The notes under the pieces were generated by a model. The model saw only the letters and a list, made by a program, of their open reading frames with translations. It had not been told where the DNA came from and did no database searches. DNA of 64,000 nucleotides from the NCBI RefSeq assembly GCF_002102355.1, contig NZ_LQPT01000076.1, positions 61,931-125,930 on the forward strand, in the 5' to 3' direction. Every line of letters begins with the position of its first letter. Position 1 is the stretch's first letter. The DNA is from Mycobacterium sherrisii (GTDB taxonomy: Bacteria; Actinomycetota; Actinomycetes; Mycobacteriales; Mycobacteriaceae). Both the position numbers and the translations under genes were made by a program. Shown in pieces: positions 1 to 64,000 of the stretch.

Positions 1-963
1 GGTCTGGCCGCGGACGCCGTCGAGCAGTTGGTCATCGAGGAGGAGTTCCGCGCGGCCGGCATCAAGCGGCCCGATTACGGCATCACCGGGTGGGTGATCC
101 TGACCCTCATCCAGCACGGAACTGATTGGCAGATCGAAAGATTCGTCGAAAAGGCGTTGCGCAAGGACGAGATCTGGTGCCAGCTGTTCTCCGAACCCGA
201 GGCGGGATCGGACGCCGCGTCCATCAGGACCAACGCCACCCGGGTCGACGGCGGCTGGAAGATCAACGGCCAAAAGGTGTGGACCAGCGGGGCGCATTAC
301 TGCGCCCGGGGCCTGGCCACCGTGCGCACCGACCCGGATGCGCCCAAGCACGCCGGTATCACCACGGTCATCGTCGACATGAAGGCGCCCGAGGTGCAGG
401 TGCGCCCGTTGCGGCAGATCACCGGCGGCTCGGATTTCAACGAGGTGTTCTTCAACGACTTGTTCGTGCCCGACGAGGACGTCGTGGGGACACCCAACTC
501 GGGGTGGACGGTCGCGCGCGCGACGCTGGGCAACGAGCGGGTCAGTATCGGCGGCAGCGGATCGTTCTACGAGGGGCTGGCGACCGCGCTGGTCGAGCTG
601 GCCCGCCAGCACCCGGACCGGTTGGCGGGTGCGGATGTTCGGGTCGGCTCCTACCTCGCCAACGAGTCGGCGCTGCGGCTGCTCAACCTGCGCCGGGTGG
701 CGCGCAGCGTCGAAGGGTCGGGTCCGGGCCCGGAGGGCAACGTGACCAAACTCAAACTCGCCGAGCACATGGTGGAGGGGGCCGCGATCATGGCCGCCCT
801 GACCGGTCCCGAGGCGGCACTGGTGGACGGGGCCGGCGCGGCACCGGGCCGGCTGATCATGGGCGCCCGCGGCATGGCGATCGCCGGCGGCACCTCGGAG
901 GTCACCCGAAACCAGATCGCCGAGCGGATTCTCGGCATGCCACGCGACCCGCTGATCAACTAG
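1..963 (+). CDS. fadE22: Acyl-CoA dehydrogenase, C-terminal part (FadE22-like), 5' end outside window
   Basis: The frame is open from base 1, so only about the last 320 residues are present. The family oxidises acyl-CoA thioesters to enoyl-CoA with FAD in the cytoplasm. Visible signatures are SEPEAGSDAAS (flavin-binding ACAD signature), the K-W-T-S-G-A segment of the beta domain, and the C-terminal GGTSEVTRNQIAERILG that ends most ACADs. Placement beside a double GntR regulator and upstream of cyp136 matches fadE22 (Rv3061c) in M. tuberculosis, read in the opposite direction. Its stop codon overlaps the convergent DUF35 gene by 8 bp. The family call is firm; the FadE22 label rests on gene order. 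Confidence 0.85.
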   Translation, partial: GLAADAVEQLVIEEEFRAAGIKRPDYGITGWVILTLIQHGTDWQIERFVEKALRKDEIWCQLFSEPEAGSDAASIRTNATRVDGGWKINGQKVWTSGAHYCARGLATVRTDPDAPKHAGITTVIVDMKAPEVQVRPLRQITGGSDFNEVFFNDLFVPDEDVVGTPNSGWTVARATLGNERVSIGGSGSFYEGLATALVELARQHPDRLAGADVRVGSYLANESALRLLNLRRVARSVEGSGPGPEGNVTKLKLAEHMVEGAAIMAALTGPEAALVDGAGAAPGRLIMGARGMAIAGGTSEVTRNQIAERILGMPRDPLIN

Positions 964-1303
964 CCGGTGCGAACCGCGGCGCCCCGCCGGCGCCCCGTTC
1001 GGCACGAAGCTGCACTGCCATCCCGCACGTCACCGAATCCGGTTCGCAGTCAACGATGTTCGCGGCCACGCGCAGTCCGCTTTGCTCGGCGAGCTCGACG
1101 ATGGCGATCACGTACGGCACCGGAATCTCCGGGTTGTAGCGATGATGGTTCACCGTGTAGGTGAACACCGTGCCGTGTCCCGACACCGCCCGCGCGACCA
1201 GTGTGGCGCCGCATTGCCGGCACACGCCGGCTGCGGGATGCACCCAGCGGGAGCAGTCGTCACAATGCTCGATCAGCAGCGTTGAGGTCGAATCGGCTGA
1301 CAC
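956..1303 (-). CDS. DUF35 zinc-ribbon/OB-fold protein (thiolase partner)
   Basis: A 115-residue protein with an N-terminal zinc ribbon (CDDC at about residues 14-17 and CRQC about 11 residues later) followed by an OB-fold-like strand-rich region. DUF35 proteins usually pair with thiolase-like enzymes or retro-aldolases and help bind the acyl-CoA; the divergent neighbour at 1378 is exactly such a thiolase-like protein. I chose the GTG at 1303 because a TACTGT -10 box sits 7 bases upstream of it, which predicts a leaderless mRNA. A longer upstream frame exists but is antisense to the thiolase gene and is arginine-rich noise. Confidence 0.8.
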   Translation of the reverse strand: MSADSTSTLLIEHCDDCSRWVHPAAGVCRQCGATLVARAVSGHGTVFTYTVNHHRYNPEIPVPYVIAIVELAEQSGLRVAANIVDCEPDSVTCGMAVQLRAERGAGGAPRFAPAS

Positions 1304-1309
1304 GGCCAA

Positions 1310-1352
1310 TACAGTACACTCTATTGTTCGGCGGGCGTACAGGTGCGTACGG
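1310..1352. promoter_or_regulatory. Divergent promoter region of the DUF35/thiolase pair
   Basis: On the minus strand a TACTGT -10 element lies 7 bases before the GTG of the DUF35 gene. Between the two genes (1336-1351) an inverted repeat CGTAC-6-GTACG is visible and could be an operator. No -35 box is convincing. Confidence 0.4.
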
Positions 1353-1377
1353 CGGTTTCCTCTGGCGGGCGGTGCAG

Positions 1378-2571
1378 GTGACGTATTTCGAAAAGAACGC
1401 GATCGTGTCCGGTCTCGGCATTTCCCGCATCGGCCGCCGTACCGGCATCCCGGGCCGGGACCTGACGATGGAGGCGGTGCGCGCCGCGATCGCCGATGCC
1501 GGCCTGGCGCCCGCCGACATCGACGGCATCGCGACGCTGGGCGATACACCGGCCACCGAGGTCAACGCCGAATTGCAGATCGACGCGGCCGACTGCGGCA
1601 GCGGTTTCGGCACCGGCGGGCTGCTGAGCCCGGTCATGTCGGCATGTCGCGCGGTGTCGGAGAGCCGGGCTCGGCACGTGGTGGTGTACCGAACCATTCA
1701 GATGCTCGGCGGCACGGTGCCGGTCAAGCAGGAAGAGAACGCGCCCGCCCCGCCGCTGGCGCGGATGTTCGAGACGCGCGAAGGGGAGGAGCGCCCGGCC
1801 GTCGGCGCGATGGACGACGTCAACGATCTCGTTGCGGCCCAAGCATATTCGGCGGCCAACTGGCTGGCGCTGAACTGTCGCCGCCACATGGAGCTGTACG
1901 GGACCACCAAGGAACAGCTGGGGTGGGTGGCGCTGAACGGCAGGCGCAATGCCGCGCTGAATCCGCTTGCGGTGTACCGCGACCCGATGACCATGTCCGA
2001 CTACCTGACCGCGCGGCTGGTGTCGACCCCGTTCGGGCTGTTGGACTGCGACGTGCCGATCGACGGCTCGATCGCGGTGGTGGTGTCGAACGTCGAGTAC
2101 GGCCCCGATTGCCCGCACCGGCCGGTGCGGGTGGAGGCCGTCGGCGGATCCGACGGCGCCGGCGGCTGGTTCCACCGCGACGACTACCCGAAGATGGCGA
2201 TGTCGGACGCCGCGGCGCAGATGTGGTCGCGCACCGAGTTGACGCCCGCCGACCTCACCGTCGCCGAGCTGTACGACGGCTTCACCTATCTGACCCTGGC
2301 GTGGCTGGAGGCGCTGGGAATCTGCGATGACGGCGAGGCCGGGCCGTTCGTCGAGGGCGGCGCCCGGATCGCCAGGGACGGCCCGCTGCCGCTGAACACC
2401 TACGGTGGCCAGCTGTCGGCCGGGCGGATGCACGGCTACTGGGCGCTGCATGAAGGGTGTCTGCAGCTGCGCGGCGACGCGGGGGAGCGGCAGGTGGCCC
2501 AACGTCCCGAAGTCGGTGTGGTATCCGTGGGTGGGGGCCCGGTCGCCGGCTGCATGCTGCTCACGTGTTGA
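1378..2571 (+). CDS. Thiolase-like (SCP-x/Ltp-type) protein
   Basis: About 397 residues, the usual length for single-domain lipid-transfer-protein thiolases. The N-terminal half starts with a typical thiolase opening (VSGLGISRIGRRTG, then EAVRAAIADAGL) and the C-terminal half carries NTYGGQLSAGRMHG and a terminal GGG-P-AGCMLLT stretch. The classic catalytic N-terminal cysteine context is not clear (AADCGSG), so it may be a retro-aldolase or non-decarboxylating thiolase rather than a ketothiolase. The divergent DUF35 gene is the expected partner. Role in sterol or acyl-CoA side-chain breakdown is inference. The start is GTG 1378; upstream codons in frame overlap the DUF35 gene. Confidence 0.75.
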   Translation: MTYFEKNAIVSGLGISRIGRRTGIPGRDLTMEAVRAAIADAGLAPADIDGIATLGDTPATEVNAELQIDAADCGSGFGTGGLLSPVMSACRAVSESRARHVVVYRTIQMLGGTVPVKQEENAPAPPLARMFETREGEERPAVGAMDDVNDLVAAQAYSAANWLALNCRRHMELYGTTKEQLGWVALNGRRNAALNPLAVYRDPMTMSDYLTARLVSTPFGLLDCDVPIDGSIAVVVSNVEYGPDCPHRPVRVEAVGGSDGAGGWFHRDDYPKMAMSDAAAQMWSRTELTPADLTVAELYDGFTYLTLAWLEALGICDDGEAGPFVEGGARIARDGPLPLNTYGGQLSAGRMHGYWALHEGCLQLRGDAGERQVAQRPEVGVVSVGGGPVAGCMLLTC

Positions 2572-2604
2572 AAGCTGCTGTGGGAGTACACCATTGAGCT
2601 CCAG

Positions 2605-4059
2605 ATGAGCGCCGCGCCGCGCGCGGGCGAGACAAAGAAGCTGGCCGCGACGATTGCCCGCGAGATCGAGGCGGACATCGTTCGCCGTGGGTGGCCGGTC
2701 GGGGAATCGCTGGGTTCGGAACCCGCGCTGCAACAGCGTTACGCGGTGAGTCGCTCGGTGCTGCGCGAGGCCGTCCGGCTCGTCGAGCACCATCGGGTCG
2801 CGCGGATGCGCCGCGGACCGGGTGGCGGACTGTTGATCACCGAGCCCGACGCCGGACCGGCGACCCGGGCGGTGGTCATCTATCTCGAGTACCTGGGCAC
2901 CACGCTCAAGGATCTGCTGAACGCGCGTCTGGTGCTCGAGCCGCTGGCGGCCGCGCTGGCGGCGGAGCGAATCGACGAGGTCGGCATCGAGCGGCTTCGC
3001 GCGGTGCTGCGCACCATGGAGCGCTGGCGGCCGGGTTTGCCCACGCCACGCGACGAGTTCCACGTCGCCCTCGCCGAGCAGTCGAAAAACCCGGTGTTGC
3101 AACTGTTTATCGACGTGTTGATGCGGCTGACGACGCGGTACGCGTTGCGGTCGCGGACCGACTCGGACAGTGAAGCCATCGAAGCCCTCGACTACATGCA
3201 CAGCGAGCACTCCGAGATCGTGGCGGCGGTGACGGCCGGCGATGCGGCCCGCGCCAAGACGCTCTCGCAGCGTCACGTCGAGGCCGTGACCGAGTGGTTG
3301 CAGCAGCATCAGGGCGAGTCGGCGCACCCGTTCGTCCGCAGGCGCCGATCGGCCGACGGGGACGTCCCGCACGGCAAGCGCGCTGAGGTCCTGGCCGCCG
3401 CGATCGGTGACGAGATCGGCTCCGGCAACTGGCGCGAGGGTGAGGTCTTCGGCACCGAGACCGGGCTGCTGGAGCGTTATCGGGTGAGTCGCGCGGTGCT
3501 GCGGGAGGCGGTGCGGTTGCTGGAATACCACTCCGTCGCGCAGATGCGGCGCGGGCCCGGCGGTGGACTGATCGTCACCACCCCCCATGCGCGGGCCAGC
3601 ATCGACACGATCGCGTTGTACCTGCAGTTCCGCAAACCGAGTCGCGACGACCTGCGATGCGTGCGGGACGCGATCGAGATCGATAACGTCGCCACCGTCG
3701 TCGCAAGGCGTTCCGAAGCTGAGGTGGCCGGTTTCCTGCAGTTGCATCGCGCCGCGCTCGAGCACGGCGCGCACGGTGGTGATGACGCGCGCCAGGCGAC
3801 CTCCGAGGAGGGCAGGTTCCACATCGGACTGGCCCAGCTGGCCGGCAACGCCTTGCTGGACCTGTTTCTGCGGATCATCGTCGAGCTGTTTCGCCGGCAC
3901 TGGTCCAGCACCGGTCAGGAGCCGCCCGCCCGCACCGACGTCGTCGCCGTCGAGCATGCCCACCTGCGGATCATCGAGGCGATCGAGGTCGGCGACGACA
4001 GCTTGGCGCGCTACCGCATGCGTCGTCACCTCGACGCCGCTGCCTCCTGGTGGCTGTGA
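2605..4059 (+). CDS. Tandem GntR/FadR-family transcriptional regulator (two complete copies fused)
   Basis: 484 residues made of two full GntR regulators in series. Each half has a winged helix containing a YxVSRxVLREAVRLxEyh segment followed by MRRGPGGGL (near residues 48-80 and 290-325), then an FCD-type helical effector domain. GntR proteins normally dimerise through the FCD domain, so this fusion probably acts as an intramolecular pseudodimer. The homologue in M. tuberculosis is Rv3060c, next to fadE22, which suggests control of fadE22 or the thiolase pair. The start ATG 2605 lies 33 bp after the thiolase stop, so the two may be cotranscribed. Confidence 0.9.
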   Translation: MSAAPRAGETKKLAATIAREIEADIVRRGWPVGESLGSEPALQQRYAVSRSVLREAVRLVEHHRVARMRRGPGGGLLITEPDAGPATRAVVIYLEYLGTTLKDLLNARLVLEPLAAALAAERIDEVGIERLRAVLRTMERWRPGLPTPRDEFHVALAEQSKNPVLQLFIDVLMRLTTRYALRSRTDSDSEAIEALDYMHSEHSEIVAAVTAGDAARAKTLSQRHVEAVTEWLQQHQGESAHPFVRRRRSADGDVPHGKRAEVLAAAIGDEIGSGNWREGEVFGTETGLLERYRVSRAVLREAVRLLEYHSVAQMRRGPGGGLIVTTPHARASIDTIALYLQFRKPSRDDLRCVRDAIEIDNVATVVARRSEAEVAGFLQLHRAALEHGAHGGDDARQATSEEGRFHIGLAQLAGNALLDLFLRIIVELFRRHWSSTGQEPPARTDVVAVEHAHLRIIEAIEVGDDSLARYRMRRHLDAAASWWL

Positions 4060-4192
4060 TCGTGGTGCCCATCCATTGAGGCCAGTCTGTGATGTGTTTC
4101 CTGCGTAGGGAGGGCGTGCGCGGGGTACTGGGATGGTTAATGGGGCGCGGGATACAAGGTAAGACGGCCGGTCCGGCAGGGGGTTGGCATTG

Positions 4193-5185
4193 GTGATGAT
4201 GGAAAGCGGGAGCGCCGAGGTGACGACGGGCACGGAAGACGAACATCGCCCCTTCGTCCACTCAGCGTTTCTCTTTCGGTCCCAAGCGGAGTACTTAGAG
4301 ACCGTCCTGCCCTTCGTTCTCGAAGGCCTGGCGACCGATGAGCGGGTGCTGGTTGCCGTTCCCGGCGAATACGTGGCGTTGCTGAGTGCGGCATTGGGCG
4401 GGCAGGGGTCGCGTGCCGGATTGCAGCTGCTCGACATCGCGGAGGTGGCCCGCAACCCGAGCCGGTTCCTGGCGCTGGAGGGTTCCTTCGCCGAGGAGAG
4501 TCCCGATCGTCGCGCGCGGATCGTCAGCCAGGTGTGCTGGCCCGGCCGCACCTCGGACGAATTCGTGGCGTGCATGCAACACGAGGCGCTGGTCAACACC
4601 GCGTTTCAGGGACGCCCGTTGACGGTGTTGTGTCCGTTCGATGCCCAGCGGCTAGGCGACGAGGTGCTCGCTGGTGCGCGCGCGGCGCACCCGATGCTGT
4701 GCGAAGGCGGATCGTTACACGTCAGCCCCGACTATGCCCCCGATGAGGTGCTCGCGCAGTGCAATCAACCGCTGCCCGCGAACCCGGGAGCCGTGACCTA
4801 CATGGTCCGGAAGTCGGACGACCTCAAACCCGCGCGGTCGTTCGCCGTCAACTACGCGGGCTGGGTGGGCTTGTCCCAGGACGGCATCGAAGATTTGCAA
4901 CTGGTCGCCACCGAGTTGGCCACCAACAGCCTGATGTACACCGATGGGGCGTGCCGGCTGGCGTTTTGGCGCGACGCCGATCATCTGGTCTGCGAGGCCC
5001 GCGACAGCGGACGGCTCGACGACCCGTTGGTGGGGCGGCTAGACCCCGGCCCGGCCGGTCCGGCCAGCCGCGGGCTGTATCTGGTGAACGCGATTTCGGA
5101 TCTGGTGCGCACCCATACCGCGAGCACCGGGACCACGATCCAGGCCTACCTGCGGATGAGTCCCTCGTCGGGCCCCACGGGCTGA
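4193..5185 (+). CDS. MEDS-domain sensor fused to an anti-sigma-type HATPase
   Basis: About 330 residues. Residues ~15-190 look like a MEDS (DcmR-type sensory) domain, including VLPFVLEGLATDERVLVAVP and the later H-x-SPDYAPDE segment. The last ~130 residues are an RsbW/SpoIIAB-like histidine-kinase ATPase: ELATNSLMYT is the N box and GRGL-like ASRGLYLV the G box. Such proteins switch sigma factors or their antagonists in response to a signal; the partner is not encoded nearby. The reading frame opens at TTG 4184, but a purine-rich GGCAGGGGG (4175-4183) is correctly spaced only for GTG 4193 or ATG 4196. Confidence 0.8.
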   Translation: MMMESGSAEVTTGTEDEHRPFVHSAFLFRSQAEYLETVLPFVLEGLATDERVLVAVPGEYVALLSAALGGQGSRAGLQLLDIAEVARNPSRFLALEGSFAEESPDRRARIVSQVCWPGRTSDEFVACMQHEALVNTAFQGRPLTVLCPFDAQRLGDEVLAGARAAHPMLCEGGSLHVSPDYAPDEVLAQCNQPLPANPGAVTYMVRKSDDLKPARSFAVNYAGWVGLSQDGIEDLQLVATELATNSLMYTDGACRLAFWRDADHLVCEARDSGRLDDPLVGRLDPGPAGPASRGLYLVNAISDLVRTHTASTGTTIQAYLRMSPSSGPTG

Positions 5186-5189
5186 ACAA

Positions 5190-5232
5190 AAAGACGGCCC
5201 GCCAGGAACCAAGTTCCCGGCGGGCCGTCTTT
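5190..5232. terminator. Strong bidirectional hairpin terminator
   Basis: A perfect 14-bp stem (5190-5203 with 5219-5232) encloses a 15-base loop that itself can pair GGAAC with GTTCC. On the minus strand the stem is followed by TTTTTG, so it most strongly ends the tiny lipoprotein transcript; on the plus strand it ends the sensor gene. Confidence 0.85.
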
Positions 5233-5241
5233 CCGAGTCGG

Positions 5242-5409
5242 TCAGCAGGTAATGCCCAACAACGGAATCGGCACACACAGGCCGCCCCCAACCACAGGCG
5301 CGCCGGTGCCACCGGCGGCCGTCGAGCAGCCCGGTAGGAGCAGCACCGCGGCCATGCCTGCGGCAGCCGCGAGGGCTTTAACGCTTTTCTTGGTGCCAGA
5401 TCCCTTCAT
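5242..5409 (-). CDS. Tiny predicted lipoprotein (55 aa)
   Basis: Begins MKGSGTKKSVKAL, a lysine-rich n-region, then a hydrophobic stretch AAAAGMAAVLLLPGC and a lipobox-like LPGC. The mature peptide would be only about 28 residues (CSTAAGGTG..., with two more cysteines near its end). The start ATG 5409 is preceded by AAAGGG with 8-base spacing, which excludes the longer frame. It is a paralogue of the next gene: both share GCSTAAGGTG right at the processing site. Function unknown; the product is probably anchored to the outer face of the cytoplasmic membrane. Confidence 0.7.
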   Translation of the reverse strand: MKGSGTKKSVKALAAAAGMAAVLLLPGCSTAAGGTGAPVVGGGLCVPIPLLGITC

Positions 5410-5536
5410 GGTGAAATCCCTTTCATGCACTAATACACATATGTAGAACAAGAAACGACAAGGCCTAATTAGCGGCCGTTATCGCGGCGGGTTACTGGTG
5501 AATGGTCGCGGATGATCCCGCGTCGGCGCCTGTTCG

Positions 5537-5671
5537 CTAGAGGCAGATCAGGGAGCAGCCGGTGCCGCCAGCGGCGGTGGAGCATCCTGTGGGTACCAGC
5601 AATACAGCGACCACACCGGTCGCTGCAGCGATTGCTCTCAGGGTTTTCGTACTGCGTTTCGAAGACTTCAT
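5537..5671 (-). CDS. Tiny predicted lipoprotein (44 aa), paralogue of the previous gene
   Basis: Starts MKSSKRSTKTL, followed by AIAAATGVVAVLLVPTGC and the same CSTAAGGTG found in the neighbour, ending only six residues later in CSLICL. The ATG at 5671 has a Shine-Dalgarno GGAAAGG 7-8 bases upstream. The mature part, about 15 residues, is extremely short for a lipoprotein. The upstream 100 bases are AT-rich compared with the rest of the window. I do not know a named family for it. Confidence 0.65.
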   Translation of the reverse strand: MKSSKRSTKTLRAIAAATGVVAVLLVPTGCSTAAGGTGCSLICL

Positions 5672-5892
5672 TGTCTTGCCTTTCCGAGGAGGGGACAACG
5701 GTATTGCGACCGGGAGGTACCCACTGTTACACGCGCGCAAACTATTTTCCGTGATTTTAGTCATGAAAGGTTTAGGGCGAGTTTTGTCATATTTGCACTG
5801 GCGCAACCTAATTCAGATGACTGCGGCGGTGCTGGCTATGACGCGGGCTAATCCGGCCTGACTTCCGTTGATTACCAGCACATTTGACGAGC

Positions 5893-6087
5893 TCACGCCG
5901 CGGGTTGCCGCGGTGCGGTGCCGGGCGGCGGTACTCGTCGGCCCGGTGTCGGTGGTGGTATGTCCTCCTCGGCCGCTGCGATTCGCCGCCACGGCGATGC
6001 GAAACGTGCCGGCGCCAGCAGCACCTGGATCAACCCGACAGCCACGGCTGCCGCTTCACGAAATCTCTCAAGTGTTGTCGACGTCAT
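5893..6087 (-). CDS. Possible small protein (64 aa), unknown
   Basis: In the 5672-6187 gap this is the only frame with a decent start: ATG 6087 has AAAGG about 9 bases upstream. The N-terminal half includes a mildly hydrophobic AAAVAVGLIQVLLAP stretch; the C-terminal third is proline-rich and could be noise. No family is recognised. The rest of the gap holds nothing else I can support before the promoter at 6188. Confidence 0.25.
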   Translation of the reverse strand: MTSTTLERFREAAAVAVGLIQVLLAPARFASPWRRIAAAEEDIPPPTPGRRVPPPGTAPRQPAA

Positions 6088-6187
6088 TGTCGATGCCTTT
6101 CATCTGAGGGGGGATGCGTAGTCATGCGACCAAGGCGACGAACCGGTTAACCACTATTCGACACATGTAAACCTCCCGAAAAACGAT

Positions 6188-6217
6188 TTGCGCAATCGGC
6201 GGTGGGAGGTCTACTGT
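6188..6217 (+). promoter_or_regulatory. Promoter for a leaderless leader peptide
   Basis: TTGCGC (6188-6193) and TACTGT (6212-6217) are separated by 18 bp, a good SigA-type arrangement. The predicted start of transcription, 7-8 bases downstream, coincides with the GTG at 6225. Confidence 0.6.
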
Positions 6218-6224
6218 CGCTCTC

Positions 6225-6275
6225 GTGCGTCTTCTCAAGAGTGCCGTAGTAGCCAGCACCCGCAGCGGGGTCTGA
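6225..6275 (+). CDS. Candidate leader peptide of 16 codons with tandem Leu and Val codons
   Basis: GTG-initiated peptide VRLLKSAVVASTRSGV. Two adjacent leucine codons (CTT CTC) and two adjacent valine codons (GTA GTA) lie near its start. No Shine-Dalgarno fits, but the -10 box places the mRNA 5' end on the GTG, as in many mycobacterial leaderless transcripts. The stop at 6273-6275 lies inside the first RNA stem described next. The gene downstream is a LeuA-type regulatory domain, so ribosome stalling at Leu/Val codons as an attenuation signal is a reasonable inference. Confidence 0.5.
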   Translation: MRLLKSAVVASTRSGV

Positions 6276-6347
6276 TCCAGACCGACCCCCCGCTGTGGGT
6301 CGGAAGCTACTCCCGTCGGTCGCTCCCCCTGACCAGAGAAGACCGAC
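6263..6347 (+). promoter_or_regulatory. Candidate attenuator: mutually exclusive RNA stems before the LeuA-like gene
   Basis: CAGCGGGG (6263-6270) pairs with CCCCGCTG (6288-6295). GACCC (6284-6288) can instead pair with GGGTC (6297-6301). A third stem GTCGGTC (6315-6321)/GACCGAC (6341-6347) ends four bases before the start codon at 6351 and would mask the AGAGAA purine stretch (6336-6340). The stems overlap, as expected for a leader-peptide switch. There is no U-tract, so translational control is more likely than transcription termination. Confidence 0.45.
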
Positions 6348-6350
6348 ATC

Positions 6351-6890
6351 ATGCCTCTCACGCAGCCCCTTTCCGAACCGCTCGCCCTCGCTGGGCTGGA
6401 CCCGTCCTGCGTCGTCCGGCCACCACGCGACGCCAACACGTGGTTCGGCGACCACTTCGGGGTCCCGATGCCGCGCGGCCTTCGACACCAGGCCGATGCG
6501 ATGAGCTGGGAAGGCTTCGTCGACGCCTACGGCCAGACGGCCGGCCGACTGCGGTTACGGCACTGGAAGTGCGCCGATGCGGAGCGGCCCGCGGCACGTC
6601 TGGGTGTCCAGGCCCGCAATTATCGCGCGATGATCTCCGTCGACGAGTCCGTCAGCACCTCGACCGCGGTCGCCAGCGGGCCGATCGCCGCACTCACCGC
6701 GATGTTGCACGAGCGCGGCATCACCATCGAGACACTCAAGTTCCATCAGATGACGTCGAGCGAATGCACAGCCACGTTCATCTGGGGCAGCAACGGCACT
6801 CGTGCCGAGTGGGCGATGGGCCTGGCCGACGACCCGACCCAGTCGGCGCTGTCCGCGCTGATCGCGTGCGGCAATCGGTTGATGGATTGA
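6351..6890 (+). CDS. Stand-alone LeuA-type (isopropylmalate synthase) regulatory-domain protein
   Basis: 179 residues. From about residue 95 the protein reads like the C-terminal allosteric/dimerisation domain of 2-isopropylmalate synthase: a strand, then SGPIAALTAMLHERGI, then ETLKFHQM and a TATFIWG strand, ending in an S-A-L-S-A-L-I-A-C-G-N-R helix. The N-terminal 90 residues (with DANTWFGDHFG and SWEGF) contain no TIM-barrel or HxH metal site, so it cannot be a synthase. It may bind leucine or modulate LeuA; this is inference. The leader peptide and stems upstream support amino-acid-linked control. Confidence 0.65.
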   Translation: MPLTQPLSEPLALAGLDPSCVVRPPRDANTWFGDHFGVPMPRGLRHQADAMSWEGFVDAYGQTAGRLRLRHWKCADAERPAARLGVQARNYRAMISVDESVSTSTAVASGPIAALTAMLHERGITIETLKFHQMTSSECTATFIWGSNGTRAEWAMGLADDPTQSALSALIACGNRLMD

Positions 6891-6911
6891 GTCGGCGGCG
6901 TCTAGGCGAGA

Positions 6912-8393
6912 TCAGAGCGGGCGCAACACGATTGGCATGCCGTCTTTCGGCACCGGCATGCCGCCGTAATCCCACTCGCATTTGTAGCCTGGGCGCGGCG
7001 GCTCCAGCCGGTACCGGCGCAGCAGCCGGTGCAGAATCGTCTTGATCTCCAACTGCCCGAACGTCATTCCGATGCACTTGTGGGCGCCGCCGCCAAAAGG
7101 CGTGAACGCGTAGCGGTGCCGCTTGTGTTCGTTGCGCGGTTCGGTGAACCGCTCGGGGTCGAATTTCAGTGGGTCGGTCCACAGTTCGGGCAGTCGGTGA
7201 TTCATGCCGGGGTAGGCGATGACGTTGGTGCCCTTCGGGATGTAGTAGCCCAACAGCTCGGTGTCGCGCACCGTCTGGCGCATGGCCCACTGCACCGGCG
7301 TGACCAGCCGGATCGACTCGTTCATCACCAAGTCGAGCGTCTCCAGCTTGTCCAGCGCATCGATGTCCAGCGGTCCGTCGCCGAGCCGGTCGGATTCCTC
7401 GCGGCAGCGTTGCTGCCACTGCGGGTGCTGCGCCAGGTTGTAAGCCATCGTCGTGACCGTCGACGTCGAGGTGTCGTGGGCGGCCATCATCAAAAAGATC
7501 ATGTGGTTGACGATGTCGTCGTCAGAGAACTTGTTGCCGTCCTCGTCTGCGGTTTCGCACAACACCGACAGCAGGTCGGTTCCGGGATTGGCGCGTTGTT
7601 CCTTGACCCGCTCGCGGAAGTAGTCCTCCAGTAACTCGCGCGCCTTGAGGCCGCGCCACCAGGTGAAGGGCGGAACCGGCTTGCGGATGATCGCGTTACC
7701 CGCGCGAGTGGTGATCGCGAAGGCCTTGTTCACCTTGGTCACCAGTTCGTGGTCGGTGCCCGGCTCGTGGCCCATGAACACCATGGACGCGATGTCGAGG
7801 GTCAGCTCCTTCATCGCCGGGTAGAGCAGGAAGCGTGCGTCGTCGGGCACCCAGTCGTCGGCGATCGTCTGGGAGACCACCTGATCCATCTGCTCGACGT
7901 AGCTGACCAGCCGCGATCGGACGAAAGCCTCCTGCATGATCCGGCGGTGGAACATGTGCTCTTCGAAGTCGAGCAGCATCAGGCCGCGATTGAAGAACGG
8001 CCCGATCACCGGAACCCAGCCCTGCTGCGAGTAGTCCTTGTTGCGGTTGGAGTAGATGACCTGGGCGGCGTCTGGGCCCAGGGCCGCGATGCCCGGCAGC
8101 ACCGGGGAGTCGCCGAACACGACGGGGCCCTTCGTCTGGTACAGGTGCAGCAGGTAGTCGGGACCGCCGCGGAGCATCTCGATGATGTGCCCGAGTACCG
8201 GCAGGCCCGCGTCGCCGACCGCGGCTTGGAGCCCGCTGCCCGGCGGCGGCTCGGCCAGCTTGCGCTCGGGGAACTCCGTGTTCAGCAGCCTGCGCTCCAC
8301 GATGCCCATGCCGGGGAAGTTGTTGATCGACGGCGTAAACCGGCGCCGTGCCTGATCGAGCAGGTAGTGCGGGGTGCTGATGGTGGCGGGCAT
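6912..8393 (-). CDS. cyp136: Cytochrome P450, CYP136 family
   Basis: 493 residues. The heme-binding loop FTPFGGGAHKCIG, the I-helix MAAHDTSTST and the ExxR helix NESIRL are all present. The ATG at 8393 is preceded by AAAGGAGC with 4-base spacing, so the extra 16 codons upstream are not used. Position between a GntR/FadE22 block and a TetR-SDR pair matches Rv3059 (cyp136) of M. tuberculosis. The substrate is unknown; the family resembles CYP51-type sterol enzymes in parts. The divergent TetR gene with palindromes between them is the likely regulator. Confidence 0.93.
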   Translation of the reverse strand: MPATISTPHYLLDQARRRFTPSINNFPGMGIVERRLLNTEFPERKLAEPPPGSGLQAAVGDAGLPVLGHIIEMLRGGPDYLLHLYQTKGPVVFGDSPVLPGIAALGPDAAQVIYSNRNKDYSQQGWVPVIGPFFNRGLMLLDFEEHMFHRRIMQEAFVRSRLVSYVEQMDQVVSQTIADDWVPDDARFLLYPAMKELTLDIASMVFMGHEPGTDHELVTKVNKAFAITTRAGNAIIRKPVPPFTWWRGLKARELLEDYFRERVKEQRANPGTDLLSVLCETADEDGNKFSDDDIVNHMIFLMMAAHDTSTSTVTTMAYNLAQHPQWQQRCREESDRLGDGPLDIDALDKLETLDLVMNESIRLVTPVQWAMRQTVRDTELLGYYIPKGTNVIAYPGMNHRLPELWTDPLKFDPERFTEPRNEHKRHRYAFTPFGGGAHKCIGMTFGQLEIKTILHRLLRRYRLEPPRPGYKCEWDYGGMPVPKDGMPIVLRPL

Positions 8394-8420
8394 GGACGCT
8401 CCTTTGCGGACCCTGAACCG

Positions 8421-8474
8421 GTGATATCCGTCACTTGACACTAACCTTCGGTAAAAAGTTGACGGCTGTCAAGT
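8421..8474. promoter_or_regulatory. Candidate TetR operators between cyp136 and the TetR gene
   Basis: ACTTGACA (8433-8440) and TGTCAAGT (8467-8474) form a perfect inverted repeat. Inside it, TTGAC-GGCT-GTCAA (8459-8472) is a compact palindrome, and GTGA-6-TCAC (8421-8434) is another. This is the only intergenic space for the divergent pair. Confidence 0.5.
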
Positions 8475-8540
8475 TTGCTTTTCACGCGTCGTGGTGCAAG
8501 GTCAGGGAATGTTTCGGACGCCATGGCGCAAGGTCGCCGG

Positions 8541-9182
8541 ATGAGCGGTCAGGCGGAGCGCGGCGAGCCGGCCACGCGGCGCCGCGGCGACAAGCACCGG
8601 CAAGCGATCATGCAGGCGGTGCGGGAACTACTGCAGGAACGCCCGTTTTCCGAGCTGTCGGTCAGCACCATCAGTCTGCGGGCCGGGGTGGGCCGGTCCG
8701 GGTTCTACTTCTACTTCGACTCCAAATACGCGGTGCTCGCGCAGATCGTCGCCGAGGCCACCCAGGAGCTGGAGGAACTCACCCAGTTTTTCGCCCCCCG
8801 CCGGTCCGACGAGTCGCCCGAACAGTTCGCGAAGCGGATGGTCGGCAGCGCCGCCGCGGTTTACGCACACAACGACCCGGTGATGGCGGCCTGTAACGCC
8901 GCCCGCTACACCGATGTCGAGATCCAGGGCATGCTCGAGCAGCAGTTCGAGGTCGTGGTGAACGAGATCGTCGCGATCGTCGAGGCGGAGATGCAGGCCG
9001 GGACCGCGAGTCCGATCAGCGACGACATCCCCACCCTGGTGCGCACCCTCACCGGCACCACCGCGATGATGTTGACCGGCGACCCGGCCTTCATCGGCCG
9101 CGGCGACGACGACATCGACCGTCGCGTCCGGCTTCTCGAGCAGCTGTGGCTGAACTCGCTGTGGGGTGGCGGCCGAAGGTAG
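8541..9182 (+). CDS. TetR-family regulator (Rv3058c-like)
   Basis: 213 residues. The N-terminal helix-turn-helix reads ISLRAGVGRSGFYFYFDSKYAVL, a standard TetR recognition helix. The C-terminal ligand domain is typical in length. I prefer ATG 8541 (CAAGG seven bases upstream); ATG 8523 and an even earlier frame are possible. Divergent from cyp136 and followed 27 bp later by an SDR gene, so it probably represses one or both. Confidence 0.9.
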   Translation: MSGQAERGEPATRRRGDKHRQAIMQAVRELLQERPFSELSVSTISLRAGVGRSGFYFYFDSKYAVLAQIVAEATQELEELTQFFAPRRSDESPEQFAKRMVGSAAAVYAHNDPVMAACNAARYTDVEIQGMLEQQFEVVVNEIVAIVEAEMQAGTASPISDDIPTLVRTLTGTTAMMLTGDPAFIGRGDDDIDRRVRLLEQLWLNSLWGGGRR

Positions 9183-9209
9183 CGCGGTACCGCCGGTATC
9201 GTCACCGTC

Positions 9210-10115
9210 ATGGCGCAGCGGGGATCCACGCGTTACTTCGCGGGCAAGCGCAGTCTGGTCACCGGCGCGGCCAGCGGCATCGGCCGGGCCACGGCGCTGC
9301 GGCTGGCGGCCCAGGGCGCCGAGCTATTCCTCACCGATCGCGACGCCGACGGCTTGACACAAACGGTGGCCGACGCCCGGGCGCTGGGTGCCCGGGTGCC
9401 GGTACACCGGGCGCTGGACATCGCCGACTACGACTCGGTCGCCGCCTTTGCCGGCGATGTCCACGCCGCGCACCCGAGCATGGACGTGGTGATGAACATC
9501 GCCGGGGTGTCGGCGTGGGGAACCGTGGACCGGCTCAGCCACGAGCAGTGGACCAAGATGGTCTCGATCAACCTGATGGGCCCGATCCACGTCATCGAGT
9601 CGTTCGTCCCGCCGATGATCGCGGCCGGTCGCGGCGGGCACCTGGTCAACGTCTCGTCGGCGGCCGGGCTGATCGCGCTGCCCTGGCATGCCGCCTACAG
9701 CGCCAGTAAGTACGGGTTGCGCGGCGTGTCCGAGGTGCTTCGCTTCGACCTGGCCCGACACCGCATCGGCGTGTCGTTGGTGGTGCCCGGTGCGGTGAAG
9801 ACGCCGTTGGTCAACACCGTCGAGATCGCCGGCGTCAACCGGGAGGACCCCAAGGTCGCCCGGTGGGTCGACCGGTTCAGCGGCCACGCAGTCTCGCCGG
9901 AACGAGCGGCCGAAAAAATCCTCGCCGGCGTCGCGAAGAACCGATACCTCATCTACACCTCCCAGGACATCCGGGCGCTCTACGCGTTCAAGCGGCTGGC
10001 ATGGTGGCCCTACAGCGTGGCGATGCGCCGGGTCAACATCGTCTTCACCCGCGCTCTGCGGCCCGCGCCGGCCAGGCTAAGCCGGCATCACCAACTCGAG
10101 TCGAACCCCGAGTAA
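9210..10115 (+). CDS. Short-chain dehydrogenase/reductase (Rv3057c-like)
   Basis: 301 residues with classical SDR features: TGAASGIG (cofactor loop, ~residues 18-25), an N-I-A-G in place of the usual NNAG (~93-96), catalytic Ser in VNVSSAAG and YSASK. The ~50-residue C-terminal extension (IYTSQDIRALYAFKRLAWWPY) is typical of mycobacterial CYP-linked SDRs. Its 3' end overlaps the convergent DNA polymerase IV gene by 39 bp. Substrate unknown. Confidence 0.9.
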   Translation: MAQRGSTRYFAGKRSLVTGAASGIGRATALRLAAQGAELFLTDRDADGLTQTVADARALGARVPVHRALDIADYDSVAAFAGDVHAAHPSMDVVMNIAGVSAWGTVDRLSHEQWTKMVSINLMGPIHVIESFVPPMIAAGRGGHLVNVSSAAGLIALPWHAAYSASKYGLRGVSEVLRFDLARHRIGVSLVVPGAVKTPLVNTVEIAGVNREDPKVARWVDRFSGHAVSPERAAEKILAGVAKNRYLIYTSQDIRALYAFKRLAWWPYSVAMRRVNIVFTRALRPAPARLSRHHQLESNPE

Positions 10116-11129
10116 CCGGACCGGACGGTCGAGTTCGAACAGATCCAGGACGTTGCGCGCCGCGGCCAGGATGACGGCGGGATCGGTGCTGGGCCCGGGC
10201 AACTTGCGAATCTTGGTGCGGGTGAAGAACGTGGCGGTGCGCACGGTGACGGCCACCCGGGTGACGACGCGGCCCGCAGCCACGACTTCGTCCAGTGCTC
10301 GTCTCGCCAAATCTGTGACCGCACAATACATTTCAGATCGATCGATGAGATCGCGGGGGAACGTGACGACATGGCTGCGGGAGCGGGGGACCCACGGTTC
10401 GGCACTGACCTGCGCGTCACCCCCGCCCTTGGCGAGCAGCAGCAGCCACAGCCCGGTGCGCGGTCCGAAGGTGGACGTCAGCAATTCGGCGTCGCTGCGG
10501 GCAAGCTCTTGGACCGTGGTGATATCCAGCGTTGCAAGCCTTTTCGCAGTCTTTGGGCCCACCCCCCACAGCGCGTCGACCGGGCGCTCTGCCATCACGT
10601 CCATCCAGTTGGTGTCGGTGAGCACGAAGACACCGTCCGGCTTCGCGAACCCGGTGGCGACCTTGGCGCGCTGCTTGTTGTCGCTGATGCCGACCGAACA
10701 CGACAGCCCGGTTTCTGAAAAGATAACGGCGCGAATCTGTTCGGCGACTTCGACGGGATCTGCCGCCGTCACCGACACGTAGGCCTCATCCCAGCCCCAC
10801 ACCTCGACCGGGTGCCCTAAATCCCGCAACAGCCCCATCACCTGATTTGACGCCTCGTCGTAGGCGGCCGGATCGGACGGCAGGAAGGTGACGCCCGAAT
10901 CAGGAGGGCAGCGCCGGGCCGCGGTGCGCAGCGGCATGCCCGCGCGCACCCCGAACTCGCGGGCCTCGTAGGAGGCGCACGTCACGACCTTGCGCGGCTC
11001 GGTGGGATCGCCGCTGCCACCGACGATGACGGGCAACCCGGCCAACTCCGGATGGCGGCGCAACTCCACCGACGCGAGAAACTGATCGAGGTCGACATGC
11101 AGAACCCATCTCGATGCCGGTGCGTCCAT
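10077..11129 (-). CDS. dinP: DNA polymerase IV, Y-family (DinB2/DinP)
   Basis: 350 residues. Translesion polymerase; catalytic aspartate in HVDLDQFLASVE, the D-E pair in WGWDEAYV, the helix-hairpin-helix region ALWGVGPKTAKRL, and a little-finger domain ending RLLGVRLELV. No C-terminal beta-clamp QLxLF-type motif is obvious, in line with mycobacterial DinB2 (Rv3056). Mycobacterial DinB2 is known for low sugar discrimination. No LexA box was recognised upstream. Confidence 0.92.
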   Translation of the reverse strand: MDAPASRWVLHVDLDQFLASVELRRHPELAGLPVIVGGSGDPTEPRKVVTCASYEAREFGVRAGMPLRTAARRCPPDSGVTFLPSDPAAYDEASNQVMGLLRDLGHPVEVWGWDEAYVSVTAADPVEVAEQIRAVIFSETGLSCSVGISDNKQRAKVATGFAKPDGVFVLTDTNWMDVMAERPVDALWGVGPKTAKRLATLDITTVQELARSDAELLTSTFGPRTGLWLLLLAKGGGDAQVSAEPWVPRSRSHVVTFPRDLIDRSEMYCAVTDLARRALDEVVAAGRVVTRVAVTVRTATFFTRTKIRKLPGPSTDPAVILAAARNVLDLFELDRPVRLLGVRLELVMPA

Positions 11130-11138
11130 GCGATCAGG

Positions 11139-11753
11139 TCACCGCCCACATAGCTTGCGTGCCAAGCTTTCCCAGGCGTCGCCGAGGCTGTCGAGGGTGT
11201 GCCCGCCGTAATTCAATTGGTGCTCAACGTAATCCACGTCAAGCAGGGCCAGCAGCGCATCGGCCTGCACCTCCAGATCGCCGCTGCTGTGCGCGGCCTG
11301 CAACAGCAACCGCACGTGGGTGCGCTGCACCGCGGCCGCCCCGACGTGGCGGTTGAGCGGATCGCCCTTGCTTGCCGACAGCAGAGCGTGGTGGGTGTGC
11401 ACGAAGCACAGGCGAGCCCGGCCGAAGGCGACCAGCCGGTCCATCGGCGGCGCGTCGGGCCCCAGCGGCGGGGGACCGAACAGGAAGGCCTGCTGGCTGG
11501 CCCGTTCGTCCTCGTCGAGCAAGACCATCATCAGCCCGGCGCGGCTGCCGAACCGGCGAAACAGCGTGCCCTTGCCGACGCCGGCGGCGGCCGCGACGTC
11601 GTCCATCGTGACGGAATCCGCCCCGTATTGGGCAACCAGCCGCCGGGCGGCTCGCAGCAGCAACTCCCGGTTGCGTGCCGCGTCGCCCCGTTCTTGGGGC
11701 AGCACGCGCGCCGGCAGGGACAACTCGCCTACCGGTTGGACATCGCTCATCAC
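11139..11753 (-). CDS. TetR-family regulator (Rv3055-like)
   Basis: 204 residues. The DNA-binding region is DDVAAAAGVGKGTLFRRFGSRAGLM. It is divergent from the FMN reductase and shares with it a 22-bp palindrome that overlaps both -10 boxes, so autoregulation and repression of the reductase are likely. It ends 10 bp from the start of the DNA polymerase IV gene, so the two may be cotranscribed. Confidence 0.9.
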   Translation of the reverse strand: MMSDVQPVGELSLPARVLPQERGDAARNRELLLRAARRLVAQYGADSVTMDDVAAAAGVGKGTLFRRFGSRAGLMMVLLDEDERASQQAFLFGPPPLGPDAPPMDRLVAFGRARLCFVHTHHALLSASKGDPLNRHVGAAAVQRTHVRLLLQAAHSSGDLEVQADALLALLDVDYVEHQLNYGGHTLDSLGDAWESLARKLCGR

Positions 11754-11775
11754 TGCACTGTAATGCCGATCGAAT

Positions 11776-11797
11776 AAAACGGACTATAGTCCGGTTT
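11776..11797. promoter_or_regulatory. TetR operator overlapping divergent -10 boxes
   Basis: A perfect 14-bp core CGGACTATAGTCCG (11780-11793) is flanked by AAA and TTT with one mismatch pair, giving a 22-bp palindrome. The centre provides TATAGT on both strands, a -10 element for each gene, so binding would block both promoters at once. Confidence 0.7.
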
Positions 11798-11841
11798 AAC
11801 CGTAGAGGATCGTGACGAACAACCGAAGGGAAGATGGAACA

Positions 11842-12399
11842 GTGGCACAGATCAAGGTCTTGGCGTTGGTGGGGAGTCTGCGGGCGGCGTCGATCAACCG
11901 CAAGATCGCCGAGTTGGCGGTTGATGTCGCTCCCGACGACGTCGCCGTGACCGTGTTCGAGGGTCTGGGCGAGCTCCCGTTCTACAACGAAGAGATCGAC
12001 GAGGCGATGAACGCCCAGGCCACGACGCCGCCGCCGGTGGTGGCGCTCCGTGAAGCGGCGGCCGGGACGGATGCGGCCCTGGTAGTCACCCCCGAATACA
12101 ACGGGAGCATCCCGGCAGTCGTCAAGAACGCGATCGACTGGCTGTCCCGCCCGTTTGGCAACGGCGCGCTGAAGGACAAGCCGCTGGCCGTGATCGGCGG
12201 GGCCTTCGGCCGGTACGGCGGGGTCTGGGCGCACGACGAGACCCGCAAGTCCTTCGGCATCGCCGGGGCGCGGGTCGTGGAGTCGATCAAACTGTCGGTT
12301 CCGTTTGGCAGTTTGGAGGGCAAGGCGCCGGCCGAGCACGCCGAACTGGTCGCCAACGTGCGCGACGCGCTTGGCAAGCTCACCGCGGAAGTCGGCTGA
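11842..12399 (+). CDS. NADPH-dependent FMN reductase / flavodoxin-like quinone reductase (Rv3054c-like)
   Basis: 185 residues. Flavodoxin-like fold with the FMN-phosphate loop GSLRAASINRKI and the PEYNGSIPAVVKNAIDWLSRP signature of SsuE/azoreductase-type NAD(P)H:FMN oxidoreductases. GTG 11842 is chosen because AGGGAAGA lies 8 bases upstream and the length then matches the M. tuberculosis homologue as I remember it; a GTG at 11812 is possible. The divergent TetR suggests induction by an electrophile or quinone, which is inference. Confidence 0.87.
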   Translation: MAQIKVLALVGSLRAASINRKIAELAVDVAPDDVAVTVFEGLGELPFYNEEIDEAMNAQATTPPPVVALREAAAGTDAALVVTPEYNGSIPAVVKNAIDWLSRPFGNGALKDKPLAVIGGAFGRYGGVWAHDETRKSFGIAGARVVESIKLSVPFGSLEGKAPAEHAELVANVRDALGKLTAEVG

Positions 12400-12461
12400 T
12401 TTGGCCGTATCCAACAAGCCGGTCACCGGATGACCAGCAGCGTTCTCGCAAGTGAATAGCT

Positions 12462-12489
12462 AAAGCCGCCAGCTTGTGCTGGCGGCTTT
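12462..12489 (+). terminator. Intrinsic terminator after the FMN reductase gene
   Basis: A perfect 12-bp stem AAAGCCGCCAGC/GCTGGCGGCTTT with a TTGT loop, extendable by TAGC/GCTA on the flanks. It isolates the following nrd operon. Confidence 0.85.
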
Positions 12490-12657
12490 GCTAGCGCCGG
12501 TGTGGGTGGTGTCCGGCCCGGGCCGCGCCGGGGTTGTCGGTGGCCACTGCTATACCCGTACCTATGAACGTCCCGAACCATGTTTGTGATCTGCGACACG
12601 CCGGGGCGACGACACGCGACAGGGCTTACGACCTGGGAATTTCAAAATTGTTATTCA

Positions 12658-12702
12658 GAACATCTTGTATCTCGAGATCTTGTCAGCCACTAGGTGTAGT
12701 GT
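12658..12702 (+). promoter_or_regulatory. NrdR-type boxes and promoter of nrdHIE
   Basis: CACTAGGTGTAGTGT (12688-12702) differs at only two positions from CACCAGGGGTAGTGT upstream of nrdF2 (48433-48447). Both contain TAGTGT, a plausible -10, and both are preceded by TTGTC at the same distance. A weaker partner site, ACATCTTGT (12660-12668), resembles the CTTGT core of the first nrdF2 box. Two boxes about three helical turns apart are typical for the ribonucleotide-reductase repressor NrdR. Confidence 0.6.
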
Positions 12703-12933
12703 TTCGAGGGCCGACAGATCCCAGGTTCAGCAAGCCAGCGACGCCAGTCAGGGCCCAGAGAACCTCCCGGAATCGACTCGAAGGTGCGAAGCCGAGCGCT
12801 TCGGTCCGCAGGGCCGCAAGACGGGAATCCTGGGCCTTGGCGGATCGCTGAAGATAGCGGAAATGCGGTGCCCCAAGCAGTTGCCAGTCCATAGCAAACG
12901 TCTCGACCTTCTTTCCGCAGAGGAGCGGCTTCC
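12703..12933 (+). other. Long structured 5' leader of nrdH, type unknown
   Basis: About 230 bases separate the predicted promoter from nrdH with no convincing coding frame. The stretch 12782-12840 is rich in potential stems (CCGAGCGCTTCGG, GGTCCGC, GGGCC pairs). AGGTGCGAAGCCG followed by CCGCAGGGCCGCAAGACGGG superficially recalls parts of cobalamin riboswitches, but the canonical upstream core is missing, so I do not call one. Confidence 0.3.
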
Positions 12934-13173
12934 ATGACCATCACCGTGTACACCAAGCCGGCATGTGTGCAGTGCAGCGCCACCTACAAGGCGCTCGACA
13001 AGCAGGGCCTCGCCTACGAGACGGTCGACATCAGCCTGGACACCGAGGCGCGCGACTACGTGATGGCGCTGGGTTACCTGCAGGCCCCCGTCGTCGTGGC
13101 GGGCAACGAACACTGGTCGGGTTTCCGGCCCGATCGCATCAAGGCGCTCGCTGGAGCCGCGCTGAGCGCCTAG
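12934..13173 (+). CDS. nrdH: NrdH-redoxin, glutaredoxin-like electron donor of class Ib ribonucleotide reductase
   Basis: 79 residues with the C-V-Q-C redox pair near the N-terminus and the terminal SGFRPDRIKAL typical of NrdH. It reduces NrdE using thioredoxin reductase. ATG 12934 has GAGGAGCGG upstream. First gene of nrdH-nrdI-nrdE. Confidence 0.97.
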   Translation: MTITVYTKPACVQCSATYKALDKQGLAYETVDISLDTEARDYVMALGYLQAPVVVAGNEHWSGFRPDRIKALAGAALSA

Positions 13174-13206
13174 CAGTAGATGAGCAAGTAAGGGGGTTGC
13201 GGTGCG

Positions 13207-13773
<567 letters not shown>

Positions 13774-15930
13774 CCGCCGGCACGCACGTGTTGCCCGAAG
13801 AAACGGACTATCACGCGCTGAACGCGATGCTGAATCTGTACGACAAGGACGGCAAGATTCAGTTCGACAAAGATGTGCTGGCGGCGCGGCAGTACTTCCT
13901 CGAGCACGTCAACCAGAACACCGTCTTCTTCCACAACCAGGACGAAAAGCTCGACTACCTGATCCGCGAGAACTACTACGAGCGTGAAGTTCTCGACCAG
14001 TACTCGCGTAACTTCGTCAAGACGCTGCTGGACCGCGCGTACGCCAAGAAGTTCCGGTTCCCGACGTTTTTAGGTGCGTTCAAGTACTACACCTCCTACA
14101 CGCTGAAGACCTTCGACGGGAAGCGCTACCTGGAGCGCTTCGAGGACCGCGTCGTCATGGTCGCGCTCACCCTGGCGGCCGGCGACACCACTCTCGCCGA
14201 AAAGCTCGTCGACGAGATCATCGACGGGCGGTTCCAGCCGGCCACCCCGACGTTTTTGAACTCGGGCAAAAAACAGCGCGGCGAACCGGTGAGCTGCTTT
14301 TTGCTACGCATCGAGGACAACATGGAGTCGATCGGGCGGTCGATCAACTCCGCCCTGCAGCTGTCCAAGCGCGGCGGGGGAGTTGCGTTGCTGCTGAGCA
14401 ACATTCGCGAGCAGGGTGCACCGATCAAAAACATCGAGAACCAGTCATCGGGTGTCATTCCGATTATGAAGCTGCTCGAGGACTCCTTCTCCTACGCCAA
14501 CCAGCTGGGCGCGCGCCAGGGCGCCGGCGCGGTGTACCTGCACGCGCACCACCCCGACATCTACCGCTTCCTGGACACCAAGCGGGAGAACGCCGACGAG
14601 AAGATCCGCATCAAGACGCTGAGCCTGGGCGTGGTGATTCCCGACATCACCTTCGAGCTGGCGAAGAAGAACGAGGACATGTACCTGTTCTCGCCATACG
14701 ACGTCGAGCGGGTGTACGGCGTTGCCTTCGCCGACATCTCGGTGACCGAGAAGTACTACGAGATGGTCGACGACGCGCGCATCCGCAAGACCAAGATCAA
14801 GGCGCGGGAGTTCTTCCAAACGCTGGCCGAGCTGCAGTTCGAGTCCGGCTACCCGTACATCATGTTTGAGGACACGGTGAACCGGGCCAACCCGATCGAG
14901 GGCAAGATCACCCACTCGAACCTGTGCTCGGAGATCCTGCAGGTGTCGACGCCGTCGGCGTTCAACGACGATCTGTCGTATGCCAAAGTGGGCAAGGACA
15001 TTTCGTGCAACCTCGGCTCGCTGAACATCGCCAAAGCGATGGACTCACCGGATTTCGCGCAGACCATCGAGGTGGCGATCCGCGCGTTGACCGCCGTCAG
15101 TGATCAGACGTCGATCAAGTCGGTGCCGTCGATCGAGCAGGGCAACAACGAATCTCACGCGATCGGGCTCGGGCAGATGAACCTGCACGGCTACCTGGCC
15201 CGCGAGCGCATCTTCTACGGCTCCGAAGAAGGCATCGACTTCACCAACATCTACTTCTACTGCGTGCTGTATCACGCGTTGCGGGCGTCGAACCGCATCG
15301 CGATCGAACGGGGTAGGGCCTTCGGTGGTTTCGAGCGGTCCAAGTACGCCTCGGGGGAGTTCTTCGACAAGTACACCGAGCAGGTGTGGGAACCGTCGAC
15401 CGACAAGGTGCGTCAGCTTTTCGCCGAGGCGGGAATCCGCATTCCCACCCAGGACGACTGGAAGCGGTTGAAGGAGTCGGTGCAGGCGCACGGCATCTAC
15501 AACCAGAACCTGCAGGCCGTCCCGCCGACGGGGTCGATCTCCTACATCAACCACTCGACGAGCTCGATCCACCCGGTGGCGTCCAAGATCGAGATCCGCA
15601 AGGAAGGCAAGATCGGGCGGGTCTATTACCCGGCGCCGTATATGACCAACGACAACCTGGAGTACTACCAGGACGCCTACGAGATCGGCTACGAGAAGAT
15701 CATCGACACCTACGCCGCGGCCACCCAGCACGTGGACCAGGGGTTGAGCCTGACGTTGTTCTTCAAGGACACCGCCACCACTCGCGACGTCAACAAGGCG
15801 CAGATCTACGCCTGGCGCAAGGGAATCAAGACGCTGTACTACATCCGCTTGCGGCAGATGGCACTGGAAGGAACCGAGGTCGAGGGCTGCGTGTCCTGCA
15901 TGCTATAGCGCATACGGGCTTCGCATACGG

Positions 15931-16004
15931 AGTCCGATCGCGGACTAGCACCTCCCCGCGCGTACCTGCCGGCGCGAATTCTGCCGCTCGCCGAGCGAGG
16001 TGCT
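15931..16004 (+). terminator. Hairpin-rich region after nrdE
   Basis: AGTCCG-ATCG-CGGACT (15931-15946) is a compact hairpin. AGCACCTC (15948-15955) and GAGGTGCT (15997-16004) form a longer perfect inverted repeat enclosing smaller stems. No T-tract follows, so this is a probable but not certain terminator. Confidence 0.4.
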
Positions 16005-16083
16005 GCGCGCGACGTGATGACGCGCTACCGCCCATTCGCGCAGTCTGCCCAGGTCAGCGACTCCGCGGGGTATGGTTCTTGAT

Positions 16084-16833
16084 GTGGTGAGAATGCCCCG
16101 GGCGCCGCGGCCCCATCCCAGCGTCAAGCCGGGCGCGAAAGTCGACGCGCGCAGCGAGCGCTGGCGGGAACACCGCAAGAAGGTGCGCGGTGAAATCGTC
16201 GAGGCGGCGTTTCGCGCCATCGACCGATTGGGGCCCGAGCTCAGCGTGCGGGAAATCGCGGAAGAGGCCGGTACCGCCAAGCCCAAGATCTACCGCCACT
16301 TCCATGACAAGTCCGACCTGTTTCAGGCGATCGGTGAGCGGCTGCGGGACATGTTGTGGGCGGCGATCTTCCCGTCGATCGACCTAGCCGCCGACTCCGC
16401 GCGGGAAATCGTCCGGCGCAGTGTCGAGGAGTACGTCAACCTGGTCGACCTGCATCCCAACGTGCTGCGGGTGTTCATTTCGGCGCGGTCCGGCGCGACC
16501 GCCGAGTCGACGGTTCGCACCCTCAACGAGGGTCGTCAGATCACCCTGACCATGGCCGACATGTTCGACAACGAGCTCAAGGACTTCAAGCTCGACCATG
16601 CCGCCTTCGAGCTGGCCGCGCACGCCGCGTTCGGGTCGGCCGCCTCGTCGACCGAGTGGTGGCTGGGGCCCGAACCCGGTAGCCCCCGGCGCATGCCCCG
16701 CGACCAATTCATCGCCCACCTGACCACCATCATGATGGGGGTCATCGTCGGCACCGCCGAGGCGCTGGGCATCTCGGTCGACCCCGACCAGCCAGTCCAC
16801 AGCGCCGTGCGTAGGAGCCCCGCCGCCAGCTGA
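16084..16833 (+). CDS. TetR-family regulator (Rv3050c-like)
   Basis: About 249 residues, with HTH region VREIAEEAGTAKPKIYRHFHDKSDLF. A TATGGT -10 box ends 7 bases before GTG 16084, suggesting a leaderless start there; ATG 16093 would give 246 residues. It precedes the flavin monooxygenase, as Rv3050c precedes Rv3049c, and is its probable regulator. Confidence 0.88.
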   Translation: MVRMPRAPRPHPSVKPGAKVDARSERWREHRKKVRGEIVEAAFRAIDRLGPELSVREIAEEAGTAKPKIYRHFHDKSDLFQAIGERLRDMLWAAIFPSIDLAADSAREIVRRSVEEYVNLVDLHPNVLRVFISARSGATAESTVRTLNEGRQITLTMADMFDNELKDFKLDHAAFELAAHAAFGSAASSTEWWLGPEPGSPRRMPRDQFIAHLTTIMMGVIVGTAEALGISVDPDQPVHSAVRRSPAAS

Positions 16834-16971
16834 GGACCAAAGGCCCATTGACATCATCCGGGCTTTCGTCGAGACTCTGTCCTACCCGCTACCGGGGGTA
16901 CTGGGTATTTGCCGCAGCCCGCCGGGGTACCCACCGAAGCGAGCCGACAGCCATAGGAAGACCGATCCGCA

Positions 16972-18537
16972 GTGACCGATTCATTGATAGAAGCCCAGGA
17001 CAAACCCGTCCCGGATCCCGCAGCCCCGACGCCGGTGCGAACTCGCGCCCTGATCATCGGGACCGGATTCTCCGGTCTGGGCATGGCGATCAAGCTCCAG
17101 CAGCAGGGGGTGGACTTCGTCATCCTGGAGAAGGCCGACGACATCGGTGGCACCTGGCGGGACAACGGTTACCCCGGATGCGCCTGCGACATCCCGTCGC
17201 ACCTGTACTCGTTCTCCTTCGAGCCCAAGCCGGACTGGAAGAACCCGTTCTCCTATCAGCCCGAAATCTGGGACTACCTCAAGGGTGTGACCGAGAAGTA
17301 CGGGCTGCGTCGCTACATCGAGTTCAAGGCCCATGTGGACCGCGGCTACTGGGACGAAGACGAGTACCGCTGGCACGTGTTCACCAAGGACGGTCGCGAA
17401 TACGTCGCCCAGTTCCTGATCTCTGGAGCCGGTGCGCTACACATCTCGAAGTTGCCCGAAATCGAGGGGCGCGACGAATTCGCCGGTCCCGCTTTCCATT
17501 CCGCCGAGTGGGACCACAGTGTCGACCTGACCGGCAAGCGGGTGGCCATCATCGGCACCGGCGCCAGCGCCATCCAGATCGTGCCCGAGATCGTCGATCA
17601 GGTTGGCGAGTTGCAGCTCTACCAGCGCACGCCGCCGTGGGTGGTGCCGCGGTCCAACCCCGATCTTTCCCCGGCGCTGCGCAAGGCCATGGCGAACGTT
17701 CCGGGGCTACGGGCACTGGTGCGGCTGGCCATCTACTGGGGGCAGGAAGCACTGGCGTTCGGCATGACCAAACGGCCCAACACGCTGAAATTCATTGAGG
17801 CGTATTGCAAATACAACATCCGCCGCTCGGTCAAAGACCGCGAGCTGCGCCGCAAGCTGATCCCGAATTACCGCATCGGGTGCAAGCGCATCCTGAACTC
17901 GTCTACGTACTACCCGGCCGTGGCGAACCCCAAGACCAAGCTCATCACCGACGGCATCGCGCGGATCACCCGCGACGGGATCGTCACCGCCGACGGCACG
18001 CAGCACGAGGTCGACGTGATCGTCTACGCGACGGGATTCCACGTCACCGATTCCTACACCTACGTCGGCATCAAAGGTCTGCGCGGCGAGGACCTGGTCG
18101 ACCGATGGAACCGGGAGGGTATCGGGGCGCATCGCGGAATCACCGTCGCCGAAATGCCGAACCTGTTCTTCCTGCTGGGGCCCAACACCGGGCTGGGCCA
18201 CAACTCGGTGGTGTTCATGATCGAGTCGCAGATCCACTACGTGGCCGACGCGATCAAGACCTGCGAAAAATACGGTGCCCAGGCGCTGGCACCGACCCGC
18301 GCGGCACAGGACAAGTTCAACGACGAGCTGCAGGAACAGCTGAAGGGCTCGGTGTGGAACACCGGCGGCTGCAGCAGCTGGTATCTCGACGAGCACGGCA
18401 AGAACACGGTGCTCTGGGGTGGCTACACCTGGCAGTACTGGCGGGCGACTCGCTCGGTCAAACCCGGCGAATACCAGTTCTTCGGTGTCGGCAACGGCAA
18501 GCGCACCGCGCGCGCGACCGCGACCGCGCAGGCCTGA
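16972..18537 (+). CDS. Flavin-binding Baeyer-Villiger-type monooxygenase (Rv3049c-like)
   Basis: 521 residues. Two Rossmann motifs (GTGFSGLG for FAD near residue 30 and GTGASAIQ for NADPH near 190) flank the BVMO fingerprint F-x-G-x3-H-x3-W-D (FAGPAFHSAEWD). It would insert oxygen into ketones or oxidise heteroatoms with NADPH and O2. GTG 16972 follows AGGAAG by about 14 bases, a weak site. In M. tuberculosis the next gene is nrdF2; here the accessory block begins after this stop. Confidence 0.92.
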   Translation: MTDSLIEAQDKPVPDPAAPTPVRTRALIIGTGFSGLGMAIKLQQQGVDFVILEKADDIGGTWRDNGYPGCACDIPSHLYSFSFEPKPDWKNPFSYQPEIWDYLKGVTEKYGLRRYIEFKAHVDRGYWDEDEYRWHVFTKDGREYVAQFLISGAGALHISKLPEIEGRDEFAGPAFHSAEWDHSVDLTGKRVAIIGTGASAIQIVPEIVDQVGELQLYQRTPPWVVPRSNPDLSPALRKAMANVPGLRALVRLAIYWGQEALAFGMTKRPNTLKFIEAYCKYNIRRSVKDRELRRKLIPNYRIGCKRILNSSTYYPAVANPKTKLITDGIARITRDGIVTADGTQHEVDVIVYATGFHVTDSYTYVGIKGLRGEDLVDRWNREGIGAHRGITVAEMPNLFFLLGPNTGLGHNSVVFMIESQIHYVADAIKTCEKYGAQALAPTRAAQDKFNDELQEQLKGSVWNTGGCSSWYLDEHGKNTVLWGGYTWQYWRATRSVKPGEYQFFGVGNGKRTARATATAQA

Positions 18538-18622
18538 AGTCGTGGCGAGATCGGGATTCGTCGGGCGAATTCACCGTCATTTGCGGTGCTGAGCGGCCTT
18601 TGGCCTCTACACTCCCTGGGAT

Positions 18623-19081
18623 ATGAGCGCCTATCAGACCGTTGTGGTCGGCACCGATGGCTCGGACTCATCGCTGCGCGCGGTTGACCGCGCCGCCGCG
18701 GTCGCCGCGGATCACGGCGCGAAGTTGATCGTTGCGACCGCACATCCCCCCGTCGCCGAGGAAAAAGGTCGCTACGCCATCCCGCCGGGCAGCGACCACG
18801 GCGCGGACTATCGGACGGTGGGCGAGGCCCCCTACTACGCGATCCTGCACGACGCTCGGGAGCGGGCGCACCAGGCCGGGGCCAAGAACGTCGAAGAGAA
18901 GGCGGTCGTCGGCGCGCCCATCAACGCGCTGGTGCAGCTTGCCGAGGACGTCGGTGCTGACCTGCTGGTCGTCGGCAACGTCGGCCTCAGCAGCGTTGCC
19001 GGGCGACTGCTGGGCTCGGTGCCATCCGAAGTCTCCCGCAGATCCAAGACCGACGTGCTGATCGTTCACACCGCCGACTGA
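18623..19081 (+). CDS. Universal stress protein, single domain
   Basis: 152 residues. Usp fold with VVVGTDGSDSS at the start and the ATP-binding VVGNVGLSSVAGRLLGSVPSEV near the end (the G-2x-G-9x-G-S type motif). A TACACT box lies 9 bases before ATG 18623, so the mRNA may have almost no leader. It is the first gene of the block absent from this place in M. tuberculosis. Confidence 0.93.
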   Translation: MSAYQTVVVGTDGSDSSLRAVDRAAAVAADHGAKLIVATAHPPVAEEKGRYAIPPGSDHGADYRTVGEAPYYAILHDARERAHQAGAKNVEEKAVVGAPINALVQLAEDVGADLLVVGNVGLSSVAGRLLGSVPSEVSRRSKTDVLIVHTAD

Positions 19082-19091
19082 CGCCGGCGAC

Positions 19092-20012
19092 TTAGGCCTC
19101 GGCCGAAGCCATTGCGGCGCCGGGCTTTTCGCTCGGCCGCGAAGTTTTGGCAAAGGACCGAAGATTCAGCCGCACGATGCGGTCCAGGACCCGGTCGGAT
19201 ACCAGCCGGTTGACTCGCAGCAGGAGCGCGGCATCGCGCCCGATCGTGTAGCGGGTTCGCGGCCGAACTGCGGTGGCCGCTTTGGCGATCACCTTCGCGG
19301 CCTGCTCGGCCGACACACCGTCCTCACCGAACGACTGGGCTTGTGCCGTGACGGCCGCTGCCAGATCGCCGTAGCGGGTGAGTTGCGGGGCGGTCATTTT
19401 CGCGAGCAGTTCCGAGGCGGTGGCGATGCCGCGATCGACCATCGCGGTCTTGACCGCGCCGGGTTCGACGACAACGACCTTGATGCCGAGGTGGGAAACC
19501 TCCCGCCGCAGGGCGTCGCTGACGGCCTCGAGCGCGAACTTGGACCCGGCGTAGGCGCCGTATGTCGGCAACACCACCTTCCCGCCGACGGAGCTGATGT
19601 TCACCACGGTGCCGCGGCTGAGCAGCAGGGCCGGTAACAACGCCTGGGTCATGGCGACATGGCCGAACAGGTTGACCTCGAACTGCTTGCGCCACTGCGC
19701 TATCGGCAAGGCTTCGACCGGCGCGTTGACCGCGATGCCCGCGTTGTTGATCAGTGCCCGCAGCGGCCGGCGCAGTGCGTCGTGCGCGACGCGGTTCGCA
19801 ATGGCGGCCACGTCCGATTCCATCGTGATGTCCAGGATGACCGGCTCGATCCCGTCGGCGCGCAACGCGTCGGCATCGGCGTCGCGGCGTACCCCGGCGA
19901 GCACGTGAAATCCCCTGCGGGCCAATTCCTTTGCCGTCGCGGCGCCCATCCCGGTGGAAGCACCGGTCACGACGATCAGCTCCGCACGGGCGGGGGGATG
20001 CGAGGAATTCAT
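19092..20012 (-). CDS. Short-chain dehydrogenase/reductase
   Basis: 306 residues: cofactor loop TGASTGMG, NNAG, catalytic Ser in NISSVGG and Y-x3-K (YAGSK). ATG 20012 has AAGGAGACC eight bases upstream. Divergent from a TetR gene, with two copies of a 17-bp operator in the 102-bp gap, so it is very likely the target of that repressor. Its 3' end faces the universal stress protein gene. Substrate unknown. Confidence 0.92.
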   Translation of the reverse strand: MNSSHPPARAELIVVTGASTGMGAATAKELARRGFHVLAGVRRDADADALRADGIEPVILDITMESDVAAIANRVAHDALRRPLRALINNAGIAVNAPVEALPIAQWRKQFEVNLFGHVAMTQALLPALLLSRGTVVNISSVGGKVVLPTYGAYAGSKFALEAVSDALRREVSHLGIKVVVVEPGAVKTAMVDRGIATASELLAKMTAPQLTRYGDLAAAVTAQAQSFGEDGVSAEQAAKVIAKAATAVRPRTRYTIGRDAALLLRVNRLVSDRVLDRIVRLNLRSFAKTSRPSEKPGAAMASAEA

Positions 20013-20041
20013 GACGGTCTCCTTCGGCGACGGGAACTTTG

Positions 20042-20090
20042 AGTTGACATTGTTAACTGAAGCTAGGCGTTTGAGTTGACGTTGTCAACT
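20042..20090. promoter_or_regulatory. Two 17-bp TetR operators between SDR and TetR genes
   Basis: AGTTGACATTGTTAACT (20042-20058) and AGTTGACGTTGTCAACT (20074-20090); the second is a perfect 7-3-7 palindrome. Centres are 32 bp apart, about three helical turns, so two dimers could bind the same face. Confidence 0.75.
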
Positions 20091-20114
20091 GATGCGCTGG
20101 CCTATGCTCGCCGG

Positions 20115-20687
20115 GTGACGACACGTGCGGAGAGTGCCGCGGCAACACGCCGCTCGCTGCTCGAGGCCGCGGGTGTACTGCTCGACCGGGGCGGAGTCGA
20201 GGCCGTCACGTTGCGCGAGGTGGGCGCGCGCGCCGGTGTCTCGCACTCGGCGGCCTACCGCCACTTCGCCGACAAGGAAGCGCTGCTGGCGGTGCTGGCC
20301 ACCGACGCATTGCGGGACCTGGCCGACCTACTGCAGGCGTTGGTCGACAGCGACGACTCGGCCGAGGAATCCCTGCGCTCGGGTCTGCTGTCGCTGATAG
20401 ATCTCGGCCGTACCCGCCCGCACCTGTACCGGCTGATGTTCACCCCGCCGGCGGGGGATCCGGGGGAAGCGATGCGGGTGGCCGAGCGGGCGCAGGACCT
20501 GTTCCTCGATCTGGTCGGTCGCATCACCGGCCCCGAGCAGGCGCGGCGCTACGGGGCGCTGCTGTTGACCAGCGCGCATGGCATCACCGGGTTGGATTTG
20601 AGCGGCCATATGGATCTGGACAAGTGGCACACCAACGCCGAGGAACTCGTCGACACACTCATCTCGGTGTTGCCGAAAGCCAAGTAG
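20115..20687 (+). CDS. TetR-family regulator of the divergent SDR
   Basis: 190 residues from GTG 20115. HTH: REVGARAGVSHSAAYRHFADKEALL. A TATGCT -10 box sits 6 bases before the GTG, predicting a leaderless mRNA, and the operators lie just upstream, so it should repress itself and the SDR. An in-frame TTG 39 bp earlier falls inside the operator and is rejected. The C-terminal domain resembles the TetR_C_33/WHG type. Confidence 0.9.
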   Translation: MTTRAESAAATRRSLLEAAGVLLDRGGVEAVTLREVGARAGVSHSAAYRHFADKEALLAVLATDALRDLADLLQALVDSDDSAEESLRSGLLSLIDLGRTRPHLYRLMFTPPAGDPGEAMRVAERAQDLFLDLVGRITGPEQARRYGALLLTSAHGITGLDLSGHMDLDKWHTNAEELVDTLISVLPKAK

Positions 20688-20688
20688 C

Positions 20689-21228
20689 TCAGCGGCTGAG
20701 CAGACTGGCGAAGGCCGCCGCGGCCGCGTCCACACCGGCGTCGTCGTTGGTGGCTACCAGATCCAGCAGTAGCCCGCGCGTGACCGCCAGCCCAAGGCGC
20801 ACCAGCGCGGGATCTGGCGAATCCCCGGCCGCGGCCTCGACCGCACGCAGCCAGCCCTCGACGGCGTTGGGAACCATTCGGGCAAACGGCTTTTCGCCCT
20901 GGGCAGCGCGGGCATAGCACTCGAAGAACAGGCGCTCCAAGCGGCGCAGTTCGGGACGCCGCACGTCGGCCCACATGGCGGCAAAGCCGCCGGCGGCGTC
21001 GGCGGGCAGCTCCGCCAGCACACCCAGCTGGCGGCGCTCGACCTCCTCGACCACGGCGAGCAGAAGGCTTTCGCGAGATACGAAGTGGTGCAACAACATT
21101 CGGTGACTGGTTCCGATGGCGGCGGCCACCTCGCGCAGTGAGCGGTCGCCGATGCCCCCGTCGGCGAATTCCTCGATCAGTGCGTCAAGGAGTTGCCCGC
21201 GCCGCGCGACGTCAGGGGTGCGAACCAT
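20689..21228 (-). CDS. TetR-family regulator, second gene of SRPBCC operon
   Basis: 179 residues, HTH REVAAAIGTSHRMLLHHFVSRESLL. The ATG at 21228 lies inside the end of the SRPBCC gene (17-bp overlap), so the two are cotranscribed and translationally coupled. Its stop is one base away from the convergent TetR gene, leaving no terminator. The palindrome at the SRPBCC start is its likely target. Confidence 0.87.
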   Translation of the reverse strand: MVRTPDVARRGQLLDALIEEFADGGIGDRSLREVAAAIGTSHRMLLHHFVSRESLLLAVVEEVERRQLGVLAELPADAAGGFAAMWADVRRPELRRLERLFFECYARAAQGEKPFARMVPNAVEGWLRAVEAAAGDSPDPALVRLGLAVTRGLLLDLVATNDDAGVDAAAAAFASLLSR

Positions 21229-21658
21229 CGGCGCGGCGCAGCTGCTCCGACTGAGCCTTGAGTCCTTGGGCCTCCAGCTCGAGAAAACGCTTGGTCTTCC
21301 TGGCCATCAACCGTCCCACCAACGCCCCGAGAATGCCGCCCTGGTCCAGCTGCTGGCGCACCACGGTACCGCCGGCCGGGCCGGGGGTGACGTCGTGGCG
21401 GGCGCTGACCAGCACGCCGGGGGAGCGTTGCACCCACGTCCAGGACGTGCCGGGGTCGATCTCGGTGACCTGCCACACCAGCTGCCGCATGCCGGGCTGT
21501 TTGATGCCAAACCGCTTGCCCACGCCGAGCTCCGGCCCGTCCAGGCCGACCAACGACGTCACCGAGGCGGTCCAATCCGGCCAGTGCTCGACGTCGGTGA
21601 AGACGTTCCATACCAACTGCGGGGGCGCATCGATGGCGATACGGTCTTCGGTAAACAT
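21212..21658 (-). CDS. SRPBCC (START/Bet v1-like) family protein
   Basis: 148 residues. Begins MFTEDRIAIDAPPQLVWNVFTDVEHWPDWTASV..., the canonical polyketide-cyclase/START-like opening, with a hydrophobic ligand-binding pocket expected. The C-terminus is a basic helix (RLMARKTKRFLELEAQGLK). I place the start at ATG 21658, since a minus-strand TACCAT box ends 7 bases before it; the longer upstream frame runs into the operator. Ligand unknown. Confidence 0.85.
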   Translation of the reverse strand: MFTEDRIAIDAPPQLVWNVFTDVEHWPDWTASVTSLVGLDGPELGVGKRFGIKQPGMRQLVWQVTEIDPGTSWTWVQRSPGVLVSARHDVTPGPAGGTVVRQQLDQGGILGALVGRLMARKTKRFLELEAQGLKAQSEQLRRADGSHP

Positions 21659-21673
21659 GTACCAAATGGTACA
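21658..21673. promoter_or_regulatory. 16-bp palindrome overlapping the -10 box and start codon of the SRPBCC gene
   Basis: TGTACCA-AA-TGGTACA. The minus-strand -10 (TACCAT) is inside the palindrome and the ATG begins at its edge, so a bound repressor would cover the transcription start. The TetR gene in the same operon is the obvious candidate. Confidence 0.65.
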
Positions 21674-21702
21674 CACGCGGTCGGCGGCCGGCAACAGGGG
21701 CG

Positions 21703-22035
21703 TCAGCCGAGGTCGGCGGCCGCCAGCTCGGCGCCGACGCCCAGGATCACCACGGCCATCGCGACCGTCGCGGCCGGCACCATCCGGCGAGACACCGGGG
21801 TGCGGCGGTCCGCCATGGCGTGCAGCATGCAGCGGTAGCGGCGCGATGCCAAGGACACCACCGTGGCGCCGGCCGCGACGGCGAGCACGATGCCCGGCCA
21901 CATCGGCAGCTGATCGAGTGCGTCCCAGCGCAACACCAACGCGGCGACGGCGACGCCACCAATCGCTGTGCGCTGCCAGGCAAGTGCCGTCCGCTCGGCC
22001 TGTGCGCCGACATCGATCAGTTGCTGCTGTGTCAT
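21703..22035 (-). CDS. DUF202-family membrane protein (short)
   Basis: 110 residues: an amphipathic opening AERTALAWQRTAIGGVAVAALVL typical of DUF202 (E-R-T-x-L-A-W-x-R-T), then three predicted membrane segments. Its ATG overlaps the upstream DUF202 stop (ATGA), so both are made from one mRNA and may form a heteromer. Function of the family is not established. Confidence 0.85.
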   Translation of the reverse strand: MTQQQLIDVGAQAERTALAWQRTAIGGVAVAALVLRWDALDQLPMWPGIVLAVAAGATVVSLASRRYRCMLHAMADRRTPVSRRMVPAATVAMAVVILGVGAELAAADLG

Positions 22036-22403
22036 TTGGTGGTCTCGGCGAGGAATACCAGGATCGCCGCCGCGACGACGATCACGCCCGCGCCCGCCGC
22101 TACGAGCCGGGGCAGCGGGTCACTCGGCAACGAGCGGCTCTCCCGCAACGCCCGCTCGGCGCGATCCCACCGCCCATAGGCGCCGGCCGTGACCACCAGC
22201 GCCAGGATCAACAGGAACACCGTAATCGCGATACGCAGTGACCGCGGACCAAAGTCGTGCACCAGGCTGGCCAGTGCGACCGCGCCGGCCAGCAGCGCCA
22301 GGCCGGTGCGCAGCCAAGCCAGAAACGTTCGTTCGTTGGCAAAGGTGAACCGATAATCGGGATCGGTCCCGACCGATTGCAGCGGCGGCTTGCGCGGGAA
22401 CAT
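22032..22403 (-). CDS. DUF202-family membrane protein (YidH-like)
   Basis: 123 residues with the DUF202 signature FANERTFLAWLRTGLALLAGAVAL, then two more hydrophobic helices. It precedes and overlaps a second DUF202 gene. The plus-strand gap to the xsc stop (22404-22477) contains no other feature. Inner-membrane location; role unknown. Confidence 0.87.
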   Translation of the reverse strand: MFPRKPPLQSVGTDPDYRFTFANERTFLAWLRTGLALLAGAVALASLVHDFGPRSLRIAITVFLLILALVVTAGAYGRWDRAERALRESRSLPSDPLPRLVAAGAGVIVVAAAILVFLAETTK

Positions 22404-22477
22404 CGAAAACTCCTGCTATTAAGCGGAACGAGGCGGTGCCGCAACGCTATTGGTAACGGCACCGCCACCGCTGTGGC

Positions 22478-24277
22478 CTAGACGTAGTCCTTGTACTTGT
22501 CGAGCAGCCGGACCGGCTTGGACAGCGCGTCGCGACGGAACGGGTCGCCCAGCTCCCGGGTGCACATGATCTCGACGACCGTTGTCTTGCCCCCTTTCAT
22601 CTGGGCGGCCACGGCGCGCTGCAACGCCGGCCCGACCTCGTCAAGCTTTTCGACGACGATTCCCTCCGCGCCCATCGCCTCGGCGATGCCCGCGAACGAC
22701 TCGCTTTCCAGTTCGGCGGCGACGAACCGACGGTTGTAGAAATCCACCTGGTTCTTCTTTTCCGCACCCCATTGCCGGTTGTGGAAAACGACTCCGGTGA
22801 CCGGTATGTCGTGTCGAACGGCGGTCATGATCTCACCCATGCTCATGGCCCACGCGCCGTCACCGGCATACGCGATGGCCGGCCGCTCGGGAGCGGCGAC
22901 CTTCGCTCCGATGATCGTCGGCAGCGCGTAACCGCAGTTGCCGTAACTCATCGGGGCCAGGAAACTGCGCGGCCGTTCGAATCGCAGATAGCTGTTGGCC
23001 ACCGAGTTGATGTTTCCGATGTCGGTGGACACCATAACGTCGGCCGGCATCGCCTTCTCCAACTCGCGCAGCACCTGCCGCGGATGCAGCCAGTTGCCTT
23101 CCTCCTGCTCCTGTTCGGCGATCATGTCGAGGCTGAACGGGTCGCGCTCGTGGATCCACTCGCTGAGTTCGGTTTCCCAGGAGTCCTTTTCGGCTTGGAT
23201 GGTGGCGGCGCGCTGCTCCCGGGTGGCGTCGCTGGCCAATGTCCGGTTCCGGATCCGTTCCAGCAAGGCAATCGTCGCCGCCTTCGCGTCGCCGCAAATG
23301 CCGACGCTGATCTTTTTGACCAGACCGAGCATCTTTTGGTCGGCGTCGATCTGGATGATCTTGGCGTCTTTCGGCCAGTAGTCCATGCCGTGCTGCGGCA
23401 ACGTGCCAAAGGGCCCGAGCCGGGTGCCGAGCGCGATCACCACATCGGCCCTCGATATCAGTTTCATCGCCGCCTTGGAGCCTTGATAGCCGAGCGGACC
23501 GGTCCACAACGGATGGCTGGCGGGGAAGGAGTCATTGTGCAGGTAGCTGTTGACCACCGGAGCCCCAAGGCGTTCCGCGAAGGCCTTGCACTCCTCGACG
23601 GCGTCGCCCATCACCACGCCGCCACCGGAGATGATCACCGGGAACTCCGCTTCGGCGATCAACTGCGCGGCCTCGTCGAGGCTTTGCGCGCCGCCCGGAC
23701 CGCGATCGAGTCTGCGCGGCTGCGGGATCTCGGTCTCGATCTCCCCATAGAAGAAGTCGCGGGGGACGTTCAGCTGGGTGGGCCCCATCTCGGTGATGGC
23801 GCGGTCAAAGCAGCGTCCGGTGAGCTCCGCCATGCGACGTGGATTGTTCACGTGCCCTTGGTATTTGGTGAATTCCTGGAACATCGGAAGCTGGTTGGCC
23901 TCCTGGAATCCGCCGAGGCCGATGCCCATGGTGCCGGCCTCGGGGGTCACGATGACCACGGGGCTGTGCGCCCAGAAGGCGGCGGCGATCGCGGTGACGC
24001 AGTTGCTGATTCCGGGACCGTTTTGGCCGATGACCACGCCGTGTCGACCGCTGACGCGGGCGTAGCCGTCGGCCATGTGCGCCGCACCTTGCTCGTGTAC
24101 CACCGGAATGAGCCGGATACCGGCCGGGGCGAAGATGTCCATCGCATCCATGAAGGCCGAGCCCATGATGCCGAAGATGTCGGTGACGCCGTTGGCCGCC
24201 ATCGTCTCAACGAACGCCTCGGACGGTGTCATTCGCTGCACACCTGGTACGGCAGTACGAGTGGTTGCATGGGTCAT
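22478..24277 (-). CDS. xsc: Sulfoacetaldehyde acetyltransferase (ThDP-dependent)
   Basis: 599 residues, normal length for Xsc. Reaction: sulfoacetaldehyde + phosphate to acetyl phosphate + sulfite, cytoplasmic. It has the three-domain ThDP fold: catalytic glutamate in VVHEQGAAHMADGYAR, a middle domain with RADVVIALGTRLGPFGTLPQ, and the ThDP/Mg loop GDGAWAMSMGEIMTAVRH followed by NRQWG. The segment GGFQEANQLPMFQEFTKYQ is the feature by which I separate Xsc from acetolactate synthases and glyoxylate carboligase. ATG 24277 has GAGAGGAC upstream. It is divergent from an IclR gene with a palindrome between them. It is the central enzyme of the sulfonate island. Confidence 0.93.
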   Translation of the reverse strand: MTHATTRTAVPGVQRMTPSEAFVETMAANGVTDIFGIMGSAFMDAMDIFAPAGIRLIPVVHEQGAAHMADGYARVSGRHGVVIGQNGPGISNCVTAIAAAFWAHSPVVIVTPEAGTMGIGLGGFQEANQLPMFQEFTKYQGHVNNPRRMAELTGRCFDRAITEMGPTQLNVPRDFFYGEIETEIPQPRRLDRGPGGAQSLDEAAQLIAEAEFPVIISGGGVVMGDAVEECKAFAERLGAPVVNSYLHNDSFPASHPLWTGPLGYQGSKAAMKLISRADVVIALGTRLGPFGTLPQHGMDYWPKDAKIIQIDADQKMLGLVKKISVGICGDAKAATIALLERIRNRTLASDATREQRAATIQAEKDSWETELSEWIHERDPFSLDMIAEQEQEEGNWLHPRQVLRELEKAMPADVMVSTDIGNINSVANSYLRFERPRSFLAPMSYGNCGYALPTIIGAKVAAPERPAIAYAGDGAWAMSMGEIMTAVRHDIPVTGVVFHNRQWGAEKKNQVDFYNRRFVAAELESESFAGIAEAMGAEGIVVEKLDEVGPALQRAVAAQMKGGKTTVVEIMCTRELGDPFRRDALSKPVRLLDKYKDYV

Positions 24278-24311
24278 CGGCTTGTCCTCTCGATCCGGGG
24301 TCTCCGCAATT

Positions 24312-24332
24312 ATTGGAACGCAAGGTTCTAAT
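24312..24332. promoter_or_regulatory. Candidate IclR operator between xsc and iclR
   Basis: ATTGGAACGCAAGGTTCTAAT is a 21-bp imperfect palindrome with GAAC/GTTC half sites, similar to known IclR-family operators. It lies 35 bp upstream of the xsc start codon. Confidence 0.55.
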
Positions 24333-24435
24333 TTCGTGGCTCAGGAGCAGACTAGGGTCCGCCGGCGGCTGGAGTCAATGAATATTTCAAGATTCGGTAT
24401 ACGGCGTCTTGTTTTTTCGCGGCATTCGCGGTTCT

Positions 24436-25275
24436 ATGGAGGCCGACGACGGGAGGGGCATGGGCGACATACACAGCATCGACGAGGCGGCGCTCACCGG
24501 CGATACCCCGACGCTGCGGTTGTTCTCGTTGCTGGAGCTGATTGCGACGAAGAACCAGCTGTTTACCCTGCAGGGCCTGGTAGAGCTGACCGGCACGCCC
24601 AAGCCGACTCTGCATCGCATGCTGCAGCAGCTCGAAGGCGCCGGCCTGCTGATCCGGGAGAACAACGGCCGCCATTACGCGGTCGGGGCACGGCTGCGAC
24701 GAATGGCCGAAACCCTGCTGCTCAACGACAGCCACCACGGCGCGCGTCACTTCGTACTGCGCAACCTGGTGGAGGAACTTGGTGAGAGCTGCAACCTGAC
24801 CGCGTTGTCGGGCGACGAGATCCTGTATGTCGATCGTGTGGAAACGCTTGAGCCCCTGCGCTTCACGCTGCAACCCGGGTCCCGCGTGCCGGTGCACTGT
24901 TCGGCGAGCGGAAAGATGATCCTGTCGCAACTCGCCCCCGTGCAACGGCGCCGGCTGTTGGAGGCGGCCCCGCTCAAGCAATACACCCCCAACACCATCA
25001 CCGACGTGGATCAGATCGAGGAGGAGCTCAAGCAGGTTCGGCGGGACGGATACGCGATTGACGACCAGGAGTTCCTGCCCGGCCTCGTCTGCGCCGCGGT
25101 TCTGGTGCCGTCGCCGTCCGGAATCTCCAACCTCGGCATCGCGGTTCAGGCGCCGGTGATGCGCCTGACACCCGACAAAGCTCTGCGGGTCCTGCCCGCG
25201 TTGCGGCGGGCGGCCGAGGCGATCGGCCAGATCGAGGGCGAGGCGGCCGGCGAGTCGTCGCGAGCAAGCTCATGA
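24436..25275 (+). CDS. IclR-family regulator, probable control of xsc
   Basis: About 279 residues. Winged helix: [29 protein letters not shown]; effector domain: [38 protein letters not shown] and [20 protein letters not shown], all standard for IclR. ATG 24436 is used here; ATG 24460 behind GGGAGGGG is an alternative. Its stop overlaps the next gene by ATGA, making it the first gene of an iclR-cobS-cobT-HAD operon divergent from xsc. Effector unknown; a sulfonate intermediate is expected. Confidence 0.9.
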
Positions 25276-26207
25276 CGCACCTGGTATCCGTCCGAGACAC
25301 ATTCGGCATCGATTCGGATCTGCAGGTCCCCGCCTGCCCCGAACCGGACGAACACGTGCCCGACATCGACCCCGGGTATCGATTCGACGAATCGGCCACG
25401 CTGGCTCTGCTCGCCGGTTTCGCACACAACCGGCGCGTCTTGCTGCAAGGGCTGCACGGCACCGGCAAATCGACACACATCGAACAGGTCGCCGCCCGGC
25501 TGGATTGGCCCTGTGTGCGAGTGAACCTCGACGGCCAGCTCAGCCGGATGGACTTGATCGGGCGCGATGCGGTGACGCTGCGAGATGGCCGACAAGTCAC
25601 CGAGTTTCAAGAGGGCATCCTGCCGTGGGCGATCCAACGGCCCGTCGCACTGGTCCTCGACGAGTACGACGCGGGTCGACCGGAAGTGATGTTCGTGATC
25701 CAGCGCATCCTCGAACACGACGGGAAGCTCACGCTGCTGGACCAGAACCGGGTGATCACACCCCACCCGTGGTTCCGGCTGTTCGCGACCGCCAACACCG
25801 TCGGACTCGGCAACCTCAACGGGCTCTACCACGGCGCGCAGCGGCTCAACCATGCCCAGATCGATCGATGGAACATCGTCGCGTCGCTCAATCACCCACT
25901 GCCACAAGCAGAGATCGACATTGTCGCCGCCAGGGTCCCCGAGGTCGACGGCACTCTCATTGCCGCCATGGTCGCGGTGGCCAACCTGACCCGCACCGGG
26001 TTCCGCGTCGGCGATCTTTCGACCCTGATGTCGCCGCGCACCGTGATCACGTGGGCGGAAAACGTCACGATTTTCGGCGACGTCGGGCTGGCGTTCCGGT
26101 TGTCGTTCGTTAACAAGTGCGACGACGCCGAACGACCGATCATCGCCGAGTACTTCCAGCGCTGTTTCGATCACGAGCTCGATGAGCCCGCGGTGCGCGT
26201 CGCGTGA
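25272..26207 (+). CDS. CobS-like AAA+ ATPase
   Basis: 311 residues. Closest in style to the CobS subunit of aerobic cobaltochelatase: it opens with an R-D-T-F-G-I-D segment, then a P-D-I-D-P-G-Y-x-F linker, Walker [10 protein letters not shown], Walker [10 protein letters not shown] and the sensor [11 protein letters not shown]. CobS works with CobT and the CobN protein to insert cobalt, but no CobN is in the window, and actinobacteria normally use ChlI/ChlD-like partners. ATGA overlap with iclR and GTGA overlap with the VWA gene show a tightly coupled unit. A MoxR- or CbbQ-like activase role for an island enzyme is the main alternative. Confidence 0.85.
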
Positions 26208-27880
26208 GCGACCCGGCGCTCATCCCGCGCGAGCTACCCGCCCGTGAGCTGCGTGCCGCATCCATTCGCGCGCTGAGCGACCAGCACGACCTCCACTTTC
26301 GCGGCACCGCACTGTATCGCGGCCGGCGACCGGTGCCGATGCCGGCGCCGCATCTGCATCCCCCCGCGGATCGCGGAGCAGCCGATGGGATGGCGCTTCG
26401 GCTGCGACACCACGACCCGCACGTACACGCCGCGCTGCTGCCCGAGCACGCGGCGAGCAGGCTGATTTGCGAGATGCTGGAACAGTTTCGGGTGGAGTCG
26501 CTGGTCCCCGCGTCGTGGCCGGGGGTGCGGAGCAATCTCACCGCCCGATTCCGCGAGTGGTCGGCGGCGTTCGAGTCCTCGCGTTCGGCCGAGACGGAGT
26601 CCGGTCTGCTGCTCTACGCCCTCGCGCAGGTCGCCCGTTCGTGGATCACCGCGGAACCCGTCGCCGAGCGGACGCAAGATCTGATCGAACAAACCAGGAT
26701 CGTGTTGACCCGGGTGGTCGGCCGGGAACTCTTAGCGCTTCGCCGAAATCGTCACTGCCAACGTGGTTTCGGGCAGCATGCCCGTCGCATTGCGGAATTG
26801 GTCGCCGACCTGCCCGCGCTGCACGCACCGCCCGGCGAGCCGGATACCGACGGCGAGGTGTTCGCGTGGCTGTTCGACAGCGGATCCGAGGACCACGCCG
26901 GCATACCCGCGGCCGGCGGTCGATACCGGCCGCCCGAGCGCCCGAACGCGCATTATCGAGTGTTCACCGCGGCTTACGACCAGACACGCGACGTCCGGTC
27001 GCTGGCGCGGCCGGCCGAGCTGCGTGAGTACCGCGAGCACCTTGATCGGCTGATCGACGCCAGCGCGGTGGGCGCATCCGTCCTAAGCCGCCGGCTCAGG
27101 ATGCTGCTGGCCGAACCACGCGACGACAGATGGGAGGGCGGCCGCGATTCCGGGCTCGTCGACGGCCGCCGGTTAGCGCGGCTGATCGCGCTACCGAACG
27201 AACGCAACGTCTTTTGCGCCGAGGCCGTGGTTTTCCAACCGGACGCGATCGTGTCGTTCTTGGTGGACTGCTCGGGATCGATGAAGGCGTTGAGCGAGCC
27301 TGTCACCGTGCTGGTCGACGCGTTCGCGCGCGCCCTGGAGCTTGCCGGGGTCGGCTGCGAAATCCTCGGCTTCACGACCGCCGCCTGGGATGGCGGCCGG
27401 GCTCGGCGCGACTGGATCCGTGCCGGGCGGCCGCGAAATCCCGGTCGGCTCAATGAAGTCCGCCATCTCGTGATCAAGAGTGCCGAGACCCCGTACCGAT
27501 CTGCCCGCACGGCGATTGCCGGGTTGCTGAAGGCCGACCTCTACCGCGAGGGTATCGACGGCGAGGCGGTGCAGTGGGCCTGTCGGCGGCTGCACGCGCG
27601 CGAGGAACAACGACGGATACTCGTCGTGATCTCAGACGGCGGTCCGATGGACGCCGCCACCGTCCTGGCCAACGGCCACAACTACCTGGACCGACACCTG
27701 CGCGACGTGCTTGCCGCAAGCTCGGGCGTCGAGATCTGTGCCGTCGGCGTGGGACTGGACCTCAGCATCTACTACGACCGCTTCACGTCAGTGGACCTCG
27801 CCCAAGGCACGACCCGTCGGGTGCTGTCCGAAGTGGCCGACACCATCGCATTGGCAGCCAGAGGAGGGAATTTCCGGTGA
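26204..27880 (+). CDS. CobT-like protein with C-terminal VWA domain
   Basis: 558 residues. The C-terminal ~210 residues match the VWA domain of CobT: MIDAS loop [11 protein letters not shown] near residue 355, [36 protein letters not shown] and [11 protein letters not shown]. The N-terminal region includes [12 protein letters not shown], also CobT-like. The long acidic linker of proteobacterial CobT is reduced. It should form a ring complex with the CobS-like ATPase. It overlaps both neighbours by 4 bp. Given its place beside xsc, cobalt chelation is only one possibility. Confidence 0.82.
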
Positions 27881-28572
27881 CAGAGCAGCGAATTGGGATG
27901 GTTGCGTTAGATATCGCCGGTACCAGCATTGACGAGGGCGGGGCGGTGTACGTGGCGTTGCGCAAGGCGGTGGAGTCGCACACCGGCAAGCCCATCGGGG
28001 ACGACCAATTCGATCGGTGGAAGGGCACGGGTAAGCGCGACGCGATCATCGGACTGCTGGGTGAGGCGACAGTCGACGAGGTCGATGCGGTCGAAAGCAG
28101 GTTCACCGATTCGCTGCTCGACGCGTACCGGTCGGTGCCGCCGGTGCCGTTGCCGGGGATCGTGGACGCCTTCGCCCTCTTGCACGAGCAAAAAATCAAG
28201 ATCGTTCTGCAGACCGGTTATTCGCGCGAGATCGCGGGACCGCTGCTCGATCAGGTGGGCTGGCGCATCGGACGCGACATCGATGCCGTGATCACCAGCG
28301 ACCAGGTGCCGATCAGCCGTCCCGCACCGTACCTGATCTTCCGCGCGATGGAGGCGGTCGGTGTCCAGAGCGTCGCGGAGGTCCTAGTCGCCGGCGATAC
28401 CCCGAACGATCTGCGCGCCGGAACGAATGCCGGTGCGCGATATGTGGCCGGGGTTCTCACTGGTGCTCACGACGCGGCCAGCCTCCGATCGGCCCCGCAC
28501 ACCCACATCCTGGCCAGCGCCGCGACCATTCCCGAGGTGCTCAAACTGCGCGAGGTGGCCACCCAATTCTGA
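27877..28572 (+). CDS. Phosphonatase-like HAD hydrolase (PhnX relative)
   Basis: 231 residues from GTG 27877 (GGAGGG ten bases upstream, GTGA overlap with the VWA gene). HAD motif I is D-I-A-G-T with nucleophile Asp12; in place of the usual second Asp there is Ala, as in phosphonoacetaldehyde hydrolase. A lysine in WKGTGKRDAI falls at residue 53, the position of the Schiff-base lysine of Bacillus PhnX. Motif III/IV region: SRPAPYLIFRAME and VAGDTPNDLRAG. It also resembles the phosphonatase-like clade whose substrate is unknown. No PhnW transaminase is present, so action on a sulfonated aldehyde should be considered. Confidence 0.8.
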   Translation: MTEQRIGMVALDIAGTSIDEGGAVYVALRKAVESHTGKPIGDDQFDRWKGTGKRDAIIGLLGEATVDEVDAVESRFTDSLLDAYRSVPPVPLPGIVDAFALLHEQKIKIVLQTGYSREIAGPLLDQVGWRIGRDIDAVITSDQVPISRPAPYLIFRAMEAVGVQSVAEVLVAGDTPNDLRAGTNAGARYVAGVLTGAHDAASLRSAPHTHILASAATIPEVLKLREVATQF

Positions 28573-28599
28573 ATGGATCGGGCAGCAGCCGACGGGGTG

Positions 28600-29964
28600 T
28601 CAGGCCGGCGAGCGCGAACCGGTGCTTCTGAATTCGACTGTGACCAAGGCTGTTTCATCCGAACCGGGGTAGGTGTCCCGGCGGCGAATCGCCAGGGTTG
28701 TCCCGGCGCTGACCGCGCCGACGACGAAGATGTACACCATGATCAGCGACGTCCTGCCGTTGGCGGCGCTGAGGAGGTACGTCAGAAGCAGCGGCGTCAG
28801 ACCCGAGGCGAAGATTCCGGAGAGTTGATAGACCACCGAGACGCCGCTGTAGCGAACCCGGGTGGGAAACAGGTCCGCGTAGAGCGACGGCTGAGGTCCG
28901 TACATCATCGGGTAGAGGAACCCGAGCATGATGATGATCGTGACGACCGCGGCGCCGGCGGGCCGGTTGCCCAACAGATGGAACGCCGGATAGGTTGCCG
29001 CGGTGCTGAGCACCACGCCCAACGCGAAAAGCTTTCTGTTGTCGTAACGGTCCGCCAGCTTCCCGTACTTCGGGATAAAGAAGACCATTGCGGCCGCCGC
29101 GGCCATCACCGACATCAGCATGGTCTGCCGGCCTATTCCCAAGGTATTGGCGCCGTAGGTGATGACGAACATCGCCCAGGTGTTGAACGCGACACCCTCG
29201 GCCCAGCGGCTTCCCATACCCAGCAACAGGTTTCGTCTCATCCGCGCGTCTGAGACCATTTCCAGCGCCGGCAGGGACGCTCTGGCTTCCAGCTTCTCGA
29301 GCGCGCGGAAGGCCGGGGTTTCCATCACCTTGAGCCGGACGAACGTCCCCACCGCAACCAGCGCCAGACTGAGCATGAAAGCGATTCGCCAACCGAATGC
29401 CAGGAATTGTTCGCTTGACATCACCGAGTTGAGGGCCGCGAAAACCCCTGTGCCCAACATCAATCCAAGCGCAAGACCCAATTGGGGAAGGCTGCCGTAG
29501 TAGCCGCGCTTATCGCGCGGGGCGTACTCGACGGCCATCAGCACGGCGCCGCCCCACTCGCCGCCGATCGCGGCGCCCTGCGCCAGGCGCAGCAATACCA
29601 GCAGGATCGGTGCACTGATCCCGATCGTGGCGTAGCTGGGGATCAGGCCGATCAGAAACGTCGCCAGGCCCATGATGAGCATTGTTGCGATCAATGTTTT
29701 CTTTCGGCCGACGCGGTCGCCGATATGACCGAAGAGCAGGCCGCCGACCGGGCGAGCGACAAATCCGATCGCGAAAGTCGCGAACGCGAGCAGCGTGCCG
29801 ACGAGGGGATCGGTACTGGGAAAGAACAACCGGCGGAACACCAACCCGGCCGCGATCCCGTAGAGGAAGAAGTCGTACCACTCCACGGTCGTTCCCAAAA
29901 TGCTGGACGCAACGACCGTACGAATCTCGGCCCGCGTCGGCGCTGGGACGACCGTGTCGGTCAT
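28600..29964 (-). CDS. MFS transporter, metabolite:H+ symporter (MHS) type
   Basis: 454 residues, 12 predicted membrane helices. Signature of the MHS/ProP-ShiA group: SSILGTTVEWYDFFLYG at the N-terminus, then RPVGGLLFGHIGDRVGRKKTL and RLAQGAAIGGEWGGAVLMAVEY. Substrates of this group are usually small organic acids or osmolytes. ATGA overlap with the alcohol dehydrogenase gene places both in one operon, so the carrier probably imports the substrate of that enzyme; isethionate or another sulfonate is a guess. Confidence 0.85.
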   Translation of the reverse strand: MTDTVVPAPTRAEIRTVVASSILGTTVEWYDFFLYGIAAGLVFRRLFFPSTDPLVGTLLAFATFAIGFVARPVGGLLFGHIGDRVGRKKTLIATMLIMGLATFLIGLIPSYATIGISAPILLVLLRLAQGAAIGGEWGGAVLMAVEYAPRDKRGYYGSLPQLGLALGLMLGTGVFAALNSVMSSEQFLAFGWRIAFMLSLALVAVGTFVRLKVMETPAFRALEKLEARASLPALEMVSDARMRRNLLLGMGSRWAEGVAFNTWAMFVITYGANTLGIGRQTMLMSVMAAAAAMVFFIPKYGKLADRYDNRKLFALGVVLSTAATYPAFHLLGNRPAGAAVVTIIIMLGFLYPMMYGPQPSLYADLFPTRVRYSGVSVVYQLSGIFASGLTPLLLTYLLSAANGRTSLIMVYIFVVGAVSAGTTLAIRRRDTYPGSDETALVTVEFRSTGSRSPA

Positions 29965-31232
29965 AGCGACTGCCGGAAGATGTCGGTCAGGGCGGCACTC
30001 GTCACCGGTCGCGGCACGACGGCCAGTTGCCGGGTCTGCTTCATCGTGCCCGCGACGAGGGTGGGCAGATGCTGTTCGCCGTAGCCGAAGACCCGCAACC
30101 CCGCCGGCATGTCGATGTCGGACATCAGCTCACCCAGCACGTGAGGTAGTGCGTCGGCTCCGTCGGTCGGGGTGAACCGTTGCCCGGACAGGAGTTCCGC
30201 CGCGTGCAGATGGCGCTCCGGGTTGCTGGGGTAGGTCCAACGGAAAACCGCTGCGGCGGTTGCGGCCACGGCCTGCCCATGCGGAACCATCGGCATCGGT
30301 GGGTAACCCTGCGCCCGGTAGTTCTCCACCGCTGCGGCGACGGGATAGGCGTTGGCGTGCGGCAAATGGGTGCCGGCGTTGCCGAAGCCGGAACCCGCCG
30401 AGGTGGAGGCCAGCGCCATCTGGTAGCGCGCTTCGAGGTCATGACCGTTCATGACCGCCCGCCGCAGATACCTGCCCACCAGTTGCAGCGCTTGCTCACA
30501 CCACAAGTCGCTGATCGGATTCGACCCGCAGAAGGCGGGGCGCGTCATCGGGTCGGCGGGCGCAGCCTTTGCGTCGAATCGGACAGCGGTATAGCTCTCC
30601 AGCGCGTGCGACAAGACATCCATCCCGCCGGCCGCGGTTGGCTGCGGCGGCAGCGAGACGGTCGTGAGCGGGTCGACGACGGCCAACGTCGGGCGTAGCT
30701 TCGGATGGCTGATTCCGGCCTTCAGGCGCAGCCCCAGCAAATCGACCACGCAGATGGTGGTGGACTCCGAACCGGTGCCCGCGGTGGTCGGCACCGCGAT
30801 CAGGGGTTTCAGCGGCAGCCACGGTGCCCGGCCGGCGCCGATCGGCGCCGTCACAAAGTCCAGCAGTTCACCGGGATGGGTTGTCAGCAGGTTGACTGCT
30901 TTGGCGGTGTCAATCGCCGAGCCACCCCCCACCGCGACGAAGCACTGCCAGTCTTGCTGTTTGCCGTAGCACACGGCCTCGTCGATGCTGTCGTCGGTGG
31001 GTTCGACGACGACTTTGTCGAACACTTCCGATTTGATTCCCGCGGCGATCAGTTGGTCCAAAACTCGATCGGGGATGCCCGCGGCACGTACGCCGGGGTC
31101 GGTAATCACCAAGCATGATTCGATGCCCAACGCCAACAGTTCCGGCCCTATCTCGTCCAGGGCGCCCAGCCCAAACTTCAATGGCGTTGCTGCCCAGGTA
31201 AATACGGCTTCGTTCTGCCCCAACTCGAGCAT
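29961..31232 (-). CDS. Iron-dependent alcohol dehydrogenase, hydroxyacid-oxoacid transhydrogenase type
   Basis: 423 residues from ATG 31232 (GGGAGC eight bases upstream). Type III Fe-ADH: GGGSAIDTAKAVN (cofactor), PTTAGTGSE, and metal ligands in GGMDVLSHALE, HLPHANAYP and VPHGQAVA. The SNPISDLWCEQALQLVGRYL and FGNAGTHLPHA segments are those of the ADHFE1/HOT subgroup, which passes hydride from a hydroxy acid to 2-oxoglutarate through tightly bound NAD. In this island, oxidation of isethionate to sulfoacetaldehyde is attractive because a known sulfoacetaldehyde reductase (SarD) is also an Fe-ADH. That link is inference. Confidence 0.85.
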   Translation of the reverse strand: MLELGQNEAVFTWAATPLKFGLGALDEIGPELLALGIESCLVITDPGVRAAGIPDRVLDQLIAAGIKSEVFDKVVVEPTDDSIDEAVCYGKQQDWQCFVAVGGGSAIDTAKAVNLLTTHPGELLDFVTAPIGAGRAPWLPLKPLIAVPTTAGTGSESTTICVVDLLGLRLKAGISHPKLRPTLAVVDPLTTVSLPPQPTAAGGMDVLSHALESYTAVRFDAKAAPADPMTRPAFCGSNPISDLWCEQALQLVGRYLRRAVMNGHDLEARYQMALASTSAGSGFGNAGTHLPHANAYPVAAAVENYRAQGYPPMPMVPHGQAVAATAAAVFRWTYPSNPERHLHAAELLSGQRFTPTDGADALPHVLGELMSDIDMPAGLRVFGYGEQHLPTLVAGTMKQTRQLAVVPRPVTSAALTDIFRQSL

Positions 31233-31254
31233 TCTCGGTGCTCCCTTGATCCGC

Positions 31255-31283
31255 CACAATGTAGGCATAGTCCCCACATTGTG
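31255..31283 (-). promoter_or_regulatory. Inverted repeat upstream of the Fe-ADH/MHS operon
   Basis: CACAATGT (31255-31262) and ACATTGTG (31276-31283) are perfect arms with centres 21 bp apart, two helical turns, 23 bp upstream of the start codon. Probable binding site for one of the nearby IclR or LysR proteins. The rest of 31284-31454 shows nothing I can name. Confidence 0.55.
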
Positions 31284-31454
31284 TGAGACGGTACGCCTCG
31301 GCGGCCGCGATGAGAAGTGCATCACAGCCGGCGGCGAGCTCCAGCTAAGCCCTGGAACCCGGGGTGAGGCAGGCGGGCCGGCCCGGCTACCTACCGCTTT
31401 GCGGACGCAACCGAGGCGTCAAAGACGTTTCGGCAAAAGCAAATTGAGGAGTAC

Positions 31455-32288
31455 TCAGAACGACATGGCACGGTTGACCGGCACGAATTGCGACACGTCC
31501 CGTGCGGCCTGGACGACTTGTTTACCCAAAGTTCGCATGCGGTTTCTCGACATCCGCACCGTCGGGGCCTGGATCACCAAGGCGGCTTGCGCATTTCCCT
31601 CGGGGTCGAGCACCGGAGCGCCGACGCAGCGTAGACCCTCGATGTTTTCCTGTTCGTCGATGCTGTAACCGCGCCGGCGGATGGCCGCGAGCTGATCGGC
31701 AAGAGCCGCGGGAGTGCCGAGGCTGTGCGGGGTGACCTTGTGCAGCTTGGACGGCAACGAATCCAAATACTGCCCGGCGTCGGGCGAGAAGGCGAGGATG
31801 GCCTTGCCGGAAGCCGTGCTGTACAAGGGAAAGCGTGCCCCGGTGTGTTGCTCGAACCGTAGTGGAAGCCGGCAAGGCACCCGCATCATCACCACCGACT
31901 CCGGGCCCTGACGGATCGACAGGTTGATCGCCTCTTCGGTGTCGCGGTTAAGGCGTTCGAGGATGGGCAGCGCCTTGTCGATGCCGAACCCGCGTTGCGC
32001 GGCCTGACCGAGCAGCACCGCTGCGCTGCCCAGGTAATAGCAGTCCGATACCGGATTGCGCGCGACGAGACCTTCCGCGATCAGCGCCCTGATCAATCGA
32101 TTCGCGGTACCCGAGGAAAGCTGGAGCGAGTTCGCGATTGCGTTGCCGCTCAGCTCATTCGGCGACCCGGCGAGCAACTTCAGTACGGCGAGTGCCCGGC
32201 CCACCGATTGGGTGCCCGCGGGCAGGACCTCACTCACCGCACCCAGCGGAGTCTTCGGCACGTCGGGATGGGCCACCGATTGTCTCAT
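31455..32288 (-). CDS. IclR-family regulator
   Basis: 277 residues. HTH: LSGNAIANSLQLSSGTANRLIRALIAEGLV; effector domain with DTEEAINLSIRQGPESVVMMRV, PLYSTASGKAILAF and GYSIDEQENIEGLRCVGAPVL. Its ATG immediately follows the stop of the next IclR gene, so the two are one transcription unit. It lies upstream of the Fe-ADH/MHS operon on the same strand and is a good candidate for its control. About 35-40 percent similar by eye to the neighbour, suggesting an old duplication. Confidence 0.9.
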   Translation of the reverse strand: MRQSVAHPDVPKTPLGAVSEVLPAGTQSVGRALAVLKLLAGSPNELSGNAIANSLQLSSGTANRLIRALIAEGLVARNPVSDCYYLGSAAVLLGQAAQRGFGIDKALPILERLNRDTEEAINLSIRQGPESVVMMRVPCRLPLRFEQHTGARFPLYSTASGKAILAFSPDAGQYLDSLPSKLHKVTPHSLGTPAALADQLAAIRRRGYSIDEQENIEGLRCVGAPVLDPEGNAQAALVIQAPTVRMSRNRMRTLGKQVVQAARDVSQFVPVNRAMSF

Positions 32289-33098
32289 TCAGATCTGATA
32301 GCCCCCCGGCAGCAGGGCGGCAATCTCGTTGGCGGCAGTGACCACCAGGTGCCCCAGTTCGTCGAGCCGCTCGTCGCGCAGCCGCACCTCGGGACCTTGC
32401 ACCGCAACTGCCGCCACCACGGCGCCCTGCGCATCGAAGGCCGGAGCGGCCACACCCCGGACGCCCTCGAGTCGCTCGCCCCGGTTGACGGCGTACCCAC
32501 GGGTCCGGGTCTCCTGCAGATCCTGCAACAGATCCCGGTTCGACGTGATGGTGGTCGGGGTTAGCTGGCGAAGTTCCCCGAGCCGAGCCACCTCGGCCGC
32601 GATATCGGGTGCGAACGCCAAAAACACCTTGCCACTGCTGGTGCAATGCAGCGGGATCCTGGTGCCCACGGGCTGGATGAAACGCAGCGGATGTTTCGAC
32701 TCCACGCGCACCACGACGAGGCCGTGGTCGGCGTCCCGGACAACGAGATTGGACGACTCGCCCGACTCCTCGCTGAGCCGCTCCAGCACCGGGGAGACGC
32801 TGTCGAACCCCAAGCTGCGCTCGGCCGCACGACCCAGCAAATAGGCCTCGCGTCCCAGTTGATACCGCTCGGTTCGGCTGCTTTGTGCGACGTACCCGGC
32901 CGCGACGAGCGCGCGCAGGATCCGGTGGGTGGTGCTGGTGTTCAGCGACAGCGTGCGGGCCAACTCGGTGACGCCCAAGTCGCTGGGGGACTGCCGAAGT
33001 ATGCCGAGGACCTTCAGGGCGCGGCTGATCGTCTGGGTGCCCATCAGCGGTTCGTCCTGCACCGCCAGGTCGCCGACCACATTTGATCCCCGTGCCAT
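32289..33098 (-). CDS. IclR-family regulator
   Basis: 269 residues. HTH: LGVTELARTLSLNTSTTHRILRALVAAGYV; effector domain: ESGESSNLVVRDADHGLVVVRVE, PLHCTSSGKVFLAF, GYAVNRGERLEGVRGVAAPAF. Stop and next start are directly adjacent (TGA ATG). It starts 30 bp after the LysR stop, so lysR-iclR-iclR may be one operon. Confidence 0.9.
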   Translation of the reverse strand: MARGSNVVGDLAVQDEPLMGTQTISRALKVLGILRQSPSDLGVTELARTLSLNTSTTHRILRALVAAGYVAQSSRTERYQLGREAYLLGRAAERSLGFDSVSPVLERLSEESGESSNLVVRDADHGLVVVRVESKHPLRFIQPVGTRIPLHCTSSGKVFLAFAPDIAAEVARLGELRQLTPTTITSNRDLLQDLQETRTRGYAVNRGERLEGVRGVAAPAFDAQGAVVAAVAVQGPEVRLRDERLDELGHLVVTAANEIAALLPGGYQI

Positions 33099-33128
33099 GC
33101 GACAAGGATAACGACACCGAGCTGGGAG

Positions 33129-34055
33129 TTAACTGATGTCGGAGTTTGCGATCACTCTGGTCGCCCCGACGACGTCGCGCAGCACCGCCGGCAACTGCTC
33201 GCCGGAACGCAGCACCAGCCGCAGGCTGCGCCGCAAATCCAGCCCCTCGGTGGGCACGATGATCAGTCGGTGCTGAGCGATCTCCTCGGCCAGTGCCAGC
33301 GAACTCAGCACCGCGGCACCGATCCCGGCTTCCACCGCGGACTTGATCGCGGTCGTCGACGATAGCTCCATCATCGGATCAACGGTGAGCGGGCAGCCGA
33401 GACGGTGGAGCTCGTGCTCGAGCACATATCGAGTGCCCGACCCGGGTTCCCGGCTGATCAAGGCGGTGCGGCTGAGCTCCGCGGCATTCACCGGGACTCG
33501 GCGGTGCGCCCAGGGATGGCCGTGGCCGACCACCAGCACCAGCTCGTCACGGGCGACCACAACCGAATCCAATCCGTCGCTGACCGCCGCGCCTTCGACG
33601 AAACCGACGTCGGCGGCACCGCCGAGCACCAGCTCTGCGACCTTCGCGGAATTGATCACCTGTAGGCCGATGGTTGCGGTGGGTACCCGCGTGCGCAGTT
33701 CGGACAGCCAGCGGGGGAGAAGATACTCCGCGACGGTCATGCTGCAGGCAACACGAATCCGGCTCGCCTGGTGGCCACGAAGCGCGGTGATGCCGGCGTC
33801 CAGATCGCTCGCGGCGTCGACCACTCGACGCGCCCAATTCGCGATCATCGCGCCATGATCGGTCAGCCGTGATCCGGCCGTCGACCGCACGATCAGGGGC
33901 ACGCCGATCAGCCGCTCCATGTTCCGGATGCGCGACGCCGCGGCGGGCTGCGACACGCCATGTTCCCGGGCCGCCTTCGCGAGGCTGCCCAGCCTGGCAA
34001 CGCTGAGTAGCAAGTCAAGCGAACCGATTTCCGGCACCCGTGGCGACAACGGCAC
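33129..34055 (-). CDS. LysR-family regulator, divergent from the sulfite dehydrogenase-like operon
   Basis: 308 residues starting at GTG 34055. HTH: SLAKAAREHGVSQPAAASRIRNMERLIG; the effector domain (RIRVACSMTVAEYLLPRWLSELR, then ISREPGSGTRYVLEHEL) is of the CysL/CbbR kind, often responding to small anions. Divergent from the Fe-S/NrfD gene with 116 bp between, so it probably activates that operon; sulfite or a sulfonate intermediate is the expected signal. The gap contains AAAG and CTTT half sites but no clear T-N11-A box. Confidence 0.88.
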   Translation of the reverse strand: MPLSPRVPEIGSLDLLLSVARLGSLAKAAREHGVSQPAAASRIRNMERLIGVPLIVRSTAGSRLTDHGAMIANWARRVVDAASDLDAGITALRGHQASRIRVACSMTVAEYLLPRWLSELRTRVPTATIGLQVINSAKVAELVLGGAADVGFVEGAAVSDGLDSVVVARDELVLVVGHGHPWAHRRVPVNAAELSRTALISREPGSGTRYVLEHELHRLGCPLTVDPMMELSSTTAIKSAVEAGIGAAVLSSLALAEEIAQHRLIIVPTEGLDLRRSLRLVLRSGEQLPAVLRDVVGATRVIANSDIS

Positions 34056-34171
34056 TCGTCAACCGTACTGCTTGGGATCAAAGTTCGCCTTGGGGGCTTT
34101 AAAGTTTGAGAACGCTACCGGTCCTTTGACGACGCCGTTAACGTCGCTGGCACAACGGAATCGGAGGTGCC

Positions 34172-35716
34172 ATGCGGTACGGATTTGCCATCGACCAGCG
34201 CACCTGCATCGGTTGCCACGCTTGCACCGTCGCCTGCAAAACCGAGCACGAGGTCCCCCTCGGTCAATTCCGAACGTGGGTGAAATACGTTGAGTCGGGC
34301 GAGTTCCCGGCGACCACACGGGACTTCGGGGTGATGCGATGCAACCACTGCACCGATGCGCCCTGCGTCAAAATCTGTCCGACACAAGCGTTGTTCAAGC
34401 GCGACGACGGCATCGTGGACTTCGACAACGAACGCTGCATCGGATGCAAGGCGTGCATGCAGGGCTGCCCGTACGACGCCATCTATATCGACGAGGAAAC
34501 CCACACCGCCGCCAAGTGCAACTTCTGTGCCCACCGGGTCGACGAAGGACTGGAGCCGGCGTGCGTCGTGGTTTGCCCGACGCATTCCATCTGGGTTGGC
34601 GACCTTGAAGATCCGGCCAGCGGCATCGCCCGCCTGGTCAACTGCAACCCCGTACAGGTCCGCGCTCCGGAGCAGAACACCGGCCCCAACGTGTTCTATC
34701 TCGGTGCAGACCGGGCGGTCCTCGACCCGTTGGCCGCGCCAACCGGTAAGTCCTACCTGTGGGCACGGCCCGACGAACACCGCAGGCAGGTGTCCACCGA
34801 CCTTCCCACCGACCCGGTAAGCAAGGCGCGGACCACCCTGAACACGGCGCATGCGCGCCCGTGGGGATGGCGGGTGACGGCCTACCTGTGGACGAAGGCG
34901 GTCGCCGCGGGCACCATGCTGATCACCGCGCTCGCCTACGTGGCGGGAATCGATCTCGGCGTGCTGGGCTCGGTCGCCGCCCCGGCCATCGCGGTCGCCG
35001 GCGTCGGTCTCACCGCAGTGCTGCTCGTGTGGGATCTCAAGCGGCCCGAGCGGTTCCTCTACATCCTGCTCAAGCCCAACCCCCGCTCGTGGCTGTTCTG
35101 GGGAGCGGTGGTCCTGGGGGCGGCCGGTGCACTGTTCACCGCGTGGCTGGCGCTGGGACTGCTCGACCACGCAAGCGTTCTGAGCACCGACACGAGTAAC
35201 CTGGTGCGCTCGGTGCTCTCGGTTCCGACGATCCTCGCCGCGGCGATGACCACCGGCTACACCGGCTTCCTGTTCGGGCAGGCCGAAGGCCGGGACCTGT
35301 GGCAATCGCCGCTGCTGTTCTGGCACCTCATCGTGCAGGCGTTCATGGTCGGCGCCGGCGCACTGTCGGTGGCCGCCACGGTCATCGATCCCGGGCCCGC
35401 CGGCTGGAAGTTGTTGCTGTTCACCCTGACCGTCGCCACGGCCGGACATGTCGTGATGGTGCTGCTGGAATTCCTCGGGCGCCATCCGAGTGGTCAGGCG
35501 GCCGCGGCCGCGCACATGGTCGTCAAGGGCCGTTACGCCCGCGAGTTCTGGGTAGGCGGCGTGGCGCTGGCGGTGCTGGCCGCTGTTCTTTCCGGGATGA
35601 GCTGGGCTGCTGCACCTTTGGCGTTCGCGGCCCTCGGCGGCCTGGTCGCCCAAGGGGCGTTGATCGCCTACGAGAGCGTGTTCGTCCGGGCCGGCCAAGA
35701 CGTCCCCCTGTCGTGA
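34172..35716 (+). CDS. Fused 4Fe-4S ferredoxin and NrfD-type membrane anchor (SoeB-SoeC-like)
   Basis: 514 residues. Residues 1-~180 are a DmsB/SoeB-type electron-transfer subunit with 16 cysteines in four clusters (C12-C22, C57-C69, C89-C99, C116-C135). Residues ~220-505 are a polytopic quinone-interacting NrfD/DmsC/SoeC-type anchor with about eight hydrophobic segments. These are normally two proteins. ATG 34172 has CGGAGG upstream; the molybdoenzyme follows 14 bp after the stop. In an island that makes sulfite, a SoeABC-type sulfite dehydrogenase passing electrons to menaquinone is the best fit; thiosulfate or polysulfide reductase is the alternative. Confidence 0.85.
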   Translation: MRYGFAIDQRTCIGCHACTVACKTEHEVPLGQFRTWVKYVESGEFPATTRDFGVMRCNHCTDAPCVKICPTQALFKRDDGIVDFDNERCIGCKACMQGCPYDAIYIDEETHTAAKCNFCAHRVDEGLEPACVVVCPTHSIWVGDLEDPASGIARLVNCNPVQVRAPEQNTGPNVFYLGADRAVLDPLAAPTGKSYLWARPDEHRRQVSTDLPTDPVSKARTTLNTAHARPWGWRVTAYLWTKAVAAGTMLITALAYVAGIDLGVLGSVAAPAIAVAGVGLTAVLLVWDLKRPERFLYILLKPNPRSWLFWGAVVLGAAGALFTAWLALGLLDHASVLSTDTSNLVRSVLSVPTILAAAMTTGYTGFLFGQAEGRDLWQSPLLFWHLIVQAFMVGAGALSVAATVIDPGPAGWKLLLFTLTVATAGHVVMVLLEFLGRHPSGQAAAAAHMVVKGRYAREFWVGGVALAVLAAVLSGMSWAAAPLAFAALGGLVAQGALIAYESVFVRAGQDVPLS

Positions 35717-35730
35717 GTAAAGGAGCATCC

Positions 35731-38559
35731 ATGCCCGTCGAACCGCCCCTGCCCGGCTTGCGCTGTCACGAACATCTGCACAACTTCCCGCCAGTTTCGG
35801 AGTGGGACAACCACATCGAATACGACGCCAAGGCGCATCCGCGCAAGGTGCCGCATTCCTACATGTTGATCCCGACCACGTGCTTCAACTGCGAAAGTGC
35901 CTGCGGACTGCTGGCGTACGTGGACAAAGACGACCTGTCGGTCAAGAAGCTGGAAGGCAATCCCGCGCACCCGGGTTCGCGCGGGCGCAATTGCGCGAAA
36001 GGTCCCGCGACGGTCAACCAGCTCAACGATCCGGAACGGATTCTCTATCCGTTGCGCCGTGCCGGCGAGCGGGGCGCCGGCAGCTGGGAGAGGGTGAGCT
36101 GGGACGAGGCGCTCGACGACATCGGGGAGCGGATCCGCACGGCGCTGACCGAAGGCCGGCACGACGAGATCATGTACCACGTCGGCAGACCGGGGGAGGA
36201 CGGGTTCACCGAGCGGATGCTGAACACCTGGGGGGTGGACGGGCACAACACCCATACCAACATCTGCTCAGCCGGCGCCCGGCTGGGTATGTCGCTGTGG
36301 GCGGGCTTCGACCGTCCGTCCGCGGACTACGCGAACGCCAAAGTCATGCTGCTGCTGTCCAGCCACCTCGAGACCGGGCACTACTTCAACCCGCACGCGC
36401 AGCGGATCATGGAGGCCAAACAATCCGGTGCCAAACTGATCGTCCTCGACCCCCGGATGTCGAACACCGCCTCGCATGCCGATGTCTGGCTGGCACCGTG
36501 GCCGGGCAGTGAGGCCGCGATTCTGCTCGCGGTGGCATCGTATCTGCTACGCACCCGGCGCATCGACGAGCCGTTCCTGCGCCGCTGGCTCAACTGGCGC
36601 ACCTATCTGCAGGAGCTACACCCCGATGCCCGCGAGGATTTCGAGACATTCCTGGATCGCATCACCGACGACTATGCCCAGTACACCTTCGAATTCGCGG
36701 CGCGTGAAGCCCAAGTGCCTGCCGAGAAGGTCGCGGAGATCGCGCACCTCGTCGCCGACTGCGACCACCGGCTGTCGTCTCACATTTGGCGCGCGGCTGC
36801 GGCCGGCAACTTGGGCGGTTGGCAGGTCGCCCGATCACTGTGGTTCGTGCTCGCCCTGACCGGCAGCATCGGAACCCGCGGTGGGACCAGCCCCAACGGT
36901 TGGCACAAGTTCATCCCGGAGCCGCCCAACAAGCCGAACCACCACGAGCGGTGGAACGAACTCACCTTCCCGCGTGAGTTCCCGCTGTGTACCAACGAGA
37001 TGTCAATCCTGTTGCCGCACTTCTTGGCCGAGGGACGCGGCAGGCTGGAGGTGTACTTCTCCCGGGTCTACAACCCAGTGTGGACAAATCCGGACGGCTT
37101 CACCTGGATCGAGCAACTGTCGAATCCGGACAAGGTGGGCCTGCACGTGGCGCTGACCCCGACCTGGTCGGAGACGGCCGAATTCGCCGACTACGTGCTG
37201 CCCATGGGCCACTCGAGCGAACGCCACGACACGCACTCCTATGAGACGCACGCCGGGCGCTGGCTCGGCTTCCGGCAACCGGTGCGCCGCGTCGCGATGT
37301 CGAAGCTCGGGCACGACGTCACCGACACCCGCGACGCCAACCCCGGCGAGGTGTGGGAGGAGAACGAGTTCTGGTTTGAGCTGTCCTGGCGCATCGACCC
37401 CGAAGGGGCGCTGGGGATCAGAAAATACTTCGAGTCCCCATACCGTCCCGGCGAGAAGATCACCGTCGATGACTATTACCAGTGGATGTTCGAGCACAGC
37501 GTCCCCGGTCTGCCGGAAAAGGCTGCGGCGCAAGACATGACACCGATGCAATACATGCGACGCTACGGCGTGGTCGAGGTCGAACAGGCGGTGTATCGCC
37601 GCGACGAACGCGTCATCGACGACACGGAGCTCTTTGATACCACCGTCGACGGGCTGGGAGTGGTGCGCAAACCGGTGACGCTGGACTCCGTGGCACCGAT
37701 CGTTGGCGAAGCCGGCGCGGTGGGCGTGCGTCACGACGACGGAACGGTGACTTTCGGATGGCCGACACCGTCACGCAAGCTCGAGGTGTTCTCGTCGGCA
37801 ATGCGGGACTGGGGTTGGCCCGAGCATGCGACACCGGGATACATCCGGTCGCATGTCGCGGCCGGCGAGATCGATTTGGACGCCGGCGAGCTGGTACTGG
37901 TGCCCACCTTCCGGCTGCCCACGCTGATTCACACCCGGTCCGGAAACGCCAAGTACCTCAACGAGATCTCCAACACGCACCCGCTGTGGCTGAACTCCCG
38001 CGATGCGGCACGCCATCAGGTGGACACCGACGACCTGGTGCGCATCAGCACCGAAATCGGTTATTTCGTCGCCCGAGTCTGGGTCACCGAGGGCATCCGC
38101 CCGGGCGTGTGTGCGCTGTCCCACCACATGGGCCGCTGGCGACTTCATCCGGGTGAGGGCAGTCGCTGGGTGTCCGGGATGGTCGAAATCTCCCATCCCG
38201 GTGGGGAACACACATGGTTCCTGCGCCACAAGGGCGGGGTTGCGCCGTTCGCCTCCGGCGATCCCGACTCGTCCCGCATTTCGTGGGACGACCCCGGCGT
38301 GCATCAGAATCTCGCGTTCGCCGTCCATCCCGACCCGCACTCGGGCATGCATTGCTGGTTGCAGAAGATCCGGATGGAGCCCGCCCATCCCGAAGACCGG
38401 TATGGCGATGTCTATGTCGACACGCGGCGATCCGCGGCCGTCTACCGAGAGTGGTTGTCCCGCACCAGGGCCACCTTGGGACCGGGCGGTCAACGCCGTC
38501 CGGAGTTCATGATGCGGCCGCTCGCGCCCACGCGGCGCGGCTACCGGGTCGAAGGATGA
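35731..38559 (+). CDS. Molybdopterin oxidoreductase, SoeA/PsrA-like catalytic subunit
   Basis: 942 residues, ATG 35731 with AAAGGAGC. N-terminal 4Fe-4S site C51-x2-C54-x3-C58-x29-C88. A cysteine at about 179 (HTNICSAGARLG) is the probable Mo ligand. SSHLETGHYFNPHAQRI and SNTASHADVWLAPWPGSEAA follow in the bis-MGD region; the C-terminal domain contains LPTLIHTRSGNAKYLNEISN. No twin-arginine signal is present, so the enzyme should sit on the cytoplasmic side, as SoeA does and unlike periplasmic PsrA/PhsA. Proposed role: oxidation of the sulfite released by Xsc. Substrate not proven from sequence. Confidence 0.85.
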   Translation: MPVEPPLPGLRCHEHLHNFPPVSEWDNHIEYDAKAHPRKVPHSYMLIPTTCFNCESACGLLAYVDKDDLSVKKLEGNPAHPGSRGRNCAKGPATVNQLNDPERILYPLRRAGERGAGSWERVSWDEALDDIGERIRTALTEGRHDEIMYHVGRPGEDGFTERMLNTWGVDGHNTHTNICSAGARLGMSLWAGFDRPSADYANAKVMLLLSSHLETGHYFNPHAQRIMEAKQSGAKLIVLDPRMSNTASHADVWLAPWPGSEAAILLAVASYLLRTRRIDEPFLRRWLNWRTYLQELHPDAREDFETFLDRITDDYAQYTFEFAAREAQVPAEKVAEIAHLVADCDHRLSSHIWRAAAAGNLGGWQVARSLWFVLALTGSIGTRGGTSPNGWHKFIPEPPNKPNHHERWNELTFPREFPLCTNEMSILLPHFLAEGRGRLEVYFSRVYNPVWTNPDGFTWIEQLSNPDKVGLHVALTPTWSETAEFADYVLPMGHSSERHDTHSYETHAGRWLGFRQPVRRVAMSKLGHDVTDTRDANPGEVWEENEFWFELSWRIDPEGALGIRKYFESPYRPGEKITVDDYYQWMFEHSVPGLPEKAAAQDMTPMQYMRRYGVVEVEQAVYRRDERVIDDTELFDTTVDGLGVVRKPVTLDSVAPIVGEAGAVGVRHDDGTVTFGWPTPSRKLEVFSSAMRDWGWPEHATPGYIRSHVAAGEIDLDAGELVLVPTFRLPTLIHTRSGNAKYLNEISNTHPLWLNSRDAARHQVDTDDLVRISTEIGYFVARVWVTEGIRPGVCALSHHMGRWRLHPGEGSRWVSGMVEISHPGGEHTWFLRHKGGVAPFASGDPDSSRISWDDPGVHQNLAFAVHPDPHSGMHCWLQKIRMEPAHPEDRYGDVYVDTRRSAAVYREWLSRTRATLGPGGQRRPEFMMRPLAPTRRGYRVEG

Positions 38560-38566
38560 CGGCGAC

Positions 38567-39691
38567 ATGGTGATGATGGCCCGGCCCCGGCGACGGCCGC
38601 TGGTCGACGAGAACGCGCTGCGCCGGGCCGCCGAAGCCGTCGAAGACCCTGAAATACACCGTGCACTAGGCGAATTGGGCATGGTCAGGCAGGTCGCGGC
38701 GGGACGCGACGGGGTAGCCCACATCGAGGTTGCGCTCACCACCCCAACCTGCCCGATGCGCGATCGGCTGCGTGCCGAGGTCGCCGCCGCGGCAGCGACG
38801 GTTGACGGGGTTGTCGGTGTCGAGGTGACCTTCTCGGCGTTGACGGAGCGGGAGCGCGTGGCCCTCGCCGGCCGGCTGCGTCGCGCCGATGGGAAAGGGC
38901 TGGACGGGCGGACGCAGGTGTTCGCGGTCGCCAGCGGAAAGGGCGGCGTCGGCAAATCCACCGTGGCGGCCAACGTGGCGGTGGCCCTGGCCGCCGCGGG
39001 CAAGAGGGTTGCCGTGCTGGATGCCGACGTGTGGGGCTATTCGGTTCCCCAGCTGTTCGGGGTCCGCCGAAACCCGGTGGCGCTGCACGGCCTGATGCTG
39101 CCGGTCGAGGCGCACGGGGTGCGGCTGATGTCCGTCGGCTTCTTCGTCGACGATGCCGAGCCCGTCGTGTGGCGCGGCCCGATGTTGCACAAGGCGCTGC
39201 AACAGTTCCTGTTCGACGTCCATTGGGGTGAGGTCGACGTCCTGCTCATCGACCTTCCCCCGGGCACCGGCGACGTGACGCTTTCGCTGCTGGAGCTCGT
39301 CCCGCAGGCCGCACTGGTGGCGGTCACCACGCCACAACCCGCGGCGCAGACGGTGGCTTCCCGGGTCGGCCGGATGGCCACCGACATGCGGATGCCGGTC
39401 GCGGGTGTGGTGGAGAACATGAGCACCCTGGTGTGTGGCTGCTGCGGCGGGCGCACCGCACTCTTCGGCTCCGGTGGCGGAACCCGATTGGCCGACGAAC
39501 TTGGTACCCAATTGCTGGGCAGCGTGCCGCTGGACGTCGAACTCCGCGCGGCCGGCGATGAGGGGATACCGGTGCTCATCCAGCAGCCGCTGGCGCCGTC
39601 GGCCGTCGCTTTCGCCGACCTTGCCACGCAGTTGCTCACCGTCCGTCGGCCGTTGGCCGGGATTCCGCTGCCCCTGACCGTCACCTCCTGA
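38567..39691 (+). CDS. Mrp/ApbC-type Fe-S cluster carrier ATPase
   Basis: 374 residues: N-terminal MIP18/DUF59 domain (~15-95), then a P-loop NTPase with the deviant Walker A GKGGVGKST, DADVWGYSVPQLFG, LLIDLPPGTGDVTLSLLE and ENMSTLVCGCCGG, whose cysteines would hold a bridging cluster. It starts 7 bp after the molybdoenzyme stop, so it belongs to the same operon. A dedicated Mrp copy probably helps load the five Fe-S clusters of the oxidoreductase. Confidence 0.9.
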   Translation: MVMMARPRRRPLVDENALRRAAEAVEDPEIHRALGELGMVRQVAAGRDGVAHIEVALTTPTCPMRDRLRAEVAAAAATVDGVVGVEVTFSALTERERVALAGRLRRADGKGLDGRTQVFAVASGKGGVGKSTVAANVAVALAAAGKRVAVLDADVWGYSVPQLFGVRRNPVALHGLMLPVEAHGVRLMSVGFFVDDAEPVVWRGPMLHKALQQFLFDVHWGEVDVLLIDLPPGTGDVTLSLLELVPQAALVAVTTPQPAAQTVASRVGRMATDMRMPVAGVVENMSTLVCGCCGGRTALFGSGGGTRLADELGTQLLGSVPLDVELRAAGDEGIPVLIQQPLAPSAVAFADLATQLLTVRRPLAGIPLPLTVTS

Positions 39692-39771
39692 GCGGCCACG
39701 AATTCAGGACCACGGCTGCGCAGCGCGAGATGGCTTGCCCGCCCGCGCCGTCCTGGCCGCGGTGGCGGCCA

Positions 39772-40026
39772 TCACCGTCCGCACCGCGGACAGCGTGCGC
39801 CGGGCGGATTAAAAGAACTCGACTCCGGTTGACCGGCACCGCCGGTGCCGGTGCGCCGCGACGAGTAGCGATCACCATCGGTGCCACCGTCCACCGGCAC
39901 GCCGTGTCGGACTGCGCGGCGGTGACCCCACCGCTTCTCGCCGCAGAGCCCGTTGATCGTGTTCGAATTCAGTTCGACGGCAATCGCATTCAGTTCGTGA
40001 TACATGCGCTCGGATGCCGCACTCAT
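39772..40026 (-). CDS. Small ORF coupled to MFS stop, possibly a gene remnant
   Basis: 84 codons beginning MSAASERMYHELNAIAVELNSN, with an ATGA overlap at the end of the MFS gene. The first 50 residues look protein-like, the rest turns into GC-rich low-complexity sequence. A perfect hairpin (39833-39851, CCGGCACC-GCC-GGTGCCGG) lies within it and could terminate the converging transcripts. No family recognised; it may be the 5' stub of a decayed gene. The remaining bases of the 39692-40022 gap hold nothing else. Confidence 0.25.
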   Translation of the reverse strand: MSAASERMYHELNAIAVELNSNTINGLCGEKRWGHRRAVRHGVPVDGGTDGDRYSSRRTGTGGAGQPESSSFNPPGARCPRCGR

Positions 40027-41351
40027 AGCACGGCCGCCTCATCGGGCAGCGGCTGCGGATCGATGCGCAGCGCCGCGATGGCCCCGATGAACAGGAGTGC
40101 GGCGGAGACGGCAAAGGGGACCTGCCAGCTGCCGGTCGCGTCCAGCAGCATGCCGAACACCAGCGGGGAGAGGATGCCCGCGACCCCGAAGCCGGTGTTC
40201 ATCAGCCCGCCCGCGGTGCCGGCATGCTGGGGTGCGATGTCCATGGGGATCGCCCAGAGCACCGCATTGGTCAACTCCAAAAAGAAAAACGACAGCGCAA
40301 GAAACGTCGCGTCGAGTAACAGCCGGTGCGTCACCAGGGTGGGAATTACGAAGAGGAACGATCCCATCAGGCCCACCACGAGCGTGGCGCGCCGAGCGAT
40401 CTTGGGATTGCCCGTTCGCCGCAGCAGCGCGTCGGAGATTACTCCACCCATCGTGTCGCCGACGACCCCGGCCAGCAGCACCAATGTGCTGAACATTGCG
40501 AAGTCCTTGAGATCCAAGCCGTAGCTGCCCTTGAAGAACGATGGCAGCCAGGTGAGGAACACCCACAGCGTCCAGCCGTAGCAGAAGTCGACCAGGGTCA
40601 CCGGAAGAATGCGTCGCAACAGCGGGCCCCACGGGGTGGGGGTGTGTTGTTCGGTTTGCTGATCTTGCGGTAGCTCGGCGAGCTCCGCCGGCGTCATTTT
40701 CGGGTGATCGGCCGGGGAGTCGGTAAACGACCACACCCACGCAACGACCCACAGAAAGCTCACCGCGGCGAAGACCCAGAACGAAAGTCGCCAACCGTAC
40801 AGGGCGATCAGCGCCCCGGCCACCAGCGGGGTGATGGCGTTCCCGAGCCGGGCGGCGGCATGCGTCACGCCTTGCGCCAGCCCGCGCTGGTCTGGTGGCA
40901 TCCATTTCGCCATCGCGTGTGTCGCGGTCGGGAAGGAGGCTCCTTCGCCGAAGCCGAGTGCCAGCCGGGCCGCGAACAGCGACACCAATCCGACAGCAAA
41001 CCCGGTCGCCGCCGTCGACACCGCCCAGACGACGCCGACGATGCCGAGCACGATCCGGGGCCCGAAGCGGTCGCCGATCATCCCGCCGAAGATCTGGAAG
41101 AACGCGTACGGCAGTGCGAAAGCCGAAAGCGTCAGTCCCAGTTGGGTATTCGTCAATCCGAGTTCACCTTTGATGAACGGCGCGGCCGTCGCGATGTTCA
41201 CCCGATCCACGTAGGTGACGAAGTACAGCATGCAGAGCAGCAGCAGCACCTTGCCACGCACCCGCCCCACGAATGCGGTGCGCAGCGACGGTCTGGCCTT
41301 TGCTGTCGGTTGCCCGTGCGGGGCGTCGAGACGGAATGCAGGTTTGAGCAT
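40023..41351 (-). CDS. MFS transporter, anion:cation symporter (ACS) type; candidate sulfoacetate importer
   Basis: 442 residues from ATG 41351, 12 predicted helices. N-terminal LYFVTYVDRVNIATAAPFIKGELGL and GGMIGDRFGPR are ACS-family features; the group imports hexuronates, hydroxyphenylacetate and similar acids. It is divergent from pta-sauS-sucCD genes. The sulfoacetate permease SauU of Cupriavidus is also an MFS protein, so this carrier is my first choice for sulfoacetate uptake. No sequence feature fixes the substrate. Confidence 0.8.
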   Translation of the reverse strand: MLKPAFRLDAPHGQPTAKARPSLRTAFVGRVRGKVLLLLCMLYFVTYVDRVNIATAAPFIKGELGLTNTQLGLTLSAFALPYAFFQIFGGMIGDRFGPRIVLGIVGVVWAVSTAATGFAVGLVSLFAARLALGFGEGASFPTATHAMAKWMPPDQRGLAQGVTHAAARLGNAITPLVAGALIALYGWRLSFWVFAAVSFLWVVAWVWSFTDSPADHPKMTPAELAELPQDQQTEQHTPTPWGPLLRRILPVTLVDFCYGWTLWVFLTWLPSFFKGSYGLDLKDFAMFSTLVLLAGVVGDTMGGVISDALLRRTGNPKIARRATLVVGLMGSFLFVIPTLVTHRLLLDATFLALSFFFLELTNAVLWAIPMDIAPQHAGTAGGLMNTGFGVAGILSPLVFGMLLDATGSWQVPFAVSAALLFIGAIAALRIDPQPLPDEAAVL

Positions 41352-41426
41352 CAACGGTCACCACCTAGCTATGGCCTCGGGCGGCAACGCGGCACCGGGG
41401 CTCATCCCATTATGTGAAAGCGCATC

Positions 41427-41458
41427 CCAGATCTGGTGTGTTGTGACGCTAGCCACAA
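41427..41458. promoter_or_regulatory. Palindromes in the divergent MFS/pta control region
   Basis: CCAGATCTGG (41427-41436) is a perfect palindrome and TTGTG-8-CACAA (41441-41458) an inverted repeat next to it. Further along, GAAATGATTTC (around 41637-41647) is another short palindrome just before pta. The gap 41352-41685 has no gene. Which site binds which regulator cannot be told. Confidence 0.4.
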
Positions 41459-41685
41459 GGCGGTGTGATGTCAATGACGCGCGGGCGGCAAGTTACGCCG
41501 GAGGCGGCCGTCGTCCCGGAAAAGGCGTTGTAGGACAACGTGATACACGTGTTTGGCGACTGTGCTCGATTCCGCCGGGCGGTGTCCGGTGTTCCCCGTC
41601 CGGCCTTGACAGCCGCCAGCCACCATGGAAGGTTGGGAAATGATTTCATAAGTTGAAATACGCCCGACGCCGACTGCGAGGATCG

Positions 41686-42756
41686 ATGACCGTCAGCGAC
41701 ATCGCCCCTGCCCCGATGGCCGCCGTGGATCCGCGCGCCGGCCATGGCGGTCTGCACGCCCTGCGGGCGTCCTGGCGCAGCGTCCTGGCAGGCCGAAGGG
41801 TCCGCGTGGCTCTGGCCGACGGCGAAGACCCACGCGTGATCGCCGCATCGGTGCGGCTGAGCGAAGCCGGGACGGTCGCGCCTCATCTCGTCGGCCGGCG
41901 CACGGTGATCCAAGAGGTCGCGGATCGCAACGGAATCCGGCCGCTACGGGGGGTGTCGATCGTAGACGTCGCCTGCCCCGACGAGGCCGAGCGCGTGGCC
42001 GCGGTGTTGCGGGACGCGCTGTCGCCCCGCTTGGAGTGTGCAGAAATCCTTGAGCTGCAGTCGGATCCGTTGTACGCGGCGGCCGCCCTGCTGCGCATGG
42101 GCTCGGTCGAAGCCTGCGTGGGGGGTGCGTCTCGCCCGACCGCGGAGGTGCTGCGGGCCGGGCTTCGGGTGATCGGGACTGCTACCGGCACGCACACGCT
42201 GTCGAGCTGCTTCGTCATGGCGCTGCCATCTGGACAGTTGATCGCCTACGGCGACTGTGCGGTCGTCCCGATGCCCGACGACCGACAGCTCGCCGAGATC
42301 GCGGTGGCGACGGCGATGACGTACCGTTCGCTGACCGGGGCGGCCCCCGTGGTCGCGATGCTCTCGTTCAGCACCATGGGCAGCGCGGCACACGCCGAGG
42401 TCGACAAGGTCCGCCGGGCCGCCGAGATGGCCCGTCGACTCCGCCCCGGGCTGCCGATCGAGGGGGAGCTGCAGTTCGACGCCGCGTTCGTCGCCGACAT
42501 TGGCGCCAGGAAGGCACCGGGGTCCGTCGTTGCCGGCCAGGCCAACGTGATGATCTTTCCCAACCTCGACGCGGGCAACATCGGATACAAGATCACCCAA
42601 AGGATCGGCGGTGCGGCCGCACTCGGCCCGATCCTGCAAGGCTTCGCCAAGCCCATCAACGACCTGTCCCGCGGGTGCAGCGTCGACGACATCGAATTCG
42701 TGGCGCTGGCAAGCGCCGTCCAAGCCGTCACCGCGACGGCACCATTGCCCAAGTAG
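41686..42756 (+). CDS. pta: Phosphate acetyltransferase
   Basis: 356 residues, single PTA_PTB domain as in the short Pta forms of sulfonate gene clusters. Converts the acetyl phosphate made by Xsc to acetyl-CoA. Recognisable segments: RVRVALADGEDPRVIAAS, SCFVMALPSGQLIAYGDCAV, AMLSFSTMGSA and QANVMIFPNLDAGNIGYKITQR near the C-terminus. ATG 41686 follows GAGGATC; an upstream TTG in frame is unlikely. First gene of a four-gene unit with only 16 bp to the next. Confidence 0.92.
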   Translation: MTVSDIAPAPMAAVDPRAGHGGLHALRASWRSVLAGRRVRVALADGEDPRVIAASVRLSEAGTVAPHLVGRRTVIQEVADRNGIRPLRGVSIVDVACPDEAERVAAVLRDALSPRLECAEILELQSDPLYAAAALLRMGSVEACVGGASRPTAEVLRAGLRVIGTATGTHTLSSCFVMALPSGQLIAYGDCAVVPMPDDRQLAEIAVATAMTYRSLTGAAPVVAMLSFSTMGSAAHAEVDKVRRAAEMARRLRPGLPIEGELQFDAAFVADIGARKAPGSVVAGQANVMIFPNLDAGNIGYKITQRIGGAAALGPILQGFAKPINDLSRGCSVDDIEFVALASAVQAVTATAPLPK

Positions 42757-42772
42757 GAGAAGAGAATCCATC

Positions 42773-44194
42773 ATGACGACGTCACCCCCGCACGCAGCCG
42801 AGACCGCCGAACAGGTGGTCGCCGAGATGGTGCGACGTGCCCGCACGGCCCAAGCCGAGTTCGCGGGATATTCCCAGGAGCGCGTCGATCATGTTGTCGC
42901 GGCGGTCGCATGGGCGATCGCCGAGCCGACCAGGGCGCTCGAGCTCGCCGAGCTGGCGGTGCGCGACACCGGGCTGGGCAATGTCGAGGACAAGACGTTG
43001 AAGAACCGACGCAAGACCATGGGCACGCTGCGCGATTTGACGGGTGCAAAGTCGGTGGGCATCATCAGCGACGACCCCAAAACCGGCATCACAGAATATG
43101 CAAAGCCGATGGGCGTCGTCGCGGCAGTCTGTCCCTCCACCAATCCCGCCGCCACCCCCGCCAACAAGGCAATGATGGTGCTCAAGGGCGGCAACGCGGT
43201 CATTTTGTCCCCGTCTCCCAAGGGAGCATCCACCTGCGCTCTTCTGGTGCGGCACATTCACGAACAGTTCGACCGGCTGGGTGTGCCGCGAGATCTGGTG
43301 CAGTACACCGCGGTTCCGTCCAAAGCGGTTACCTACGAGTTGATGCGGCAGGCCGACTTCGTCGTCGTGACGGGGTCGCAGAAGAACGTGCGCGCCGCGT
43401 ACAGCAGTGGAACCCCCGCCATCGGCGTCGGTGTGGGCAACGCGCCGGTCATCATCGACGCCGACGCGGATCTCGACGATGCGGCGGCAAAGATTCACGC
43501 CAGCAAGACATTTGATTACGCCACCAGCTGTTCCTCGGAGAACTCGGTGCACATCCACACCGACGTCTACGACGCCGCGATCGACGCGCTGCGGCGTCAA
43601 GGCGCGTATCTGGTGAGCGCCCAGGAGAAGCGCCGCCTGCAGCAGGTGATGTGGCCGGACGGCAAACTCAGCGCCGAGATCACCGCGCAGCCGCCGGGCA
43701 AGATCGCGGCGCTGGCCGGGTTCAACGAGCAGGGCGCACACGACGCCGACTTCTTCCTGGTCGAGGAGGACGGCTACGGCCCCGACCACCCGTTCAGCGG
43801 CGAGAAGCTCTCCGTCGTGCTCACCGTGTACCGCTTCACCGACCTTGACGAGGCCCTCGACCGGATCCAGGGGATCCTGGATTTCCAGGGCGCGGGTCAT
43901 TCGTGCGGCATACACACCAAAAACGACGATCGGGCCCGCCACGTCGCGGAGCGGCTGAAGGTGGCTCGGGTACTGGTCAACCAGGCGCATTGCTTCGGCA
44001 CGGGAGGCGGATTCGACAACGGGCTCGGATTCACCCTCACGATGGGTGCGGGCACCTGGGCCGGCAACAGCATCTCCCACAACCTGTCCTACCGGGACTT
44101 CCTCAACATCACCCGGCTCGCGCGGGTCATCCCGGCTTGTGAACCCACCGAAGCGGACCTGTGGGGCTCCTACTTCGAAACTTACGGACGGTGA
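42773..44194 (+). CDS. CoA-acylating aldehyde dehydrogenase, sulfoacetaldehyde dehydrogenase (SauS)-like
   Basis: 473 residues. Acylating ALDH of the EutE/AdhE-N type: KPMGVVAAVCPSTNPAATPANK, VTGSQKNVRAAYSSGTPAIGVGVGNAP, and catalytic Cys253 in ATSCSSENSVH. With Xsc, Pta and a CoA ligase around it, the reaction should be sulfoacetyl-CoA + NAD(P)H to sulfoacetaldehyde + CoA, as for SauS of Cupriavidus necator. Ordinary acetaldehyde or succinic semialdehyde activity cannot be excluded from sequence alone. Three bases separate its stop from the next start. Confidence 0.85.
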   Translation: MTTSPPHAAETAEQVVAEMVRRARTAQAEFAGYSQERVDHVVAAVAWAIAEPTRALELAELAVRDTGLGNVEDKTLKNRRKTMGTLRDLTGAKSVGIISDDPKTGITEYAKPMGVVAAVCPSTNPAATPANKAMMVLKGGNAVILSPSPKGASTCALLVRHIHEQFDRLGVPRDLVQYTAVPSKAVTYELMRQADFVVVTGSQKNVRAAYSSGTPAIGVGVGNAPVIIDADADLDDAAAKIHASKTFDYATSCSSENSVHIHTDVYDAAIDALRRQGAYLVSAQEKRRLQQVMWPDGKLSAEITAQPPGKIAALAGFNEQGAHDADFFLVEEDGYGPDHPFSGEKLSVVLTVYRFTDLDEALDRIQGILDFQGAGHSCGIHTKNDDRARHVAERLKVARVLVNQAHCFGTGGGFDNGLGFTLTMGAGTWAGNSISHNLSYRDFLNITRLARVIPACEPTEADLWGSYFETYGR

Positions 44195-44196
44195 GC

Positions 44197-45351
44197 ATGA
44201 AACTTCTTGAATACCAAGGCAAGCGACTGCTGGCCGACGCCGGCGTACGCATTCCGGAGGGGCGGGTCGTCGACTCGCCCGAGGAGGCGACGCGGGCGGC
44301 CGCGGTACTCGGCGGTCGGGTGGTGCTCAAGGCCCAGGTGCCGGCGGGCAAACGCGGCAAGTCGGGCGGGGTCTTGTTCGCCGACTCGCCGGAGCAGGCC
44401 GCCGCCGCGGCCCGCGAGCTGCTCGGCGCCGAGATGGGTGGATATCGCGTGCAGCAGGTCCTGCTCGAGCAATGCGTGGACATCGAGCAGGAGCTTTACG
44501 CCGCCATCCTCAACGACGCCCGGACCAAGGGGCCGCTGTTGCTGTTTTCCACCGCGGGCGGTATGGACATCGAAGAGATCAACGCCGAATCGCCGCATCG
44601 CGTGCACCGGTTGCCCGTAGACATCTTGTGGGGCCTGGACGAGGACCTCGCCGGTGACATGCTGGCCGGTACCGACCTGCCCGAGAAGTCGCGGGGTGCC
44701 GTGGCCCATGCGCTGGCAGCGCTCTATCAGACCTACCGGGCGGCCGACGCCGACCTGGTCGAGGTCAACCCGCTGGCCGTCACGGCCGCTGGCGAGCTTG
44801 TGGCCCTGGACAGCAAGGTATCGCTGGATCCCGGTGCGCTGTCGCGTCATTCGTCGTTCGTCGCCGAGCTGCGCACAGATCAGCTGGAGGTAGGGACGGA
44901 TCTCGAACGCCGCGGTCGCGAACTGGGCCTGCAATTCATCGAGCTCGACGGCGACATCGGAATTCTGGCCAACGGCGCGGGACTGACCATGACGAGCCTG
45001 GACGTGGTCAACCACTACGGCGGCAAACCGGCCAATTTCTTGGAGATCGGCGGCGACGCCTACACGAAGGCCACCCCGGCTCTGAAGCTGGTCTTGGACA
45101 ATCCGCGGGTCCGCAGCCTGCTGATCAATTTCTGTGGTGCCTTCGCCCGCACCGATGTCATGGCCGAAGGTGTTGTCGCCGCCATCGAAGAACTGCGACC
45201 GGACATTCCGTACTTCTTCACCATTCACGGCACCGGCGAACAAGAGGCGATCCGCCTGGTGCAAGAGCGGCTTTCGGTGACGCCGTACGAACTCATGGAC
45301 GATGCCGTCCAGGCCGCAGTCGCGGCCGCGGCGACCACGGTGGAGGTGTGA
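44197..45351 (+). CDS. SucC-like beta subunit of an ADP-forming acyl-CoA ligase, probably sulfoacetate-specific
   Basis: 384 residues: ATP-grasp domain (MKLLEYQGKRLLADAGV, VVLKAQVPAGKRGKSGGV, VEVNPLAV) followed by the CoA-ligase domain (GAGLTMTSLDVVNHYGGKPANFLEIGGDA). That is the build of succinyl-CoA synthetase beta. A housekeeping sucCD would not be expected between an acylating ALDH and sulfonate genes, so it is assigned as sulfoacetate-CoA ligase by context. ATP + CoA + sulfoacetate would give sulfoacetyl-CoA. Coupled to the alpha gene by a GTGA overlap. Confidence 0.83.
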   Translation: MKLLEYQGKRLLADAGVRIPEGRVVDSPEEATRAAAVLGGRVVLKAQVPAGKRGKSGGVLFADSPEQAAAAARELLGAEMGGYRVQQVLLEQCVDIEQELYAAILNDARTKGPLLLFSTAGGMDIEEINAESPHRVHRLPVDILWGLDEDLAGDMLAGTDLPEKSRGAVAHALAALYQTYRAADADLVEVNPLAVTAAGELVALDSKVSLDPGALSRHSSFVAELRTDQLEVGTDLERRGRELGLQFIELDGDIGILANGAGLTMTSLDVVNHYGGKPANFLEIGGDAYTKATPALKLVLDNPRVRSLLINFCGAFARTDVMAEGVVAAIEELRPDIPYFFTIHGTGEQEAIRLVQERLSVTPYELMDDAVQAAVAAAATTVEV

Positions 45352-46268
45352 CGATGTTGATTCGCAGCGGGGAAACGGTCGTCGTCCAAGGGATTACCGG
45401 TAGGCAAGGGTCGTATTGGACCGAGCGCATGGTCGAATGCGGCACCCGAGTCGTGGCGGGTGCGAGTCCCGGGCGCGGGGGCCGGACGGTCAATTCCATT
45501 CCCGTTTATGACAGCGTGGTGCAGGCGGCGGCCCAACACCGGCTGGACGCCTCCGTGCTGTTCGTCCCACCGATGCACGCCAGGGCCGCCGCCCTCGATG
45601 CGATCGAGGCGGGTGTTCGCAAGCTGGTGCTGCTCACCGAACACGTGCCCGCCCAGGACGTCATGGAGATTCTTGCCCGCGCCGCGGCGGCCGGAACCAC
45701 GGTGCTCGGTCCAAACACCGCGGGCCTGGTCGTGCCGGGCGAAACGTCGGTCGGCATCATGCCGGGCTTCGCGCGCAACATCTTTCAACCGGGCCCGATC
45801 GGGGTCATCTCGCGCAGCGGCAGCCTGGGCACCTTGGTGTCGATGGAACTGATCACTGCCGGTTTCGGCCAGAGCGCCTTCATCGGGATCGGTGGCGACC
45901 CGATCTTGGGCACGACCACGCTGGACGCGGTGCGCCTTCTCGACGCCGACGAGCGGACGTCGGCCGTCGTCGTCGTCGGTGAAATCGGCGGTGCGATGGA
46001 GGAGGAGGCTGCGGCGTACATCGCGTCGATGACCAAGCCCGTCGTCGCCTTCATCGCCGGTCGCACCGCGCCCCCGGGGCAGCGGATGGGCCACGCCGGC
46101 GCCATCGTGACCGGCGGCCGCGGTAGCGGCGAGTCGAAGGTGCGCGCGCTCACCGAGGCCGGTGCGGTGGTCGTTGACGTGCCCAGCGCGGTGGGTGAAG
46201 CGCTGCGCGCCGCGGGCGTCGAAGCCACGGCGGCGCCGGCCGAGCCCGCGCGCAGCGGATCCGCATAA
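45348..46268 (+). CDS. SucD-like alpha subunit of an ADP-forming acyl-CoA ligase
   Basis: 306 residues. CoA-binding Rossmann start VVVQGITGRQGSYWTERM, PNTAGLV, SRSGSLGTLVSMEL and the active-site histidine H249 in RMGHAGAIV, which is phosphorylated in SucD. GTG 45348 overlaps the beta-subunit stop; ATG 45354 is an alternative. Together with the beta subunit it forms the proposed sulfoacetate-CoA ligase. Only 8 bp separate its stop from the convergent LysR gene. Confidence 0.83.
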   Translation: MTMLIRSGETVVVQGITGRQGSYWTERMVECGTRVVAGASPGRGGRTVNSIPVYDSVVQAAAQHRLDASVLFVPPMHARAAALDAIEAGVRKLVLLTEHVPAQDVMEILARAAAAGTTVLGPNTAGLVVPGETSVGIMPGFARNIFQPGPIGVISRSGSLGTLVSMELITAGFGQSAFIGIGGDPILGTTTLDAVRLLDADERTSAVVVVGEIGGAMEEEAAAYIASMTKPVVAFIAGRTAPPGQRMGHAGAIVTGGRGSGESKVRALTEAGAVVVDVPSAVGEALRAAGVEATAAPAEPARSGSA

Positions 46269-46276
46269 CGCCGAGG

Positions 46277-47176
46277 CTAGGCCGGTTCCGAAAAGATCAG
46301 CTTCAACAACATGGCCGCGGTGCCGTCGAGCCGTCGTGCACCGCGCCAGACCGCCCGCAGCGACCTTGGCATGTGCAGATCTTGGACGGCAACGACATTC
46401 AGGTGACCGGTCCGGACGTCCTCGGCGATGGCGAGTGTGCTGAGCACGGCCGGTCCGACGCCGTTGAGCGCCGACGTGCGGATTGCCGACGCGCTGCCGA
46501 GTTCCAGCAGCGGGGCGGCGATTTCGTAATCTCGCAGGGCCAATTCAAGGGTGGTTCGGGTGCCGGACCCGGCCTCGCGAACGAGCAGCGGCGTCGCGGC
46601 CAACTCGGCCGCCGTCAGCGGTGCGCGGCGACGCGCCCAAGGGTGCTGTGGATGGACCACGACGACCAGTTCGTCGCGTGCGACCTCGGTGCTGTGCAGG
46701 CCCCGAACCGGATTCGGCGACTCGATGAACCCGACGTCGCACGAGCCGCTGCGGACCTCTTCGATCACCTGGGTCGAGTTGCGGGCCTGAAGATAAATTG
46801 TCACGCCGGGATACTGCGCGCGAAACCTGGCCAGCCACACCGGCATCAGGTGCTCCGCGACGGTGATGCTGGCCGTGACGGTCAACTGCGCGCCGCGTTC
46901 GGCCTTGAGTCCCTCCGCGACGATCAATAGCTTGTCGATGTCGGCCAGAATCTGACGCGCCCAATGCGCCAGGACGGTGCCTTGCGCCGTCAGCGTCGAA
47001 CCGTTGGGACTGCGTTCGACGAGCGGCAGGGCGAAGCGTCGCTCCAGTCCCCTGATCGCGCGGCTGGCGTTCGGCTGCGACATCTGGACCGAACGCGCAG
47101 CGGCACTGAGACTTCCGTGATCGTCGACACCGACGAGCAGTCTGAGCGCCTCAAAAGGCGGTAGCCGCAGCGACAT
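46277..47176 (-). CDS. LysR-family regulator paired with the YeiH-like exporter
   Basis: 299 residues from ATG 47176; a TATAGT box ends 6 bases upstream, so translation probably starts at the 5' end of the mRNA. HTH: SLSAAARSVQMSQPNASRAIRGLERRFA; effector domain similar to the LysR at 33.1 kb (VTASITVAEHLMPVWLARF, VREAGSGTRTTLELAL). Divergent from a YeiH-family gene, the same arrangement as yeiE/yeiH in E. coli. Expected effector: sulfite or a related anion, by analogy. Confidence 0.88.
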   Translation of the reverse strand: MSLRLPPFEALRLLVGVDDHGSLSAAARSVQMSQPNASRAIRGLERRFALPLVERSPNGSTLTAQGTVLAHWARQILADIDKLLIVAEGLKAERGAQLTVTASITVAEHLMPVWLARFRAQYPGVTIYLQARNSTQVIEEVRSGSCDVGFIESPNPVRGLHSTEVARDELVVVVHPQHPWARRRAPLTAAELAATPLLVREAGSGTRTTLELALRDYEIAAPLLELGSASAIRTSALNGVGPAVLSTLAIAEDVRTGHLNVVAVQDLHMPRSLRAVWRGARRLDGTAAMLLKLIFSEPA

Positions 47177-47179
47177 ACC

Positions 47180-47230
47180 CGAACTATATGACCAGCCTGC
47201 CCGTTGGGTATGCATCCTTGATATGACCAG
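47180..47230. promoter_or_regulatory. LysR binding region between lysR and the YeiH-like gene
   Basis: ATATGACCAG occurs twice, at 47186-47195 and 47221-47230, spaced 35 bp. Between them GGGTATGCATCC and, further on, ATACCC give LysR-style half sites. The first copy overlaps the minus-strand -10 box of lysR, in line with autoregulation. Confidence 0.5.
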
Positions 47231-47281
47231 ATACCCATTTGGTGGCTACCGGCGTCCCTGGTCGTGGCCCAACGTTGAGGA

Positions 47282-48331
47282 ATGATCAGTTCACTGGGCC
47301 AGGAGCACATGCGCGAGGGGACGGCCAGGCCGTTGCGGCGGGCACCCAACCCGGTCGCGGTCGGTCCCGGAGTCGCCCTCTGCGCCATCGCGACCGCCGG
47401 CACCTTGGCAATCAATCACTGGTTGCCCACGGTGAGTCCACTGTTGATCGCGATCGTGCTTGGCGCGGTGGCGGCCAACGTCGCACCCTTGCCGCGCTGG
47501 TTGCGACCCGGACTGCAGTTCTCCGCGAAACGACTGCTGCGCATCGGGGTCGCGATGCTGGGCCTGCAGCTGGTCCTGGGCGACATCCTGCGCCTGGGCT
47601 ACGGCGTCATCATCGTCGTCGTCGCCATCGTGGGCCTGGGCATCGGCGGCACCATGTTCGTGGGCAGGTTGCTCGGTCTGAGTTGGACACAGCGCCTGTT
47701 GATTGCGTGCGGCTTCTCGATTTGCGGCGCCGCCGCCGTCGCCGCCGTCGACGGGGTGATCCAGGCCGAGGACGACGAAGACGTCCCCACCGCGATTGCG
47801 CTGGTGGTGATCTGCGGGACGCTGATGATCCCGCTGGTTCCCGCACTCGCGCATGCGCTGCGGCTGTCGGACCTCGCCGCCGGCGCCTGGGCGGGCGGGT
47901 CGATTCACGAGGTCGCCCAGGTGGTTGCTGCCGCCGCCACGATGGGAGGCGGCGCGTTGGGGGTGGCCGTGGTGGTGAAGTTGGCGCGGGTGCTGATGCT
48001 CGCGCCGGTGATGGCGGTGCTCAGCGTTCGACAGCGCAGGATCGCCGGGACCGGAACGGACATCAAACGTCCGCCGCTGGTGCCGCTGTTCGTCGTCGCC
48101 TTCATGGTCTGCGTCGCACTGCGTTCCGCCGGCGTCGTCCCCACCCACGCGCTGCAGTACGCCAAGGTCGTGCAGGTCGCCCTGCTCAGTGCGGCCATGT
48201 TCGCGCTCGGCACCGGCGTGCACGCGTCGGTCCTCAAGAAGGTCGGTCCCCGCCCGTTCGTCTTGGCGATCGTGTCCACCGGGTGGATCGCAAGCGTCGC
48301 CCTGACCGGGGTGGTGCTGGCGTCCCGCTGA
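47282..48331 (+). CDS. YeiH-family (UPF0324) putative sulfate/sulfite exporter
   Basis: 349 residues, about 10 predicted membrane helices. Family marks: SPLLIAIVLGAVAAN, RIGVAMLGLQLVLGDI, GFSICGAAAVAAV and GGSIHEVAQVVAAA. Members are often encoded with sulfonate degradation genes, where export of sulfate or sulfite is needed. The divergent LysR supports induction by a sulfur oxyanion. ATG 47309 is a possible later start. Confidence 0.85.
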   Translation: MISSLGQEHMREGTARPLRRAPNPVAVGPGVALCAIATAGTLAINHWLPTVSPLLIAIVLGAVAANVAPLPRWLRPGLQFSAKRLLRIGVAMLGLQLVLGDILRLGYGVIIVVVAIVGLGIGGTMFVGRLLGLSWTQRLLIACGFSICGAAAVAAVDGVIQAEDDEDVPTAIALVVICGTLMIPLVPALAHALRLSDLAAGAWAGGSIHEVAQVVAAAATMGGGALGVAVVVKLARVLMLAPVMAVLSVRQRRIAGTGTDIKRPPLVPLFVVAFMVCVALRSAGVVPTHALQYAKVVQVALLSAAMFALGTGVHASVLKKVGPRPFVLAIVSTGWIASVALTGVVLASR

Positions 48332-48398
48332 CCCGCCGCCGGACGGGCAAACGGTGGGACAATCGACATAAGACGCCGACCCCGGCCCGCGACACGCA

Positions 48399-48447
48399 AA
48401 CACAACTTGTTGTGTTGCGTCGGGTTGTCGGACACCAGGGGTAGTGT
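48399..48447 (+). promoter_or_regulatory. Two NrdR boxes and promoter of nrdF2
   Basis: ACACAACTTGTTGTGT (48400-48415) and ACACCAGGGGTAGTGT (48432-48447), centres 32 bp apart. The first is an almost perfect palindrome, the second contains TAGTGT as -10. The spacing is that expected for cooperative NrdR binding. Confidence 0.78.
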
Positions 48448-48485
48448 CTGGAGCCTGACGCCAATGCAGGCAAATCGGCAGGTGA

Positions 48486-49472
<987 letters not shown>

Positions 49473-49588
49473 ACGCTGGTCGGCTCCGGCGCGGGGACGC
49501 AGTGTGAGCCGGAAATGGATGGCGGATTACTGAACCGCCGGTTCTCGTTGGCGCGACGTGGGTCGGTGCCGCGGGCAAGATGGGCGGG

Positions 49589-50077
49589 GTGAGCAATGAG
49601 GACCCGGTCGGCGCAGCGGATTTTCGTCGCGCGCTGGCGCTAATCCAGCATGGCGAGCGCGGCGACGAAGCGGGCATGCGCGTCATCGTCCATGATGAGG
49701 TGATTCCGGCCGATCGCCTCGCCCAGCTGATCCGCGCCACGGTATCGATCCTGTGGCAGCTGGTTGCGCAGCTATGCGAACCATACGAAATCGCCGAAAT
49801 CGGCGACACGCTGATCTCGGCGTCCACCGCCGACGAGCTGTATCTGGATCGCGACAACCGGCTGGTTGCCCGGATGGCGATGGCACAGCATTCGGGAGAT
49901 GCCGGCGTCGAGTACGAGGTACTGCGCGATGCCGCGAGCGCACCCGACGGATTGGTGCGACTGGCCCTCACCGCCGCCGGTGTCGTCTCGGCGATGCTGC
50001 CCCAGTTGCGCACCGACCCCGGCCGCAAGCTGCTCAACAACCTGGCGATGCAGGCGCTGCGGGAGGAAAACAGCTGA
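49589..50077 (+). CDS. Conserved mycobacterial protein of unknown function (Rv3047c position)
   Basis: About 162 residues from GTG 49589 (ATG 49580 possible). Mostly alpha-helical, acidic, with RLAQLIRATVSILWQLVAQLC as its most hydrophobic helix and no signal peptide. No known domain is recognised. Position after nrdF2 suggests the Rv3047c locus, though sizes differ. Confidence 0.6.
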   Translation: MSNEDPVGAADFRRALALIQHGERGDEAGMRVIVHDEVIPADRLAQLIRATVSILWQLVAQLCEPYEIAEIGDTLISASTADELYLDRDNRLVARMAMAQHSGDAGVEYEVLRDAASAPDGLVRLALTAAGVVSAMLPQLRTDPGRKLLNNLAMQALREENS

Positions 50078-50087
50078 TCCGCTGGGC

Positions 50088-50201
50088 TCAGGTGATGCTG
50101 CAGATCCCGCCGGGTGTGCAGTCGATGGTGCAACCCGCGGTCGTGGCGGTCGCGCACGCCAGAACCAGGGCGACGATGAGTTTGCTCAGGAGACCAGACA
50201 T
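50088..50201 (-). CDS. Tiny predicted lipoprotein or secreted peptide (37 aa)
   Basis: MSGLLSKLIVALVLACATATTAGC is a complete signal sequence with a TAGC-like lipobox, and the mature part is only about 14 residues with two further cysteines (CTIDC...GICSIT). ATG 50201 is preceded by ACGGAG with 6-base spacing. It lies antisense to nothing, in the gap between two plus-strand genes. Its design (signal, GC lipobox, very short Cys-containing tail) matches the two tiny lipoproteins at 5.2-5.7 kb. Confidence 0.55.
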   Translation of the reverse strand: MSGLLSKLIVALVLACATATTAGCTIDCTPGGICSIT

Positions 50202-50417
50202 GACCACTCCGTCCTTCGGGCAGGCCCGGGCCGTTTTCGCCCGCTCATCGTAAATCGGTGAGCAGCAAAGGGGGCCGGTTTAGCCCAGGGACTGCCCGCC
50301 GAATCAGCCCGCGCCATCCGGCGGATTGCCGGAGCCAGATGTTGAGGTCGTGAACGGCATATGAATAGTGACTCTGCCACGACACGCGGGCCGCGTCCCT
50401 GCCGTGAAACTAGGGGA

Positions 50418-50843
50418 GTGCCGGAACAACACTCGCCCAAGCGCGCCAAATTTCTGCAGTCGGTAATTCGCTGGCTCGACGTCGGCTACCCCCAGGGTGT
50501 GCCCGGCCCGGACCAGGTGGCCCTGTTCGCCCTGCTCCGCAGCACCCCGCTGACTCAGGATCAACTCGAAGAGATCGCCCACAAGATCGCCGTCAACGAA
50601 TCGCAGCCCGGGGCCGACGGGGTGGTCAGCCGCGACGAGATCGCCGAGTTCATCACCAAGGTCACCCGACACGACCCCGGCCGGGAGAACATTCAGCGCG
50701 TCGCCGCCACGCTGGCCGCCGCGGGCTGGCCTTTGGCCGGCATCGACGTCAGCGAAGTGATCCCCGGGGACGAACATGGCGAGGCGGCCGAGGAGATCGC
50801 CTGCCGCCGCGACCACCTGCCCGAGGGCGCGTCACAGAGTTGA
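50418..50843 (+). CDS. DUF3349-family protein (Rv3046c-like)
   Basis: 141 residues from GTG 50418. The start [39 protein letters not shown] is characteristic of the small helical DUF3349 proteins of mycobacteria, repeated later by [19 protein letters not shown]. Function unknown. A GGGGA is too close to act as ribosome site, so translation may be leaderless. Overlaps convergent adhC by 12 bp, as neighbours Rv3046c/Rv3045. Confidence 0.75.
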
Positions 50844-51872
50844 GATGTCGATGACGAAGCGGTATCGCACGTCGCTGGCGAGCACCCGCTCGTAGGCCTC
50901 GTTGATGTAATCCGCGGCGACGACCTCGATTTCGGGGGTCACGTCGTGCTCGGCGCAGAAGTCGAGCACCTCCTGGGTCTCCGCGATGCTGCCGATGTTC
51001 GAGCCCGACAGGCTGCGCCGCATCAGGGCCAGCGGGAACGCGCCGACCTGCATGGGGTGCTCGGGGATGCCCAATTCGACAAGGGTGCCGTCAACATCGA
51101 GCAGGTTCACGTATTCGTCGAGCGGCAGGTTGGCCGAGACGGTGTTGAGGATCAGGTCGAAGCTGCCGCGCAGCGTGCGGAAGGTGTCGCGGTCCGCGGT
51201 CGCGTAGTAGTGCTTGGCGCCCAGCCGTAGCCCGTCCTCCATCTTCTTCAACGACTGCGACAAAACGGTCACCTCGGCACCCAGCGCCGCACCGAGCTTG
51301 ACGCCCATGTGGCCCAGGCCGCCGAGCCCGATGATCGCCAGGCGGGTGTCCTTGCCGGCTTTCCAGTGGCGCAGCGGGGAGTAGAGGGTGACGCCGGCGC
51401 ACAGCAGCGGCGCGGCCTTGTCCAGCGGTAGCGAGTCCGGGATGCGTAGCACGTAGTTTTCGTCGACGACGATCGCCTCGCTGTACCCGCCGTGCGTCGG
51501 CTGGCCGTATTTGTCGACGGAGTTGTAGGTGAAGGTGGCACCACGCTGGCAGTACTGGTCGTTGCCGGTCTTGCAGCTGCGGCACTCGCGGCAGGAATCG
51601 ACGAAGCAGCCCACACCGACGTGGTCGCCCACCTGGTACTTGGTCACGTCGGCGCCCACCTCGCTGACCACGCCGGCGATCTCGTGGCCCACCACCAACG
51701 GGTAGTTGGGCAGACCCCATTCGCCTTTGACCGTGTGGATGTCGGAGTGGCAGATCCCCGCGAACTTGATGTCGATCACGACGTCGTGCGGGCCGGGGTC
51801 GCGGCGCTCGATGGTCCCCTTGGTCAGCGGTTCGGTCGCCGATGTGGCGACATACGCGGAAACTGTGCTCAT
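50832..51872 (-). CDS. adhC: NADP-dependent zinc alcohol dehydrogenase
   Basis: 346 residues, the length of M. tuberculosis AdhC. Catalytic zinc ligands in CHSDIH and GHEIAGVV, structural-zinc cysteines in [15 protein letters not shown], and [13 protein letters not shown] for the cofactor. CAD/YahK-like subgroup that reduces aldehydes with NADPH. ATG 51872 has AAAGGGACC upstream; extra upstream codons of the frame are not used. Confidence 0.95.
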
Positions 51873-51951
51873 TGCGGTCCCTTTTCGGTGTGGTACGGCT
51901 GAGAAAAGCTTAGCTAAGGTAATGGCCTGGGGCCAATCGCCCGGCCCCCCG

Positions 51952-53076
51952 TCAATTGATCGGCGCGTTGACCAGGCGTAGGTCGTCGACGACGCCGCGG
52001 GCGGCGATGACTCCCTCGCCGGTCTGCCATACCTCGTCGTTAACGATGTAAACCCGGTTGTCCCGGTTGGCGGAGAGTTTGCGCCACGGGGCACTGTCCA
52101 GCACCGTCGCGGCTCGGTCCGCGGCGGCCTTGGTGGTGCACGACAGGTAGATCACGTCGGCGTCGGCCGCCGAGAAGTCCGCGTTGGCCAGGTCGGCATC
52201 GGTGGCGCCGACCTCGATGTAGGGCTTGTCGGTGAAGCGCTGTGCCGCGGGCCGGTCCACGCCCACCGCGCCGAGCGCGCTGGCCGGAAAGTTGTTGGCG
52301 CCGTAGATGCGCAGGCTGTTGACCGTCAGCTGGACGATCGATGCCTGGAAATGCGCGGCGTCGTGGCGAGCGCCGATCTGTTCGGCGCGTTGCCGGAAGG
52401 CCTCGATCAACGCGTCGACGGCGCCGCTGCGGGCCGTCGCGGCCCCGACGACCCGCAGGTTGTCCTCCCAGCCGGCACCGGGTGCGGCCGTGAACACCGT
52501 GGGCGCGATCGCTGCCAGCTTCGGATACATGTGCGGTGTCAGCGCGACCGAGCCCAGGATCAGGTCGGGGTGGGCGGCCGCGATCCCGCGCAGGTCGGGG
52601 TTGTCGCGGTTGCCGACGCCGGGCAGTGCGTGCACCGCGTTGCCCAGATACGACGGCTGAGAGGACGAACCAATCGGCAGCGCCGCGGCGACGACCCGCG
52701 ATTGCAGACCCAGCGCGCACAGCGCGTCCAGCTGATCGCCGGAAAGCACCACGATCCGCTGGGCCTCGGCGGGCACCCGAACCGTGTCGGGTGTGACGCC
52801 CGCGGCGTTGTGCGCTTGTCGGGTCGCCGGACCGGCATCGGCCGGCGCCGGGTCGTGGGCGCACGACTCGTCGGGCTTGCGGTCATTGCCCAGCACCCCG
52901 GCACCCGCGATCTGCGTGGTGGGCGTGACCAACGAGGACGTGGAGCCGGACTGCTTGGACCCGCACGCACTGCACGCCAGCACCGCCACACCGGCGACGG
53001 CGACAAGGGCGATCGGTCGCCTTCTGATGAGTCCGGACCCGGGCCGCGAAGCGGGCTGCCGACGGACGAATAGCAC
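51952..53076 (-). CDS. fecB: Iron-siderophore binding lipoprotein FecB
   Basis: 374 residues. N-terminal signal [20 protein letters not shown] with lipobox, then a periplasmic-binding fold of the FecB/FepB type: [48 protein letters not shown], and [25 protein letters not shown] 53076 is preceded by a TAGCGT box 7 bases upstream (leaderless). M. tuberculosis FecB binds carboxymycobactin-type siderophores and heme. Divergent from ctaD. Confidence 0.93.
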
Positions 53077-53105
53077 GCCGACGACGCTAACATCCGGGCA
53101 GCTGA

Positions 53106-56241
<3,136 letters not shown>

Positions 56242-56289
56242 GATTCCCCCCGATTGGGTCGCTCGCGCGGCATGCGGCACGATGGTCGG

Positions 56290-57147
56290 GTGCCCGAAAC
56301 CGGCCCCGAAACAGATGAGCCCGTGGCCGATCCCGATCTGCTGATCGACTTCCGAAACGTCTCGCTGCGTCGCGGCGGTAACGTCCTGGTCGGTCCGTTG
56401 AATTGGGCGGTTGAACTCGACGAGCGTTGGGTGATCCTCGGCCCCAACGGCGCGGGAAAGACCTCGCTGCTGCGGATCGCCGCGGCCGGCGAGCACCCGT
56501 CCAGCGGCGTCGCCTTCGTGCTCGCCGAGCGGCTGGGCCGGGTCGACGTCTCGGAGCTGCGGGCCCGAATCGGGCTCAGCTCCTCGTCGCTGGCGCAACG
56601 CATCCCCAGCGACGAGATCGTGCGCGACCTGGTGGTGTCCGCCGGCTATTCGGTGCTGGGCCGGTGGCGGGAGCGTTACGAGGACGTCGACTATCGACGC
56701 GCGCTCGACATGCTGGAGAGCCTGGGCGCCGAGCATCTGGCCGACCGCACCTACGGCACGCTGTCGGAGGGGGAGCGCAAACGGGTGCTGATCGCCCGGG
56801 CGCTGATGACCGACCCGGAACTTTTGCTGCTCGACGAACCCGCGGCGGGCCTGGATCTGGGCGGCCGCGAGGAGCTGGTCGCGCGGCTGGCCGACCTGGC
56901 CGCCGACCCCGACGCGCCGGCCCTGGTGCTGGTCACCCACCACGTCGAAGAGGTGCCGCCGGGGTTCAGCCACTGCATGCTGCTGTCGGAAGGCCAGGTG
57001 GTGGCGGCCGGACTGCTGTCCGACGTGCTGACCTCGGAGAATTTGTCGGCCGCGTTCGGGCAGCAGATCGCCCTCGAGGACATCGACGGCCGGTATTTCG
57101 CGCGGCGCGTCCGCCCCCGCGCGGCACACCGTAGGAGGGCGGAATGA
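56290..57147 (+). CDS. ABC transporter ATP-binding protein (Rv3041c-like)
   Basis: 285 residues from GTG 56290. Walker A GPNGAGKTS, signature LSEGERKRV (instead of LSGGQ), Walker B LLLLDEPAAGLD, H-loop VTHHVEEVPPG. This resembles YlmA/ModF-like stand-alone ATPases that often lack a cognate permease; none is present here. ATGA overlap with the NUDIX gene. Confidence 0.9.
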   Translation: MPETGPETDEPVADPDLLIDFRNVSLRRGGNVLVGPLNWAVELDERWVILGPNGAGKTSLLRIAAAGEHPSSGVAFVLAERLGRVDVSELRARIGLSSSSLAQRIPSDEIVRDLVVSAGYSVLGRWRERYEDVDYRRALDMLESLGAEHLADRTYGTLSEGERKRVLIARALMTDPELLLLDEPAAGLDLGGREELVARLADLAADPDAPALVLVTHHVEEVPPGFSHCMLLSEGQVVAAGLLSDVLTSENLSAAFGQQIALEDIDGRYFARRVRPRAAHRRRAE

Positions 57148-57971
57148 CCACCCCCGAACCCCTGCCCACCCGCCCGGCGGCCACCGTGATGCTGGTCCGG
57201 GACGCGCCGACCGGCTTGAACGTCTTCCTGATGCGGCGCCACTCGAAAATGGAGTTCGCCCCGGGAGTGATCGTGTTCCCCGGTGGGGGCGTCGACGACC
57301 GCGACCGCAACGCCGATATCGCGTGGGCCGGCCCGTCTCCGCACTGGTGGGCGCAGCGGTTCGGCGTCGACACCGAGCTGTCCGCGGCGCTGGTGTGCGC
57401 GGCGGCCCGGGAGACCTTCGAGGAATCCGGCGTGCTGTTCGCCGGGCCGGCCGGCCAGTCGCTGTCGGCGCCGGAGGGGATCGTCCGGGACGCCTCGGTC
57501 TACGCCGACGCCCGTCGCGCCCTGGATGACCGGACGCTGTCGTTCGCCGACTTCCTGCGGACCGAGAACCTGGTGCTGCGCTCCGACCTGCTGCGGCCCT
57601 GGGCCAATTGGGTCACCCCCGAGGCCGAGCGCACCCGCCGCTACGACACTTACTTCTTCGTGGCGGCGCTGCCCGAGGGGCAGCGCGCCGACGGACAGAA
57701 CACCGAATCCGATCGATCCGGCTGGGCGTCACCGCAGGACGCCATCGCCGACTTCGAGGCTGGCCGCAACATTCTGCTGCCGCCGACGTGGACGCAGCTG
57801 GACTCGTTGGCCGGTCGCAGCGTCGCCGATGTGCTGGCCGTCGAACGCCAGATCCGGCCCGTGCAGCCTCTCCTCGAAAAGCGGGGCGACAACTGGGTTT
57901 TCGAGTTTTTCGACTCCGACCGCTACCATCAGGCGCGCAAGGCGGGCGGATCGATGGAGTGGCCGCTTTGA
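57144..57971 (+). CDS. NUDIX hydrolase family protein (Rv3040c-like)
   Basis: 275 residues. [13 protein letters not shown]-like [13 protein letters not shown] and the helix part of the NUDIX box [15 protein letters not shown] (R-E-x2-E-E) are separated by a longer insert than in MutT, as in the human NUDT19-like CoA diphosphatases. Coupled to the ABC ATPase gene upstream (ATGA) and to echA17 downstream (TTGA). Confidence 0.9.
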
Positions 57972-58627
57972 GCGAGTACGTCCACGTCGTCGTCAGCGAC
58001 GGATCACAGGACCCTGGTTTGGCCGTCCTGCTGCTGTCGCGCCCACCCACCAACGCGCTGACCCGCCAGGCCTATCGGGAAATCGCGGCCGCGGCCGACG
58101 AGCTGGGCCGGCGTGACGACGTGGCCGCGGTGATCCTGTTCGGCGGGCACGAGATCTTTTCCGCCGGCGACGACATGCCCGAGCTGACGACGCTGACCGC
58201 CGCCGAAGCTGCCGTCGCGGAGCGGGTGCGCGCGCAGGCCGTCGAGGCCGTCGCAGCCATCCCGAAGCCCACCGTCGCCGCGGTCACCGGCTACGCCTTG
58301 GGCGCGGGCCTGACGCTGGCCTTGGCCGCCGACTGGCGGATCAGTGGCGACAACGTCAAGTTCGGGGCGACCGAGATCCTGTCCGACCGGGTGCCCGGTG
58401 ACATGGCGCGCCTGACCCGTGTGGCCGGGGAGAGCAAGGCCAAGGAGCTCGTGTTCAGCGGGCGCTTCGTCGACGCCGAGGAGGCCCTGCAGCTGGGCCT
58501 CATCGACGAGATGGTGGCCCCCGACGACGTGTACGACGCCGCCGCGGCCTGGGCGCGGCGCTTCCTAGACGGGCCGCGCGAAGCGCTGGCTGCCGCCAAG
58601 GCCGGCATCAACGCCGTTTTCGATTAG
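57968..58627 (+). CDS. echA17: Enoyl-CoA hydratase EchA17-like, shortened C-terminus
   Basis: 219 residues from TTG 57968. Crotonase fold with [14 protein letters not shown], the oxyanion stretch [15 protein letters not shown] and [20 protein letters not shown]. tuberculosis EchA17 is about 254 residues: here the protein stops at AGINAVFD, lacking roughly 35 C-terminal residues, and a few residues near [14 protein letters not shown] are missing as well. The stop coincides with the end of synteny. The missing helix helps oligomerisation in crotonases, so activity may be altered. Confidence 0.85.
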
Positions 58628-58738
58628 CCGCCGCGCGACTCTGGCGACACGGCGAGCATCGTCAGCGCTCGGGCCCGATGCCATCATGGGCCCCATCGAC
58701 GGCCGAAACTTGTCGTACCCGGCTGCGATGATGGGGTT

Positions 58739-59983
58739 ATGTCTTCGACCGCACCGTCTCCCGTAACGGTGAACCCTGCCGACCGGCTGGAGGTGTTGTT
58801 CGAAGAGTTGGCGGAGTTGGCCGGTCAGCGAAATGCCATTGATGGGCGCATCGTGGAGATCGCTGCAGAGATCGATCGTGACCAGTTGTGCGGTGTGACG
58901 GGGGCGCGGTCGGTGGCGGCGTTGCTGGCCTGGAAGACCGGGGCATCCTCGGCCAATGCCCATACGATCGCCACAGTGGCGCGCCGGCTGACGGAATTTC
59001 CGCGCTGCGCGGCGGGCATGCGGGAGGGGTGGTTGTCGCTGGATCAGGTCGGGGTCATTGCCGCACGCGGCGGTGCGGGTTCAGATGAGCATTATGCGGC
59101 GTTGGCGTCGGTCGCCACGGTGAACCAGTTGCGTACCGCGGTCAAGCTGGAACCCCGACCCGACCCCGAACCGGCTCGGCCGCAACCGCGGGCCTCGATC
59201 ACCCAGACCTCCGACGAAGAGTTCAGCTGCTGGCGGATCAAACTTCCGCACCTGGACGCAGCGAAGTTCGACGCGGCACTGGCCTCGCATCGTGAGGCGC
59301 TGATCGCCGAGTGGAAGCGCGACCACGCGGATGACGCTGACGATGTCGCGCCACCGTGGCCGGGCACGGTCGAGGCGTTTATGCGCCTGGTCGAAGCCAG
59401 CTGGGACGCCGAGGCTGGGCGCCGCCCGCACGGGCAGCACACCACCGTGGTGGTGCACGTTGACGTGGAACGGCGGGCCGCGGCGCTGCATCTGGGTCCG
59501 CTGCTCACCGACGCCGAGCGCCAGTACCTGACTTGTGATGCCACCTGCGAAGTCTGGTTCGAACGCGCCGGCGAGGTGATTGGCGCTGGGCGAGCGACCC
59601 GTACCGTCAACCGGCGGCTGCGCCGCGCACTTGAGCACCGTGACCGCACGTGCGTAGTTCCCGGCTGTGGGGCCACCCGGGGTCTGCACGCCCACCACAT
59701 CCGCCACTGGCAAGACGGCGGCCCCACCGAGCTGGCCAACCTAGTACTTGTGTGCCCCTACCACCACCGGGCACACCATCGCGGCCTCATCACCATCACT
59801 GGAACCGCCGACCACCTCACTACCACCGACGAGGACGGCCGGTTGCTCAGTGCCGGATCACTAGCACGTCCACCAACTCAACCGCCGCCCGATGTCCCAG
59901 CGTGTCCCGGGCCCACCGGCGAACGCGCCCAATGGTGGTGGTACCAACCCTTTCAACCGCGGCCGTCTCCAACAACTAACTAG
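58739..59983 (+). CDS. 13E12-repeat family HNH endonuclease domain protein (DUF222)
   Basis: 414 residues. DUF222 region (~10-290) followed by an HNH domain: CVVPGCGATRGLHAHHIRHWQDGGPTELANLVLVCPYHHRAHH in two blocks, with the Cys-x4-Cys zinc site and catalytic histidines. This is the REP13E12-type family that is multi-copy in mycobacteria and behaves like a mobile or phage-attachment-associated element. The upstream 58628-58738 has no other gene. No flanking repeats were found. Confidence 0.9.
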   Translation: MSSTAPSPVTVNPADRLEVLFEELAELAGQRNAIDGRIVEIAAEIDRDQLCGVTGARSVAALLAWKTGASSANAHTIATVARRLTEFPRCAAGMREGWLSLDQVGVIAARGGAGSDEHYAALASVATVNQLRTAVKLEPRPDPEPARPQPRASITQTSDEEFSCWRIKLPHLDAAKFDAALASHREALIAEWKRDHADDADDVAPPWPGTVEAFMRLVEASWDAEAGRRPHGQHTTVVVHVDVERRAAALHLGPLLTDAERQYLTCDATCEVWFERAGEVIGAGRATRTVNRRLRRALEHRDRTCVVPGCGATRGLHAHHIRHWQDGGPTELANLVLVCPYHHRAHHRGLITITGTADHLTTTDEDGRLLSAGSLARPPTQPPPDVPACPGPTGERAQWWWYQPFQPRPSPTTN

Positions 59984-60287
59984 ATTGGATGGTCGAACCG
60001 GTTGCGGCATAACGGAGTTCGTTCGCGATGCCGGCTGCGAAATGATCTCGGCCGACCCCATCGTCGAGCAGTGATGGTTCTTCCGGGTCGTTGCAAGCTC
60101 GGATTATGGGGTCTTCGTTCGCGGCGGGTATCAAAATGCTCGTACGTCCACCTTTGCGACTTGAACGCCGACGGATGTCCAGCGTTCCCGGACTCCTCGA
60201 AGTTGATCTGTTGGTGCGGAGGGCAATAAGCCGAAGGCCGCCGGCGGATTGAGTTCGTCACGGTAGTAATTGCGGTAAAACGCCATT
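59984..60287. other. Gap with no supported gene; traces of a short minus-strand frame
   Basis: About 300 bases between the 13E12 gene and the EccA fragment. The only protein-like text is a minus-strand segment (60131-60290) reading NKMAFYRNYYRDELNPPAAF, with no ribosome site and no family I can name; it may be another gene fragment. Confidence 0.3.
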
Positions 60288-61100
60288 TTGTTGGCGAACG
60301 CCGCAGCGCTGCCGACTGATCCCTTCGACGCCGACATGCACACCTACGGCTACGGGCTGCTGCATTTCCGCACGCAGCGCTGGACCGATGTGCTGCGCGT
60401 GTTCCCGGTCGAAAAGCGTTGGTATAGGCCGGAGTACGAGTTCGCCGCGACCGCGACGGCCAGCACGGCGTTGGCGTCGCTGGGGGTGTTCGAGGATGCG
60501 TTTCGGCGCGGGGAGAGGGTCGTCGGCGATGACCGGGTGCCCCAGGCCGCGACCGTGACGCTCTACACCCAAGCAATGTGCCTTCGGCATCTGGGCCGCG
60601 AGGATGAGGCCGCCCAGCTGTTTCGCCGGGTGCATTCGCGCGGCCCCAAATTCAGTCCGGCCCGCGAAGCGATGGATGACCCGACTCGGCGCCTGGTGCT
60701 TACCGACCCTGAAACGATCGAGGCGCGCACCGACCCGTGGGACCCGGCTAGCGCCCCGAGCCGACTGGAAAAGCAGACGGCTCGTGACGCCGAGAAGGCC
60801 TCGGAAGATTTGGCCGAGGGGCAAGCCGAGCTGGACGTGATGCTGGGCATGCAGACCGCCAAAAGCGAAATCAAACGCAACCGCTTCACCACCGAGGTCA
60901 ACCTGGCCCGCACCAAAGTAGGGCTGCGGGTACCGGTCACGTCGCGCCACACCCTGCTGTTGGGGCCGCCGGGGACCGGAAAGACTTCTGTGGCAAGGGC
61001 TTTCACCAAGCAGTTGTGTGGTCTGAAGGTGCTGCGCAAACCGCTGGTGGTGGAGACCAGCCGCGCCAAGCTGTTGGGTCGCTACATGGCTGATGCGGGT
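60288..61100 (+). pseudogene. EccA (type VII secretion AAA+ ATPase) fragment
   Basis: About 270 residues covering the TPR-like second half of the EccA N-domain (HFRTQRWTDVLRVFPVEKRW..., DPWDPAS) and the first part of the AAA domain (Walker A LGPPGTGKTSVARAF, then VETSRAKLLGRYM). The first ~100 residues and everything after the Walker A region, including Walker B and arginine finger, are absent. At about 61095 the sequence runs into the reverse strand of another truncated gene. Plasmid-borne ESX-P systems carry such an EccA. Confidence 0.75.
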
Positions 61101-61647
61101 GCGCCGGTTGGGGTAGGGCCGTGGGCACGCCGATGGCGACGGCTGAAACGATGGCGATCATGAACAGCCAGGCCAGCGGGTGGCTCATGCCCACCTGGTC
61201 GGCGTAGCCGCCGCGGGTGCCCATTTTGAGCACGATCATGGCGGCCATCGAGATGTAGGTGGTGTAGGCGAATACCAGGGCGGCGTGTTTGAAGAACATT
61301 TTGATGCGCCGCTCGGCGCGCCGGCGCGGCTGGCCGTGGATCATGGCCGGTGCGGCGACCACGATCGACAGCAGGGCGTTGGCGAAGGCCGCGCAGCACA
61401 CCATGACGTAGCTATAGGTGACGTAGCAGACGAAGAAGGCGAAAACTGCGCCGAGCAGGCCGTAGCAGGTGCCCTGGGCGAGGTGGGCGCCGCTGAGGTG
61501 TTGGGCGAACGACAGTGCTTGCGGCGCACCGCAGGAGGCCATGGCGTGCGCGGGCCCGGCAAGGTCGCTGCCGTCATGGGGGGTGAGCGCGCCTCGGTTG
61601 GGTCCGGCCGTCGTGTGGAGGTCGTCGAAGGCGGTGGGGTCGCGCAT
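61003..61647 (-). pseudogene. Truncated polytopic membrane protein
   Basis: Begins MRDPTAFDDLHTTAGPN and has three clear hydrophobic helices (GAVFAFFVCYVTYSYVMV, ALVFAYTTYISMAAMIVLK, AWLFMIAIVSAVAIGV) plus one weaker. Native-looking sequence stops near 61100; the last ~35 codons are antisense to the EccA fragment. Upstream codons in another frame (61651-61751, ending MDEVNGNPARK) look continuous with it, pointing to a frameshift. Family not identified; a conjugation-system membrane protein is likely from the neighbours. Confidence 0.55.
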
Positions 61648-62186
61648 TTCTTCCGGGCTGGGTTGCCGTTCACCTCATCCATGGTCGGCAACAGCACCGG
61701 AATTCTGTTGGGATTCAATAGAAACAACGCCCTCAACAGCGCAGTACTCACGAACCGTGATCATTTTTTGGTGGTGGTGGGCTCGGTGAACTGGTCCACG
61801 GTGGTCTTATGGGTGGGCGCAGCGGGGTTGAAGGCCGCCCACAGCTTGGTTTGGGCACCGCGATAGTGGCGGATGGCGATTTGGCCGGAGGCGGTGAGTT
61901 CTTCGCGTAGGCGTTTGACGCTGTAGTCCAGTGTCTTTGGTCGGACGCGTCGACAGCGATGATGAACGCGGCGTGCAGGGGCCGTTCGTCGATGTTGGCT
62001 TCAAGCTGGCGGTTGTATTCGGCGAGTTGGCGCCAGGTGGCGATGAGTTCAGCGTCGCCGTTGCGCACGTCGCGGCCTTGGGTGAATTGGTCGTCGATGT
62101 TGCCTCTGGCGCGGTCGTTGCGCACGAATTCCATTTCGCGGCTTAATGTGACGAGTGAATCGCCCTGGTTCTCGCGGAGACTCGAG

Positions 62187-63107
62187 CTATTGGATTGCGA
62201 CCAGGGGTTGGTCGGTCCGTTGGGCATCGTAGAACGCGGCTTCGAACTCGGTGGGTGGAACGTCGTTGAGGTAGCTGTGAAGGCGACTGGTGTTGTGCCA
62301 GTAGACCCAGCCCAGGGTGGCCAGTTCGACGTCCTCGACGGTCTTCCATGGGCCGTTGCGGGCGGGGCCGTAGATCAGCTCGGCTTTGTAGTAGCCGTTC
62401 ACGGTTTCGGCGAGGGCGTTATCAAAGCTGTCTCCGATCGAGCCGATCGAGGGCACCGCGCCGATTTCGGCGAGCCGTTCGCCGTAGCGAATGGACGTGA
62501 ACTGCGATCCGGCGTCGGAGTGACATGTCAAGCCTTCCAACAGGCTTCCGCGTGACCATCGGGCCATCTCCAACGCGTCGAGCACCATGGTGGTGCGCAT
62601 ATGAGACGCCACTCGCCAGCCCACGATCATCCGGGAGTAGGCGTCGACGATGAAGCAGACATAGGCCACCCCCGACCAGGTCGGTACGAACGTCAGATCG
62701 GTGACCCACAATTGGTTGGGCGCGCTCGCGCTGAACTTCCGGTTGACCAGATCCGGGTGGCGCGCCGCGGCCGGGTCCGGTGTGGTGGTGGGCACCCGTT
62801 TACCGCGGCGCACTCCGTGGATGCCGGCCGCGCGCATCAGCCGCGCGACCTGGTCGCGGCCGACGTCGTGGCCAGCCCGACGTGCCGTTTTCCACAGCTT
62901 GCGGGCCCCGTAGACGCGGTAGTTGTCCTGCCACAGTGCTACCAGGGCCGGGCCCAGGACCGCGTCGCGTCGGGCCCGTGCTGACGGGGCACGGGTCTTG
63001 GTGTCGTAGTAGGTGCTCGGGGCCATCGACACCCCTGCGCTGCGCAGGACGGTGCAGATGGGCTCGACCCCGAACTCGGCGCGCTGGGCGTCGATGAAGT
63101 CGACTAT
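62187..63107 (-). CDS. IS3-family transposase OrfB (DDE integrase)
   Basis: Frame open from 63107 (IVDFIDAQRAEFGVEP...), reached from orfA by -1 frameshift; an internal GTG at 63032 could also start it. HTH_21 region (YRVYGARKLWKTARRAG), then the catalytic triad: D in WVTDLTF, D in CHSDAGSQF, E in NALAETVNGYYKAEL. The C-terminal LHSYLNDVPPTEFEAAFY is standard for IS3. Confidence 0.94.
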   Translation of the reverse strand: MVDFIDAQRAEFGVEPICTVLRSAGVSMAPSTYYDTKTRAPSARARRDAVLGPALVALWQDNYRVYGARKLWKTARRAGHDVGRDQVARLMRAAGIHGVRRGKRVPTTTPDPAAARHPDLVNRKFSASAPNQLWVTDLTFVPTWSGVAYVCFIVDAYSRMIVGWRVASHMRTTMVLDALEMARWSRGSLLEGLTCHSDAGSQFTSIRYGERLAEIGAVPSIGSIGDSFDNALAETVNGYYKAELIYGPARNGPWKTVEDVELATLGWVYWHNTSRLHSYLNDVPPTEFEAAFYDAQRTDQPLVAIQ

Positions 63108-63451
63108 TTCTTGTGTTGGCGGTCGAGCTCCGCCCCGAAGAAACTGGCCGCTCGCTTCAGTATTTCGTTGGCACGCTTGAGTTCTCGGTTCTCCTGTTCA
63201 AGCGCTTTGATCCGCGCTGACTCCGCAGTGGACACTCGAGGTGCGTACCCGTCGTCGATGTCAGCCTGGCGCACCCACGAACGCACCGACTCCACCCCGT
63301 ACCCGAGCTGGCGGGCCACCCGCGAGACCGTGCCCTGCTCGGTGCCCAACTCGGCACGCAGAGCGCGGACCATCCGCACCGCGGCGGCCTTCTCATCCGG
63401 GCTATGCCTGCGACTGGTCGGCTTCTTCCCTGACGACGATTCCGTGGACAT
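63104..63451 (-). CDS. IS3-family transposase OrfA
   Basis: 115 residues: HTH part RRHSPDEKAAAVRMVRAL...VSRVARQLGYGVESVRSWVRQ, then a leucine-zipper helix RIKALEQENRELKRANEILKRAASFF used for oligomerisation. The A-rich CAAGAAATAG at its 3' end is the expected slip site to join OrfB in the -1 frame. Confidence 0.93.
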   Translation of the reverse strand: MSTESSSGKKPTSRRHSPDEKAAAVRMVRALRAELGTEQGTVSRVARQLGYGVESVRSWVRQADIDDGYAPRVSTAESARIKALEQENRELKRANEILKRAASFFGAELDRQHKK

Positions 63452-63680
63452 ACCTGCATCCTCGTTTCCAAGGTCAGGAGCCTCCGGGATTTCCAGGGCG
63501 ATTCAGAGGTTGACGGCGAAGTCGAAAGTGGCGCCGGTGTCGAGGTCGTCGAGGGCTTGCAGGAATTCTGCGCCGGGAAACACGATGCCGGCCTTGGGCA
63601 TATCGACCACGGGCAGGATGGTCTGGTAGCTGTCGGGGTAGGCGCCTTTGGGGCTGGATATGCGCAAGGTTTACTCCACG

Positions 63681-63950
63681 ATAGGACCGGCCGGTATCGG
63701 AAAAACAAGACTCTCTCGACGAAGCGCGAGTGATGGCGAGGGCGCTCGGTTCGCAGGTACTTGCAACGATGGGCGTCGAGTTTGAGGCAACGCTTCGGTA
63801 CGCCGGTCTTAACCGTCTCCTAGCACCACTGCGCGATCAGTTCCAGCTGCCAACCGCACAACCGCGAGGCCCTCGAGGTTGCATTGGGCTATTGTCTGGG
63901 GCCCTCGTCTACTCCACTCCCGATGACCGGACCCTGTGAACTGGTCCACG
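63681..63950 (+). pseudogene. Fragment of a LuxR-type AAA/STAND regulator with two frameshifts
   Basis: Starts in mid-gene with a P-loop (GPAGIGKTRL); a one-base shift near 63716 leads into SDEARVMARALGSQ...LRYAGLNRLLAPLRDQF, the typical region after the P-loop in large LuxR/MalT-like regulators; a second shift near 63862 restores an EALEVALG-like frame. Neither end is present in the 270 bases. A non-functional remnant. Confidence 0.5.
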
Positions 63951-64000
63951 GCGAACGAGAGTCGTTCATTGGTGGGTACAGGTGGCGGCGTAGCGGGCTG

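Follow-up and report, generated by a model that had tools for sequence, protein, structure and literature searches.

Xsc, sulfoacetaldehyde acetyltransferase, is central to the aerobic breakdown of taurine, isethionate and sulfoacetate. An isethionate-type cluster on a plasmid of Caballeronia sp. NK8 contains xsc, pta, an MHS carrier gene, IclR regulators and a CobS/CobT-like pair, as does the locus reported here, but its dehydrogenase, which we take to be IseJ-like, belongs to the GMC (choline dehydrogenase) family, whereas that of our locus is an iron-containing alcohol dehydrogenase (Fe-ADH). The sulfoacetate pathway of Cupriavidus necator H16 (Weinitschke 2010, as cited in PMC12625764) has SauS, an MFS carrier and the intermediates sulfoacetyl-CoA and sulfoacetaldehyde in common with our locus, whereas its ligase is SauT and ours is of the two-subunit ADP-forming SauCD type. 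In Bilophila wadsworthia, a SauCD–SauS pathway (Liu 2023; described in PMC12890257 and PMC12625764) uses the same SauC, SauD and SauS types, but its sulfoacetaldehyde is reduced to isethionate, which is cleaved by a glycyl radical enzyme, whereas in our locus Xsc would cleave sulfoacetaldehyde itself. The individual pathway steps are already known in other systems; the surprise of the present locus is the CobST-like pair beside Xsc.

The window analysed, a 64,000-nucleotide stretch of Mycobacterium sherrisii (contig NZ_LQPT01000076.1), carries these genes in one block (Table 1), which is an insertion: in four island-less relatives the homology ends at position 21673 and starts again at 48365–48390, and the genes flanking the island are contiguous in 4 of the 29 relatives inspected. 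The initial annotation had set the block at 22478..48331; its genes do lie there, but the edges of the island are at ~21,674 and ~48,380. Family scores bear out its gene list within 22.5–48.3 kb, namely Xsc, Pta, SauS, a SucCD-like ligase, two MFS carriers, a Mo/FeS–NrfD complex, YeiH and five regulators (three IclR and two LysR), although the Fe-ADH, the Mrp/ApbC protein and the DUF202 pair were missing from it, as were the CobS/CobT-like pair and the PhnX-like HAD hydrolase, the most unusual part of the island. It was right that taurine transaminase and taurine dehydrogenase are lacking, as no aminotransferase or taurine dehydrogenase is found among the annotated genes of the block.

Table 1. 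Features of the island, in positions of the window
Feature	Position	Strand	Basis or remark
Inserted island (27-kb block)	~21,674-48,380	.	Homology to island-less relatives
Two DUF202 membrane-protein genes	21703-22035, 22032-22403 (together 21703..22403)	-	
xsc, sulfoacetaldehyde acetyltransferase, CobST-linked subgroup	22478..24232	-	TIGR03457
Putative IclR operator GGAAC-N5-GTTCC, 9/10 positions	24315..24329	.	83-97 bp upstream of xsc
iclR1, IclR-family regulator	24436..25275	+	
CobS-like AAA+ ATPase	25272..26207	+	Walker A GLHGTGKS, Walker B LVLDE intact
CobT-like protein	26204..27880	+	VWA/MIDAS (DCSGS) domain
PhnX-like HAD hydrolase	27898..28572	+	Beside xsc; TIGR03351 243 bits, above cut-off 218.9
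MHS-family MFS carrier	28600..29964	-	48% identical to Caballeronia carrier next to presumed IseJ-like dehydrogenase
Fe-ADH	29961..31232	-	4-base overlap with MHS carrier gene
iclR2, IclR-family regulator	31455..32276	-	
iclR3, IclR-family regulator	32289..33080	-	
lysR1, LysR-family regulator	33129..34037	-	
4Fe-4S ferredoxin + NrfD membrane anchor fusion (SoeB+SoeC-like)	34172..35716	+	
Molybdopterin oxidoreductase (SoeA-like)	35731..38559	+	No twin-arginine signal
Mrp/ApbC Fe-S carrier ATPase	38567..39691	+	
MFS carrier, SauU-like by position	40023..41261	-	67% identical to carrier beside sauS on Rhodococcus plasmid
Perfect inverted repeat ATTTCA-N5-TGAAAT, possible operator	41643..41659	.	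Upstream of pta-sauSCD
pta, phosphate acetyltransferase	41686..42756	+	Profile scores
sauS, acylating sulfoacetaldehyde dehydrogenase	42773..44194	+	NF047625 807 bits, equivalog cut-off 600
sauC, SucC-like ligase subunit	44197..45351	+	Just under SucC cut-off
sauD, SucD-like ligase subunit	45348..46268	+	Just under SucD cut-off
lysR2, LysR-family regulator	46277..47083	-	YeiE model 140 bits, cut-off 480 not reached
YeiH-family exporter	47282..48331	+	168 bits, below cut-off 232.6; 223 bits to Pfam PF03601

The genes are rare in the genus: Xsc is found in 2 of 148 sampled genomes and SauS above its cut-off in 2 of 396 genomes, the present genome being included in both counts. The statement that no such pathway had been described in mycobacteria agrees with the literature searched, but Mycolicibacterium agri, a Mycobacteriaceae MAG and Pseudonocardiaceae combine the same gene types, with the modules in other orders, and a plasmid each of Rhodococcus and Azospirillum carries part of the set. 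Between feADH and soeBC, both M. agri and the MAG have a DUF202 homologue (50–54%). On the Rhodococcus plasmid an IclR regulator 62% identical to iclR3 stands beside the sau genes. For mycobacteria, the island may add an acquired, modular route to carbon and sulfur from sulfonates.

Sulfoacetate catabolism by the island, already proposed in the initial annotation, is well supported at the gene level because SauS scores above its equivalog cut-off and because sauS, sauC and sauD, which follow one another directly in the window, also do so in 17 of the 18 named SauS loci recovered (the exception is L026). Sulfoacetate would be taken up by the MFS carrier at 40 kb, activated by SauCD and then reduced by SauS to sulfoacetaldehyde, on which the sulfoacetate and isethionate branches would converge. 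Xsc, which scores 1078 bits against TIGR03457 (equivalog cut-off 676.4, positions 1–579 of 579), would convert this to acetyl phosphate and sulfite, and Pta (334 bits to PRK09653, cut-off 310; 294 bits to TIGR00651, cut-off 311, not reached) would yield acetyl-CoA. As with all substrates assigned to the island, this assignment is read from sequence.

Isethionate had also been named as a substrate, with no gene given for it; the overlapping Fe-ADH and MHS carrier genes are now the candidates. Isethionate would enter through the MHS carrier, which is probably IseU-like, and would be oxidized to sulfoacetaldehyde by the Fe-ADH as a putative isethionate dehydrogenase. Fe-ADHs are often reductases and the present one matches the model of the sulfoacetaldehyde reductase SarD with 193 bits, so that sulfoacetate might instead be the sole substrate, with the Fe-ADH reducing sulfoacetaldehyde and isethionate leaving through the MHS carrier as overflow. 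However, the SarD score is far under the cut-off of 700 and is slightly exceeded by that to GbsB choline dehydrogenase (216 bits, cut-off 550, also not reached), the carrier resembles that adjoining the IseJ-like dehydrogenase of Caballeronia, and in genome G721 the stretches fetched contain the Fe-ADH, the carrier and xsc but no sau genes, although a taurine-type aminotransferase lies ~13 kb away. We regard the overflow scheme as unlikely and retain the isethionate branch.

The sulfite released would be oxidized by a cytoplasm-facing Mo/FeS–NrfD complex. The three kinds of subunit that make up SoeABC are present, a Mo subunit, a 4Fe–4S subunit and an NrfD-like anchor, the last two being fused. 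The complex might instead be a polysulfide or tetrathionate-type reductase, since no Soe model is among the matches and the best, TtrB (203 bits, Fe–S part) and PhsA (162 bits, Mo part), are both below cut-off; moreover, the Mo subunit is only 30% identical over 246 amino acids to that beside xsc in Azospirillum. Nevertheless, the complex is found again beside sau/xsc genes in several genera, and neither the Mo nor the Fer4–NrfD protein has an RR within its first 60 residues. The missing twin-arginine signal suggests an orientation towards the cytoplasm, as has been proposed for SoeABC, unlike Ttr and Dms (PMC8076601). Such a reductase is thus a minority reading, and sulfite oxidation is preferred. 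Export would follow through YeiH under a YeiE-like regulator. Because YeiE controls YeiH for sulfite resistance in Salmonella (PMC12880088) and yeiH is divergent from a LysR gene in the island, YeiH is probably better read as a sulfite exporter than as the sulfate exporter first proposed.

The CobS/CobT-like pair is linked to Xsc across many genomes. Among 397 Mycobacteriales genomes, Xsc and CobT_C co-occur in the same nine and are neighbours in all of them (naive chance 3e-8, counted by genus with ancestry ignored). In the 18 named genomes bearing SauS, CobT_C lies 2.1–3.3 kb from xsc and divergent from it in 14/14 with an Xsc above 1030 bits and is absent in 3/3 whose only Xsc scores 834–856 bits; the one genome with both copies has it by the first copy only. 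CobT_C was found in none of five Xsc-bearing genomes of other classes. On plasmids, CobT is within 4 kb in seven of ten records with Xsc at 80–90% identity, all seven beta/gamma-proteobacterial. The exceptions are three related Rhodococcus DK17 plasmids, with a subgroup Xsc and no CobT on the plasmid, and two copies that no CobST adjoins, the Xsc of G1010 (77% identical) and the second one of G659. The Xsc/CobST subgroup is spread over Actinomycetota and Pseudomonadota. CobST is present in clusters pointing to taurine (aminotransferase), isethionate (GMC dehydrogenase) or sulfoacetate, which makes Xsc the common partner; the linkage fits alike a motor for Xsc, for Pta or for another shared partner.

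Both proteins of these linked loci have distinctive features. In a tree, the Xsc-linked CobT proteins form a single clade (29 rows, support 100/100) apart from six others, and the MIDAS motif is DCSGS in 28/29 of the former and DNSGS in 6/6 of the latter. The linked Xsc (584 residues in the window) carries a subgroup-specific flexible insertion at residues ~365–377, with the motif S-L-D-x-I in 29/29 linked Xsc and 0/8 of the other subgroup, and a conserved C-terminal tail ending D-Y/F-V. Both stretches have low confidence (pLDDT) in the predicted model, which may reflect a shallow alignment of 25 rows, and, as the linked subgroup shows no variation in 61% of its Xsc columns, the invariant tail alone is weak evidence. 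Upstream of xsc, 16 of the 29 linked loci match the operator-like site GGAAC-N5-GTTCC at 9–10 of its 10 positions, and the eight Xsc of the other subgroup match it at no more than seven; in the remaining 13 linked loci it matches at 7–8 positions, a level that shuffled sequence attains in 5–62% of trials. Of six beta/gamma loci, three also have a match of 9–10 positions in front of cobS, at a distance of 6.4 kb from where xsc starts, and the CobST-less second G659 copy still has 9/10.

We propose that the pair is a motor that activates, assembles or repairs the Xsc subgroup, in the manner of the CbbQ/CbbO and NorQ/NorD pairs. Its presence with this Xsc form in many bacteria suggests an unrecognized helper that keeps Xsc working, and the explanation as a whole, an acquired C2-sulfonate island with two inputs and a dedicated CobST-like AAA+/VWA motor servicing the Xsc subgroup, is the one that we hold to be somewhat favoured. 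More tentatively, and at somewhat less than even confidence, the subgroup may depend on its own CobS/CobT-derived AAA+/VWA 'Xsc activase', which would grip the insertion or the C-terminal tail, its likely handles, and rescue an active site trapped in a dead-end state. The PhnX-like hydrolase, in mycobacteria and G721, perhaps clears a phosphonate analogue or inhibitor.

Alternatively, the pair could be the cobaltochelatase ATPase, acting with CobN in cobalamin synthesis, with its adjacency to xsc being historical. The proteins are closely similar to solved CobS and CobT, the CobS-like protein comes near its equivalog cut-off (489 bits against 558.55; the CobT-like protein has 288 against 759, and neither is reached), CobN is encoded on another contig, and the Caballeronia pair, the sole annotated proteobacterial case, adjoins a gene for a GTPase that is CobW-like (116 bits, cut-off not reached); a metal or cobalamin role of the pair is therefore conceivable. 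Yet CobT_C occurs only alongside Xsc in the 397 Mycobacteriales genomes, the linked CobT is a clade of its own, the operator-like site is partly common to xsc and cobS, and we know of no cobalamin-dependent step in the sulfonate pathway. In addition, the table of PMC8192938 lists cobN for many mycobacteria, and a ChlI chelatase component for some, and does not name a CobST-like pair there. A role in cobalamin synthesis therefore appears improbable.

Slightly less probable still is a part for the pair in maturing a cluster enzyme other than Xsc, at the metal site of the Fe-ADH or in the molybdenum enzyme. MoxR/VWA pairs often serve metal enzymes, and in Pandoraea a cobS–cobT pair follows ureG among the urease genes, so that such pairs may serve metalloenzymes; however, G438, G460, G480, G486, G666 and G710 have cobST and, by tblastn, no Fe-ADH or Mo complex like those of the window in the fetched 20-kb Xsc neighbourhoods.

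If the Xsc subgroup does need an ATP-driven motor, assays that lack it may give too low an activity, a known ATPase family would gain a new type of client, and CobS/CobT annotations would be accounted for in bacteria whose cobalamin route needs neither. We found no report of a CobST-like motor for Xsc in the literature searched, and to our knowledge it would be the first for a thiamine-diphosphate enzyme. With cobaltochelatase CobS/CobT, the island pair has in common the AAA+ and CobT/VWA architecture with its Walker and MIDAS motifs, but it differs in its separate clade, in DCSGS instead of DNSGS, in its linkage to xsc and in lacking, in the loci seen, any tie to cobalamin genes. CbbQ/CbbO and NorQ/NorD, in which a MoxR-class ATPase with a VWA partner activates an enzyme encoded nearby, have the same architecture, an AAA+ protein with Walker motifs and a VWA partner with MIDAS, and CbbQ and NorQ are among the sequence matches of the CobS-like protein; the island pair is closer in sequence to CobS/CobT, and its client would be a thiamine-diphosphate enzyme. 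In its action the proposed 'Xsc activase' would be comparable to the Rubisco activases.

Gene calling and family searches confirmed every gene named in the initial annotation of the island, and added four groups to it: an iron-containing alcohol dehydrogenase (Fe-ADH), a CobS-like AAA+ ATPase and CobT-like VWA protein pair (CobST) together with a PhnX-like hydrolase, an Mrp ATPase and a DUF202 pair. Judged by gene overlaps and short gaps, four apparent operons are present, and xsc, the second carrier gene and yeiH each stand alone as single units.

Features of the island and its flanks in the window
Feature	Position	Strand	Remark
nrdE	13788-15908		flanks the block
polyketide-cyclase gene	21212-21694		precedes the island
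iclR1-cobS-cobT-phnX-like	24436-28572	+	apparent operon
phnX-like	27898-28572		directly after cobT
feADH-MHS carrier	31232-28600	-	apparent operon
soeBC-soeA-mrp	34172-39691	+	apparent operon; soeBC is a ferredoxin-NrfD fusion
inverted repeat	41643-41659		upstream of pta
pta-sauS-sauC-sauD	41686-46268	+	apparent operon
nrdF2	48498-49472		flanks the block

The association between Xsc and the CobS/CobT-like pair is strong. The window CobT is the only protein with a CobT_C domain found in the genome, with CobN encoded elsewhere. Among the 397 Mycobacteriales genomes sampled, the nine with CobT_C are the same nine that bear Xsc, and cobST adjoins xsc in all nine; with shared ancestry ignored in both cases, the probability of this coincidence is 1.6e-18 if genomes are independent and 3e-8 when counted by genera (5/85). 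A scan of named genomes for SauS gave 18 loci, a set that may overlap with the other genome sets, including Mycolicibacterium agri, Prauserella, Amycolatopsis, Pseudonocardia, Saccharopolyspora, Sciscionella and Leekyejoonella. Fourteen of these genomes encode an Xsc scoring 1031-1090 bits, with CobT_C located 2.1-3.3 kb away and divergent in 14/14; iclR1 lies between xsc and the CobT genes in 12 of the 14 loci, the two Sciscionella loci giving no iclR1 match. In three of the 18 the sole Xsc scores 834-856 bits, and none of these three has CobT_C. One genome (G1147) contains both Xsc types with CobT_C beside the first only, and in another (G1149) no Xsc was found and the CobT falls outside the Xsc-linked clade.

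The plasmid search for Xsc gave 167 records at the limit used, with the best 30 of 167 listed; identity is 80-90% for ten records and below 60% for the remaining 157. A CobT homologue (39-47% identity) is encoded less than 4 kb from xsc on seven of the ten close plasmids, from Cupriavidus (two), Burkholderia (two), Paraburkholderia, Caballeronia and Photobacterium, and no CobT was found on the remaining three, from Rhodococcus DK17, DK176 and DK180. Genome G721, which does carry cobST, encodes an Xsc almost identical to the DK17 protein. CobT_C is likewise absent from five Xsc-bearing genomes of other classes, among them G1010, the Xsc of which is 77% identical to the window Xsc.

In the Xsc tree, the window protein belongs to a branch of 32 rows supported at 99/99, including the three CobST-less members DK17, G1010 and the second copy of G659. 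All 29 CobST-linked Xsc contain the insertion S-L-D-x-I, which is missing or different in 8/8 of the other subgroup, and their C-terminus is D-Y-V in 28 and D-F-V in one. The CobST-less members differ among themselves: DK17 keeps both insertion and tail, neither survives in the second G659 copy, and G1010 keeps the insertion (S-I-D-M-I) and ends in A-E-Y-T. The long branches of two CobST-less Xsc (0.49 and 0.50) were discounted, as they represent two lineages only, one with an aberrant end, and the CobST-linked Leekyejoonella branch also reaches 0.38. The structure model of Xsc (mean pLDDT 84, pTM 0.89) has three low-confidence stretches: residues 365-376, corresponding to the insertion, residues 488-510, and the tail (561-584, pLDDT 51-65). 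Among PDB sequences at E values up to 1e-60 no Xsc was found, the two matches both being BbmA.

CobT proteins linked to Xsc group in a single clade (29 rows, support 100/100), separate from six others, including one from a Pandoraea urease gene group. Their MIDAS motif is DCSGS in 28/29 and DLSGS in Leekyejoonella, and that of the six others is DNSGS in 6/6. On the Pandoraea oxalativorans plasmid pPO70-1 (2517-9975 of that locus), cobS-cobT directly follows ureG beside urease genes, which suggests that CobS-CobT pairs may serve other enzymes too. The Caballeronia NK8 plasmid carries a second AAA ATPase/CobT-like pair (5541-8388 of its locus; CobT_C 97 bits) away from xsc and preceded by a DoxX-family gene.

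A putative IclR operator, GGAAC-N5-GTTCC, was read off actinobacterial sites, so that only the proteobacterial matches are independent. It is present at 10/10 upstream of both xsc and cobS in Burkholderia arboris and B. multivorans, where the two starts are 6.4 kb apart, at 9/10 upstream of both in P. phymatum, and at 7-8/10 upstream of cobS in the other three beta/gamma loci. With 200 base shuffles of each upstream region as control, the best match upstream of the 29 CobST-linked xsc genes was 10/10 in seven, 9 in nine, 8 in nine and 7 in four, and was 6 or 7 for the eight Xsc of the other subgroup; the CobST-less members gave 8 (DK17), 7 (G1010) and 9 (G659 second copy). A role as general island operator was rejected: with one mismatch allowed, 15 sites were found in the whole window versus 16.7 expected, and the operator is therefore given weight only at its sites before xsc and cobS. 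A perfect inverted repeat, ATTTCATAAGTTGAAAT, lies before pta; of 129 loci searched for its core, two contain it, that of the window itself and a Caballeronia locus (L082, 12308-12322). Scans of 20-40 kb for sigma-70 promoters and terminators gave no excess.

Xsc is the likely partner of the pair, because CobST is present across predicted taurine, isethionate and sulfoacetate clusters. It accompanies an isethionate set in Caballeronia, and sulfoacetate and isethionate sets in the window. A gene for a PRK06541-family aminotransferase, whose predicted substrate would fit a taurine route, adjoins xsc in G460 and G710 and lies about 13 kb from it in G721. The taurine-type set of G721 comprises this aminotransferase, PdxS, a MocR-like regulator and GABA-permease-like carriers, in about 15 kb around the xsc-cobST block. 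The mechanism of the xsc-linked pair is hypothetical. No paper linking isethionate and cobaltochelatase was found in the open-licence literature, which may miss subscription work; sulfoacetaldehyde acetyltransferase together with CobS matched one genome-annotation paper, and among the open-licence matches listed for sulfoacetaldehyde with CobT, cobalt chelatase or MoxR, judged by title and start of abstract, none concerned such a link.

Since SauS and a SauCD-type ligase are encoded, sulfoacetate is a predicted substrate; in Bilophila, SauCD and SauS carry out the same two steps, according to PMC12890257 and PMC12625764. Isethionate would be a second substrate because of the Fe-ADH/MHS-carrier pair. 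The MHS carrier is 48% identical to that of Caballeronia NK8, which follows xsc, pta, an IclR gene and a choline dehydrogenase-family dehydrogenase gene, and the best model for the Fe-ADH is choline dehydrogenase (216 bits versus a cut-off of 550). Choline dehydrogenase acts on a charged two-carbon alcohol, as the dehydrogenase of an isethionate route would.

Sulfite may be handled by the molybdenum complex, which combines a SoeA-like protein with a fusion of SoeB- and SoeC-like parts and lacks a Tat signal. According to PMC8076601, SoeC is an NrfD-like protein listed for Proteobacteria, Firmicutes and Aquificae, and a cytoplasmic orientation is proposed for SoeABC. Salmonella YeiH gives sulfite resistance under YeiE, according to PMC12880088; the window lysR2 and yeiH products do not reach the cut-offs of the respective models. 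The PhnX-like gene directly follows cobT also in the Mycobacteriaceae RBC062 MAG, M. agri and G721 (L048, L164, L050), and loci L053 and L111 encode more distant homologues (32-41%) at other positions. Its product keeps the D-x-A-G-T motif, with similarity to PhnX confined to residues 80-192, and its identity as a true phosphonatase is unproven; it perhaps removes a phosphonate analogue of sulfoacetaldehyde.

The block is flanked by nrdE and nrdF2. NrdF2 was matched in 57/60 genomes of the genus, with 30 loci among the matches listed, one being the window's own. In four of the other 29 (L134, L136, L143 and L145) the polyketide-cyclase gene lies less than 200 bases from nrdF, and at these empty sites the alignment ends at window position 21673 and restarts at 48365-48390. 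At the remaining loci nrdF adjoins other genes, in many cases the monooxygenase gene that in the window comes after nrdE, or no window gene was recognised. In the MAG (G033 taken as the same genome), the nrdF neighbourhood (L155) is without the island and the same modules are on another contig. No direct or inverted repeats of at least 10 bases were found at the island ends. The class Ib ribonucleotide reductase locus (13788-49472) is split by the island here and by different genes in other relatives, and may be a frequent insertion region.

With the window's own genome included each time, Xsc exceeds the cut-off in 2/148 genomes of the genus, 9/397 of the order and 6/396 of the phylum, and SauS in 2/396 of the genus. 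Six other mycobacteria (L030-L037) encode SauS-like proteins of 45-48% identity, below the cut-off, which possibly belong to coenzyme M or alkene clusters; no family match was obtained in four adjoining frames of three of them. In M. rhodesiae, a sulfoacetaldehyde dehydrogenase is near epoxide genes, according to PMC11507031. By the initial annotation, no sulfonate pathway of this kind is known to be described in mycobacteria, and none was found among the open-licence papers listed on sulfoacetate or sulfoacetaldehyde and mycobacteria, with subscription work possibly missed.

Among the SauS loci, sauS, sauC and sauD occur together in 17/18 and the second carrier gene is divergent from sauS in 11/18. 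The Rhodococcus sp. DK17 plasmid cluster is 67% (carrier), 75% (SauS), 62% (SauC) and 74% (SauD) identical to the window; on this plasmid, pDK3 (L081, 8097-22866), sauSCD-xsc-pta is accompanied by an NAD(P) transhydrogenase and thiamine genes (thiazole synthase, thiS), without cobST. An Azospirillum brasilense plasmid encodes an aldehyde dehydrogenase, SucC, SucD, a three-gene molybdenum complex, Xsc, a YeiH-type exporter and a LysR regulator, its Xsc being of another subgroup and 49% identical; a SauCD-type ligase with Xsc is therefore not confined to actinobacteria. As a whole, the catabolic island joins known steps in a new combination.
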